Source of the DNA: Planoprotostelium fungivorum
Taxonomy: Eukaryota > Evosea > Variosea > Cavosteliida > Cavosteliaceae
DNA length: 64,000 bases
Reading direction: 5' to 3'
Assembly (NCBI GenBank): GCA_003024175.1
Contig: MDYQ01000032.1
Span: 62,001 to 126,000 of the forward strand
The notes under the pieces: generated by a model
The model's database searches: none
What the model saw: the letters and a program-made list of their open reading frames with translations, nothing else
What the model was told of the DNA's origin: nothing
Translations under genes and position numbers: made by a program
Part shown: positions 1 through 64,000 of the stretch, piece by piece
Numbering within the stretch: the stretch's first letter is position 1
Layout: the number at the start of each line of letters is the position of its first letter

Positions 1-2998
1 AAAACGAGGTGATTTCTCTTCCTATTCACTCTGTCTATACACATTCACATACTCAAAAACGATTCTGAAAACAATAAAATAGAATAAAATCAAGATCGTT
101 TTCGGCTGACCTGCGATAGCGCCTGTCCGAATTGAACAGCTTCACGGCACAGATGATCACCAAATTAGAATCTCAATTGGAGGGAAAGACTGGATCACTC
201 AAGCTCCACAAGGAACAATTGGAAGCCGACGTGGACTCCATAGAGGAAGTCCTCACTCTGGTGAGTGATGACGTCACATCACGTCATGATGACGTATGAC
301 AGGTGAAAACGAGGTTGAATCATCCGAGGAAGAGAGAATTCATCGAACGATCAGAGGAATTGATCAATGTCATTCACGAGGTAAGTAAAAGTATTTCTAT
401 CGATATGTAATATGTCGGTATAATCATTTACGTGTCCTCGAGCTTTTATTTATACATCATCAGACCTGTTCTAAATTATCCGCCCCCAAATCAGCCTATG
501 CTGTTCCCGCGCAATTCGACATGGACAACATCGTTCCTCCTTACGAATCCAAAGTCTTCAAGTTGAAGAACTACACAAAGTTAACCGACGAGGTGACCTC
601 AAATGCACTCTAAATGACACGAGAGATGACGTAAGCAAGGTGGTGTACAGTGATACCTTGATCAGTAATGGAATGACGTGGCGTCTCAAAATCTATCCCA
701 ACGGTAACGGATTAGCGAGGGGGAGTTACGTGTCTGTCTTCATGGAGCAGCTGAAGGGTTTGAGAGAGCCAGCCAAGTACGATTATAAGGTGAATCGCTG
801 AGTCGAATTGGGAGTCTTAATTCCGTCGACAGGTAGAAATGATCAACCACCGCAAACCCGATCAGAATGTGGTCAGGGAGTTTTCATCGGAATTTCAAGA
901 GGGGGAGTGCTGGGGGTACAATCGCTTCTATCAGATCGAGCAGATCCGGCAGGAGGGTGAGTCGTGAAAATTGAACGAAATCTCACCACCTCCAGGATTC
1001 ATCTCGGACGACAGTGACCAATGCGTAACGCTACGCTTTCACGTCAGACCACCTAATGTCTTTCAACTATGTAGAGATCAGCAGAGGCACATATTGAACA
1101 TGGAAGCAGAGAGGTAAGTCATCACCGCATGTCATCACACGTCATCACACGTCATCACATTGACACTCTTGACAGGGTACAATCGAACCAGAGAGAAGAA
1201 GAGTTGAAATCACAGGTGGAAGAACTGAATCGAATGTTGGCCATCAGCAATGCTCCCGTGTCCGACGTAAACACGGACAATGTCCCAACGGATCCCAACC
1301 TTACAAGACGTACCAGCCGTGCGTCCATGATTAGGGTGAGTCTTCCGAGAGATTTCATCTTACGTATCAATACTAAATCGTGAAGGACGACACACGAAGA
1401 CAGATGGCATTGTCCGATCCGAATATTTCGCGAAATCTCCAGCAGTTTCCGACACGTTCTGACGCCAACGGTGAGTTCGTTGTAGATGGAAGTTTCTGAG
1501 AAGATTCAGTCTACAACTTTGGGTCACCCACGGTTGCCATGCTTTACGGGGGAAATTTCATCCCTGTCTCAAACAACCCTACTTTTCAGAATTTCGGCTC
1601 TTTCTCTGACCCATCCAACCTTTTTTCCAATCTGAACATTAACTACCACAATCTCATGGGTCACTCCACCGTAGATGCTCCATCCCATTTTCCCAACATC
1701 GCTCCAGTACCCACCAAGCTACCCGGTGATCATCTACACCGTTGTAGACGAATCTCACGACAACAGGAGCGGACATTGCGAACAACTCGACGCCTTATGC
1801 ATCTCCCGCCGAGCATCCGTTCGTTCCACAGAACACCTCACCTGGTGACGTATGGTGACGTCATCATTCGTTGACGGGTCTCCAGGTCTCGAGATCTTAC
1901 AGTCCATCGGTGCCGTCCCCGACAGCCCTTCTCTCCTGGGTGAGTCTTCACGTCCATTCACGTCGAATCGCGGTAAGCTTACCGTGACCCAGCTGAGCCA
2001 CCCATCGTCGATCTCGAGAGAGATTCTGGCCCGTTGAAAACGACACCGGCCCTCGCTGGTATGTCCATCGAATGGTTAGAAGAGGAAGAAGAGAACACTG
2101 CAGAAGATCAGGGAGAGGAAAAGATGAACGGTGAAATAGAAGGACAGGCGGAAGAGTGGTCCGATCCCAACGAGTGAGCTACATCTTCACGTTCACACGG
2201 CTCATCACGGTGACAGTCACTTGCGGTTGTACGTACATCACGTACCGAATGATGTGGCAGAAGATGACCTCTTTTCCTTCTTGAATACTTCGATGTCAAA
2301 TCTCGGCATCAATCCACAGCACACCCAAGCCATCGTAGATAAGAGGAGCGAGGGAGGGAGGGGAGTTGTACTCGAATTCAGGAGACCGGAAGATGCGACG
2401 GCTGCCATGGCGATGGACGGTTTGAGGTTGAAGTCTTCTACCCTGGAGGTATCGTGGAGAATCTGTGGGAAGATCTGACGTGAGTTGTAGATCAGGAGAC
2501 CCAGGGGATACAGGGAGGATCACAATCAGGAGGAATCTCCCGAGGACGACGAGAGCAATCCGGACCATTCCATGAATTTTCTGATGGAGGGGACAGGTGA
2601 TGTGATGATGTGTGATGACGTCACTGATGGTGGTAGACAATGCAGCCGAGGGAACAGATTACGAGAGGTTCTCTCAAGTCGTAGACGATGACATGGATGA
2701 AGATGAAGAGTCATCTTCCGATGAGCAGAATGTTCCTGAAGACGCATGGAGGTGCAGATTCGTGTGAAGAAGAGAAACTGATTCTTTCAGATATCGATCA
2801 CAAGGTGACTTCGTCAACAACTACAAGACACCACCGGAGAGGAGTGCATCGAGGAGGAACAGTCAAGATCCATGCAGAGAAGAGGATTTCCAGAGAGATG
2901 TGAGTGCGATGATGATGGAGGATGAGACTGATGAGGGACAGGAGGGAGGGGATCAGGATCAGACGGAGGAATCAGATTTGAGTGACGGAGATCTGTAG
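1..2998 (+). CDS. TRIM37-like MATH protein with a C-terminal RRM (5' partial)
   Basis: The gene enters from the left edge and ends at TAG 2996-2998. Its exons encode a coiled-coil stretch (about 120-380) and then a MATH/TRAF domain (about 490-1090). That domain follows TRIM37 closely: FKLKNYTKL, SNGMTWRLKIYPNGNG, YVSVFMEQL, EGECWGYNRFYQIEQI and a closing PNVFQLCRDQQRHI. In the TRIM37 family a RING and B-box precede this, so they would lie outside the window. A low-complexity Asn/Ser/Pro region follows, then an RRM (about 2218-2460: RLYVHHVP as RNP2, GRGVVLEF as RNP1, AMAMDGL) resembling the first RRM of U2AF65. The tail is acidic. Reading phase is continuous across the short introns between MATH and RRM, with no intergenic gap. 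The likely role is ubiquitin ligase with an added RNA-binding or protein-binding module. The family call is strong; the single-transcript claim is inference. Confidence 0.75.
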
Positions 2999-3257
2999 AT
3001 ACGTGGCACGCCCAATTTTTTATCATAAATAGTTGAACCAATTAGGAATGAGACATTCGCCTGTTGACGCACATGTGATGCCACCGTGAAGAGAAGGATG
3101 GAAGGATACAGAAGGTGGCGAAATACAATCAGGTCCTGACGACAAGATCAGACTCGTAGAAAGAGACGAGGACATTATTGAATCAGTACATCAATGCAAA
3201 GTGACATCACCTGTATTCCATTGTGTTGCAGATGATTTCTGTGAAGTCTGATGTGTG

Positions 3258-3575
3258 CTATCAGGAGTCAGACCGACAAACGAACGAGAGATGTACGGCC
3301 AGTATTGCCTTCGGGCAGAAAACTGTATGTCCTCGGGTCGACCGCACAGAAGATGATACACGAAAGTGTTTGATTCTGGCCGGAGTGGAGACACCTTTCG
3401 AGGGACTCTACGAGGAAGGCGGGCGAGTGTCTGACGAGGCTGTGGTGTACGGAGTATGGCCGTACCCAGCCCAGGTAGAGCATCGGCGTTCTTTCTTCTT
3501 TGAGACAATCACCGACACATCGTGCACGAAGGTTCAAGTTTGAATAAATCGAACTGTATTCAATCTGTTTCTTTG
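3258..3575 (+). repeat. Dispersed repeat, copy A (3' part only)
   Basis: About 300 bases closely match the 3' ends of the copies near 31.0-31.3 kb and 49.8-50.1 kb. The match starts at a CAGGAGTCAGACCGAC block and ends at TGAATAAATCGAACTG, which contains AATAAA. Homology to the longer copies fades upstream of about 3258, so this copy is truncated. One base is missing relative to B and C (ACACCTTTC against ACACCCTTTC), so open frames differ between copies. I see no conserved protein. Confidence 0.8.
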
Positions 3576-3778
3576 TCTCTCTCTGTAGTCTTTGAACATG
3601 GTAATGAGATCGTCGATGCCTTTGAGGGCAGACGGTCTCTCTCTCTTGTGAAGCATAGAAGATTTAAGAGCTATGGATCCATCCCGTCGTGCGTCTGAGA
3701 TCCGTCGAATCCGACTCATGTCGCATAATAATACAAATACAACACAAATGTGTCGGTTGTCAATCGGGACATGAACAC

Positions 3779-3851
3779 ACCCGGTTAGCTCAGTTGGAAG
3801 AGCGACAGCCTTCTAAGCTGTAGGCCTTGGGTTCGAACCCCAAATCGGGTG
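3779..3851 (+). tRNA. tRNA-Arg (anticodon TCT)
   Basis: A complete cloverleaf of 73 bases without an intron. The acceptor stem ACCCGGT/ATCGGGT has seven pairs including one G-T, with discriminator G. The D-arm is GCTC/GAGC, the anticodon arm ACAGC-CTTCTAA-GCTGT gives anticodon TCT (reads AGA), and the T-arm TTGGG-TTCGAAC-CCCAA carries the standard B box. A T-run follows at 3858-3866. Confidence 0.97.
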
Positions 3852-3857
3852 GGATTC

Positions 3858-3866
3858 TTTTTTTTT
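3858..3866 (+). terminator. RNA polymerase III poly-T terminator
   Basis: Nine consecutive T residues start seven bases after the tRNA discriminator, the usual Pol III stop signal. Confidence 0.9.
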
Positions 3867-4001
3867 CTTACCCGCGGCGTTCGATGACGTCTAGGCGGAG
3901 ACAGAAGGTCTCATCCTGTCGCCTTTGTCAAATGCCAGAACAGTCTTGTTGCTTTTCACAGGGATCAGCTCCGACCGCCTTCATTTCACTGCCACAGCAA
4001 G

Positions 4002-4593
4002 ATGAACAAGACCTTAATCGTTCTCTCCTTGTTGGCCTGCGCCACCGCATGGACTCTCAAAGTCCAGAACAGAGTCGCCCCCTGCCCCGGTCGCAACTAC
4101 CCCACCATCAAGCTCTTCTACTCTGACTATGGACAACAAGACACCTGGCAGGGTGTGTGTATGATTCAACGAATCATCAGCGATGCATTCTGATGCAGAT
4201 TAGGACAAGACATCTGGGTCGACAGCTCTCGCATCGGATTCCTTGGTCTGGGCATCCAGGAGAACGGAATGTACTGCAGAAGGTAGAGAGAGACTGTCTT
4301 TCGAGACAGAGACTGAGTGTTGACAGCCACGGAAACGAGGGAGGCTGCATCAATCCTGATAACGCAGGAGCTCAGCTCGTTGTCAACCAAGGAAACTGTC
4401 ACTCTATCCAGTGGAACGATCCTTTCTACTGTGGACGTTACCCTCCCAATGCCAAGGGTGTCATCGATGTATGGATGGATGGACAATGGCCCAACTGTGT
4501 GTTTTGTATTCTAAAAGAGGTTATTGACGGTGAACAGGTGTCGCCACCTTCACCAGAAAGGGTAACGCCCCTGGCTGTGCCTCCTGGTGTTGA
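4002..4593 (+). CDS. Small secreted Cys-rich protein
   Basis: ATG 4002 opens a signal peptide (MNKTLIVLSLLACATAW). The mature part of about 130 residues begins TLKVQNRVAPCPGRNY and ends APGCASWC at TGA 4591-4593. Three introns restore one frame: about 4154-4208 (ending CAGATTAG), 4285-4330, and about 4499-4538. Visible blocks are WQGQDIWVDSSRIGFLGLG, QENGMYC, GGCINPDNAGAQLVVNQGN, DPFYCGRYPPN, WMDGQWPNC and KGNAPGC. The even cysteine count suggests disulfides outside the cell. AATAAA lies about 20 bases after the stop. I do not recognise the family. A close copy without the signal peptide forms the C-terminus of the next gene, with introns at matching places, so this is a duplicated module. 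Confidence 0.8.
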
Positions 4594-4912
4594 CTGTATT
4601 TTCTACGTAGAAACAAATAAAGACGCCTTTATTCTTCTGATCGCTTCACCTCATCTTTGATCATTCGACGAGAACATCTATAGATGAAGTCTAGCCGATT
4701 TACATAAGCACGTCTGTACAATGTCTGTTCGATGTCAACCCAACAAGCACCTGCACCTCTTCTATCTGTCTTGCCTCTGTTGAAGGATTCTCAGGCGTTT
4801 CTCTTCTAGATATGCTGTCGTAGTGAGTAAATGGAGTAGTTGCCAAAATTTCGCACGTCACCCTTCTGTCCTCTTATTCGGTTGTGGTGAGCCATTTCCG
4901 AACGCAGACGCT

Positions 4913-7712
4913 ATGAGAAAGCTCACCTTCTTGAGTCTCTTGAGTTTCTGCTTGTTTTTTGCTGGGGCGAAACCTTCGCAGCATGATAATGATGTCAAGA
5001 GGGCCGATTCACCCATCGATTGGAGAGACCGCAAAGTCTTAGGACAAGTGGGAGCTCAGGGACAATGCAATTCGGATTGGGCTTTCGCTCTATCCTCTGC
5101 CATGGCTTCGTGTATTGCAATCTCCATCTCGATTGACCCCATCGAACTCTCAAAACAACAACTTCAAGATTGTACGGCCGGCAGAAAGTGTCTGGGCTCA
5201 AGTGTCAGCGTGTCGGATGCCTTGGAATGGATCAGAACATCTGGACTATCAGTGGATCAAGATTATCCATACACCCAATCCGATGGGCAATGTCACAATA
5301 CGGCTTATCGTTGGTCATTCACGACGGTATCGACTGGATCTTCTGAAGATGAGATGTCCTCCTTGCTGGCTGCTGGACCCGTCATCGTGACATACAATGG
5401 TGGTGCCTTAGAGGTGACGTCATCTCAACTCTAAATCTGATCATGTGAATAGTCATACACGGGGGGCGTCATAAGCAACACCACCAACTCATCCTCCTCT
5501 ATTGTGGATTCCGTCGGTCTTTTAGTGGGCTGGTCGTCTGATTGCGGATCGAACAACACCCAATGTTGGATCATTCGAACCTCTAAAGGCTCCAATTGGG
5601 GAGAATCTGGACACTTTCGAGTCGAGAAGGGAAGAGGTCTCATGTCTTTGGGTGCAGCACACCAACCCCAAAAGTGTTACATCATGAGTCTCCCAGGGTC
5701 TTACGGCTATCTGGAAGCCGTGGACAGGTGAATAGGTCTTCTCATCTTCTAAATGATAGGTGTGATGTGTGATTCATGTTGACGTGATGATGCACAGGAT
5801 CGGTGGAGAGATGAACAACGACATCATCTATCCCTCCTTGAACAGTCCAGACTGCCAGAAGCTCTGCTACAGAGACTTCCAATGCAACGCCTGGGCTTTC
5901 GACACCTGCAACAACAAGTGAGTTCCAATCCACGTCCCAAATCGATCTCCCGCCATCTGACTCCACCCAGGTGCTATCTCAAATCGAAAGTTCCCGCCAC
6001 GACAACCATCGCCAGCTGCAGGATGAGTGGTGTCATCACAGCACCTCGTGTCACTTCCTACGATGGAGCGTACGGTCTGATAGAGAAGGGTGACAGGTAA
6101 GAAATGTCGACCTTAGAATGTCGACGAGACTGACGTGAGGTAGACCGGGATCAGATCTGGGTGATGCGATCGTGGCCTTATCTGCGGACGATTGTCAGGG
6201 TAGATGCTTCGGAACACCACAGTGCAATGCATGGTGACCTTCATCATCTTTACCTCTTTGATCATCATCTCACCATCATCATCATCTCACCATCATCATC
6301 ATCTCACCATCATCATCATCGCGGATCATCGCGATCACGACCTGTCGTTCACCTCCTGCAGGGCTTTCGACACTTGCGGTAATCTCTGCTGGATGAAAGG
6401 TTCTTCCGGTGCCCTCGACACATCCATCACCTGCAGAGCCAGTGGTGTCATCACTGCAAAGCGTAACGACCGTAACGGTCCGTACGGCCCGATGGAGTAC
6501 ACGGACCGTGTTGGAATCGATCTGACACAGACGACCGCCATCTCTGCCGAGGACTGTCAACTGCAATGCTTCAAGCATCCTCAGTGCCTCGTCTGGTCAT
6601 TCGAGAGCTGTGGGAAACGGTGAACGGATTTGGGACGGCGGGAAACTGAAATTGGGACCAGGTGCTGGCTGAAACAGAAGTCGAGTGGAACAGAGGTGCG
6701 TGGAAACGTGAATGGCGTGAAGGTGATTGACGATGAGTTCAGTCGAACAATTGTAGAATCAGTGGAACCATCACTTCTAAGAAGGGAGACAGGAACACCA
6801 ATTTGGGTCCCATCGAGTGGGTCGACAGGTGAGAGGCGTATTGCGTACGTAATGATGACGTCATACGACAGGCCCGGGGGAGATCTCAGTGGAAGTTGGA
6901 CGGCCAATTCAGCGGACGATTGTCAGAGTCAATGCAACAATCATCCTCAATGCACAGTGGTGAGTTCCATCTATTCAAAGATCATATATATACAAATATC
7001 TTTTATATCGAGACTGACGCGTTGTAGTGGGCGTACGATGCCTGCGGTAATCAATGCTGGTTGAAACAATCGACGACTGGCCCGGAGAATCGTAGCTGCA
7101 GACAGAGCGGTACGATCGCAGGCAAAAATGGTGGAAGTAGTGGTGGTACTAGTGGAGGAGGAGGCGGTGGATCTTTGTCTCTCAAAGTCCAGAACAGAGT
7201 CGCCCCCTGCCCCGGTCGCAATTACGCCACCATCAAGCTCTTCTTCACCGCCAACGCACAACAAGACATCTGGCAAGGTGGGATTGGAAGGATCGTACGT
7301 GATGCATTCTGACGCAGATCAGGACAAGACGTCGTGATCCCCAGCTCTCGCATCGGATTCCTTGGTCTGGGCATCCAGGAGAACGGAATGTACTGCAGAA
7401 GGTAGAGAGAGGTTTGTCTTTCGAGACAGAGACTGAGTGTTGACAGCCACGGAAACGAGGGAGGCTGCATCAATCCTGATAACGCAGGAGCTCAGCTCAT
7501 CGTCAACCAAGGAAACTGCCGATCGATCCAGTGGAACGATCCTTTCTACTGTGGACGTTACCCTCCGAATGCGAAAAATGTCATCGACATAGCTATGGAT
7601 GGACAATGGCCCAACTGTGTGTTTTGCATTTTAACGAAATTTTTGACGGTGAACAGGTGTTGTCACCCTAACCAGAAAGGGTAACGCCCCTGGCTGTGCC
7701 TCTTCGTGTTAG
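4913..7712 (+). CDS. Secreted papain-fold pseudoprotease with PAN/apple-like repeats and a Cys-rich C-terminal module
   Basis: ATG 4913 starts a signal peptide (MRKLTFLSLLSFCLFFAGA). Next comes a peptidase C1A (papain) fold: IDWRDRKVLGQVGAQGQC, then LSKQQLQDC, and finally CWIIRTSKGSNWGESGHFRV. The family's QGxCGSCWAF reads GQCNSDWAF, so the catalytic Cys is Asp. The catalytic His region reads VDSVGLLVGW and the Asn region RTSKGSNWG, so His and Asn are also gone. A non-enzymatic role such as binding is likely. Four PAN/apple-like repeats follow (about 5800-7110), each with DCQ..C...PQC and WAFDTCGN.CW-type blocks. After a Gly/Ser linker (about 7120-7172) comes a copy of the upstream secreted protein, ending at TAG 7710-7712. 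Exons of the third and fourth PAN repeats are less certain. Confidence 0.75.
6261..6320 (+). repeat. CATCATCATCTCAC minisatellite inside an intron
   Basis: Several units of a CATCATCATCTCAC-like word lie in tandem in the intron that splits the Trp codon of the second PAN repeat. CATCATC words recur in many introns here, so this looks like a local expansion. Confidence 0.7.
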
Positions 7713-7777
7713 CTGTATCTCACACAGTAACGAATAAACACGTCTTCACTCTTCTGATCATTTTACTTCATCGTCCT

Positions 7778-13215
<5,438 letters not shown>

Positions 13216-13480
13216 GATGTGGTGCGACAGCTTTGTCTCCCCTACCTGTCGGTTCGGTCGCTCGGGCTCCGGTTTTATTCTCGTTGTTTTCACTGCCTCC
13301 GCGGTACTCACGCTCCAGAACGTCTTCTGATCAAACCGTGTCTCACCCACTTGAATCTAAACCTTAGAGAAGCTGAAACGCTCTTCTTGTCATTTGTTGT
13401 AGTTGTTCAACTCGCAATTCGCATATGCTAAATTCTGCGATGCATGGCAAAAAGTGAAGAAGGCAGAGTGACACGGCAAG

Positions 13481-14240
13481 ATGAGCGACGAAGAGACCAC
13501 TAAAACTGCACCTGAACCAGTCAAAGTTCTAATTTGTCCAGGTTAGTATTAAATACGTTGCATATTATCCTCTTTTCTTTGATATCGATTGGATCAGATG
13601 ATGTGATATGATATCATGAATATTGATCAAGAATGGAACAGTATGCTCCCTCCCCGCCGAATATTGCGAGTTTGGACCCAGCTTCGATAAATGTAAGCCA
13701 TGGTTGATTGCAAATGCGGCACACCTCTACCCACATCTCGTCAACCCAGATGGTGAGAGAACAGACGGTAAAGAAGAAGCCGTACCAGCGAAACAGACTG
13801 GAAAGAAGAAGAAGGTGAATCAAATCTTCAATCACAATCCATTAAATCATGCAGGGATCATCAGAAGTTCCAAAAATCCTCGTCAAGGTCGAATCTCGAA
13901 ACAAGAAAAAGAGCACCACCACTATCATCGGTATGGAGAAGTTTGGTGAGACATCGTACACCCTCACGTCTGATTCGTCCAAGGCATCAAACTTCCCGAA
14001 GCATCGAAACTCATGGCAAAGAAGTTCTCGTGCGGCTGCTCCGTCGTGAAGAACAACATCTGCGAAGAGATCGTCATCCAAGGAGACTTTGCTGATGATC
14101 TACTGGACATGTTAAAAGACAAGTGGCAGGTGGGAGTGAAGATCAAATCGAAATCGAGTTGAGCGTCGTTGCAGATCAGCGCAGATGCCATCGAGGTGGA
14201 CAAGGCGAAGAAGAAGGACAAGGGAGCAGCTGCTCAATAA
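13481..14240 (+). CDS. DENR: Density-regulated protein (DENR), translation reinitiation factor
   Basis: Starts MSDEETTKTAPEPVKVLICP and ends KDKGAAAQ at TAA 14238-14240, which overlaps an AATAAA. Exon 2 carries the DENR zinc-binding motif VCSLPAEYCEFGPSFDKC. After a Lys-rich linker comes the C-terminal SUI1-like domain (KILVKVESRNKKKSTT, KLPEASKLMAKKFSCGCSV, EEIVIQGDFADDLLDMLKDKW). Family members pair with MCT-1 to recycle 40S subunits and promote reinitiation. The length, about 185-190 residues, matches the family (human 198). First intron 13542 to about 13639. It is divergent from the ABC transporter, whose start is about 265 bases upstream. Confidence 0.93.
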
Positions 14241-14366
14241 AACTGTATCGGTTTAATTTACTTCGAATGAATTGCAGATGTTCTCAATTCCTTTATCTCT
14301 GATCATACCTCCTGGTTCACGAATAAAAATAAATGTGATTAAATAACAAACGCTATTCACAAAACA

Positions 14367-14882
14367 ATGAGCGCCATTGAGACGGTTCGTCTTCAGATCA
14401 ACAAATTCACCGAGGAAGATGCACCCTTTATAATTCACATCTTGAATGATCCGGGCTTCATCAACAACATTGGCGACAGAGGTGTTAGAACAATCTCTGA
14501 CGCCAGAGATTACATCACCAAGAGAATCACATCCTTCTATCCATCAGGCTCTGGCATGCTCAAGATCACATTGAAAGATGGTGATATCGATATCGGCATG
14601 GTTGGCTTCGTGATCCGACCCGGATTAGAGGGTCCAGATCTGGGTTTCGCCTTGTTGAGCGAGTACACAAGAAGAGGTTATGCATTAGAGGCAGCCAGAG
14701 CACTGCTAGACTCCCCACGCGGAGTTCTGGAGGGAAAGAGACTGTTTGGGATCGTCAAGGAAGAGAACACCGCTTCGATAGGACTGCTGAAGAAGCTTGG
14801 ATTCGAGGATAAGGGCTATAGGACATTACCAGGAGCACAGGAGACACTCAAGCTATTTGAAGAAGTAAAAGACGTATCATGA
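14367..14882 (+). CDS. GNAT N-acetyltransferase, RimJ/RimL-like
   Basis: A single exon of 171 codons. The opening (ETVRLQINKFTEEDAPFIIHILND) is the usual start of RimJ/RimL-type GNATs. Next come a central strand (IGMVGFVIRP), then ALLSEYTRRGYALEAARALL, where RRGYALEA is the acetyl-CoA pyrophosphate-binding loop (canonical Q/RxxGxG/A). The C-terminal ENTASIGLLKKLGFEDKGY is also characteristic. It transfers acetyl from acetyl-CoA to an amine; the substrate is unknown. The lack of introns is unusual here and fits a gene acquired from bacteria, but that is only a hint. Confidence 0.9.
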   Translation: MSAIETVRLQINKFTEEDAPFIIHILNDPGFINNIGDRGVRTISDARDYITKRITSFYPSGSGMLKITLKDGDIDIGMVGFVIRPGLEGPDLGFALLSEYTRRGYALEAARALLDSPRGVLEGKRLFGIVKEENTASIGLLKKLGFEDKGYRTLPGAQETLKLFEEVKDVS

Positions 14883-15375
14883 TCGATGCACGATTCCATG
14901 CGTGTGACGGTGATGTTCAATTCCGTCAAGCTGGCACGTGTATAGTCGGAGAAGAGACAAACTTCATCAACCAGATCTGGTCAAGGCCACAGCCAGGGTC
15001 TCCACCACCTCCCCATCACACATCCCTGATCTCTCGGTAAGAGATCACCTACCCGTCCAAAGTATGTCCTCTGAGGAAGTGTGCAGGTTCTTGAGAACAA
15101 ATGGATCACCACTGGTGGCTTCGTCGCGGTCAACGTGGCCGTTCACAAGTGACATCACGTAGTAGGCCTTCTGTGATCGATGGATACCAACGAGGGAAGA
15201 AGTGGAGACACACGATTCTGACTGGGCCTCTCCTGATCCACCTATGTCTATAATTATGTTACAACTGTTGCTCCTATATCTTGTTCCTTTGCGTCTCCCT
15301 CGTTAAATCCACCGTTGAGTTCCGAGGTCTACCCATTTATCCGAGGAGCGGCAATTTTCCGCAGGAACGAAACAA

Positions 15376-15773
15376 ATGACCTGTACGGTTAGATTGCGAC
15401 ATTGTACGGTAGCTAACGTGACCACCTTATGACAGGGACCACAACAAATCTCAGCAATTCGGGGCTACAGAGCACACGAGATCGCGCAAGAGAGAGGCTA
15501 GAGTTCAACATGGAGATCCCTGACGACATCATCTTCAACAGATACACTAAGAACAAGGGCCGTAGCATGTGAGTGTCCCTGACGGTCAACAACAAGTTCT
15601 TAACACGCTCCAGTTCTCTCCTCTCTCAGTCTCCTCCGTCCTCCTCTAAGGATCTCTTGGCTGACCGCCGTGCCTCTGATGCAGCAGAAAATGCACGTCT
15701 CGGTAATGCGTTGGCTTTCTCCTCCGGCTTGAGCGGCACCGTCATCTACGACATCTGGGCCGCCAGAAAGTGA
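15376..15773 (+). CDS. Small unrecognised protein
   Basis: Three exons give about 91 residues: ATG 15376, introns about 15383-15435 and 15568-15614, stop TGA 15771-15773. The middle exon reads RERLEFNMEIPDDIIFNRYT and the last ADRRASDAAENARLGNALAF, ending in IWAARK. Phases agree across both introns, which supports coding. No domain is recognised. An alternative start is the in-frame ATG near 15510. A 3' AATAAA lies at 15947-15952. Confidence 0.5.
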
Positions 15774-16347
15774 ACGAACACAGAGAGACGAGTGGATCCA
15801 TCCAGATCCATATGTAGATAGCTCTGTAGAAATCAACAAACCCAAACAACAAACCAACGCCTATACTATACACCTCTATAAGTACCGTATCTCCTGTGGC
15901 GACATGTACATTACAGAAGAACACACGTCACAGAGATCCATGTCTGAATAAATACATACTGTATGTACTTTCTACTCCTTTTAACTCTACCACATTGAGA
16001 CTCCACCAACCGACAAACTTCCACATACACCGAACGATGCCAACACTACACCTCCTTTTCGGTACTAACACCACCATCGCATCAAGAGCACACAACACTC
16101 CCCCGAATACTATTATTGTATCAAGGATGATTGACCAACCAGCTCGATGTCAAAACTCCCGCGCAATTTGAGGGCGACACATCAACCGTTTCAATCATGA
16201 CCTCACAACATAGGCCCTCATCATTGTCACAAGGTCCTTTGTGCACAGAGCTGAGTCACCACCAACGCATGCTGCTCTGGTCGACATTGATTTATCCGGC
16301 ATCTCATCCGGGTAAATTGCATCACATCAACACAGACAGCATTTCAG
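15774..16347. other. Intergenic region
   Basis: 574 bases. It holds the AATAAA at 15947-15952 with a small palindrome just after (ACATACTGTATGT). Nothing else is supportable. Confidence 0.5.
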
Positions 16348-16928
16348 ATGAGTACAACTGTCAAGCAGAGAAAAGAGACTCCCTCTTCTTTCCCTTCCAC
16401 GGGTGGTCACTCTCTCAAACCTCAAGAGAAGAAATCATCTCTGAGTCAGATCTTGGTGATTGGACTCGTCGCGACTCTCGTTCTCGCTGCTGTAGGAGGA
16501 CTGGGCTACTACTGGTCGATTCAACCCAAATATTTCACACCTCAAGAGCTCTCCTACTATAATGGCGAGAATGGAGCACCCATCTACCTCGCAGTGAAGG
16601 GAAGAGTATACGATGTGTCCATAGCACCAAAGAACTATGGACCAGGTGATTCGATGCACGATCGATACAGAGAGATGCTGACATGATACAGGTGGCGGTT
16701 ATCACGGATTCGCAGGAAAAGATGCCACTCGTGCCTTCCTCGACCTCTGCTTCTCTGAGGAGTGTCTCTCGAAAGGTCTTGACGACTTGACCAAGGAACA
16801 GGTTTGAATTCATCTCATGCGAAACACATCTGTTCTGATGATCTCTTCAGATGGCTGACATCGACCATTGGGCCTCTTTCTACGAGGATTCTCCCAAATA
16901 CCCCTTCATCGGTTACGTCAAGAAATAA
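16348..16928 (+). CDS. Membrane-anchored cytochrome-b5-like heme/steroid-binding protein (MAPR type)
   Basis: Starts MSTTVKQRKETPSS. A single membrane helix (LVIGLVATLVLAAVGGLGYYW) follows. Then comes a cytochrome-b5-like domain of the MAPR/PGRMC/neudesin kind: YFTPQELSYYNGENGAPIYL, AVKGRVYDVS, PGGGYHGFAGKDATRAFL, and a closing DHWASFYEDSPKYPFIGYV. Introns lie at 16646-16691 and about 16803-16851; the stop is TAA 16926-16928. Family members bind heme through Tyr and support P450s and sterol metabolism at the ER. Length (about 160) and order fit PGRMC. The in-frame ATG preceding a clean TM helix fixes the start. Confidence 0.88.
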
Positions 16929-17382
16929 AACTGAACTTTTGAATCACATGTGCAAGGTGCGAGTGAGATGACGCAGCAACACTTGACCTCTCTCCATCCA
17001 TGACGGATCATGACGGTTGTCATCTGGACCTTCCCTGTGCCCCGTTTGTCAGCTCAGGAACATTCTGCACGCCTCCTTCGAAGCTGCTGACGTTCGATCA
17101 ACTTCTTCATCCACTGAGAGCACGTGGACCTTTTCGTATTGATCAATCCAGGTAGTTCCCGTGATTGGGACCGTTTCCGAGAAACGTGGTGCGTAAAAAC
17201 TGAAATTTCTACCAAACCTCAAGACCGTGCTATGCGGCAAGTCCTCCCATCCATCACACGCCTCGTACATCACAAGCAGGGACCTCCATCCCTTCGACAA
17301 CACTTCAGACCTATACATCTCAGGTGAAGAGAGATTCCATGCTTTCGTCGCTCACAATCATAACAGATCGTTTCAGAGATCA
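16929..17382. other. Intergenic region
   Basis: 454 bases upstream of the trehalohydrolase gene. A minus-strand open frame (17049-17318, 89 codons) is present but has no recognisable motif or clear splice sites. It presumably holds the promoter of the next gene. Confidence 0.4.
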
Positions 17383-19834
17383 ATGTCACACACGACCAGC
17401 TTCGGTGCTTTTCCTTCTGAGAAGGGAGCTCATTTCTCAGTCTGGGCACCCAGCTCACCCTCTCTCCACGTTGTTCTCTACGACAAGGACAACAAGGTGA
17501 TTCCATCCTTCCATTTCTATCGATGCTGACGACGTCCACAGGAGACCTCCAGACACGCCCTCGAGAAAGATGCAGACGGCATCTGGCAGGGAGATGTGAA
17601 GGAGGCCAGTGCTGGAACTCTATACAAGTACCTCATTGGAGAGAACGGACCTTTCCCCGATCCCGCTTCTCGTTTCCAGCCCCAAGGAGTCCACGGACCC
17701 TCTGAGGTAGGAATCATTCTGACGTCATCTCAACCCACCGGATTCCATTTCTTCTTGCATAAGATCTCACTCTCTACAGGTCATCGACAGCGGTGCCTTC
17801 AAATGGACCGACGACGCCTGGAAGGGAATCGACTCTCTGGACAAACTCACCATCTACGAACTCCACGTCGGTACCTTCACCCCCGAAGGTACATACAAAG
17901 CCTTAGAGGCCAAGCTCCCCTACCTCAAGGAACTCGGCGTCAACACCATCGAGATCCTCCCCCTCGCCGATTTCCCAGGTCGCTGGAACTGGGGATACGA
18001 CGGTGTAAGTCTTCTCATCCTCCATCACTCACCTTCCATCGACGTCTTCTCATCATCATCTCGACATCTCATCTGATCCTGATCTCAGGTCGCCCTCTAC
18101 GCACCCACTCGTGCTTACGGTCGCCCCGACGATCTGAGAAGCTTGATCAACGCCGCTCACAACCATGGACTCTCCGTACTCATCGACTTGGTCTACAACC
18201 ACATGGGCCCCGACGGAAACTACCTCTCTTGCTACAACCCCAGATACTTCACCAAGAAGTACGACACACCCTGGGGTGCTGCTCTCAACTACGACCCCAC
18301 CGTGAAAGTTCACAAGCAGGAGGGTGAAGAGGTGAAGTCCAAAACATTCTCCCTCGTCGGCTCAAAATCATCACAGGAGACCAAGGATGTATCGAAGGAA
18401 GAGTCTGCCAAGGATGCTCATGACGCTCCCCAAGTCAGAAAGTTTGTCATCGAGAACGGACTGTACTACATCAGAGACTTCCACTTTGACGGTGCTCGTC
18501 TCGATGCCACCCACGCCATCATCGATTACAGCACACCTCATGTCCTCCAGGATCTCGTTCGCACCGCCAAATCTTCCGTGAAGAGGTGAGATTCACGTGC
18601 AAGGGTGAGCTGACGAGTGCAGACCCGTCTACTTCTTCGCCGAGGACGACCGTAACGAAGCCGAACTCATCTCTCGTGAGAATGGCCTCGATGCCCTGTG
18701 GGCCGACGACTTCCACCATCAAGTGAGACCATCACATCATCTCACCATCACGGACATCATCATGACGATCGTGTCCTGACTTGAACAGGTTCGCGTCCAC
18801 ACGAACGGAGACAACGAGTCTTACTTTGCCAACTTCACAGGCAGCACCGAAGACCTCGCCACGACCATCCGAAAGGGTTGGTTCTTCACCGGGCAGATCG
18901 CCCCCGCCTCCGGTGAGAAGAGAGGTACAGATCCCTCCGGCTTGGACAGACACAGCCATAGCTGCGTGAGTCTCACCCTCTTCTTCTCCTCTCACACACC
19001 ATCCAGTATTGCATACAGAACCACGACCAGATCGGTAACCGAGCCCTCGGAGAGAGACTCCACCACCAGATCAAGTCGGACAGCTACAAGGCAGCCTCTG
19101 CCCTCCTCTTACTCTGCCCCGCCGTTCCAATGTTGTTCCAAGGACAAGAGTGGGCCACTTCTTCTCCCTTCCAGTTCTTCACCGATCACAACGAGGACTT
19201 GGGCAAATTGGTCACCGAGGGAAGGAGAAAGGAGTTTGGAAAGTTCAAGGCGTTCAGCGACCCCGAGGTGGGTGATGACGTGGCGTGACGTGTGATGACG
19301 TCATCAGGTGAGGGAGAAGATTCCCGACCCCCAGGCAGAGAAGACCTTCCAGAACTCGAAGGTGAACTGGGAAGAGACGAAGGAGGGAGACCACAAGGCC
19401 GTTCTGCAGCTGTACAAGGACGTCTTGCAGCTGAGAACGTCTGAGCCCGCTCTACACTCTGCCAAGCGATCTGATCTGGAGGTGGGGGGAGAGAAATGGC
19501 GGGAAAACTGAATTGGGACGCAGGTCGTGGCCGTTTCGGACAAGGTCCTCGCCTTCACGAGAAAATCTCAGGGAACTTCCTTCCTCTCCGTCTTCCAATT
19601 CAAGGTGACACGTTCCATCTACAACGTTGTAGACTGACCAAGATATAGGAGGGAGAATCGAAGGTCGATTTGAGCCAATTTGGAAGTGGTTGGAGCGTTG
19701 TCTTGAACTCGCAGGACGCGGCTTACGCCACGACAGACAGCAAGGTCCAGCCGGCCACGCTGAGTGGCAACACGCTCAACTTCAACGGACCCAACGCAGT
19801 CGTCTTACGTGGACAGACCTCCGTGTCCAAATAG
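17383..19834 (+). CDS. treZ: Malto-oligosyltrehalose trehalohydrolase (GH13, TreZ type)
   Basis: Begins [20 protein letters not shown], an N-terminal CBM48-like domain ([17 protein letters not shown]). A GH13 barrel follows: [30 protein letters not shown] and [13 protein letters not shown]. Conserved regions are [14 protein letters not shown], then RLDATHAI (nucleophile Asp), FAEDDRNE (acid/base Glu) and [10 protein letters not shown]. The pairing of [11 protein letters not shown] with FAEDDRNE and NHDQIGNRA points to TreZ rather than branching enzyme. It releases trehalose from maltooligosyl-trehalose (EC 3.2.1.141). There is a Lys/Ser/Glu-rich insertion (about 18320-18430). Several short introns occur and the stop is TAG 19832-19834. 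Codons are strongly C-ending (CTC, ATC, ACC), suggesting high expression. The family is mainly bacterial and archaeal, so transfer followed by intron gain is plausible. Its usual partner TreY is not in the window. Confidence 0.88.
19617..19634. repeat. Intronic palindrome ATCTACAACGTTGTAGAC
   Basis: Lies in the last-but-one part of the trehalohydrolase gene, inside a short intron that starts GTGACACG and ends GATATAG. The core TCTACAACGTTGTAGA is a perfect 16-base palindrome. Confidence 0.85.
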
Positions 19835-20206
19835 AAACGTGGAGATAAAGAACGTCTACCTTTGTGTCCTCTGGTGGAGACAACACCCATGCGAGTGTGC
19901 GGCTATCATTGCCATCTCCAGTGCCATGGCTCGTGCTCTTCGTGTGATTTGATGAAATGAAAAGATCGATGAGTGAGAAGAGGAGGTGAACGAGTGAGAC
20001 GAGCTGAAAGAGATGAAGGTAGCTCTGTTTCGTGACATAGTGAAAAACAGAAACGGTCACATACAAACGGAAAGATAAGGTTAATAAAATACGAAAATCG
20101 AGGAAAAATGTATACATCAAAGGTTGAACGAAGAGAAAACACTGATAGTGACCTACAGTGGAAAAGAGATGATGAAATCCACTCACCCCCCCCACCCCGC
20201 ATGCGA

Positions 20207-20617
20207 TGACATACCATTGGAATCAGCGCATTTTGCTGAACAAGGAGGACTATCTTTTGGATCCACGTACGCTAAAAAAATAGCGTACATTGGCACTTAT
20301 CACATCATAGGGAGGGTACCAGGTCATTGATGACAGTTTACCCAGGTGTAGAATCACCTGGGCTACACGGTGGTATATTCCATTTTTTCGTCCGGACGTT
20401 CATAACGGAGATAAGTGTCAATGTACGCTATTTTTTTAGCGTACATGACAGTAATTTACACTTTGCTCATCTCGGGCAACGTTTTTGTGACCTGTGTGAC
20501 ATACCATTGGAATCAGCGCATTTTGCTGAACAAGGAGGACTATCTTTTGGATCCACGTACGCTAAAAAAATAGCGTACATTGGCACTTATCACATCATAG
20601 GGAGGGTACCAGGTCAT
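20207..20617. repeat. Repeat cluster: two identical 121-bp direct repeats around an inverted palindromic segment
   Basis: 20207-20327 and 20497-20617 are identical over 121 bases. Each contains GTACGCTAAAAAAATAGCGTAC, a near-perfect palindrome (20267-20288 and 20557-20578). Between them, 20411-20444 carries the same palindrome plus about 12 flanking bases in reverse orientation, with one mismatch (AAGTGTC against AAGTGCC). Perfect identity implies a recent origin. It looks like a non-autonomous fold-back or MITE-like element, but I found no target duplication. Confidence 0.8.
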
Positions 20618-21678
20618 GATATCCTGGCTGATCCTTCCCTCCACAGTTTATAAAGGAGTTATCAACGTGACATCCACTTTGTAGGGAGCAGGAAATGCGT
20701 CAGGATATATTCCGTGGTTTTCTCAACAGATTTGGACGCGACTACCCGTGGATCTCAACGGCACTAGCTCTAAGTCGATAATTTTCTATTTCACGGTAGA
20801 ATCCACATAGCACACTATGGCGTTTGGACCACTAGTCCCAGAAAATGCCACTAAGAAGGAATTTGTCCGCGTTGTTTGGACTGAAATTTTGAATGCGGAA
20901 GACCATTGCATGAGAAACGCGTGCATGCTCCTCCTGCGTGTCTCAATGACGATTCACACCAAAACAACAAGGGCAGAAACGATGGGACCTGTGAGCCAAA
21001 ACGTGGAAATCAGAGGGCTTCTTGCATTTGTACGGGATGTCAGTTGGTTACCATGCCGATCGGGCTGACATGTGGACCACTTTTTAAGGTGCTAAAGTAG
21101 CTGTGGAGGGAGGGGCTGATCACCTCCAAAAGGTGAAACCGTCCCAACCGAACGCCCACCTCTGAATAGCTCCATCAGCTCATGTAGAATTGCACCGGGC
21201 GCAGGGCCCAATTCCAAAACACTGCGACACCTCTTACGTCACAGAGCCAGAGCTTCACCGTGGATCACTATCAACTGAGGGGCTTCCAAACTTGTCTCTT
21301 CTACAACATCGAGAATGACACGGAAGAAGATGCATGGAGTGATGGTGGGACGATGCCATCACCGTGATGAATTATGACATCATCAGAGTATCACGTACGT
21401 AACGATGCAGTCGATGTGAAGTTACACGTCGGGGGCAACGTCAGACGTGGAGCACTCAGTCACATACGTAAATATGCATCAGCATCAACAACAACAACAA
21501 CATGAACAACTTCAACAACGTCACACAAAGAGGTGAGCCAGCCTTTGAGGGCACAGCCATGCAGTCACACGGATGAAATTTCCTTCACGTGATGCTGTCG
21601 TGTTACAACGAACGCAATCTGGATGCCACCGGATTTTTCTACCACACGAGAGATGTGATGGTGCTTTGAAATGACTCT
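20618..21678. other. Region without a clear gene; possible transposon remnant
   Basis: Next to the palindromic repeats. An open frame 20817-21068 (MAFGPLVPENATKKEFVRVV...) overlaps another that is Cys-rich near its end (GNQRASCICTGCQLVTMP). Neither has recognisable homology or splice signals. The region could be a degraded mobile element or a small orphan gene. The stretch to 21678 holds a CAACAACAACAACA run (about 21487-21502). Confidence 0.35.
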
Positions 21679-22437
21679 TTATACCTTGACAAACTTTGCC
21701 ACCTGAATGGTGGCTGATTGACGCATCAAATGGTCTTTTCTCAATCCAACCAAAAAGAGAACCACTCCGACTACGATCAAGAATGCTCCAACAGATCCAC
21801 AAGCGATGCCAATTGTTCGATCAGCTCGTCTATCTTCCAGTAAGAATCCGATTCGTCTTCATCGCGACCTCACATTTTCTCTCCGTAATTACAGTCAGCG
21901 GTCCGTTCTGGGGCCTCCATCGTGAGCTGCAAGTATGAGATGTGACGATCATTTTGTTTATCACCTGCATCGGCACGTTCGAATGGCTGAGATTGAGGGA
22001 ATATATATCAAGAGTAGAAGAGAGGCTGACGGTGATGCTGAGAGAACAGAAGTATAAATTGGCGGCTCTTCCAGCGTACAGCTCTGTTTGATCGATGGCT
22101 CGTGATTTTTCCACATAGTAACCGAGTTGAGTGTTTGGATCAGTGAGAAGCATGGAGATTACGCCTGCCGGTGTGTTCTCCTGATCAACTGCTCTGAAGA
22201 GAAGAGTGTCTCCGGCCGAGACGGTCACGTTCTTGGATGAACCGAATGTGGGTAAGAAGATAGGTATCACCCCTGCGTGATGTTCAGATCGTCAACGAGA
22301 GGAGTCGATGATTGACCTGAGACGTTGCTCTCCATCGCGGCTTTCTCGTCTGCCATCTTCTTGTGGGAGATCACTGTGCCTGCGATGAGAATAATAATCC
22401 CGACAGCAGCGATGATCCCTCCAGTGGTCTTGAGCAT
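21679..22437 (-). CDS. Putative two-pass membrane protein, unrecognised
   Basis: ATG complement 22437-22435 begins MLKTTGGIIAAVGIIILIAGTV, an N-terminal membrane helix. A soluble region follows with SSKNVTVSAGDTLLFRAVDQ, EKSRAIDQTELYAGRAANLY and TVSLSSTLDIYSLNL, which reads like a beta-rich ectodomain. A second helix near the end is IGIACGSVGAFLIVVGVVLF. Introns (about 22272-22315, one near 21935-21970, one near 21835-21875) keep one frame. The stop is taken as TAA complement 21679-21681. Family unknown. The 5' end could lie further upstream. Confidence 0.5.
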
Positions 22438-22834
22438 CGCGTGTACTCTGAGTGTTGTGGGTGAATTGTGCTGGAGAGGAGAGGTAATGCTGTGGAGCAG
22501 CCGTCAATGGCTTCTACTTCTCGTCTTGCATTTCGGCAGGGACTCCCGTCATAATGTGGCACTTCGGCTGTGTTCCCCTCTCTGTGGTGATCAACCAAGC
22601 TGCCCTACCAGCCTCGAGAATGGGAATAAAGGTGGAGGTCAGTTACGTTGAGGCTGCCGATATCGATGCAGACACAGACCCGATGTATTTCGATCCCGCC
22701 CGTAGAAGGAGGAGGAGGCAGAAATCAGATGAAACTCCAGTACTTTGCATCATGTCAAACTCAGTCGTGACACGAGCACTCTTGTAATTTGCACACAGAA
22801 GAGTCGAACGATGAAAGAGGGTTCATGTACATTA

Positions 22835-25800
22835 TCAGGCCTTGTTTCCATTCGAGAGGTTCTCCTTGTTGTTTCCAGAGGCCACGCCCTTGCTCGATCT
22901 CACACTCGGTGGCGCCAACTTGGTCGTTGTGGGTGCTCTCACCTTCAACTTTGTCTCTTCGATCTCCACTTCTACATCTCATCAGCTCGTGACGCTCATC
23001 ATCATCATCATGACACTCACCGTCGCGGAAGAGGGGCTGGGGTGGAGAGAGCGTAAGCTCGGTTGCCCTCACCGTGTACGTATTTACGCCGGACACGGGA
23101 GTCATCGGAGGAATGGTGGGAAAGGACAAGTTCTTACGAACGGGGGTAGCTCCAGTGGGAACGTCCCTCTGCTTCGGTCAGCTACGCAGCTACGTCTGAT
23201 GACGTCATCACCTTCACGGCAGCCACCAGGCGAGATGCAGAGAGATGGAAGTCCATGGTGTCTGAATGGAGCTGCTGCGTCCTCTGCTCGTGCTGCTGGT
23301 GGGAGTCCTCTACAATAGATCTCTCCTTCTCTGAATTCTGAATGAGGGACGTGTTGATCGTTTCGACGTGGGAGGTGAGGCCGTCGGTGACTTGTTTCTG
23401 CGACTGCGAGTGGGATGTCGCGGATTCGGTGTGGTGCGAGGTGAATTCGCAGATCTGAGACTTGGCGTGGGTCACGTGACGAGACAAGGTGGAGTCCAAG
23501 TCCTTCTGCTGTTCCGAGGACCTGAAATTTCTCGTCAATTTCTGTGGAATTTCTGTGAGACTTCTCACTCTGACTGGAAGGCGGTGTGGAGAGTGGCTGA
23601 TGCGGCGGCGGATTGGGTCTGATCTACAACGTGGTTCTGTACCAATCTCTCCATCTTGGAGATTTCCTCCAATTCCACGCGAGCGTTCTCCTGCTTCTCC
23701 ACCGAGAAGGATCGGCACGAATCTTTGAGCCCACCGACCTCCTCCACCACTCTCTCTCTTCCCTCCTTCACATCTACAACGGTCAACCGTTTTCCCGCCA
23801 AAAAGGTTTACCTCTCGTGTGGTGGTCCACCGTATTGTGAACCGTTCTGAGGCTCTCTGAATAGAAGACAGTCGTCTGCTGGAAAGCCTTCTGCACCATA
23901 TCGTTGATGTTCTTGAATAATTGTTCCTGCACAAACTGTGCCGTCTGCTTGTAGTCCCCCTCCAGCTTGTCGAGCGTCTACAATGAGATGAATACATTGA
24001 CTACACAGACAGATGTGATGTACCTCTCGTGTAGACTGCAGGCGTTGTGTCTGGTTAGCAGCGTGAGAAGTGGTGAACTCTTCCACTTGTGTCAGTTTCT
24101 GAGACTGCTGCGAAGAGAAGAGGAGGGAGGAGTCACGTGACTTGATCGCCCTCTCGCGTTGTAGAGAGAGGGAGAGGGACAACTGCAAAGGTGAGTCGTT
24201 GTAGACGGAACGTTCGAGGAAAGTTCACCTCTCGCTCGTGGGTTTCGACTTGGGCCCTCAGGGAAGCGGCGACGGCGCAGGAATCTTCCAAGAACTTTTC
24301 GAGTAATTTTCCGTGAAGAGCGGAGGCCGCCTGCCCGGTCGAAGAGATTTCATCGAGTTCTCCATCGATCTTCTCTCTGTGCGCGTCCACCAGCGAGGCC
24401 ATGGCCTTGTGATTCTCCACCAGTAGCCCCTCGAGACCGGAAATCTGCGATCGCAGGACTGCGAGTTGATCGGTCGTTTGAGTGAGTGCCTCTTCCATGC
24501 ATCCGTCCAGGGCACGAACGGCCATACTTTGAGCCGCTCTAAAATCTCCAATTTTCTCCGTCTTCTCTCTCGTATACTTTTCCAATTGAGTTCCCAGCTG
24601 TTCCACCACCTTGAAGTTGTTCTCCTCCACGCTGGTCTTCCTGGCTGTCAGACGTGTCAGGATACATAGCGTACGTAGGGTACGCACCGACTTTCGAGTG
24701 GAGCTGGTCGTTGTCGTGCATGGAGCCCTTCAGCGTGGAAGATAAAGCTTGAGCATCGGAGAACAACATGTTCTCCACCTTCTTGTGAGTCGAAATTTCC
24801 GCGGACTTTCCGATTCAGTACGTACCGTACGTATCCACTCACCTGGGCCTGCACGACATCTTGCGTCTGTTGGAGAACGTTCTGGGTCTCGGATAATTCT
24901 TGTTCTCTCATCTCTAACTTCTCCGTCTTATCATGGAGAGAACAAGTCAATTGTCCGTTCTCCTCTTGCTTCGTGTGGAAAGCGTTGAGCCAGATGTTCT
25001 TCTCGTCATCCAGGGCTTTGATTCTGGCGTCCAGCCTCTCGATCTCTTGGAGCTGGTACTCCTTTGTCTTGTGCATCTCTGACCAAGTGTCGTTGTCAAC
25101 GTAGAAGCCACTACCAGATCTGGCCGCCTACACGATCGTTCAGTAAGATGATCATCGTGATGATGATCGTGATGATCATGATGAGAGGGAGAGGTTCACC
25201 TCTAATTGGCGTCTCAAGATGGCGTTCGTGTTCTCGATCTCCTTGATGAGTGTCTTGGCTGTCATCTTCTGGTTGATCTGCGGAGCGTTCTTGATGTTCT
25301 TCGCCTTCGACGCGTAATCGAGCGTACTGTTCGTCTCATCATACGAGCAGCTGGAGGGTGATACCGTTGCTATGATACACGTCTTCGTGTGTCCTCCCAG
25401 GGAATCCCTCAGAATGCGAGTCAATTTGGACTCCCTGCATTCCGTCAGAATTTCATCGAAATTTCGACTCGTACCTGTACGGCACGTGATTGCCTGAACT
25501 CTTCTCGACGAGAGCGTTGATGACTCTTCCCAGGGCAACGAGAGACTTATTGATGTTCTTTGCTTCCTGCAATTTGGTGTCCTTCACTCCTGATTTTCCG
25601 ACATTCTCACTTCCCGCCAAATCGACGAGGTTTAATTTTCCAATCCTGCACAAGTCTTCTCCACCGGGGGTGGGCTCCTTCGTGCGGATGATGATGGTGA
25701 AGATGGAGTGGGAGCGGCTGGTGAGGTTAGGAAAGATTCGGAAAGTTGGAATTCCTACCTGGACGTGGCGTTCATCTTGGTCTCGGCAACTTGACGGTGC

Positions 25801-26593
25801 TGCAGTCCCTTGCTTAACTCACGGAAGACATCGCTGGGAGTCAACACGGGCACCTGTCCTTCGAGTGAGATCGTGATGATGGTGATGTTGGAGGGGCACC
25901 TCTTCCATTCCTTGGATGTTCGTGCCGTGATTGGCATCATCGAGGACTCTGAGGTTGGTCTGGTTCTCCTTGTCGGCCAGAAGGTCTCTCAAGTTTTCGT
26001 TGTAGAGCTCCAAGAAGGAGACACTGACGGTGTACTCGGATTGCTGTCGTTGAATGAGATGGAAGAAGGCATTATTATTGATGAGCGCACCTTGGATAGC
26101 ATGTGGAAGATCTGATCAACGGCTCTGGGAATAATACCGGCATCTTTCGGTAAGCCTTGGCTCAGGTTGACTTGATCCGGGCGAGCGGCACCTTCCATTG
26201 TGTACGTCTTTCCAGTTCCAGTCTGTCCGTAGGCAAAGATGGTACAGTTGAAACCTTGCATGACCTCACAAACGATGGGCTTGACCCTAAAATAGGATGA
26301 GAATGGAAGAACAGAGGATCTGGTGTTCTCACGTGGTATCGAAGATATCGATCTGGTTCGCATCAGGAGAGTATACTTGATCGAAGGTGTATGTCTTTGA
26401 TTGCCTCGAGTTTCTGTGGGAGACAGAGATCTCTCTTCTGGAAGGGAAGCTCAAGATTCCCTCGACTTTCTCTCGCTCGTTACAAGGTCTGAGGGACTTG
26501 AGATTCCAAATCAGAGATGCAATCTCACCTGCAACGCACAACGACTTGAATGGGGCAGGTGGCCTCGGCATCTTTCTCTTTGTTGCTCGACAT
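22835..26593 (-). CDS. Kinesin-5 (BimC/Eg5-type) spindle motor
   Basis: N-terminal motor from [22 protein letters not shown] (ATG complement 26593-26591). Motifs: [17 protein letters not shown]-loop [28 protein letters not shown]; switch [16 protein letters not shown]; switch [45 protein letters not shown]. The neck [22 protein letters not shown] matches kinesin-5 (NIxNxPxVNQKxxKxxLIKE). A long coiled-coil stalk follows (about 25.1-23.3 kb). The tail contains [13 protein letters not shown], a possible BimC-box-like Cdk site region, and ends [12 protein letters not shown] at TGA complement 22835-22837. Family members are homotetramers that slide antiparallel spindle microtubules apart. Many short introns. 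It is divergent from the methyltransferase gene. Confidence 0.93.
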
Positions 26594-26771
26594 GATGACT
26601 CTTTGGGTAAAGACAATTGACCCAAGTGTGGTGGCGGGAGATAAGAGGATAATGGATGGGCTTTCAAATTCGAATTCTCCCGCCAAAAATGTATTTTGAG
26701 AACTCACCGTCTACAACGTAGACTCTCTCACAAATGGCGTGCTGCCATCGCAGAACCAAATCATCTGTCCA
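26594..26771. promoter_or_regulatory. Divergent promoter region of kinesin-5 and SUV39-type genes
   Basis: Only 178 bases separate the two start codons. The interval contains GTCTACAACGTAGAC (26710-26724), a shortened form of the palindrome seen in introns. It could belong to a 5'UTR intron or to the shared promoter. Confidence 0.4.
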
Positions 26772-28340
26772 ATGAACGATGGTGTCAACAACCTTTCGTT
26801 TGGATTTCATTACGGTACAAAATTGACGCAAGATCAGCGACAATCACAGACCGGAAGGGATGTGTCCGTGTCGATACCCATTAAGAAGGTAGTCCTCGAT
26901 AATAAGAGCTGTGCACACATCAAAGCCATCAGAACATTCGCTCATCGAACAGATCTACTGCCGGAACCATTGAAGGAGAACTTGGCATCGTCCGCATACC
27001 AACTCGAACTCATAGAGATGCTGCAGAAGGACAGTTGCCGACAGATATTGGAGAAAGACATTGAAGAGATGGAGAAAATGATGGAGACACTCAAGACTCA
27101 CCAGCAGAATCGACAGAAGACGGATGACGACGATGAAGTGAGAAGACCTCACTGATGATGCGTCTGACATCGCGAAGGGAACGACAGCTGGAGATCGATT
27201 GTTGCGAAGAATGATCTTATCAAATGAACGAGATCGTATGGTGGATGCATCGGAGGGAACTTCAGTATACCCCGTATCCGTGTACAATGACGTGTGAATC
27301 CCACCATCTTATCATCACATACCTCGACGATCGCCATCCATTCATGACGAACAGATCGACGATACTCTTCCTGCTCACTTTGTCTGGGTGGACAGTCTCT
27401 TCACTGAGTCAGAAGATATCGTTTTATCTGAGCCGATGGGCTGCTCATGCGAAGGACCGTGCGATGAGAGGACGTGTTCGTGTGCTAAGCGAAATACTAA
27501 CGGAGGTGATTTACTGTCTCATTGTAGATCAACTCAACCTCCACTCAGTATTTGCTTACAATTCAGAGAAGATCCTAAGGCCAAATTTGACACCGAACAT
27601 CAGACCTTTCATCTATGAATGCAATAAGAACTGTCGATGTAGTTCGCAATGTGCCAATCGTGTCTTACAATTGGGAGGACGACATCCATTACAAGTAAGA
27701 GTCGATATCATTCCATCACCCTCACATCATTGCACCATCACCATCGTCACATCATCACATCGTCATCATCATGAGGAGACACACGTATTCATACTGTCGT
27801 TCTCCATCTAAAACAATGGCAGCTATTCAAGACGGTAGACAAAGGATGGGGTGTCCGCTGTCTGAAACCGATACGAAAGGGAACCTTCGTCTGCGAGTAC
27901 GCCGGCGAGGTCATCGGCGAAGAAGAAGCCGAGAGGAGGGGAAAGTACTACGACAAGAAGAAGTGCAGCTACCTCTTCGATTTAGACTTTGATGGTGAAA
28001 ACTGCAACAACACGTAAAGGGATTTCATCTACATGAAAACTGAACCACGGTAGTGTTGACGCGAACCATTACGGTAACGTCGCTCGCTTCTTGAATCACA
28101 GCTGCGATGCCAACATGATCGTTATACCGGTGAAATTTCACGTGAAATTCGTGTGACACGTGGCAGGTAGTGGTGGACCTCGTCGCGAGCACTCTGTACC
28201 ATTTGGCCCTGTTCAGTCTCAGAGACATCACACAGGGAGAAGAGCTGACGTTAGATTACAAGTACGAAGTGCTCAAAGACGAGAGCAACAAGATCGAGTG
28301 CAAGTGTCGCTCTGCCAACTGTAGATTGTACCTCGTATGA
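26772..28340 (+). CDS. SUV39-type histone H3K9 methyltransferase
   Basis: Pre-SET zinc cluster: [19 protein letters not shown], then [24 protein letters not shown] domain: [59 protein letters not shown], and [13 protein letters not shown] post-SET zinc site CKCRSANCR lies at the end. The order pre-SET/SET/post-SET defines the SUV39 family, which methylates H3K9. NHSCDAN has Ala where NHSCDPN is usual. The N-terminal 150 residues contain a short acidic coiled coil and no visible chromodomain. The start is set at ATG 26772, the first in-frame ATG; a 5' exon cannot be excluded. Stop TGA 28338-28340. Confidence 0.9.
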
Positions 28341-28508
28341 ACGTTTGAGATCGATTTTTATTCTCTTTTATTCGTTCGAGAGGCTTCTGTGTGGCTGTGT
28401 TGGCTGGCTGGTGTAGACAGGCGGAATGGAATGTGATAGAACGTCGACATTTGGAACGTCGATGTCTTTCGATGTCTCGGCGGTCATCGGGCCTCATCAA
28501 AGTTTGAG

Positions 28509-29993
28509 ATGTCACATCCATCACAAACCATCGAGATGGAAGGTCCGACACGCCCTCTCGTCTTCTATGAGCAGTTTCTGACGTCCATGAGCATCGGATT
28601 GTATGTCAGGGTATCACATCAAGCCACCTCAGATGCATTTCCACAACACCTACAACAATCTGTCTCAGCAGCATCGAAGAAGTATACTTATCTGAGAACT
28701 ACCATCACATCTGGGGAAGAAGGTTCTCTCCATTATGTCCTTCAAGACGACGCTTCAAATGACATGATCTCCACATCTCTTCCTCTAAACTTCCCTCAAC
28801 CTCCTTCTGATTCAGAATTGTGGAGGCATACACTCTTGCATTGGGTCGCCGAGCCGAGAGATCACACCAAGAGTCTAGTCTACATCTTGTGTTTGCCAAA
28901 CGACCAAGAGTGGGACATCTTCTTCTCTTTCAACCACGGAGGAATAGACGCTCCTGGAGCCTTCGAGCTCGTTCACGCCATTTTGGGCCAATCCCATGAT
29001 GTGAGTCATTCTCACCATCGAGACCATCTGAACACGAAACGAACAGACACCATTGACCTCAAACTCTCTTCCACCTTCAATCTACTCTCGTGCATCTCAA
29101 GATGTCTTCACTCAAAAACCTCCGTGTGATGCCGCTCTGCCTCATCCACAGGACTTGACGGCTCTCCGTGATTCCACCTTGAGAGTTTCTGCAGTCTTTT
29201 CATACATGTCAGAGGATGAAACATCTGCCCTCGTGGCAGAATGTAGACGAAGAGGTGTCACCGTTCAAGCCGTCGTCAGTGCTGCTGGTATCATCGCAGT
29301 CCTCAGCAAGATGAAGGGAGACATCAAGGAACAACTCCGCGATGGTGCGTGGACGATCGGCTGTCAGATACCGGTCAACATGAGAGGACGAGTGCAGCCA
29401 CCAGTGGACAAGGTGGAGAGCGTGGCAGGAAGTGCAGGACGTGAGACAACCTCATGCAAGGTATCAGCTGATCACGATCAGTCTGTTGGATGCAGACGGT
29501 GGATCCTTCCATCAGCCTCTCCCAGTTATCGACGGACATCATACGTACCATACGTACCATGCTATCAGAGAAACCCAGTTTCATGGAGAAGTGGTGGGCC
29601 TCACTCAACGCCAAGAGATTCGATCTCCTTCCCACTTACACTGTCATGACCTCATCCGTGGGCGTCAGCTCCATCCTCCCACAGTATCCGAGTCTCAAGG
29701 TCTCCGAAGTGAGGATGGTGGGCAGCCTGCACCGACAGAGTCCACTGCCAAACGTGGAGCCCCCTCCACCAAACGGAACACTGGCCACCATGACACACGT
29801 CCACACTTCTCTGGGTAAATTACACATGACGACTTCTTATCCTCCTTGGGCTGCATCGGAAGAGTGGGCGAAGGAGTTTCAAGCGGCCGAGATGCTCACC
29901 TTGCGATCGTTCGCGAGAGACGCGGACGTTACGATCCAATCACTGCTGGATGATCTGATATCTTCATCATCCTATCGGGAGGCTGAGAAATAA
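28509..29993 (+). CDS. HxxxD acyltransferase (condensation/alcohol acetyltransferase-like)
   Basis: Starts MSHPSQTIEMEGPTRPLVFY (an alternative start is MEGP at 28536) and ends SSSYREAEK at TAA 29991-29993. The first exon holds FFSFNHGGIDAPGAFELVHAIL, the HxxxD active site of the CoA-dependent acyltransferase/condensation fold (HGGID). A later LVAECRRRGVTVQAVVSAAGI matches the helix-rich second half (as in PapA5 and AATase proteins). Introns: about 29001-29047 and about 29437-29481; both keep phase. It should transfer an acyl group to an alcohol or amine; the substrate is unknown. There is no carrier domain, so it is not an NRPS fragment. Family membership rests on the active site and overall pattern. 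Confidence 0.7.
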
Positions 29994-29999
29994 ACCGCT

Positions 30000-30214
30000 T
30001 CGATCTCCTGCGGAGAGAGTCATCCTCTTCATCTTATCATCTTCAAATCTTTTCAATCAGATCTGCATCGTCAAGATCAACTCGAATCCGGATTCAGCAG
30101 GAATCAATAACCGATATGAACAAGACAAGGACCGTCAGAATTCACCGTGCATCTCGAGAAAGAATCACTCGAAGCCCTCTACCAAAATAAATCAGAACTG
30201 GTTTGTTCATCGCT
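30000..30214. other. Intergenic stretch
   Basis: About 215 bases between the acyltransferase stop and the start of repeat copy B. No recognisable feature. Confidence 0.4.
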
Positions 30215-31310
30215 TTATCACACACATCGTGTATGCGTTCCATGGGATCTGGTGATTTCAGAAGCCGAATCATCGACGAAACATACACCCTCTGATTGTG
30301 ATCAAGTTCATTGAACTCTTATATATCGTACCGCTTCCACTTTGAAACAGTTACTCACTGTGTATAGAAGCCATCAGAATTCACCACGGGTATCTGCAAC
30401 GAGGAGACCTGGACCCGAATTAATTCGGGGCGGAACGCCCAGTCACGTGATCTGGAAATTCCTCTGAGAATTTTCAATCTGGCGGTTAGCAACGCAAATT
30501 TCACGGTAAGATGACGAGAAGGGAGGATTTACGCAGATTGAGGCACCGGCAAATCATTTTCTGCTCAACACACAAAGCAGCAAGCCAACAACAGCTTCAA
30601 AGCCACAACAACGATGGGAGTGCCTCACATGGATCTCGATTGAGACACAAGTCGCAACGGCCAACGCATGACTCTACAAGATCTCTTCTGATCAAGAACA
30701 TGAGAGCCTTCAACCTCTTTGGCATCTCACTGGGAACCCCTCAAGAGCTCCCCGTATTTGGCCCCACCCCGAGACCAGATCTTCAATGGAATCTTTCATC
30801 ATACCGGATCAACACCTCAAGACGTACGTCTTGCACGAGAGAGAAGACAAGAACGTGTCCACAGCCACCTCCAACGACCCTCTCAAACGACAGTGATCAC
30901 AAAGTAGCTTCTGCTCTCCTTTCGAGGATGAACACAGACTGTTGTCCCTGAGTTGGCGATGTGAGGTGACGAGGCTGCTACCAGGAGTCAGACCGACAAA
31001 CGAACGAGAGATGTACGGCCAGTATTGCCTTCGGGCAGAAAACTGTATGTCCTTGGATCGACCGCACAGAAGAGGATACACGAAAGTGATTGATTCTGGC
31101 CGGAGTGGAGACACCCTTTCAAGGGCCTCTACGAGGAAGGCAGGCGAGTGTCTGACGAGGCTGTGGTGTACGGGGTATGGCCGTACCCAGCCCAGGTAGA
31201 GCGTCGGCGTTCCTTCTTCTCTCGAATGTGCATTGAGACATCATCGATACACACTACACTGGCGACAATTTGAATAAATCGAACTGTATCGAATCTGTTT
31301 CATTTCTTTC
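30215..31310 (+). repeat. Dispersed repeat, copy B (long)
   Basis: Aligns over its whole length with copy C (about 49005-50115); its last 300 bases also match copy A. Blocks shared with C include TATGTATAG-like AT-rich sequence, an identical 24-base block at 30427-30450 (GGGCGGAACGCCC palindrome plus CACGTG), ACCGGCAAATCATTTTC, the CAAACGACAGTGATCACAAA region, and the 3' block ending TGAATAAATCGAACTG. Order and orientation suggest a transcribed unit with a promoter (palindrome/E-box) and an AATAAA polyadenylation site. Open frames are not conserved between copies, so it may be non-coding or a decayed gene family. Confidence 0.8.
30427..30450 (+). promoter_or_regulatory. Conserved GGGCGGAACGCCC + CACGTG block of repeat B
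   Basis: 24 bases identical to 49221-49244 in copy C. It contains an inverted repeat GGGCGGAACGCCC followed by AGTCACGTGA with a CACGTG E-box. It is better conserved than the flanking sequence. Confidence 0.55.
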
Positions 31311-31512
31311 CCTTCGGGGTTGACGATCATCACTGTAACACATCTACGAATGAGTCATTGTTTAAGCGTCTTTACGTGGTGGACACGAGAACCCCTCAAC
31401 TAGAGATATCCAATCTGCTGATGAAACCATTCACCGTTTCGACCAATCGCAGTGGTGTGATAGAATGTCACGAGGACAACATCATCAACGATGTGATCAT
31501 CAACGTTTATCA

Positions 31513-34500
31513 TCACACAGAGAGGTCCCACAATATCTTCTCCAACTCTCTTAGATCTGTCACTCGAATGAGATGAGGCTTCCAGCGGTACACGGTTGCC
31601 ATGGCATTGCACTGATGCAACAGAGTGTACATCATCATCGTCCTAGAAAATCTCCCCGGCTCTCTCATCAGGGGCCACCTCATTCCCTCAGTATTCCATC
31701 TACAACGCTCGTCGACACACCTGTCGACACCGTATGTCTCCAGGAATCTTCTGAGAAGTTTCTTATCGCAGCGGAAGAGGGAGACGTGAAGGGCTACGAG
31801 ATCGTACATTGGATCACCCACACAAGCATCTCCAAAGTCAATCAACCCTGATGGCTGCCAATCGTAGACTTCTTTCAGGTACCCTGCAGAAAATGAGCTC
31901 GTTGTAGACGGAGAGATCTCGCGGAAAACTCGTCACCTTCTCCACGCTTCGTCGTGTCTAGCTTGGCTTCGGGTAATTGTCCCGGGTAATATCCGATCAG
32001 GTTCTCGTCGTTGACGTCAGAATGGATCAATTGGAATCGATTCGGTGCATCTAAAATCTGACGATCTACATCGATGTAGTCTCTCATCTGTATCTCTTCA
32101 CCATTTCGTCCATCACGAGATGATTTCTCACCTGAGATATGACGGTGGAGTCGGTGATGAACCAAGACTCATGGTCCTTGATGAGGTCTTCGTCTCTCTT
32201 TGTGATGAACTTCTTCCAATGTTCCACGTCTTCGTCGCTGACTTTTCTCTTCAAATCGTGTAATTTTCTCAGATTTTCGGCCAAGAAGTCGACCGACTGT
32301 CTACAATGAGCCATACGTAATCCACTTCCCGGAACGTCACCCTCTCAATGCTCTCGTTCTGCAGTGTGCTCCACACATCTCTGACTGGGTCTCCCAGCAG
32401 CCTAGATGCAACGACATACAACAACCCTCCCTCTATCGATTCGTTTGCGTTCGTCTGCTCTAACGTGAACATCTCTTCATCGTGTTCGGATAGTAAAGTT
32501 CCTCCGACGTACGGTACTTACCAGGTGGTATCCCTCCTCCTGCTCCACGATCTGTCCCGAGAACAATAATTTCGGACATTTGACTTCACTTCCCTGCAAG
32601 AGAGAATACATATTCACCTGATTTCGTTCATCTACAACGTTGTAGACGGACTTCTCACCTCTCGATCGAAGCTCTCCCTGGCCTCTTTCTCTGCGGTGTA
32701 GAATTTGACCACGGCTTTTTCTGTCATGAAGACAGTGTTCGTGCTGTCGCTCGGTAGTTCGACTTGATATTTCTCTTGTGGAACCTCCATTCCATGATGA
32801 GCGCAGACCTATCCTCTTCTTTCAGAAAAAGTCAAGTGGACAATTCAACTCACGGCACGCAGCGCTTCCCACAGATCAGTCTCATCATCATCATCATCAT
32901 CGGCACCGCCTTCCTCCTTCAGCTTCTCTTGTCTCCTCTCTTCTCTCTCCCTCCTCACGTGTTTCGTCATCTGAGTGTATTCCGGATGTTCCGCCGTCAA
33001 CACTTGAACGAAATGTTCGAAATCCTGCGAGAAGATGAGCGTTGTAGTCCTACGTATCGGTGCGTATTCACCTTGTCTCTCTTCTTACTCGTGGCGATCT
33101 CCTCGAGAGTATCTCTAACGTTACACCTCCCAACGAAGTTCTGAGTGACAGCGACAGTGTCCTCTAAATTTAAGACAATGTGCCACCATCCCCTCGGAAC
33201 AAAGATGGTCTCTCCCGCCTCCTGCGTGATCTTCGCAGGTTTCAGATATCTGCGATCTGCGATTCTCCACGATCACCTCGATGGGTCTCTGGTGTGGGAG
33301 GAGAGAAGGGTAGATGGCATAGAACCACTCCACTGGGAACGGTGCCTCCATGTCGGTGTACAGCCCCCTACCTGATTCTTCCGTCATTCTTCCGTTTCTC
33401 CGTTCTTCCGATTTTCCTCACCGTTGGGGTGCAGGGTGAGGCCGGGGGGTACAATGTGTGGGGGATAGAAGGCCCATCTCTTTCTACCGGATAATAAACT
33501 GTTCCAGGCTGATGTGCCGTCTGGGTCCGTGTGCCAAGGTGAACCGGACCTTTCGGGACCCAAAATGACCCAACGGAAATTGGGACGGTTCTCCTCGAGA
33601 AGCTCGTACATGTCCTCACGGAAGAGGGAGGGTGGGGTGTAGTCTGGGGAAGGTCAGGAGTGGCTCGTTGTAGTGGGGTACCTTTCAGCATCTCCGGTGC
33701 TTTCTCTCCAAAGTCAGAGTCGAAGATATAGAGGGGTGCCTCGTCACTCTGTAATTTGGCATAGTGCATGTAGTTCTTCAGATTCATCGTTAGCTTCTGT
33801 TTTCCTGGAAAGGGTCATCTACAACGAGACGATCGTTGGCTCACCCTTGTGAGAGACCTTCCATTGGATGTCTCCGTATCGTTTCAGCATCTCTTCACCC
33901 TTCCAGTGTTCATGTGCTTTCCATCTGATGGAAGAATGAGATGGTGTCTACATGATGATTAGATGTCACCCATCCATGGCACCCTTCAACATGACGATCT
34001 TGCAAGGAGCGTCGTAATTCTCTCGGAAATCCTCGAGATCGATGGTCTTGATGTCGATACGGGGGACATGTCCGTGATCGACATGGAATTCTTTCAGAGG
34101 GAGGTGAGATAGATACCAACGGTAATATAGAGCGTGAGAAGTGAAACCTGTGAAGAGGTTCATCAAGGGTGATGGATACGCATCGCGATTGCTTTTGGAG
34201 GAGATGTGAGAAGAAGGATTGTCGAAGACGTATGTGATGGAGGTGATTGATTACCTTGGACGGGAACACGTGTCGGCATTGTGGGGAATGCATTCGGATC
34301 TGCTGTCTGTCTCTCTTTGGGAGTGAGAGCCGTCAATTTCCAATTGCCTTGGAACAGAAAATCACCACCGTGACGATCGAGAGCCAATGATTTCCACAAG
34401 AACTCCTCATTCGAGAACACGTAGAATACCTGCGACAGAGTTATAACAAATTCATCGAAGTCGTGACGTCTATACCTTGCTGACGAGGGGAACTGATGAA

Positions 34501-34677
34501 ATGAGATCCTTTGCAGAGAGACGTGAGAAGATTCTGGCCAAGATGAGCTCGTCCGTGAACATCGACAGTGACCCCAACCCCTCAGTCCTCACGCTGGGCT
34601 GTTCATTGTTCGTCGTGATAACATCGTTCTACCATCCATCATCCAATCATCGCCATCCTCCCTCTCACCTCAGGCAT
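31513..34677 (-). CDS. F-box / JmjC / aminoglycoside-phosphotransferase-like fusion
   Basis: N-terminus MPEPSVRTEGLGSLSMF, then an F-box: LILARIFSRLSAKDLISSVPLVSK and NEEFLWKSLALDRHGGDFLF. A JmjC domain follows, with iron ligands in GSPWHTDPDGTSAWNSLLSG (HxD) and FVPRGWWHIVLNLEDT (second His), the PTDSR/JMJD6-like type. The C-terminal third is a kinase-like APH domain with LIHSDVNDENLIG (catalytic HxDxxxxN) and GLIDFGDACVGDPMYDL (metal-binding Asp). Many short introns keep frame; stop TGA complement 31513-31515. F-box proteins recruit SCF ubiquitin ligase, and JmjC enzymes are Fe(II)/2-oxoglutarate hydroxylases or demethylases. All three active sites look intact. The start is supported by a short first exon (MPE) spliced in phase. 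Confidence 0.85.
32631..32646. repeat. Intronic palindrome TCTACAACGTTGTAGA
   Basis: A perfect 16-base palindrome inside an intron of the F-box/JmjC/APH gene, close to that intron's 5' splice site on the minus strand. Confidence 0.85.
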
Positions 34678-34859
34678 GGCGTAGGTGTTTCTTCTCTTCG
34701 AGATGAGATAGAGGGGGGCTTCCGGCTTTGTTTGTTTGTGTTTGTTAAGATACGGAAATTTCGTGGCAAGAACGCCGGATCATGACGTCAGAGGCGAACA
34801 ATGCACAAACTGCATAAAACAAAACCACACAACACACAAAACAGCAACCACAAGACAAC

Positions 34860-35385
34860 ATGAACCCATACGGAGGACACCCACCCCCAGGTACGGATCG
34901 TCTCGTCATCCTCTATGCGTTTCAGACATACCTCGACCATTCTCTCGTTATCATTTTCTCATCCTCTATACAGGCTACCCCCCCGCCGGTGGCTACCCAC
35001 CCCAACAAGGATATCCTCCCCAACAAGGATATCCTCCAGCTGGTTACCCCCCTCAGCCAGGATACCCTCCCGCCGGATATCCCCCTCAGCCCGGCTACGC
35101 CGCACCCCCAGGAGCCTATCCTCCAGGTGCTTACCCTCCAGGAGCCTATCCACCCGGAATGCACGGCCATGGAGGTCACGGAGCCCACGGACACGGATAC
35201 AAGGGCAAGGGATTCAAGGTGAACGTCTCACCATCATCTCGAGGAGATCCGTGCGAAAGATGAAGAGATGGAGTGGCTGATTTGGAATGCAGGGAGGAAA
35301 GGGATTCAAGGGAGGAAAAGGATTCAAGGGCCACAAGGGATTCAAGGGAGGAAAGGGATTCAAGGGAGGAAAGCACCACCACTAA
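34860..35385 (+). CDS. GYPPQ-repeat protein with a Lys/Gly/Phe-rich C-terminus
   Basis: Three exons: MNPYGGHPPP, then tandem GYPPQQ/GYPPAGYPPQP and GAYPPGAYPPG repeats, a His/Gly segment (HGHGGHGAHGHGYKGKGFK), then repeats of GGKGFK ending GGKHHH at TAA 35383-35385. Introns 34891-34973 and 35219-35291. GYPPQ repeats occur in many unrelated proteins (rhodopsin tails, annexins, plant and protist small proteins) and often mediate membrane or self-association. The C-terminal KGFKGG repeats are strongly basic. The protein is probably disordered. C-ending codons suggest strong expression. No enzymatic role is visible. It is divergent from the F-box/JmjC gene, 182 bases between starts. Confidence 0.85.
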
Positions 35386-35456
35386 GCGCTCACCTTGATG
35401 ATATGATAAAATGACTTTATAGTACGAGTCTTATTGCGAACACCATGTAGTGAAGA

Positions 35457-36053
35457 TGTCACGTCGCTGGGTCGTTGGTGAAAGACATCACGAAAAGCCA
35501 AGAGAACCGTTCGTCGACAGTCCCTTCACCCTCTATACGAGGCAGCGTCCACTGATGCAGGATCGAAGGTCGTGTGGTGCATGTCATCCCGTCGGGTGGT
35601 TCGCAGAATTTCGTGCTGGTGGTGATCATTCTCAACTCTGAACAGAGGCGGACGAGAAACATTTTGATAATACGATCCACGATGATTTGGTGATCATCTA
35701 CCGACACTATGGACAGAAGTCAGCAAGAGGTGATGAGCGATTGCCACGAAGGAAGGTGAGATTCTGTAGAGGTGCAGCAGAGATGATCTATGAGCCCAGG
35801 GACGTCAAGTTGGACCGCAAAGACAGTAGATTTTGGGTTCGGAAAGGATGTCAAATGTCTTGGCTTCAAAGAAGATGATGAGCAAACGGGCTCATCGGTG
35901 CGCGTCGCCGTGCAGCTCACGCGTTACTCGGTTACTCACCAGTTCTGTGTATTCACCAGATCGTACGGTGTATGCATTCTCCTGAAACATTCAACCTGGT
36001 TCCAAAACAGTACCCGACCATCATCCAGCGGGCCAAATCACACCTCTGAATGA
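35457..36053 (+). CDS. Hypothetical protein with a candidate PP1-docking motif
   Basis: Tentative three-exon model. Exon 1 starts MSRRWVVGERHHEKPREPF; an intron from about 35576 to 35645 joins in phase to EADEKHFDNTIHDDLVIIY and then RRKVRFCRGAAEMIYEP. A further intron (about 35827-35872) leads to KDDEQTGSSVRVAVQLTR and a stop at 36051-36053. KVRF is a good RVxF-type PP1-binding motif in a basic context, as in PP1 regulatory subunits, but such short motifs also occur by chance. No domain is recognised. Confidence 0.35.
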
Positions 36054-36491
36054 AGATTTTGGCATTCCTGAGGAGTCTTGTTCTCAATCCCTCCAAAAGA
36101 GTGAAAGCGTCGCCCACGGTATCATACGAGATCACCTATTACGATGACGAAACAACAGTATCGACGATATCATCTCATGCATCGCTGTGGGAGGCTTGAA
36201 CTCGTCCTCAATCGTCGTGCGGTGAAATTCTGAAGGGAGATAAGCACGATCCGTGCTCCACGCTTAAGTGTTGATGTGATGGAGCGATGGATGGTTCTGA
36301 CATGAGGAAAGCCCTATGTCGACGGCGACCCACTTTGAACCCTCCAAAATAATATTTCCATTTCTATAGAGACGTCGAATGCCCATACTAAGGAGACTGT
36401 CTATCCCTTAATATCTGGAGCGCAATGTACCCTTATGCAGTAATGAGAAACGCTTAGTCAGACAGATTCAAAAGGACAGGCGCTTCTGAAC
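36054..36491. other. Intergenic region
   Basis: 438 bases before the sensor kinase start codon. No RNA gene, repeat or convincing open frame seen. Confidence 0.45.
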
Positions 36492-39400
36492 ATGGATTGG
36501 ACAGCGACACCGCTCCTCCTGCTGGCGTGCCTGAGCGTGGCCGAGGCAGTGAAGGCTTCAGTGGAAGAGGTAACCAAAAACATCGCGAGAGAGAGGATGC
36601 TTTCCATAGACACATCAGTGAGTCACGCTGCGTCTTCCCTCTTAATACGACCAGACAATCTTATTTATAGCTTTTGTGGTGGTGGGAATCACGGCCCTCA
36701 TTTTGCTGATACTCAAGACTTTGACCGAGTCCACTGTCTACTCTGCAGTGAGCAAGCGGCCAGCTCATAAGACGAAGTCGCAGGATAATCTTGTGAAAAT
36801 CAATCACACGGACGGAGAGGGAGCTACGTCAGCCAACTCCTTCCATTCTGCGAGCTCTGACAATGAGCCGAAGAGCGACTCTTCTCTTCACTACGCTGAG
36901 AATCCTCTATTGGTGACACGGCCATTTGCTCGATATCACAGTGCTGATTTGATATGCAGGAGGTGAAGAAGACAGCGAACAGAGACGAATGGAGGAAGAT
37001 CATCTCCATTCCAACCGTTTTCATCGCAGCAGTTCTCCTCTTCATCGCCGTGATTGCCATCTCCATCACTCTCCTCAGTTTCTACGCACAGAACAGCATG
37101 GTGTCCGATCTGACCACAGAGATCCAAGATGAGATCGGAAAGAACTTTCTCGGCCAAGTCAACGAGACCTTCCAGAATTACAACCGCTGGGGACAAGAGA
37201 GTGAGCCATCGTATCATCACCATCTTCCGTCGTTCATCATCTCACCAATCGCAGTCCAGTCTTTCTCAGATTATTACTTCAAGCCTGGATATCAACTTCC
37301 CCTGAACGAATCTGCCTACCAAACTTATCCTGAATTCTTCCAGTATCTCATCTCATCCATGATCCACAAAGACATCGGCTCGGGCTTCAATGTGGGGGTG
37401 AGTCCATCTACAACGAGACATTTCATCTCATCTTTTCAGTTTTCCAACCAAAAGGGATTTGGAGGGGGCTATGAATTATTTGGAGTCGATGTGTTCGACA
37501 CAGTCCTCGTCAACGGGACGGCTTACCTCTATGTCTCCATCCTTCCACCCAGTCTCAATTTTTCGGCCCTACCCAACCCGGAGTGAGAGATCCAAGGATG
37601 TGACTCGTTGTAGATTGACGCCGGACAGTCCGAACGCCTTCTACAAGATTCCGGCCGGACCGAATGTGGTTGCCGATATAGGATGTCCAGCAGGTGCACC
37701 GACCACCTTCTGGCAACCTCTCTACCCTCAGGTATTCATCTTCATCATCATCACTCTCATCGTCATCGATCATCATCATCATCACCTGATGTCATCTGAC
37801 ACCATCAGCCCACCGGCACTGCCGCCATCGAAATTTCCATCCTCCGAACCATTCGCGTCTGTCAAGAGAGCATCCTCACTTACTTCATCAACATCACAGT
37901 CAAGTTCACTCGCTTCGCTGCCCTCCTTCAGGGAATGGTACAACAAGTCAAGGGAAGAGCTTTCATCGTGGAGACGAACGGTGCCATCGTTGCATCTACC
38001 ACTGGATCGCAACCTTTCGCCTCGACTGCCAAGGGGTGATTCAGATCCATTTCGATTACCTCTTTGATTGACGTGGATTCAGTTACGAACGATATTTCGC
38101 CACGAACACGACGGACTTGTGGATCAGGGAAGCGTGGAAGATCTATCTGGCGGATACAAAGACATCGCAGAGCACTCACACCATCGACGGCGTCAATTAC
38201 TTCATCTTACCCAGCTCTTATGAATCTGGAGACGGTGTCTCGTGGATCATTCTACACTTGGCCGAATCGGACCCTTACCTCGGTACCATCCGTACCTACA
38301 TCAGGTCACGTGACGTGTGATGACGTCATCTGACGTACCACAGGCGAACGGGTATCGTGGTGGGAGTGGTGGTGGCCGCCGCCGTGATTCTGGCCGTACT
38401 CGCTTCGTTTTGGATCACCCGACCGTTCACTCACCTGACGAGACAATTGCAGAAGGCGGCCAAGATGCAACTGACGGAGGAGGACATCTCGGTGCCCTTC
38501 TTGTTCGAGGCGAGAAGGTTGCATCAGGCGTTCGTCACGATGAGAGATGCGATGAAATCTTTCCAGAGATATATTCCGGAAGCACTCGTAAAGACTCGAG
38601 TGAGTGATGTCGATGACCAAGATCATCATCATGTTCATCATCATGTCCATCATGACTGATCGAAACAGATGGATTACAAAGATCTCAAACACTTGGTAGA
38701 GATCGGATCTGGTGCTTACGGTGTAGTCTATCAAGCGGGTGAGCCACATCCACCGCCTCGAAGGGATCTGACTCTCGGCAGATTGGAACGGAGAAATCGT
38801 CGCCGTGAAGCAGATCAAGACGGAACTCATCGACGAGAGGCAGATGTCCGAATTCTTATCTGAAGTCAGCATCCTACAACAACTGACGCCCCACCCCAAC
38901 GTCGTATTGTTCCGCGCCGCGACTTTCCCCCCGCAGCCTCTCAGGTGAATCGATCGTTCACGTTCGATCCATCTTCTCTAAACGTACACTCTAGCATGAT
39001 TACTGAATTCTGCGGTGGAGGTAGTCTGTACGGTGAGGCGATTCGATTTTGCCGTACGTTCTAATTCGATGCCCAGCTCACATCCGCAAGTATCCGAATC
39101 TCGCGGTGAAGGAGAAATTGAGACTCATATCCGAGATCGCCAAAGGAATGCGTCACCTGCACCAACAGAAAGTCGTTCACAGGTGCGAACTCCTTCTCCT
39201 CTCTCTCTAACCAACCACGTAGAGATCTCGCCCTTCGTAACATCCTTCTCAACGACAGACTCGAAGCTAAAGTTTCTGATTTCGGCCTGTCGAGAGTCAA
39301 CGGCAGCGAGGATGGTTCGACTACGGCCAATGCCGTGGGACCTCTAAAGTGGATGTCACCAGAAGCCATCACCGAGAACAAGTACTCGACCAAATCGGAT

Positions 39401-39850
39401 GTCTTCAGTTTCGGTGTTGTAGTGTGAGTTGTGATGGACGTTGATGGAGAGAGGCTGACGGAAGCAGTTGGGAGATATTCGAAGAGAAAGATCCGTATCC
39501 GGGAGTGGCTGCGGTGGAGGCTGCGTTCCAAGTGGTGAATGGACAGAGATTGGAGTTTACAAAGTGTCCTTGTCCTTGGCTCATTCGTCTCGTACAAGGT
39601 GAACATCAACATCATCATCCATCATGTGATCGCAGATCTCGATCATCATCATGCAATCAGAACGACATCTAACCTCTACTCAGCCTGCTGGGACAAAGAT
39701 CCGAAGAACCGACCGAGCTTCAAGTTTGTCTTACAGACCATGGTCAACGAATCCATCCCCGACGCAAAAGAATTCCAAGACAACAACGATGACGTCGAGA
39801 TGATCAACATCGTCATACCCCCACCCATTGTATCAACAGAAGACGAATAA
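36492..39850 (+). CDS. Transmembrane sensor (Cache/HAMP-like) protein kinase
   Basis: Signal peptide MDWTATPLLLLACLSVAEA, then TM1 (VVVGITALILLILKTL) and a Ser/Asn-rich cytosolic loop. TM2 (VFIAAVLLFIAVIAISITLL) leads into an extracellular region of about 270 residues resembling a Cache sensor (FSDYYFKPGY, LFGVDVFDTVLVNGTAYLYV, RAFIVETNGAIVAST, WIREAWKIYLADTKT). TM3 (GIVVGVVVAAAVILAVLASF) is followed by a HAMP-like segment (WITRPFTHLTRQLQKAAKMQ). The kinase domain has IGSGAYGVVYQA, VAVKQIK, HRDLALRNILL, DFGLSR, WMSPEAI and KSDVFSFGVVVWEIF. HRDLALRN is the tyrosine-kinase-like version; the catalytic Lys, Asp and DFG are all present. Phase is kept across every intron, including about 36916-36961. 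Stop TAA 39848-39850. A ligand-sensing receptor kinase is inferred. Confidence 0.82.
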
Positions 39851-39921
39851 ACAGAAGATCGAAACACCAACCACACGAGGACAAAGACATTCACTCGATA
39901 AACTGTCATGTCGTCTTACTT

Positions 39922-42065
39922 TTACTTCTTTTCGGGTTGTTCTGAGGCGGAAGCTCTTCCGTAGGTGTTGACGAGGTGCTTCAACTTGGACGCACTCTCG
40001 GAGGTCAAAGCCTCTTGACTCTTCAGACGCCAGGCCCAGTTGCCCTCGGCCGTGGCAGGTGTGTTCATCCTCGCTTCGCTGCCGAGGTCTAAGACGTCCT
40101 GCAGCTGCACGATGCTCGTGTAGGCTGTAGAGGAGATGGCCAAGCGGATCATGTCCCAACTGGCCGTCTCGATGATTTCCTTCGCTTCGTCCTGAAATTT
40201 CGTTGGGATTCCAGCGGATTTTAGATGTAATCTCGCTCACTTTCTCGCGATCTGAAGAAGCGGAGACGTCGGCGTCACCTTCTCCCCTCTTTCTCTTCTC
40301 TCCCGGGGCGACCGAAGGCGTTGTAGATCGTCCCAAATAATCGCGCAGGAACCTCCTCTGCTCGGGTGTCGCTTTCTCTGCGAATCCTCGAACCTGCGAA
40401 TCTCAGCAGTGATGGTGCGGCCGTGTCCCACCGTGTCGTTATCGTGGGTACCAGTGTAGATGACAGTGCCAGGGTAAGGAACATTGTGAGGCAGGTGTTC
40501 GCTGTTGGGGCTGTCCCAGGCGAATTGTAGAACCTATGACGTCATCACGACGTCATCACACGTCACCCACCCTCATTCCTGGGAATTGGAGGCCTTCCCG
40601 GAGATCAGTGACTTCCTTTGTGATGAGACCGAGGTCCTCAGCGATGATTGGAATCTTCTTCTTCAGCTGCTCGTTGACCGACTTGAAGACTTTGTCACCC
40701 GCGCCTGCCTCGTTGTAGATCGACACGGTGAGTTCTCTCACCTTCGACCCATTTTCCTCCCTGGGCCGTCTTATCTGTGATGGGCACCTGAACGAATCAA
40801 TATCGTCCGTCTACAACGTTGTAGATCACCTCCCAGGCCGCCTGGAAGCCTCTAAAGTGATCGATTCTGACGATATCTGCCAGGGCGAGAGTCCTCCTGA
40901 ATCGAAGAGCCCACCACTTGTAGTCTATCTCCATCAGTCTCTGATGACGTCACCACACGTCACTCACTCTCTTCCGCGCAGGCCTTCCAGTCGTACATCG
41001 GGTTACCCCACAGCTGGCCCGTTGCACTGAAATAATCGGGAGGGACACCGGCTTGTACGGTCTGTCTTCCCTCGGCGTTCAACTTGAAGAGTTTTTGGTT
41101 GGCCCAAACGTCGGCGGAATCGTAGGCCACGAAGATCGGAATGTCACCGACCAATTTGATATTCAAATTTGCCGCCTTTTCTCGAGTGGCTTTCCACTGG
41201 GAGAGGTGAGGGAGCGTTGTAGATCGTGACGTCACCTGTTCTGCGAAGAGGAATTGGTTGAAGTAGTGCTCGTCGATGGCATCGGCGTAAGCTTGTCTGG
41301 CCTTGTCAAGCGCATCTGCGCTGCGATTTCTCAATTCTGCGGGCCATTCCACCCAGCACTTCTTCGTGTCTTCGCTGATGGCCATGAAGAGGGCGAAATC
41401 TTCCAACCATTCTTTTCCTTGAGATTTCACGTATTCTTCCATCTTCTCCTTCCATTGTCCCAACTGCTCGTGTTGCACCTGTCCTCCATCATCATCGCGA
41501 TCATCATCACGATCGTTGATCTTCACCTCTCCCGATCGGAAACGATCACGAGCGAGCCTGAGAGCTTTACGCTTGAGGGGTGTCAGATTGTTGTAGTCCA
41601 CCTTCTCTTGGTTCAACTGAGTCAACTCCTTCACATCCTCTGGCTTCAACAACCCCACATCCAGAAGAGGCTGTTCGTAGGTCAGTTGCAGCTGCATCGC
41701 ATGTGTGACGTCTCACCTCTAAGGCGATCATGGCAGGGCTGGCGGCCATAGCACTTGGTACAGCGTAGGGGGTACCTGATCGATCGATGAGACGGTGAAA
41801 TCTCGTGTGAAACTCACCAGCATGACCGTGTGGGTTGAGAGGTAAGAATTGCCACAGGGTCTGTCCGGCTTCATGCATCCAGTCTAAGAACTTGATGGAG
41901 GCAGGTCCGACGTCACCGATACCGTATGGGCCTTGTGTTCGTCTGAGATGAAGGATGATTTGATGGCAGGTATTCACCTGGAAGAGAAGTGGGATGCAGT
42001 AAGATACCGGATCTTCTGACTTCGAGAGAAGTGATGGATTCCTCAGATTGAGAGTTGGTCGTCAT
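39922..42065 (-). CDS. 4-alpha-glucanotransferase (GH77, MalQ/DPE1 type)
   Basis: Starts MTTNSQSEESITSLEVRRSG (ATG complement 42065-42063) and ends SEQPEKK at TAA complement 39922-39924. GH77 blocks: GILLHPTSLPG, YGIGDVGPASIKFLDWM, WQFLPLNPHG and YAVPSAMAASPAMIAL. Further along are KLVGDIPIFVAYDSADVW, IVRIDHFRGF (nucleophile Asp), IIAEDLGLIT (acid/base Glu) and YTGTHDNDTVGH. It disproportionates maltodextrins (EC 2.4.1.25). An in-frame upstream ATG at 42167 would add MRRLASQTRLPHTIQHLSRS..., an Arg/Ser-rich stretch without acidic residues that could be a mitochondrial presequence; which start is used is open. With the TreZ-type enzyme it points to an alpha-glucan/trehalose route. It converges on the kinase gene, 71 bases between stops. 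Confidence 0.9.
40810..40825. repeat. Intronic palindrome TCTACAACGTTGTAGA
   Basis: A perfect 16-base palindrome in an intron of the GH77 gene, a few bases from the splice site on the minus strand. Confidence 0.85.
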
Positions 42066-42369
42066 TTTCCTGATGGATGGAAGCTTGAGCGAAGGGATGG
42101 ACAAGGGAGATCGTGAGAGGTGTTGGATCGTGTGAGGTAACCGTGTCTGGCTGGCGAGTCTTCTCATTCGTGTTCGTCACAGTGCCATAAAATTTGGGAG
42201 ATTTCTACCAGTTGCACGTGAAGTACGTAACTAGTCAGCCACATCATGATGTTGTGATGGCTTCGACTCGCGTGCATGGATGGACGGTCATAGTGTCTCA
42301 CAGACATCACAGTTCAAGAATTGATCCTGTTCTACATCACACGATGGAGAGATGAAGTAATATAAACTT

Positions 42370-45300
42370 TTATTGTAGAGGATTTCCTCTTATCGTTCCC
42401 CTCATACCCGAAGGCTTTCTTAAGGTTCCTTGTGGTGTCGTCTCCTTCTGTACCTGTTCATCCATCAGTCATCGAAACGTACGATATTCAAGAATAAAAT
42501 GATTTTCGTAGAATATCGATCAAAGTCACCTGAGAAGAGACGAGATTCAACAGATTGCTCATGTTCTGTTGAGGTTTCTCTGCGGCAACGGCGATTCCAG
42601 CTCGTAGACTCTTTGTCCTTCTCATCTTCAAGATGTGCTCCTGCAACTGCTGCATTCCCTGCTCTTCCGTCTCTTCTTTCTCTTCACTCCCTTCGGGGAG
42701 GATGACTTTGACTCTCTGTCTGGGTGCCACCATGTGGCTCTTGGCTCTCTTCCTCAGTTCCTCCTGCTTCCTCCTCTCTACGTCCGCTCTACAACGCTGT
42801 AGACGGTCAATACATCGTCTTCGTATCGTATCATACCTCGATGGAACCGTTGAAGGAGATGAGAAGAGAGAAGAAGTCCTCCCATTTGTATATCTCTGGA
42901 TCCTCTCCAAATCTCGTGGCCAGTTTCTTGAACTTACCCGCCACGGCTTCCACCCTCGCGTTGATGGATTCAGACCTCACCCTGCAACGGTCAGATCCAT
43001 CTACAACGTTGTAGATCCGACTCACTTGGCGCGGTCGACAAAGAGGTTGAGCCTGGAGATGTAGGCACGGTTTGAAGGGTGAGAGGCTTCTTCTGAAGAG
43101 TTGGAGAAGGAGTCAAGCTCGTCCGTTATCTTCTTGATGCCTACACGTATGGAGGCTCCTTCCTCTCTCAGTGTCTGTGAAGAGATGGAGCTGGCGCTGG
43201 GAACGGCTGACAGCTCGTCCCACCATCCGAGTATGTCTGGGTACTTGTTCTCCATCAGATCGGAGATCCAGTGGAGCAGAGTGCTGGCGTTATCGGCAGA
43301 TTTCGTGTCTCCGATCTGTTGAAGTGTCAGATCTTCCCACCGTTTCTCCATCTTCCCACCTTCAACAAGACGTCCAATTTGAATCCGTAAGCCCTTCCAT
43401 TGGGTGTGCCCCCGTTGAGATGATTTCCCACGGCCAGAACGATCTGCAGGAGTTGTCTGAACTTCTTCGAAGAGAGACACTCGTCGAATGCTCTGTCCAA
43501 AGTGTTGAGGCTGGGCGTGAGGTCGTTCAGCTTCGATTCGAAGCATCTCATGAAGAGCCAATTCTCCACGCGGGAGTTGATCCGTGGGACGTTCTCCAAT
43601 TCCAAGATGAACATCTCCGGTCGATCTAATTTTGCACGATCTCCCGTAAAATCTCTCACCATGGCAACCTGATACTGTCAGTTCGAAATTTCGACGGAAT
43701 TTGTTCACCTCCTCCGGTGTGGGTACAATGTTCTTCAGAGCGGTGAGTTGCTCCAAGCTCATGACGTGATCGTCTAATCCCATGAGAGCCCTTCTCAGCT
43801 GATTGAAATCCATCTTCAGCTGCCCCAAGGCGATTCCAATGTGATTGGCTCTCTTGTGATCCAAGAGACTGACCTTCCTCTCCTTGCTGGGTCCACTTCC
43901 TTCGCTTCTCACGGTCACCGCGGCCACTTTCGTACAGAAGTTCTGCTCGAGGTCGCTGACGTCGTAATGGATGACTTCCTTGCATTCGCTCCAGATGGTG
44001 GCCATGATCTTTCCATTATGGATCTTCTTCCAGGCGAGACGCTTCATCTTGGAGCTGGGGTTGATCACGGGCTTGGGTGGGAGGCCTGGGAGACCTTCAG
44101 ACTTTGGGAAACCATTGGAGGGGCCCATGGGAGGGGGTGGAGGTGCACCACCGGGGGGAGGGGGTGGTGGGGGTCCACCAGGTGCCGCGGGAGGGGGGGG
44201 AGGGGCGGAAAAGCTACCCGGTGGGGGAGGTGGGGGTGGGAGGGAGAGTTCTTCCGTTTTTCCGTTGAGCTGCTGGGCGTCGGCCTGGGTGATCTTACCG
44301 TTGGCCAGGGAGATGTACTGACGCAGTTGATCGGAAATATCTGTGGGAGCTTCTCTGATCTTGAAGTAGATCTGGTTGAGTTCATCCTGAGTCTTCTGCA
44401 ACTTCTCCTCGAGATCTCTCACGGCGGCGTTCGTGTTCTGAGGGCGTGAGATGACGTTCTACAACGAGCCACACCTGCTCTCCCGATGCACCCATCTCTC
44501 TGATCCTCTTCTCGAGAGATTCCATCTGCTCGTCGTGGTTTCTCCTCATATCTGTGATGGTCTCGTGGGCCACAAAGACTGTACAGATTGTCATCCACGT
44601 GTGGTGACGTCATCACACGTCATCACTCACGTGAATCCAACGGTATTCCGGGTTCCAAAGTGACGATCTTCTCCACGACGGTGGAGATGTATTTATAGAT
44701 CTGAGCTGCCCTGGGGTCATCGTCTCGGACTGACAACAGCTTGTTCGATATAGACAAGAGTTGTCCGGTCTGTCCTGTTCTCTTCCTCATCTCTTCCAGG
44801 GCCTCGCCTAGATCGGAATAATTTGTCTCCGGTAGAATGGCCGTCGTCAGTTTACGCATCTCATCGGTGTCCATCTGTCGAGGTGAATACACCGCGGAAT
44901 TTTGGCGGGAAAATGTTACCTTCTTCTCGGTGCGGTACAATTGGACTTGGATTCTAAGTTCCTCGTCGACGGTCTGTGACATACTCTCGATCATTCTGGA
45001 CAGGCCCATCTCATCTAGTTCGTACCGGATGGTACTCCTCTGGTTGAGATCCTTTGGTGAATGGATGAGGGAGTTGACCACTCGCATCAGGGCCACCTGT
45101 GGGGTGATGAGGAAATTTCCGGGAATTTTCTGTACCTTGACGAGGATTTCGTTTTCCAGTGAAAACTCGCGGAGGATATCGAATCGGTTGTGGTCTCCTC
45201 TCTGTCTCTTGGTAAACTCGAACGCATCGAGGACCAAGCTGATGATGATGCGTCAGATCGATCGATGGAGATCATCATGGGGGACTCACTGGTATCCCTC

Positions 45301-46683
45301 AGGTACATTGGCGATCTCGGCCAACATCTCCAGGACCACGACCTGTGACTCGTCAGACGATGATGGAAGATGCGATCTCTCACCTTCTTGAAGTTGTTGC
45401 CCGATTCGTTGAGATCGGGAGAGAGGAGGGAGACTAACTTTCTCAGGCCGTATGGAACGGTGAGCATCTCTTGAAAGGCGATGGGATCTTTGATCATCAT
45501 CTGGATGCAGTGCACCGCCTTGTCTAGATATTGAAAGTAGTTGTCTTCCGGACTGCATCGCGTCAGATGGACTCTCCATGCCTCGCGTGGCTCTCACCTC
45601 AACTTTTCACGCTTGAGGCAGATGAGCTCGAAGAGAAAGGATAAACCTTTGTTGTGTAAGAAGCCATCGAACCAACAGCCGGAGAGCTCTAATGATGCTT
45701 GGATGTGAAGCAATCCGATGATGGAGGGTTTCTTTGTCACGCTTTTAATACAATACAGAGGGGTCTTGCTCCCCAATAATTGGTCGTCGATCAGTACCAC
45801 CTGATTACGGTCGAATGAGAAGATGGTATGGCGATGGGAGCCCACCTTTCTACTGTTGGCGAGGGGAAAGTTGAGTTTCTTCTTTCTGACGGCCTTCTTG
45901 GCCTCCTCTGCCTTCTTCTTGTCTTCGCGAAGAACCAGTGTGGCTCCGTTCTTGACCGATTGTTCCAACAGACTCTTCTTCAGCTTGAGGTATCCCGTGG
46001 GATCTCGACTCGTGGACAGCATGTAATCTTCTGTCGATTCCCATCCCAGCAATGTGCCGATGACGGCTAACAGATTGATTACTGGCAAGGACATGTCCAC
46101 GTGAAGTTCTTCGACCGTCTTATCGGACACCGATGGGATTTGTCTGGATGACTTAGACGGATGGATATGATGTGATCCTCACAGTTTGATGGTTGATTTC
46201 GGTCGAAGATGAAGAATGTCATGATTCTCTACGCATAGAGATTCCAGCTGAGTGTTGTTGTCTAATCGGATCAGCTCTCCATTGTCGAAGGAGTGATACC
46301 ACAGGTGAAATTGTTCCGGCTGGGGGGTGGCTGTCTCGTTGTAAATCCTCGGAAACTCCGATCACCCTCGAAGGGACTCACACAACAGAGACATGCTCTT
46401 CAAGATGTGAGCCACAGACCTCTCACAAGTCCAATCTCGACCGAATGGCAGCATCTTCCAGCCGTCGGACTGATCGTTGAAGGCTACACCAGAGACGACC
46501 ACCAACAGCTCTATCATCTACCGAAGAAGTCAGATGATGTAATGCCAGACGGATCCCCACGTTGGTGGACGCCAGGCTCGCCGTCTTAGAGTGTCCTCTC
46601 TTTCTCATGGTCGCCTGACTCTCTTCATAATTGTTTACAGTGGCTTGGTTTGAATAGTTGCTTACAGTGCTTGTGTTTGACAT
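42370..46683 (-). CDS. Diaphanous-type formin (GBD/FH3-FH1-FH2-DAD-like)
   Basis: Starts MSNTSTVSNYSNQATVNNY (ATG complement 46683-46681). The N-terminal half is a GBD/FH3-like armadillo region (LPVINLLAVIGTLLGWES, DPIAFQEMLTVPYGLRKLVS, VVVLEMLAEIANVPEGYQ, DAFEFTKRQRG), then a coiled coil. FH1 is proline-rich (about 44270-44100: SLPPPPPPPG, GGPPPPPPPGG). FH2 has KRLAWKKI, IGIALGQLKMDFNQLRRAL, and LQIVLAVGNHLNGGT with GFKLDVLLKVG. The C-terminal MSNLLNLVSSQ, followed by a basic stretch, resembles the autoinhibitory DAD. FH2 dimers nucleate and elongate actin, FH1 feeds profilin-actin, and the DAD/FH3 contact is relieved by Rho GTPases. The stop is TAA complement 42370-42372. Confidence 0.92.
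42999..43016. repeat. Intronic palindrome ATCTACAACGTTGTAGAT
   Basis: A perfect 18-base palindrome in a formin intron (minus strand), beginning eight bases after the donor GTGAGTCG-type sequence. A near copy, TCTACAACGCTGTAGA, lies in another formin intron at 42788-42803. Confidence 0.88.
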
Positions 46684-47160
46684 CGTGAAAATATAAGTTA
46701 CGTCGTGTTCGTGTGTTGTACCTGGACCGTTCGTCAGCGACACCCCGACCACCTCTCCCTTCACCTGGCCTCGTGTCTTCTCATCGTTGAGTCCACATAA
46801 TGTCGGTGGAAACGTGGAACCCTCTTCCACCTCCATCATCGTCTCAAATGTCCCACAGGAAGAAACAAGACTCCACACTCTGGTTTAGAGTTCCAAAGCC
46901 TCTTCCAAGAATTTCTCGAGAGCACTGACAAGCCAAACGTATATGTCTATAGAAGACGAACGATGGAACCAAACCTGCGGGAGCTGTTTTCTAGCGCATC
47001 CTTGAGTAGGACCTGAAGCGTCAAACCAGCAGGGCATTTTAAATCTCAGGAGGTCTGAGGGCCCTTGGCACCTCCAAGTCCATGTCGTACTGCGGGTCAC
47101 GGAAATCTCAACTGCCAGTCGTTGTTAAGTAAAATCTCTGCACCTCTCCTTCATCTCTCG

Positions 47161-48234
47161 ATGAAACGCATCAAGGCACGGCTGCTCTCCGCACTCGGAA
47201 CGAAAGAGCACGCGGTTATAGCTGGGGAGCTGCCGCCTGTGGATTTGTCCTATGTGCACCAGTCCAAAGCCCATCCCCCGACGGATGGATTAGAGGATGA
47301 AGGAGGAGATGCACCGACTATCGAACAGAGGAAGTTATTCTTCGAGTTCGATAAGCCCATTAAAGTCTCAGCCCCCATAGACACACAAATCAGAGATCCA
47401 AAGAGGAGGCGATGCAGGTTTGACAATGGATATGAGTCACAATCATTCTGACTCCAGCAGCACCAGTAGTAGCAGTTCTTCTACTCCATCGACCTCTGAA
47501 GAAGTCGCTTCAAACAATGCAACCCCCACGTCCGTCGTAGAGGTTCCCAAAGTCCCCAAGGTAATCTAATTGAGAACCATCGCGAGACATTCCATTCATA
47601 TTCTTTACAGCATGTCAGCTTCGCAACTTCAGACATGAATCCAACTCGTAATTCAATCACAACGACCACCGCAGCGCCGTCGTATTTTGATATTCTACTC
47701 AATCACATCGCACCCCCCATAAAGGTGAAGATCCACTGCGATACAACATCTCCTCACGTCCCCTCAGAAGCAGACCCTCCTCCACAACGGTCCAGGATCT
47801 TTCATCGATATCGTGGGGTCCACCACGAACTCCCCGATCGTCGAAGAAGATGAAGCAGTAGACATCGACATCGAAGAGGTATGTGAACAGGTAGAACCGG
47901 TGCCACGAGAGTTCTTCTAACTCTGAGATAGGCTGGCGAATGGCTTTCATTCCTCTTGACGAAGAGACCCACGCGAGAGCAGCTCATCGATCGCGGAATA
48001 CTCAAAGGTGAAGACAACTCATCCACACGAAGAGATGAGCTCACATCTTCTACAGTGTCACCGCAGAACTGTTCGTCTATTCTGCACGAGAGTATCTGGA
48101 GGTTGAGTTTCCAGATGAGATCAGACGCTCTGAAGAAGAAATTGTCCAACCGACCGCCCATACAGACAGTCGAAGGCCTCATGCAGCCCGCCACAAACAT
48201 TTTACACCGTATCGAACTACTCCAGAGACGGTAA
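47161..48234 (+). CDS. RPEL-motif, PP1-docking protein (Phactr-like)
   Basis: Starts MKRIKARLLSALGTKEHAV. After Ser-rich disordered exons comes VPKVPKHVSFATSD, where KHVSF is a canonical RVxF PP1-docking motif. Next are DIDIEEAGEWLSFLLTKRP and KRPTREQLIDRGILK, which match the RPEL actin-binding consensus (RPxxxEL..RGIL). The final exon has SDALKKKLSNRPPIQTVEGL, an imperfect second RPEL with the ALKKKL lead-in seen in Phactr proteins. Stop TAA 48232-48234. RPEL repeats bind G-actin, and Phactrs couple that to PP1. Introns join in phase, for example the one ending just before CATGTCAGCTTC. It is divergent from the formin (478 bases apart). The Phactr relation is inferred from motif order only. 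Confidence 0.65.
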
Positions 48235-49004
48235 AGACACATGCCAGCCATCATCCAAACGAAGACGTATGAATAGAATGTACTATCACCCCAACGCGTC
48301 GTGGAAACGACGAAAAACGAATAAATCCGAGAGACGTTTCGTGAATCATTGTAGATGGGAGGAAGAATGGAAGTTCGGAGTGTCCGAGGAAATATACGCG
48401 AGATGACGCTGCCAGAACACGGCACCCGTGAGGGGTTCATAGCATCACCTGCCTTACGAGAAGGCGCGGCACTTGTTCCCCTATTGAACTATAAAAGAAG
48501 GAGCTTGTGCTCACAAGAGTAGGTGGAGAAGGGAAGAGGGAGGGATGAGCGGACATATGATCTTCTATAAATGAGCGGTTCTATCTTGATATGGACAGTG
48601 ATCAATGCAATTGTAATGGAGGGCTCACGCCGTACGATCGGCGAGACACTTCACCGTCGAGACCTTCTAGAGACACACATACATCTGGTTACGAATTCTT
48701 CTTCATCGAGTGTGTCATCGTGATCGGTCGGCTGTGTTGAGGAAGAAATTTCGAAGATGGTGTATAGATGATGGCGTTGTCTGATTGACGATGTGAACGA
48801 GTGGAGGATCGCGACATCAAGAATTCGACAAGGAAATAGAATGAGAGTAAGGAACTTACAGTACGGTGCAGAGGTGAAGACGTCATCCACGATCTAATCA
48901 CTTCAAACAGACAGGATTATCGTGATTGCGTAAAATCTGATGGTGATCATGGTATCGGCTCACGATCGAGGGAGAGAAGAATCATACGAAATCAATCAGT
49001 CGTC
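48235..49004. other. Intergenic region with a TATA-like box
   Basis: About 770 bases. CTATAAAAGAAGG near 48489-48501 is a good TATA match but I could not assign it to a gene. A minus-strand frame (48651-48890, MDDVFTSAPYCKFLTL...) has no recognisable motif. A small non-coding RNA is possible but not supported. Confidence 0.35.
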
Positions 49005-50115
49005 GCAGTATCACATGTGTCGTGAGATCTGATGTTTTTAGAAGTTCAATCATCAGACGAAAGAAACAGACTCGACTTCCAATCTCTGATCGTGATAAGT
49101 TCACCGCTTCTACTTCGATGCATCATAACCCACTATGTATAGTAACCATCAGAAGATGATTCTCATCAGATCTCACCATCGGGTCTGCGAGCATCTTCAA
49201 CGGGGAGACTTGGATGAGAAGGGGCGGAACGCCCAGTCACGTGACTCGAAATTCCTCAACGTCTTTCTGAATCTGCGGTTATAACCGTTAAAACGCGGTA
49301 AGCTGAAAAGAAGAGAGGATTTACGCAGTTTGAGGTACCGGCAAATCATTTTCGCTCGGCACACAAAGCAGCAACCACAAAGGAAGGCAGCTCTTCAGCT
49401 CTTCAGCCACAACAACGATGGAACATCATATCGAGGATCTCCTTTGAGACACAAACCGTAACGGTAAACGCACCAGTCCACAAAGAACTCCACAACCACT
49501 TCTGATCAAGAGCACATGGGCTCACCACCTCTTTGGCCTCTCACAGCATCCTTTCGAAAGCCAAACTCTTGACTGCCCCCACCGACTGAGACAAGATCTC
49601 CAATGGAATGATCATCATACGGGCTCAACACCTTCAAGAGGACCCTCTTTTGCACGAGAGCAGACAAGAACGTGTCCCCAGCCACCTCCAACGACCCTCT
49701 CAAACGACAGTGATCACAAAGTAGCTTCTGCTCTCCTCTCGAGGATGAACACAGACTGTTGTCCCTGAGTTGGCGATGTGAGGTGACGAGGCTGCTACCA
49801 GGAGTCAGACCGACAAACGAACGAGAGATGTACGGCCAGTATTGCCTTCGGGCAGAAAACTGTATGTCCTTGGCTCGACCGCACAGAAGATGATACACGA
49901 AAGTGTTTGATTCTGGCCGGAGTGGAGACACCCTTTCGAGGGCCTCTACGAGGAAGGCAGGCGAGTGTCTGACGAGGCTGTGGTGTACGGGGTATGGCCG
50001 TACCCAGCCCAGGTAGAGCATCGGCGTTCCTTCTTCTTTCTCTCATGTGCATCGAGACGTTCACACGCACGAAGGCTCAACTTTGAATAAATCGAACTGC
50101 ATCGAATCTGTCTTC
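49005..50115 (+). repeat. Dispersed repeat, copy C (long)
   Basis: Full-length partner of copy B in the same orientation, sharing the 24-base block at 49221-49244 and the 3' end with TGAATAAATCGAACTG (about 50084-50099). A minus-strand frame of 171 codons crosses it but is interrupted in B, so I do not call it a gene. B and C differ by many substitutions and small indels upstream and are nearly identical over the last 350 bases. Confidence 0.8.
49221..49244 (+). promoter_or_regulatory. Conserved GGGCGGAACGCCC + CACGTG block of repeat C
   Basis: Identical to 30427-30450 in copy B. Its place near the 5' end of the unit suggests a promoter element. Confidence 0.55.
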
Positions 50116-50464
50116 TTTCTTCTCGAGATTGATGATCATCTTTGTCTATGAACATCTCTAGATGATCGACGGATCTTGTGCACACCCTTCTCTCTATCAC
50201 TGTATGTGATACGACACGGTTCGATCGGTTTTGCGATTATCATCCTGTGAAGTAGACATTACACGAGCGAAGATAAGACGCTTCCTTGCTCTCAATAACG
50301 TGGGTCAGATTTCATGTGTCAGCCATCTAGGGGGTGCACGTCTGTTGTCTATAATATCTGTTCGATCTTCTGCGATGAGTGCACATGTAAATAGAAGATT
50401 TAATCGACATCTCCTTGCTTCTGTTGCTTGTTGCCGTTCAGCTGATCTGATGTGATCGTCTCAA

Positions 50465-52011
50465 ATGTTCGTGCACTCCATATTTTCTTTTTGTGAAGAT
50501 GTCATCGCAGAAGGCGGGATGAGGACCCCACATGAGGTCGAATCCGCGACAACTGATACCGCAGAGACACAGTCAATAGAGTTAGAGGAATCCATACCTC
50601 TGGGAGACGATCGCAAATTTCCTATAGAGGATCGCAGAGAGACAGAAACGGTCTACGATGAAGACGAGGGAGTGATGTTAGATGTGGAGGAGATCAAAGG
50701 ACCTCAAGGACCCCCGGTGATGGCATACATCTTCTTAGGATTGGCTACCATTTCAGTTTCATCTGCTGCCGTTGTGCTGTTGTTTTTAACAGATGCTCCA
50801 CCACTCCGTCGATCAGCATGGCGTTTAGAGGTGGAAGATGCATCACACAAGGAATTAATTTCCGACTGACGATCATCCTAGATCTTGGTGCTCATCTTAT
50901 TACCCTTCTTCGTATATTCCTTCTTCATGATGCCTCGTGATCTGAGAGCACAATGTCTGGAATGGAAGAACATCCTGTTAACCCTCCTCAGTGGTGTTGC
51001 ACTTGGTAAGTCTCTCATCGTCTCTGTGCATCTGAATCGTCTCTAAATCATCGAAGCCCTTCACTTTGCATTTTGGATCGCTTCTCTCGACTGGACGTCG
51101 TTGACTCACAGTCTCCTCTTCGTCACATCCATGCCCATTCTCATCGTCGTCGTTCGTCTCATCGCGAGTCTAAAGTGTGTCTCCATCTCACCTTCGTCGT
51201 ATCACCTCATCCCCCACAGATTCATCAACCTCATGCGACCGGCGACCATCCATGAGATCATCGCTGCCGTCTTGGGCTTCGTTGGCATGTCTGTGAGTCA
51301 CTGCTTCACCCACGCCAACTTACGTCCATCAGATCACTATCTTAGATGCCAAGGCAGATAAAGAGGTGACCGTCTATGGTGATGCCGCCGCCCTGGCTGG
51401 TGCTCTCCTAGTTTGGATACACATGGAAGCAGGCCGCAGGTTAAGAGCATGGATGCCCCTCTTCATCTACACCTTCCCCGTCACCCTGGTGAGTCCCAAA
51501 TTCGAAACTTTAAAATGACGAATAAAAGGTGGCCACTCTGTGTCTCATCTTGGGATCCATCATCATCGAGGGCTCCCACTTTTTCGACATCTTTGGTTGG
51601 CTCGAATCGAAATACATCTACTACGTCCGTGAGTCATACCACCACCCATAGACACGATTGACCGAGTCAGTGTATCTGGGCTTCGTGCCCGGTCTGTTCG
51701 GTCACACCATCTTGAACAACGTCGTCAAATTCTTAGACCCCATCATCATCTCTGTCTTCCTCCTGATGGAACCACTCATCGGTTCCGTCCTCGGATATTT
51801 CATCGGAGTCTCTCCGGTTCCGGGAAAATGTGAGTTTGGCGCGTTGTAGAGTGGGCCCTCACAGGGAACAGGGACGTGGGTGGGTGGTGTCATCATTTTG
51901 ACTTCACTCCTGTGGATCATCGTCTCTGGTTCAGAGAATGCGAGGAGAAGTATATCGAGCAGATGGGACTACGTACGTAACCGAGCGATAGAGAGATGGA
52001 GGAATAAATGA
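50465..52011 (+). CDS. Drug/metabolite-transporter superfamily (EamA-like) membrane protein
   Basis: An acidic N-terminal tail (PHEVESATTDTAETQSIELE) is followed by about ten membrane segments: MAYIFLGLATISVSSAAVVL, ILVLILLPFFVYSFFM, ILLTLLSGVALALHFAFWIA, LLFVTSMPILIVVVRLI and IHEIIAAVLGFVGM. The second half has GDAAALAGALLVWIHMEA, IYTFPVTLVATLCLILGSII, YLGFVPGLFGHTILNNVVKF, PIIISVFLLMEPLIGSVLGY and WVGGVIILTSLLWIIV. HTILNNVVKFLDPIIISVFLLMEP is the typical EamA second-repeat end. The last intron (about 51831-51873) keeps phase with TWVGG. Stop TGA 52009-52011. Start 50465 or 50519 (MRTPHE). Substrate unknown. Confidence 0.8.
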
Positions 52012-52066
52012 GGTGGAGATTCTGTGGGACTTACGTATGTCAGTGATGGAGAATTCGGAACAAATT

Positions 52067-53425
52067 TTATGGATAATGGGTGATGGTCAAATCGGGGCGT
52101 CTCGTGAGTTGGGCGAGAGTGAGCGGGTGGCAAGGACCATCAATGTACATGTGCTTCCATCCTCTCGAGAAGGTGACGAAATTCTCATCTGATCGCACGA
52201 TCAGCAAATCGATCACACGATCGCGATCACGTCGATGATCGCGACTTTCATCATCGACGTACCCAGCCTCGGAAATTGGCTCAACAGATTGGAATGGATT
52301 CGAAGCTCTTCCAGAGCCAGAAGAGGATTCAATGAGACTGCATCGACCTCACAATAGACGAGAGTCAACTTGGTCAGCGTCGGAGGCAGGCAATCCACCT
52401 ATTTCCTCCTCAGCTCATGAGTTGCTCTCAGAGTCTGTACCTCGTATTGGGACAGGGTCTTGTGGCTGATGTACAAGTGTTTCAAATGTTTGGGCCAAGC
52501 TCTCACGTCTCTGACTGTACCGCTGATGTACAGCTCCTCTAGGTGGAGGGATTTCCCAAGAAATTTCTCGCCGACTTTTCCGTGTTATTTCTCGTTCTGA
52601 GAACGATATTTTTACCTTCTAAGTGGCAGCCACGAATTGATAAGGCCAAGAGATTTTCCGGCAATTCTTCCGGTACACCCGCTCGGTCCATTTTGAGTCG
52701 TTGTAGATGACTGAGACGGTGTAAGGAATTCCCCACTGCCCCGTTGTAGTCCGTCAGATCGAGAGCCTGATGAAATGAATGGATCGTCTCCGTGATGAGC
52801 TCACGGTCAGGGTGGTGGGCAGGTGGACGAGGAAGCCTGGAGGCAAAGTGGCGCCACACAAGGAGAGACGCTTCAAATTAGAGTGACGAAAGATATCGTA
52901 AGAAGAAGGTGTCGTGTCGTTGTCCATCATGCCTGACGAGCGATCAACTTTCTGATGAACATCGATGTGGTGACGATCACCTGATAGATCGAGAGATTCA
53001 AGTGAGCTGGGAAGGAGTTGTAAGAAGGAACATTTCATTTTGGGACAATTGGCCAGATTCAGATCCCTGTGTGATTCAGCTCACTTTGGATGGTGCAATG
53101 CAATCACCTCAGACCTGACGGTAATCGGCGGAGCATGCTCTCCCCCACGTGTTGGAATCGACTCAAACTGATCTTTTGGAGGAATAGAGGCAAGTGCCTC
53201 AAGTCCATTTCGAATGCGGTTCTGATGAAGATGAGGCGTAATGCGATTGATTGTGTGGGATCGATCACCTGCCGATAGCGGGGCAATTTCTGACAACAAT
53301 TTGCTCCAATTGTGGAGGGAGACATCGATAGATGCGTCCCGTTGCATATAGGCAATCCGTTAAGATGAGTTGTCTGAGACCACTGAACCTTCTACAGAAT
53401 GCAATGATGATATCATCTTGGTTCA
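52067..53425 (-). CDS. Leucine-rich-repeat protein (FNIP/F-box-LRR style)
   Basis: Minus-strand exons read LRQLILTDCLYATGRIYRCL and QLEQIVVRNCPAIG, then LPLFLQKISLSRFQHV, LRRLPDLNLANCPKM, LLPSSLESLDLSG, LKRLSLCGATLPPGFL, NLLALSIRGCHLEG, LKHLYISHKTLSQYEV, and LPPTLTKLTLVYCEVDA. The LxxLxLxxCxLP spacing is a clear LRR series. The end is TLAQLTRRPDLTITHYP at TAA complement 52067-52069. Exons join in phase, e.g. GGC-AG to A-ACC across the intron near 53230-53280. The 5' limit is approximate: no clean start was found, and 53425 is where the open frame fades. It converges on the transporter, 55 bases between stops. Confidence 0.65.
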
Positions 53426-53433
53426 GTCTTGTG

Positions 53434-54126
53434 TAATGTCAGTCCTTCAATGTTGCCATCTTGGTGTGTACCTGACACGCAGATTCAATTCGGAGCAAGT
53501 GAGAAGAGAGCAGATGAAGGACCAGTTTCTACAGACGATGGCAACGTTCAGCTGATCTTCCACGCTGGGGATCCAACTGAAGATGTAACTCCACATCTTC
53601 ACTTGTCAGAAGATATCACATTATCCTCCTTACCTCTACGGGAAGTGCTGGCGTCGGCTGATAAACTCCGTCGTGAAGAAGCGCATCTTTATCGATGTCC
53701 ATCCAGTCCAGGTTTCCGTCGCCCATGATTACATCCTCCTGATTCGTAGTGGAGATACACATGTTGCTGTCTTCTTCCATTTATGAGGTGTTATATTCTC
53801 TTCCTTTCGAAGAGGCCGATTGATTGTTCTGTGTCAAAATGACAACATTCCTCTACACCGCGCTTTCTTTGAACGCCAGACACCAACTCGATCTTTCTCA
53901 GGATATACATCTATAACACGTAACGCATTTGATGAAGAGGAGGAGCACTTTCTTGAAGAGGGTGAAGCGCTGCGACCTCCCACATTTCACACGAACACAT
54001 GTCATGGGATGATGTCCACCCCGAACGATCTAACAAGAATCAAATGCGTCAAAATCTTGATGTCATCGCGTCCCGTCTGCAGGGCAGGGCGTGAAGATCG
54101 TTGTCTATATCACACGATACTATGAT
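53434..54126 (+). CDS. Coding-looking region of unresolved gene(s)
   Basis: Plus-strand frames here look like protein: DEGPVSTDDGNVQLIFHAGD, PTEDVTPHLHLSEDITLSSL, REVLASADKLRREE, and further on RNAFDEEEEHFLEEGEALRP. One splice model (donor near 53717, acceptor TCGTAG near 53750) continues to VEIHMLLSSSIYEVLYSLPF. I could not fix start, end or splice sites, and no domain is recognised. It could be one small gene or the 5' part of the phosphatase gene. Confidence 0.3.
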
Positions 54127-54426
54127 AATGTTTTTCCATCCTATGGAACAGGACGCCCCCTTCTATCTCCATCCACACTAGACATCATCATCATGAGGCC
54201 ACGTCGGCAGCTTCCCTCTCTTCCCTTGCTAGTGGATGATTCACCACGGCCGCTTCTCAACGGATTCCCTTTGATTCTATACGAGTTCCAGGAACTTGCG
54301 GAAATTGACGAGAAAATGGGTTCGCCCGCTCTTCGGAGAAGAGGGAAAACTGGGAGAACAAGAAAACAAAAGCATCGACACCATCCCATCGAGAGGTACA
54401 TAGAGCCCTCCATTGAATATATATAC

Positions 54427-55747
54427 ATGAGTACAGCGACGGACACAGTCAATACAACGGAGGTCACATTGCCACGACCTTTAGCTGCTCCTCGTTCGGT
54501 ACTATCACCCCTCTTTGGACTATTTCTCGTCGCTCAGACACAGAATATATTTTCGAGCAAGTCCAGTCAGGAGGTGGAGAACATGGCCAACGTACCCGAA
54601 GCAACTATGGAGGACGCAGATTCTTCAGACATGTTCGAGAATGAGGCACCTGATACCACCCCCGATACGATAAATACAGTTCAGCCCACAAGCGTAAGCC
54701 CATCGATTTAATTAACAGTGTTTGAATCACAATCTCATTTACGTCAGGACGGTTCGGAGACGGCCGATAGTGTAGGACGTTCGAACACCCAATCACAACC
54801 ACCCCAAAAATACATTTTTCAATCGGGAGCCAGTGCAATCGCTCACCCCAACAAACAAGACAAAGGAGGAGAGGACGCCTATTTCATCTGCCCGAGCGCC
54901 TTCGGCGTCGCCGATGGTGAGTCATTCAATCACCGTCCCTCTTTTTGGCATGCGAACCCAGACCAAAAGTCCCACGAAAAAAATAATATGGATCTCCGAT
55001 AATCTTATCTCTTCGTGGGCCTCCATGATGAAGGGCATGCGCTCCTCTATACGATACTCACCTCTTCCAGGTGTCGGTGGTTGGAATGAGATCGGCATCG
55101 ATCCTTCTCTCTACTCCCGTAAATTGATGGAAGGTGCACAACTGTCCGTCATGAACGAGCCACCACAGACTCCCCCCGTCGTCACCCTGCGGAACGCTTA
55201 CGATCATGTGACCTACCACAACATCATCGGCTCCACCACCGCCTGCATCGTCAAATTAGAGGGAGACAACCTCAGAGCGGCCAACTTGGGAGACAGTGGA
55301 TTCCTCATCGTCAGAAATGGTCAAGTCATCTACCGAACAAAAGAGCAGCAGTTCTCTTTCAATTTTCCATACCAGATCGGTACCAACAGCGACTGCCTGC
55401 CTGAATCACACGCAGAGGACATCACCCTCCAGATCCAGCCCAACGATATCGTCGTAGCCGGTGAGCATCTACAACGTTGTAGATCGTAACTAAAATCATC
55501 AGGCTCGGACGGATTATTTGACAATTTGTACGACCAAGAGATCGTGGAGATACTTCGAAACTGCACGGATGATGCTCAGGAGGCAGCAGAGAAGATAGCA
55601 CACATGGCATGCAAGATGTCGAGGGAGTGGACGAGACTGTCTCCCTTTGCAAAACAAGCTCACAACCACGGTTTGATCTTTGTATATGGAGGAAAAGTGG
55701 ACGACATTACCGTTGTGGTGGGAATCGTGAAGGAGAACTCCACGTGA
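54427..55747 (+). CDS. PP2C-family phosphatase, PPTC7/Ptc7-like
   Basis: ATG 54427 (MSTATDTVNTTEVTLPRPLA) is one start; the frame is open up to 54091, so a longer N-terminus is possible. Motifs: GGEDAYFICPSAFGVADG, VGGWNEIGIDPSLYSRKLME, IIGSTTACIVKLE, LRAANLGDSGFLIVRNGQV, VAGSDGLFDNLYDQEI, then GGKVDDITVVVGIV. This is the compact PPTC7/SpoIIE-like PP2C. Metal-binding Asp residues (ADGVGGW, GSDGLFDN, DDIT) are present. Yeast Ptc7 and animal PPTC7 act at mitochondria; the Arg/Pro/Ser-rich N-terminus would fit, but I cannot show targeting. Stop TGA 55745-55747. Confidence 0.88.
55467..55484. repeat. Intronic palindrome ATCTACAACGTTGTAGAT
   Basis: A perfect 18-base palindrome in the PPTC7-like gene. 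The intron reads GTGAGC, then the palindrome, then CGTAACTAAAATCATCAG, so the hairpin starts six bases after the 5' splice site. Confidence 0.9.
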
Positions 55748-56145
55748 TGATGATGATGATGAACATCAATCGGGGGGTGGAGGCAATGCATCGAAACGGA
55801 ATTTGGTGTAGAAAGTGTTTTCGAATAAACCTTCTTCCTAATGTCCTTCTTCTATCAAATGTGTTGGGGTGAAGAAGTTGCTTCTTCTGTGATGCAGGCG
55901 GGTGATGTCTACGTGTTAGCTTATTCTTTTGGGAGCCAGATGAAGAGAACTGAGGTTGGCAGCTTCATTTGAGGAATATACTTGGAATAGAGTCGATGTC
56001 TCTGGTGTAGCTGTCAGAGGTGGTAATTGGGGTGAGAAGACAAAGATACTCCACGAACAATAAAATCACTAAATTGGTTCACCGTTTTTTTGTTTCAATT
56101 TCGCATCGACGACATTATTTCGAGCACACCACCACATCCAACGAC
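55748..56145. other. Intergenic region
   Basis: 398 bases with a GATGATGATGATGA run just after the phosphatase stop, an AATAAA near 55825, and a second AATAAA near 56059. Nothing else seen. Confidence 0.45.
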
Positions 56146-57983
56146 AATGGAAGATCCAATTGAACCACAGACCATCTTAGGCAAAGAATTACAAGAGGTA
56201 GTCAAGCAGAGAAGATTGTCGATGGTACGTAATATGAGTCATCTCACCTATACACATCAATTCGAAATGCACCTGATCGTCATCTTTCGATATGACTCCA
56301 GCGTATGCACGAGATGTATGATTGTGACGTCACCTGAATGTACTCCAGACAGAGAACACACAGAAAGTAGAAGAGCCCTCTATAACGAAAGCAGTATCAG
56401 TCAAAGATAGTCACATTCCAATCAAGCCCGTCGATGGCAGCAATGGACATCACGATAATGCAAACACCTCACAAGTGAGTGATCAAACGAACTCACAGAG
56501 ATCTGATTCACTTCAACAGGCAGAACAGGAGAGACTATTAGATAGAAAAAAAGAGATCGAAGAATTGGTCCAAGAGAAGGTTCGTAATGCAGCTCTCGAG
56601 CACGCGATGCACGCCAATAACGCTCGTATTGTGGAGGTGAGCTCGTCTTTGTATGATCTGCAACGTAAATGAGATGATAATGATACCATCTCAGTTGGCC
56701 GATGAAGTAAAGACGTGGAAATCTCAAGTGGAAACGTTAGAGAAAGAGACGGCCAAGTATCGTGATCTGAGAGACAACATGAACGAGGCATTCATCTCGA
56801 AGGTGATCGAGCGTAGTCCCTTCCTGCACGTCTGAACGCCATCAGCACAAGATGGAAGAACAATTGAAAGAGAAAGAAGAACAGATCAAGCGATTAGAGG
56901 AGGAATTGTTCGAGGAGAGGCTGTCATCGCAGAGGTAGATTCCATCCTACTCATTCAAGCTCTCAACTGTAACAGAGAGAGTGAAGGAGAATTGATGCAG
57001 ACTCAAAAGCTCTTGTCACTCCGTGAGGCCGAACTTACGGTGGCCAAAGCATCCCTCGATCAGGTGCGCGATCAGTCACCATTTTATTTCAATTTATTTC
57101 GACTCATTTGGGACAGGTCAAGAAGGTGATGGCGGACATCACGGCTCAAACGTCCACGAACATCAGGGAGATGGACCAGAAGGTAAGTTGACTGTAAAAT
57201 TCTGAGAAAGAGAATGAAATTTCACAGATATCTGCCGCTCGCAGAGATGCAGATGAAGCGAGGAAGCAGAAGAAGGATATGGAACGATCTCTGAAAAAGC
57301 AGAGGATGGAAGAGAGAACTCAGGAGCAGTTCGACGTGAGTTGATCGTTGTAGATCGTACGTAACTGGAATCCAGGAACTGAAGAGACAGTTGGACGAAA
57401 CTCGATCGTCACTTCAAGAAGCGAATCGCAGGAATAAGACATTAGACAACAAGTGAGATGTCGATCATCCACATCGCGATCATGCACGATCGTGATGCAC
57501 GATCATCATGATGCTGAAACACGTGCCAGAATCGTGCAGCTGAAGAAAGACTTGGCTTCGAAAGACCAATCGGTGGAGAGCATGAGGAAACAGATTGACG
57601 AGACGAAGCAGAACGAATTCAAGATCAAGATCACAGAGTCCAACGCTGCAAACAATCTCAAAGAGATCAACAACCTGAGGAGAGAGGTGATCATCGACAT
57701 CGCATTGTGGATGATGATGGACGTGGTAGGTGTCCGAATTGCAGGCACAGAAGCTGGATGCTGAGAAAGAAGCGGAGAAGAGATTAACAGCTCTGAAGAA
57801 CAAAATGGAGAAGGACAATGCCGCCGCTCTGAGAAGAGCGGCACGACAGGGGTGAGACACCATCTGCATCATCATGGACTAAAGAACTCGCACAGACACT
57901 CTTGGTCCGTTCGAGTACTGTCTATCTTGGTCGCTCTCCTGACCCTATTCATATACACTCAGAGTCGGGGCTTAGGAAAATAA
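56146..57983 (+). CDS. Tail-anchored coiled-coil protein (golgin-like architecture)
   Basis: Starts MEDPIEPQTILGKELQEVVK. Almost the whole protein is coiled coil rich in Glu/Lys/Gln: RLLDRKKEIEELVQEKVRNA, EEQLKEKEEQIKRLEEELFE, QTQKLLSLREAELTVAKASL, RKQKKDMERSLKKQRMEERT and DAEKEAEKRLTALKNKMEKD. The last exon gives VRVLSILVALLTLFIYTQSR, one C-terminal membrane helix with a short GLGK tail at TAA 57981-57983. Coiled coil plus C-terminal anchor is the plan of golgins and ER/Golgi tethers, but no family motif is seen. About ten introns, all short. An intron near 57341-57374 carries CGTTGTAGATCG, half of the palindrome found elsewhere. Confidence 0.75.
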
Positions 57984-58249
57984 AATCGGACCGACGACAT
58001 CATCTTCTCATCTGCATTCTTTCAACAAAAGACATCGAATCTCGCAGACGTTCTCACGATGGAATCGATAGAAGTTCTTTCATCGAACATGATCGCATCA
58101 CGAATCACAGATGACACGGGAAACGAAATCTTCCGGATACACCGTTCATCCACTACTATGCGAAATCTCACGTGGTGGACTTTTGATTAGCCTCAGAGAG
58201 GCCTCATAATCACACAACCACCACACACAACACCAACGAACGTTAAAAC

Positions 58250-59135
58250 ATGCCTTTCACTCAGAAGATCAAGTCCACCTTTGTCGATGACAATGGAAAC
58301 AGAAAGCACTTCTTGAAGCGACACAGAGTGCCTCAGGCCCCACCCGCCCCTGCCGCTCCTCTATCAGCCTCTACCTTTACCTCCGAGCCACTCACCACAC
58401 AGAGCCTCACCCAGCAGAAGGACCTCCTTCAGCCCGTAGAGCCCGTGACCGCTGTTGAGAGGGAAACTCTCATGGTAGAGCCTGCTGTCGTCCTCCCTGC
58501 CAACGATGTCTCCGTCTCCATCCTGTCGAAAGAACCCGTCGCATTCGAGCGCATCGAGAAGGCTGTCGTCATCCAGGAGAGGTTTCACCCCATGGAAAAG
58601 GAAGAGATCCAGCCCATCATCTACAGAGAGAGAGAGCAACTCGATGTGAGACAGATCACACAGATGTTACACGAGACCGAGATCCGCCCCACCATCCTCG
58701 AGCAGAGAGAGCTGGCAGCTGAGACACGTGCACCCATCGTAGAGAGAGCGACACCCATCGCAGAGAACATCGTCCTTGCCTCCACAGTCACAGACGATGT
58801 CCAGAGATCGACCGTCATCCACGCCCCCATCGTAGAGGAATTGTGAGTTCATCATCACACCTCACAAGTCGTCTAATCGAGATGATAGGATCAAGAAGAC
58901 AGTCATTGAAGAAATCCAGCCCGTCTTAGAGAGAGACATCTTCGCCCCTACAGTCATCCGCAACACTCAACCCATCTACGAGAAGATCGTAGAGGCCCCC
59001 GTCCTCTACCGTGAAGTTATGCAAGTCAGAGAGTTAGGCACGAGACACATGTCCAACTCAGTCCTCATGATGGAGAAGGAGGTCGCCACCAGCCCTTCCC
59101 TACTCGGAAAGGCAGCCGCATCGCGTGCCCTCTAA
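58250..59135 (+). CDS. Charged repeat protein with EEIQP(I/V) motifs
   Basis: Two exons, MPFTQKIKSTFVDDNGNRKH to KAAASRAL at TAA 59133-59135; intron 58843 to about 58888. After a Pro/Ala linker come loosely repeating charged blocks: KEEIQPIIYREREQLDVRQI, HETEIRPTILEQRELAAETR, APIVERATPIAEN, then IEEIQPVLERDIFAPTVI and QPIYEKIVEAPVLYREV. The alternation of Val/Ile-Pro with Glu/Arg recalls cytoskeletal repeat proteins (alveolin- or articulin-like) and some fungal abundant proteins, without a firm match. C-ending codons and few introns suggest abundant expression. Function unknown. Confidence 0.8.
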
Positions 59136-59478
59136 ACCGCTCGCGATGGAGCCATAAACAATATTTATTCTCACCACTCTATATGATTCTCTTATTCGTC
59201 CTCTCTCGTCTAACTGCTTACACCCTTCCATCGTCTACCATGCGTGCATGACCTGGCCGTTCTGGGTCACAAAGACGCCCAAAGACGTTGCTGATGCGTC
59301 CCAAGTTCTATTATTAAAAGGGCTATCCTCCAGTGTTCCCTGTCTGTTACCAAGCACAAGATGTTTTTACCCGGGCTGAGAGCCTCCAAACGCTGGACGA
59401 CATCGAAATTCCCCTTAGTGCTCCTGTGGCTGCGTACGCAAAATTGGGCTGGACAACACCTCACATCTGAGAGGGAAC

Positions 59479-59763
59479 ATGAAGAAGCTGGCGAGCTCAC
59501 CCACATCACATCCGTTGAATGTCTTAACGACAACGTCACCGAGCATGACGGTCGATCATATCGCCCGAAAGAAGAGGGCGCTGTTGGCATTGAAGAGCCA
59601 TCATAAGAGATGTGCACCTCTCTTGTCTATGACATTCCTGCACCAGTACAGGAGTGACCCAGAACTACCACCGACAGAGATAGAAAGCATTCCAATACGA
59701 AATACGAATGGAGAACCACTATTGAAGCTCATCGAGCTAACGGAAGAGCTGAAGACTCGATAG
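59479..59763 (+). CDS. Small hypothetical protein
   Basis: A single exon of 94 codons, MKKLASSPTSHPLNVLTTTS to LLKLIELTEELKTR, TAG 59761-59763. It contains VDHIARKKRALLALKSHHKR and a hydrophilic C-terminus. No domain is recognised. Upstream sequence (from about 59361) is also open in another frame, so a spliced 5' exon is possible. Confidence 0.4.
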   Translation: MKKLASSPTSHPLNVLTTTSPSMTVDHIARKKRALLALKSHHKRCAPLLSMTFLHQYRSDPELPPTEIESIPIRNTNGEPLLKLIELTEELKTR

Positions 59764-60468
59764 CTCATGAATGATTCACACAAGAGTCAACGATTTTAAA
59801 GAGGGAGAGATGATAAAATATATATAGAGGCAAGCGTCAACACGCTTCATCCTTTTCCCACCTTATAGTACAAACGGGTGAAATCAATTGAAATTTCAAT
59901 TTTGGAGGAGATTTCACGGAGAACTGGACCGCGGTGTCACCTGGAGAAGGCAGAAGAAAAACATAAATACAGCAACAAGCATGAGGACAACGGTCTCGAG
60001 ACAGGAGAGGGGGTTGAGGTCCTCTATAGGATGAATAACAAGCTCCCCGCCCATAGGCGAGGGAGGAAGTTTACATCTGAAGAGAGAACTCAATTTTCCA
60101 ATCCGTGTTTTTGAGGCCTCCCTCTAATGCTATCTATCCTATCATACATCCTTCTTACTCTATCAAGAGTTTGAGATCAACTACTTCTTTCCTTTCGAAA
60201 ATGCATTTTCATATCCTGAAAGATAGATAGTTGAAAGCTTGAAACTCGCCCTGGTCTTCCACGCAGGTAAGATCAGGGTTCTTCTTCTCACTTCTGTAAA
60301 TAAACACTACCATTTTCTACTCGCCTTCGGTCTTCTTTCCCGAACTTCTTCACCTCCCATCTTTCGAATACTCACTAATAAACGATCCGAAGCCAACGGA
60401 AGCCCTCTTTTTACATTTACATTTATCTTCCACTCTATATGCTGCGCTCAGAGGGGGAAGGTAACTCA
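59764..60468. other. Intergenic region
   Basis: About 700 bases with an AT-rich TATA-like stretch (AAAATATATATAGAG, about 59814-59828) and a palindrome ATTGAAATTTCAAT (59887-59900). No gene could be supported. Confidence 0.4.
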
Positions 60469-61000
60469 TCATATGGCATCTTCTCCGATTCCAATCTCCT
60501 CTTTCGTTCGTGGACGTAGTCCAGACGACTCAAGATCAACTATTCAATTCAATTCAAATGGGGTCACAACCACAGACGGCCTTACCTCTTGCAACAGCAG
60601 TTCGTTCTCTTCTTTTAGATCGGCTTGGATCTTCGCACCCTGCATCAAACGGATGTGTAGCTGGTGCAACTTCAGAATCATAACATGAGCACCTGCACCT
60701 CACCCGACAGTTCTCATCTTCTAACGATCCTATCTTGCGTCTAGCCAGTTCCATCTGTTTCTTCTGCACTATACGCTCTCTGCTGGTGTTGGCTTGGAGA
60801 AGATTGGCCAATGCAGCACATCGATCGACGTGATTCGGTGATACCTGTGAACGATGCACCTCCTCTACCCTCTTCATCGTGATGTCAGGTGGAGCGCGTC
60901 TCTCAGGAGCCGCAGGTTCCGTGATTCGGCTCGTCCTCTTTATCATGATGAAGCTGAAGAGTGCGGCTGTGATGAGGGATATGAATATCGTCGTGAACAT
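60469..61000 (-). CDS. Small signal-anchored coiled-coil protein
   Basis: MFTTIFISLITAALFSFIMI is an N-terminal membrane anchor. A cytosolic part follows: RTSRITEPAAPERRAPPDIT, then RVEEVHRSQVSPNHVDRCAA and RIVQKKQMELARRKIGSLED, then spliced exons LHQLHIRLMQGAKIQADLKE and ENELLLQE. The last exon gives SSGLRPRTKEEIGIGEDAI to TGA complement 60469-60471. Introns join in phase 0. The helical charged stretches suggest a coiled coil. Family unknown. Confidence 0.5.
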
Positions 61001-61372
61001 CGTGCGTGATGGATGTGTGGATGAAAAGTGAGAAGAGGGGAGGACACACGGGGACTTTTCGTTCGTTTCTTGCGTCTCGCCGCAAAGATAAACACGTGCC
61101 CCTTCACCTGTTCCGATCTCTGTCTGCGTGGAGGTCAGACTTGAGGTCTCTTACGTTAAAGGTAGGAGGTCTGTCTCTCCTTCTGTCAGAGTCATGGCAG
61201 GGATGATGTGACGTCGTCAGCATGCAAGGTTGTTTATAGACCGGTTTGAAATGGTAAGATTGTACCGAACGACACCATAAGAACGACGATTCGCACTGTA
61301 AAGATGAGGAGGGGAAGTCTGTCTACATCAGTGCTACATAATCTTCATCTTCGCTATGAAACCTTTCGTTTA

Positions 61373-61654
61373 TTAGAACTTGAGTTGGCTCATCACGGTC
61401 TGGGTTCCAGTTGGGTGATACAGGGCCTCACTTCCGGTAGACGAGGCCAGATATCTCTGTCCTCCTAATAATGGTTGAGGTCTGACCTCGGTGGGGTTAT
61501 AGTCTTCGCCTGGCATGCGATGAACTTGCTGGTGATGCTCGTGTCCCGGTAATCCTGAATCGCATCATCAGCTGGATGAAATGACATGGATAATCTTCTT
61601 ACCCTCGAAGCTGCCAGGTGCGTGGTGGTCCTTCTTTTTGTCAAATAGAGGCAT
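61373..61654 (-). CDS. Small hypothetical protein
   Basis: Two exons. MPLFDKKKDHHAPGSFEG is joined across an intron (about 61555-61601) to LPGHEHHQQVHRMPGEDYNP and on to TGTQTVMSQLKF, TAA complement 61373-61375. About 79 residues, His/Pro-rich and hydrophilic. The clean in-phase intron and end support a real gene. An AATAAA-like run overlaps the stop. No family recognised. Confidence 0.55.
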
Positions 61655-61897
61655 CGTGCGTTGTTTGTTTCTTGTTGGTGTGGTTGTGACGATGATGTTG
61701 AGATTCTCTTTTGGGATGCTGACTCGGTGACGTTTCCGGTTTTCTGTGTGCAAGTGCACGGAAATTCGATGAAAAGTGAAGTAATCACAACGTTACGCAC
61801 GCATGTTCCATCTATTCTGCTCTTCTTCACCGGTGACTCGTCACATGATGATGATGATCGAAATCTATTTCTAAACTCTTGACTTTATACTTGCATG

Positions 61898-62964
61898 TTA
61901 ACCGAAAGAGTCCTTTCCAGAGTCAAAGTGAGATTCAGAGCCGAAATCGAAGGGCTCTCCAAAAGTGGCGGCAGCAGGGGGAGGTGGATTCTTCTTTCCC
62001 TCGCCGAACGTGCCAAAGTTGAAGTCACCAAACGAAGACGCCGTGGAGAAGGGGGAGCTGTTCGATCCGAACGGGTCCGAGTTTCCAAACGCGTCCGAGT
62101 TTCCGAATGCGTCCGAGTTTCCGAACGCGTCGGCGGCCCTTCCAGCACCGAACGAGTCTTTCACTCCCAAGGTGGCGCTCTCTTCTTTCAGATCCGAAGA
62201 GAAGGTGAAGGGGTCTTCCTCCTTCTGCTGCTGCTTGTGTCCACCGAAGGCAGCCTCACCAAAGGAGTTCGCACCGGTGTCACCAAAAGAAGAGGAAGAG
62301 AGGACACCAGTGGAGAAGGGGTCGTTGTCGTTGTGACTGAAGACATCTTCCGAGGCCGAGGGCGTAAGCGTACGTATCGGCGCGGACGAGGCCGGAGTGG
62401 CGGCGGAAAAGTCGAAGGAATTTCCAAACGAGGGGGAGGCTCCGAAGGGGTCAGGGCGCGTTGTAGATGGAGAGCTCGGTGTCTTCAGATTTGCCATGGC
62501 CTGCGTCAGCTCGGCACTCTTCTGGTTGGCTTCCAATTGCTGCTGCCTGACCTGCTCGGTCTGTGACTTGTATTCTTGTTTCCTCCCCTGCTGTGCCTCG
62601 AGCTGACGAGACAGAGTCTGATTCTCTTCGTTGACGCGGGCGACCTCTCTCTTCAGCTCGGCCAGCTCATTCATGAGCCTCTCGTGGTTCTTCTCTTCTT
62701 CAGCTGCTTCTTCCTTCTTCTGGCGGAGCTGCTGCTCGGAGTTGGCGCGTTGTAGACGGAGGGCCTCGACTTGAGATCGGACGGCCTTGTTTTGCTCCTT
62801 GATCGCATTGCTCCTCGCAGTCTCTTGTTGGAGCTTCTCTTCTGTGTCGCGGATCTGCGACTGCAGGGTCTCTAGTTCTTGCTTGTGGGCGGAGAGAGCA
62901 GATTCGTTCGCAGAAATCTCCTGAGCTTCACGGCTCAATTGAGAGCTGAGCTCTTGCAGTCTCT

Positions 62965-62995
<31 letters not shown>

Positions 62996-64000
62996 TTGCT
63001 GTTGCTGTTGTTGCTGTTGCTGCTGCTGTTGTTGCTGTTGGTTCATGAATTGAAGAGATGAGTCTCTGCGAATCAACTCGGGCTGAGAGGGTGAGTCGAT
63101 CGTGATGATGATGTCAACGATGTCTCACCCTTTCACTGATGGGAACGGCGGCAGGGACGGCAGCTGGGACGGTGCGAGCGGTGGGAGCGATCTTCAGACC
63201 CTCGGGCAGAACATCGGGGACTTCGATGAGTCTCTTCTTTCCATTGATCAAGTGCATCGCAACGGCAAACTCGTGTTCGCTGAGAGCTGCATCTTTGTCT
63301 GCATCGGATAATGTCCTGTGATCATGTCAGTGACGGCAATGTGAAAGATGGTCACCAGATCTTAGCGAGAACGGTGGTGTCAAGACCAGACCGCAGGAAG
63401 AGGGCTTTGGCAGTCTGATTGTCCATGTAAAATGCATCGCCCTTCTGAACTGGATTGGCCTTTCTGAACAGTTCCTGGTATTTGATGTATTCATCCACGC
63501 CGAAGAGAGATTGAGTGATGGTTGGTGTGGGGAGAGCGTAAGAAGATGAAGAAGGAGTGGGTGATTGTTGTTTGGGTGGTGTGATGGGACTGCCACCATA
63601 AGAAGACAGAGATACGACGGGCTGAGCTGCTGATATGGGGGCGGCTGGGGCCTGAGATAGAGGAGGAGGTAGTGAGTTGGCTGGAGTGGCGAGAGGAGCA
63701 GGTAAGAGAGAAGGTGGAAGGACTTCAGGGATGGTGAGTCCTCCTCTCTTCTTCACGATGAGAAACATTGCAATGCAGAACTCATCGAAGTTGAGTTTGA
63801 GATCCTTGTCTATGTCAGATAGATTCCTGAACACATCAGAAATGCATTCGTGAGCCGCGTTGCATCACCATATCTTGGCGAGGTCAGAGTTAGGCAGGCC
63901 AGACTTAGAGAAGAGCTCTCGGGCCTGTTCACCTGCGTAGTTGTGAGCAGAGACGACGTTAAGCACCACACACCCGTGACAAAGCCATCCTTATCGGTGT
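61898..64000 (-). CDS. Eps15-like EH-domain endocytic protein (5' partial)
   Basis: The gene leaves the right edge. At least two EH domains are visible, with EF-hand loops DIDKDLKLNFDEF and DADKDAALSEHEF and the EH core motifs ELFSKSGLPNSDLAKIW and ALFLRSGLDTTVLAKIW. A Pro/Ser-rich linker, an uninterrupted Gln tract of about 26 residues (62963-63040), a long coiled coil (about 62.9-62.5 kb) and a DPF/NPF-like tail follow. Repeats in the tail include GNSDAFGNSDPFG, RPDPFGASPSF, NDPFSTG and EDPFTF. Stop TAA complement 61898-61900. This is the Eps15/Ede1 layout: EH domains bind NPF proteins, the coiled coil oligomerises, and DPF motifs bind AP-2 during clathrin-coated-pit formation. The polyQ uses mixed CAA/CAG codons. 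Confidence 0.9.

What the first reader, a model, noticed from the sequence alone, without database searches (positions are those of the whole stretch)
1731..55484. A 16-18 base palindrome (TCTACAACGTTGTAGA) recurs in introns of unrelated genes on both strands
Perfect copies lie at 9663-9680, 19617-19634, 32631-32646, 40810-40825, 42999-43016 and 55467-55484. One-mismatch or shortened copies lie at 1732-1749, 9331-9348, 12060-12077, 26710-26724 and 42788-42803. Half copies (CGTTGTAGA or TCTACAACG) lie in many further introns, e.g. near 1480, 24193, 33826, 37408, 41216, 57348. All but the 26710 copy, which is between genes, fall in introns of seven unrelated genes. In several the hairpin begins 6-11 bases after the donor. 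By chance a 16-mer would not recur in 64 kb. It may be a hairpin that shortens the donor-acceptor distance, a protein or RNA binding site, or the trace of introner-like elements that spread introns.
Basis: seen in the sequence. Interest (0 to 1): 0.85.

Follow-up and report, generated by a model that had tools for sequence, protein, structure and literature searches.

The report
Recurring palindromic DNA sites inside introns
In this small eukaryotic genome a short mirror-image DNA sequence sits in many of the very short introns, in either orientation and with few mutated copies, which looks like a binding site for a DNA-reading protein inside gene bodies rather than an RNA hairpin or a leftover of intron spread.

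Summary
TCTACAACGTTGTAGA occurs six times in the window and 681 times in the 36.86-Mb genome (reversed control 0); TCTACANNNNTGTAGA occurs 1,800 times (control 7). A self-trained gene finder puts most copies in introns of about 43 nt; 748 pattern hits have GTGAG within 14 nt upstream, against 53 for CTCAC.

An RNA hairpin is unlikely: spaced inverted half-sites are few (64), a compensated double mutant is near chance (5, control 2), and half-site introns show no excess folding. The half-site is enriched alone and stands in introns in both orientations (CGTTGTAGA 21 sense, 19 antisense; branch word CTGAC 100 to 5), joined to itself, TGNCTC or TGGCGG (272 copies, control 0). Near-miss palindromes are few (4 against 23 exact in 264 kb), no target-site duplication was seen, and the motif differs between paralogs at shared introns, so introner relics are less likely.

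Best reading: a dimeric double-stranded-DNA recognition site kept by selection in gene-body introns. Some 12-15% of predicted introns carry it, few within 500 bp of the start codon; held-out sequence repeats this. Binding protein and function are inferred, not shown.

The parts
1726..1766 (+). 41-nt intron with palindrome TCTACACCGTTGTAGA at 1733-1748 (MATH-domain gene)
9313..9353 (-). 41-nt intron placed by hand, with palindrome at 9332-9347 (ABC transporter); both automatic models place the boundary differently
   Evidence: splice read from sequence
9648..9687 (-). 40-nt intron with perfect palindrome at 9664-9679 (ABC transporter); the same intron position carries TTGTAGAT in two paralogs
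12037..12082 (-). 46-nt intron with palindrome at 12061-12076 (ABC transporter)
19605..19648 (+). 44-nt intron with perfect palindrome at 19618-19633 (alpha-amylase-family gene)
32594..32658 (-). Predicted 65-nt intron with perfect palindrome at 32631-32646 (F-box/JmjC/APH gene); the flat model does not call the same intron
40788..40829 (-). 42-nt intron with perfect palindrome at 40810-40825 (GH77 4-alpha-glucanotransferase, inside the Pfam match)
42764..42836 (-). Predicted 73-nt intron with one-mismatch palindrome at 42788-42803 (formin-like gene by eye); boundary less certain
42982..43025 (-). 44-nt intron with perfect palindrome at 43000-43015 (formin-like gene by eye)
55461..55502 (+). 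42-nt intron with perfect palindrome at 55468-55483; splicing it out restores GSDG inside the PP2C match
1471..1509 (+). Intron with single half-site CGTTGTAGA at 1478-1486, sense
24183..24228 (-). Intron with single half-site, antisense to the gene
33805..33844 (-). Intron with single half-site CTCGTTGTAGAT, sense
37398..37439 (+). Intron with single half-site ATCTACAACGAG, antisense
37583..37628 (+). Intron with TGACTCGTTGTAGAT composite, sense
40705..40741 (-). Intron with ATCTACAACGAGGCA composite, antisense
41197..41235 (-). Intron with single half-site, antisense, beside a TGACGTCA site
57336..57375 (+). Intron with single half-site ATCGTTGTAGATC, sense
26709..26724 (.). Shortened copy between predicted genes, upstream of a gene that looks kinesin-like by eye

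Best explanation
The motif is a sequence-specific recognition site read on double-stranded DNA, most likely by a dimerising DNA-binding protein. Its constant half-site is GTTGTAGAT. The second half-site is joined at a preferred geometry and is one of at least three: the same half-site inverted (giving the palindrome ATCTACA-ACGT-TGTAGAT), TGNCTC, or TGGCGG. The sites lie in introns of about 40 nt, mostly in the free stretch between the 5' splice site and the branch site; in some introns the half-site overlaps the 3' splice site. They are kept by selection inside gene bodies, rarely in the first 500 bp, and act there in transcription or chromatin rather than at promoters. Shown here: preferred geometry, occurrence in both orientations, concentration in predicted introns, the start-distance gradient and the scarcity of one-mismatch palindromes. 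Inferred: selection, the binding protein, and a gene-body role such as supporting elongation or nucleosome order in long genes.
For: Abundance: 681 exact, 1,800 with free centre, reversed controls 0 and 7. Both orientations in intron bodies outside palindromes: CGTTGTAGA 21 sense to 19 antisense, branch-site word CTGAC 100 to 5; behind GTGAG genome-wide 332 (CTCGTTGTAGAT) and 243 (ATCTACAACGAG), reversed controls 0. Spacing: 64 places with 1-30 nt between inverted half-sites against 681 at the fixed overlap. Composite TGGCGGGTTGTAGAT 272, control 0. Sharpness: 23 exact palindromes against 4 one-mismatch forms, all four at the outermost base; half-site 67 exact against 21 one-mismatch in introns, shuffles 0.35 and about 4; the A4-to-G form 16 places (control 10) against 1,800, while the centre varies (681 of 1,800 have ACGT). 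Location: 748 GTGAG-flanked hits against 53 for CTCAC; half-sites 66 in 27 kb of introns, 29 in 100 kb of exons, 4 in 37 kb intergenic with the flat model. Gradient: 6 of 146 introns under 500 bp from the start codon carry it, 69 of 352 beyond; held-out 1 of 34 and 12 of 78.
Against: No binding protein, occupancy or expression data. The sites are scarce in intergenic DNA (in the 250 bp upstream of predicted genes 4 half-sites in 16.4 kb), unusual for transcription-factor sites. Symmetry is not exact: 332 to 243 behind donors; the word GTTGTAGAT is 20 to 13, and 14 to 7 with the flat model. Of the 50 places listed, 13 have a spacing of one base, so the geometry is not wholly rigid. Some sense half-sites supply the 3' splice site itself (13 of 499 introns), so an RNA-level share is possible. 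Half-sites do have near-miss copies above the shuffles. Intron calls are ab initio. The held-out sample is small: 12 of 21 half-sites and 3 of 4 palindromes in introns, 1 sense and 3 antisense.
Confidence: 0.6

Rival explanations
1. The palindrome is the remnant of introner-like elements: introns were gained by insertion of a short inverted-repeat element in either orientation, and the palindrome is what is still recognisable.
For: Both orientations and many discrete copies fit insertion either way round. Intron positions are labile between ABC paralogs (92 introns in five predicted gene pieces, 12 shared positions). Some unrelated introns are alike over most of their length. Introners with hairpin-forming inverted repeats exist in Amoebophrya (PMC7789003, passages seen).
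Against: No clear target-site duplication: for 70 motif introns suffix and prefix matches equal the permuted values and the longest junction repeat is 4.07 against 3.96 +- 0.09. Few near-miss palindromes although the centre has diverged. At four shared intron positions one paralog has the motif and the other does not, and one shared position has three different motif forms. Motif introns are not longer than others (median 43 against 45).
Confidence: 0.15
2. RNA-level splicing signal: the sense half-site supplies branch site and acceptor (CTGACTCGTTGTAG|A), the antisense one a CTACAAC branch site, and the palindrome both.
For: 13 of 499 introns end in CGTTGTAG (18 of 539 with the flat model); sense is somewhat commoner behind donors.
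Against: Palindromes start 4-13 nt into 15 of 16 introns and 25 nt into one, early for a branch site or acceptor in a 43-nt intron. Ending the intron inside the palindrome would break the frame in 11 of those 16, by the distances. The branch word is one-sided (100 to 5) and CGTTGTAGA is not.
Confidence: 0.12
3. An RNA hairpin that brings donor and branch site together.
For: Palindromic introns fold better than their shuffles (z -1.57, 16 introns), and so, less strongly, do introns with other palindromic motifs (z -0.60, 63 introns).
Against: The compensated G-C double mutant occurs 5 times (control 2) against 1,800; only this one substitution was tested. Inverted half-sites with 1-30 nt between them: 64. 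Half-site introns (36, z -0.09) and introns without these motifs (313, z 0.03) show no excess folding.
Confidence: 0.03
4. Recognition or landing site of a site-specific enzyme of a mobile element, or a recombination-initiation site, that survives only in introns.
For: Sharp specificity and palindromic symmetry; scarcity in exons and intergenic DNA.
Against: The interchangeable left half-sites fit combinatorial protein dimers better. I made no search for insertions or breaks at the sites.
Confidence: 0.08

Closest known systems
Intron-mediated enhancement motif TTNGATYTG (Arabidopsis; PMC6760150, start of abstract in the listing)
   Same: A motif over-represented in introns that, by that title and abstract, acts from within transcribed sequence by a splicing-independent route.
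   Different: It is promoter-proximal; the present motif is depleted in the first 500 bp and in first introns (2 of 67). The sequences are unlike.
CTCF in gene bodies as a regulator of splicing (PMC8373115, start of abstract in the listing)
   Same: A sequence-specific DNA-bound factor inside genes, possibly acting on elongating polymerase (mechanism recalled).
   Different: Different sequence; here the sites sit in introns of about 43 nt, at some 12-15% of predicted introns; no binding protein is known.
Introner elements with inverted repeats (Amoebophrya PMC7789003, passages seen; survey PMC9860276, passages seen)
   Same: Inverted repeats inside introns of many unrelated genes.
   Different: No clear duplicated target site, in most pairs no alignment beyond about 20-40 bp, few near-miss palindromes, motif differing at shared introns.
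CRE (TGACGTCA), E-box (TCACGTGA) and E2F (TTTGGCGGGAAA) sites (names recalled, from no call)
   Same: Dimeric palindromic or composite geometry; the TGGCGG partner resembles the E2F half-site as I recall it.
   Different: The core GTTGTAGAT matches no site I recall; no motif database was available. TGACGTCA is itself strongly intronic here (1.55 per kb in introns, about 0.1 elsewhere); the others are less so.

Membership tests
Introner element | Introns of one family align over most of their length in unrelated genes | tested here: inconclusive
   All-against-all introns, 290 pairs at E <= 1e-3, best 70 viewed: some near full-length pairs, several in the TGACGTCA class and between recent paralogs; for this motif mostly 20-40 nt around the palindrome.
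Introner element | Target-site duplications or terminal inverted repeats | tested here: not met
   Suffix, prefix and junction repeats near permuted values for 70 motif introns; the palindrome is internal. Many known families lack these too (49 of 130 with TSDs, 72 of 177 with TIRs; PMC9860276), so this does not exclude membership.
Introner element | Presence/absence of motif introns between close relatives | not testable with these tools
   No relative of this genome is held.
RNA hairpin element | Compensatory base-pair changes | tested here: not met
   One substitution tested: single 16 (control 10), compensated double 5 (control 2), against 1,800.
RNA hairpin element | Tolerance of loop length | tested here: not met
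   64 places at spacings 1-30 against 681 at the fixed overlap.
DNA-binding-protein site | Occurs in both orientations relative to the gene | tested here: met
   CGTTGTAGA 21 to 19, branch word 100 to 5; 332 to 243 genome-wide, a mild sense excess; GTTGTAGAT 20 to 13.
DNA-binding-protein site | Preferred half-site geometry with reusable half-sites | tested here: met
DNA-binding-protein site | A protein that binds it | not testable with these tools
   Needs biochemistry.
Intron-mediated-enhancement motif | Enrichment in promoter-proximal introns | tested here: not met
   2 of 67 first introns against 73 of 431 others.

The most novel reading that the evidence does not exclude
The ultra-short introns of this species carry a genome-wide gene-body DNA code: a small set of dimeric half-sites (GTTGTAGAT, TGNCTC, TGGCGG, and separately TGACGTCA and others) placed in introns because that is the free DNA inside genes, increasingly with distance from the start, to keep long genes transcribable (elongation, nucleosome order or suppression of cryptic transcription). 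That would give minimal introns a DNA-level role independent of splicing.
Probability: 0.3. Interest if true: 0.9.

Novelty: new variant of a known kind. Interest (0 to 1): 0.72.

Why it matters
What very short introns are for, and why intron-rich compact genomes keep them, is open. Here 1,800 palindromes with exact arms, and many more half-sites (ATCTACAACGAG 2,299 places, some of them coding), occur in one genome; in the sequence that I could annotate they are concentrated in introns of about 43 nt, stand in both orientations, have few near-miss palindromes and become commoner with distance from the start codon. If a protein reads them, introns in this lineage serve as docking places on DNA inside genes. 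That is directly testable by binding and deletion experiments.

Tried and rejected
Chance: rejected. RNA hairpin: disfavoured. Target-site duplications: none clear. Promoter or first-intron enhancement: disfavoured by the gradient. Known RNA families: only a tRNA in the window. Ultra-short introns ending inside the palindrome: would break the frame in 11 of 16 (distances). Exonic copies can be coding: near 25998 the letters read Leu-Tyr-Asn-Glu in a kinesin-like gene (by eye), so the 2,299 genome-wide ATCTACAACGAG include coding coincidences. Viral contigs: 54 stretches with one match each; taken as chance without a control scan and not followed. Species not identified: two name searches did not settle it. 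Literature: searches listed no paper whose title or abstract start describes this motif; only the listed part was seen (15 of 48, 12 of 20, 8 of 21, 8 of 14), plus passages of two papers. C1:1-100000 (repeat-rich, motif-poor) was left out of the counts (densities); it is included and in the position lists.

Against my reading: a sense excess behind donors; half-sites in exons (29 of 99; 6 of 21); introns with other palindromic motifs fold better than shuffles (z -0.60, 63 introns); half-sites with near-miss copies above shuffles (21 against about 4); the within-gene start-distance test reaches only p = 0.02; for the TGACGTCA class gene length predicts as well as start distance.
Full report
Observation. 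The 16-mer is where the finding says: six exact copies, four with one mismatch and one with three, against a shuffled mean of 0.18. The window belongs to an unnamed eukaryotic assembly of 36,859,091 bases in 471 contigs. There the exact 16-mer occurs 681 times and TCTACANNNNTGTAGA 1,800 times; the same patterns read backwards give 0 and 7.

Where it lies. No annotation or relative was available, so I trained a gene model on the window and C1:1-200000. It found 703 introns, median 43 nt, about half of them between 36 and 43 nt. Of 23 palindromes in those 264 kb, 19 lie wholly in predicted introns, 3 are partly covered and 1 is intergenic. That model learns intron composition, so I repeated the annotation with intron and intergenic composition made identical (other parameters kept): 17 intron, 5 exon, 1 intergenic for palindromes, and half-sites 66 in 27 kb of introns, 29 in 100 kb of exons and 4 in 37 kb of intergenic DNA (window plus C1:100001-200000). 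In the window, seven of ten palindromes lie in introns that both models call identically; 9332 lies in a 41-nt intron that I placed by hand; 32631 and 42788 have less certain boundaries. Four motif introns lie inside Pfam matches (GH77, PP2C, DUF3459 of the amylase-type gene, ABC membrane). Without any gene model, 748 pattern hits have GTGAG 0-14 nt upstream of the palindrome and 53 have CTCAC; a palindrome may be hit more than once.

Hairpin. If base pairing mattered, a G-C pair replacing A-T in the arms should be tolerated. The single A4-to-G form occurs 16 times (control 10) and the paired G-C form 5 times (control 2), against 1,800; other substitutions were not tested genome-wide. If a stem mattered, inverted half-sites with a loop should be common; spacings of 1-30 nt give 64 places against 681 at the fixed overlap, and 13 of the 50 places listed have a spacing of one base. 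Of 428 introns folded, those without these motifs behave as their shuffles (313, z 0.03), as do half-site introns (36, z -0.09); palindromic ones stand out (16, z -1.57), and introns with the other palindromic motifs do so less (63, z -0.60).

A double-stranded site with exchangeable halves. CGTTGTAGA occurs 107 times on the two strands of the 264 kb; within 80 bp the only recurrent pair geometry is the palindrome (13 pairs). In intron bodies outside palindromes CGTTGTAGA is sense 21 times and antisense 19 (15 and 12 with the flat model), GTTGTAGAT 20 and 13 (14 and 7), whereas the branch-site word CTGAC is 100 to 5. Behind GTGAG genome-wide the CTCGTTGTAGAT site is 332 sense and 243 antisense. 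The left neighbour of GTTGTAGAT tends to fall into classes: the inverted half-site, TGNCTC, or TGGCGG; TGGCGGGTTGTAGAT occurs 272 times, control 0. With the full model's labels, palindromes are intronic in 37 of 37 labelled rows (a perfect palindrome gives two rows), TGNCTCG 17 of 19, CTCG 4 of 6, GCG 10 of 16, other CG 13 of 23, while TTGTAGA with other left flanks is 12 of 49; the intron share of the sequence is about 16% (rows from three extra loci carry no label).

Sharpness. In 264 kb, 23 exact palindromes stand against 4 one-mismatch forms, all at the outermost arm base. The half-site has 67 exact copies in introns against 21 one-mismatch copies (shuffles 0.35 and about 4), none of them in the letters GTA of its centre and one at the T before. 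The second arm matches 6 of 6 in 35 rows, 5 in 4, 4 in 1 and 3 or fewer in 134. Since the central four bases vary (681 of 1,800 have ACGT; 45 of the 99 sites compared), recent spread alone does not easily explain the invariant arms; continuing selection does. How such long sites arise without intermediates is unexplained.

Introners. No clear target-site duplication. Five predicted ABC transporter gene pieces with 92 introns share 12 positions between two or more. At one shared position three paralogs have TTGTAGAT in different forms (palindrome, TGGCGGG composite, single site); at four others only one paralog has the motif; seven shared positions have it in none. So the motif seems to turn over inside existing introns, although parallel intron gain at the same position cannot be excluded.

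Position in the gene. Motif introns are rare early: 2 of 67 first introns against 73 of 431 others (Fisher p 0.0015), and 6 of 146 introns within 500 bp of the start codon against 69 of 352 beyond. Distance from the start predicts better than distance from the end or gene length, and a within-gene permutation gives p = 0.02. In 40 kb not used for training (C251:20001-60000, same contig as the window) the pattern recurs: 1 of 34 and 12 of 78; 3 of 4 palindromes and 12 of 21 half-sites are intronic (6 exonic, 3 intergenic); no near-miss palindromes. Upstream of predicted genes there are 4 half-sites in 16.4 kb. Promoter action or intron-mediated enhancement is therefore unlikely; a gene-body role is the better guess.

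Interpretation. I read the element as a dimeric DNA-binding site kept in introns, which are the free DNA inside these genes, with a role in transcription through long genes. The first part rests on tests; the second is inference. Splicing use of the same letters occurs where the half-site forms the 3' splice site (13 of 499 introns), and the mild sense excess may reflect that.

Comparison with the literature rests on search listings and on passages of two papers. No title or abstract start that I saw there described this motif.

Noticed in passing
window 1114-1175, 9878-9916, 10941-10980, 19268-19307, 40534-40570, 44579-44630: A second intron motif present in both orientations, TGACGTCA / GATGACGTCATC (GATGACGT 32 sense, 29 antisense), sometimes in 10-bp tandem arrays, likewise concentrated in introns.
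   Followed up: partly
introns of the window, e.g. 28130-28166 and 44875-44919: Further palindromic or composite words denser in introns: GAAATTTC, TCACGTGA and GGCGGGAAA.
   Followed up: partly
window 6960-7027, 23774-23811 and others: Introns whose 3' splice site lies inside the half-site, often CTGAC(T/G)CGTTGTAG at the intron end (13 of 499 introns end in CGTTGTAG).
   Followed up: partly
C5:95591, C16:63798, C63:25363 and ten more of the 50 places listed: A second palindrome geometry with one extra base, TCTACAACG[C/G]CGTTGTAGA.
   Followed up: no
window 3256-3581, 30592-31311, 49396-50124: An interspersed repeat in three copies, 94-97% identical in parts.
   Followed up: no
window 4054-4600 and 7179-7718: Tandem paralogous stretches 86-92% identical in blocks; some of their introns have diverged.
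   Followed up: no
window 20207-20327 and 20497-20617: An exact 121-bp direct duplication, starts 290 bp apart.
   Followed up: no
window 31513-34562: A predicted gene joining F-box-like, JmjC/cupin and APH kinase domains.
   Followed up: no
L005-L018 (C1:1-140000): This stretch has no TCTACANNNNTGTAGA and, over much of it, lower CpG; the motif begins abruptly after it.
   Followed up: no
L029 and L031: ABC transporter paralogs at 58% protein identity, with 22 and 21 predicted introns, share six intron positions, so intron gain and loss appear rapid.
   Followed up: partly
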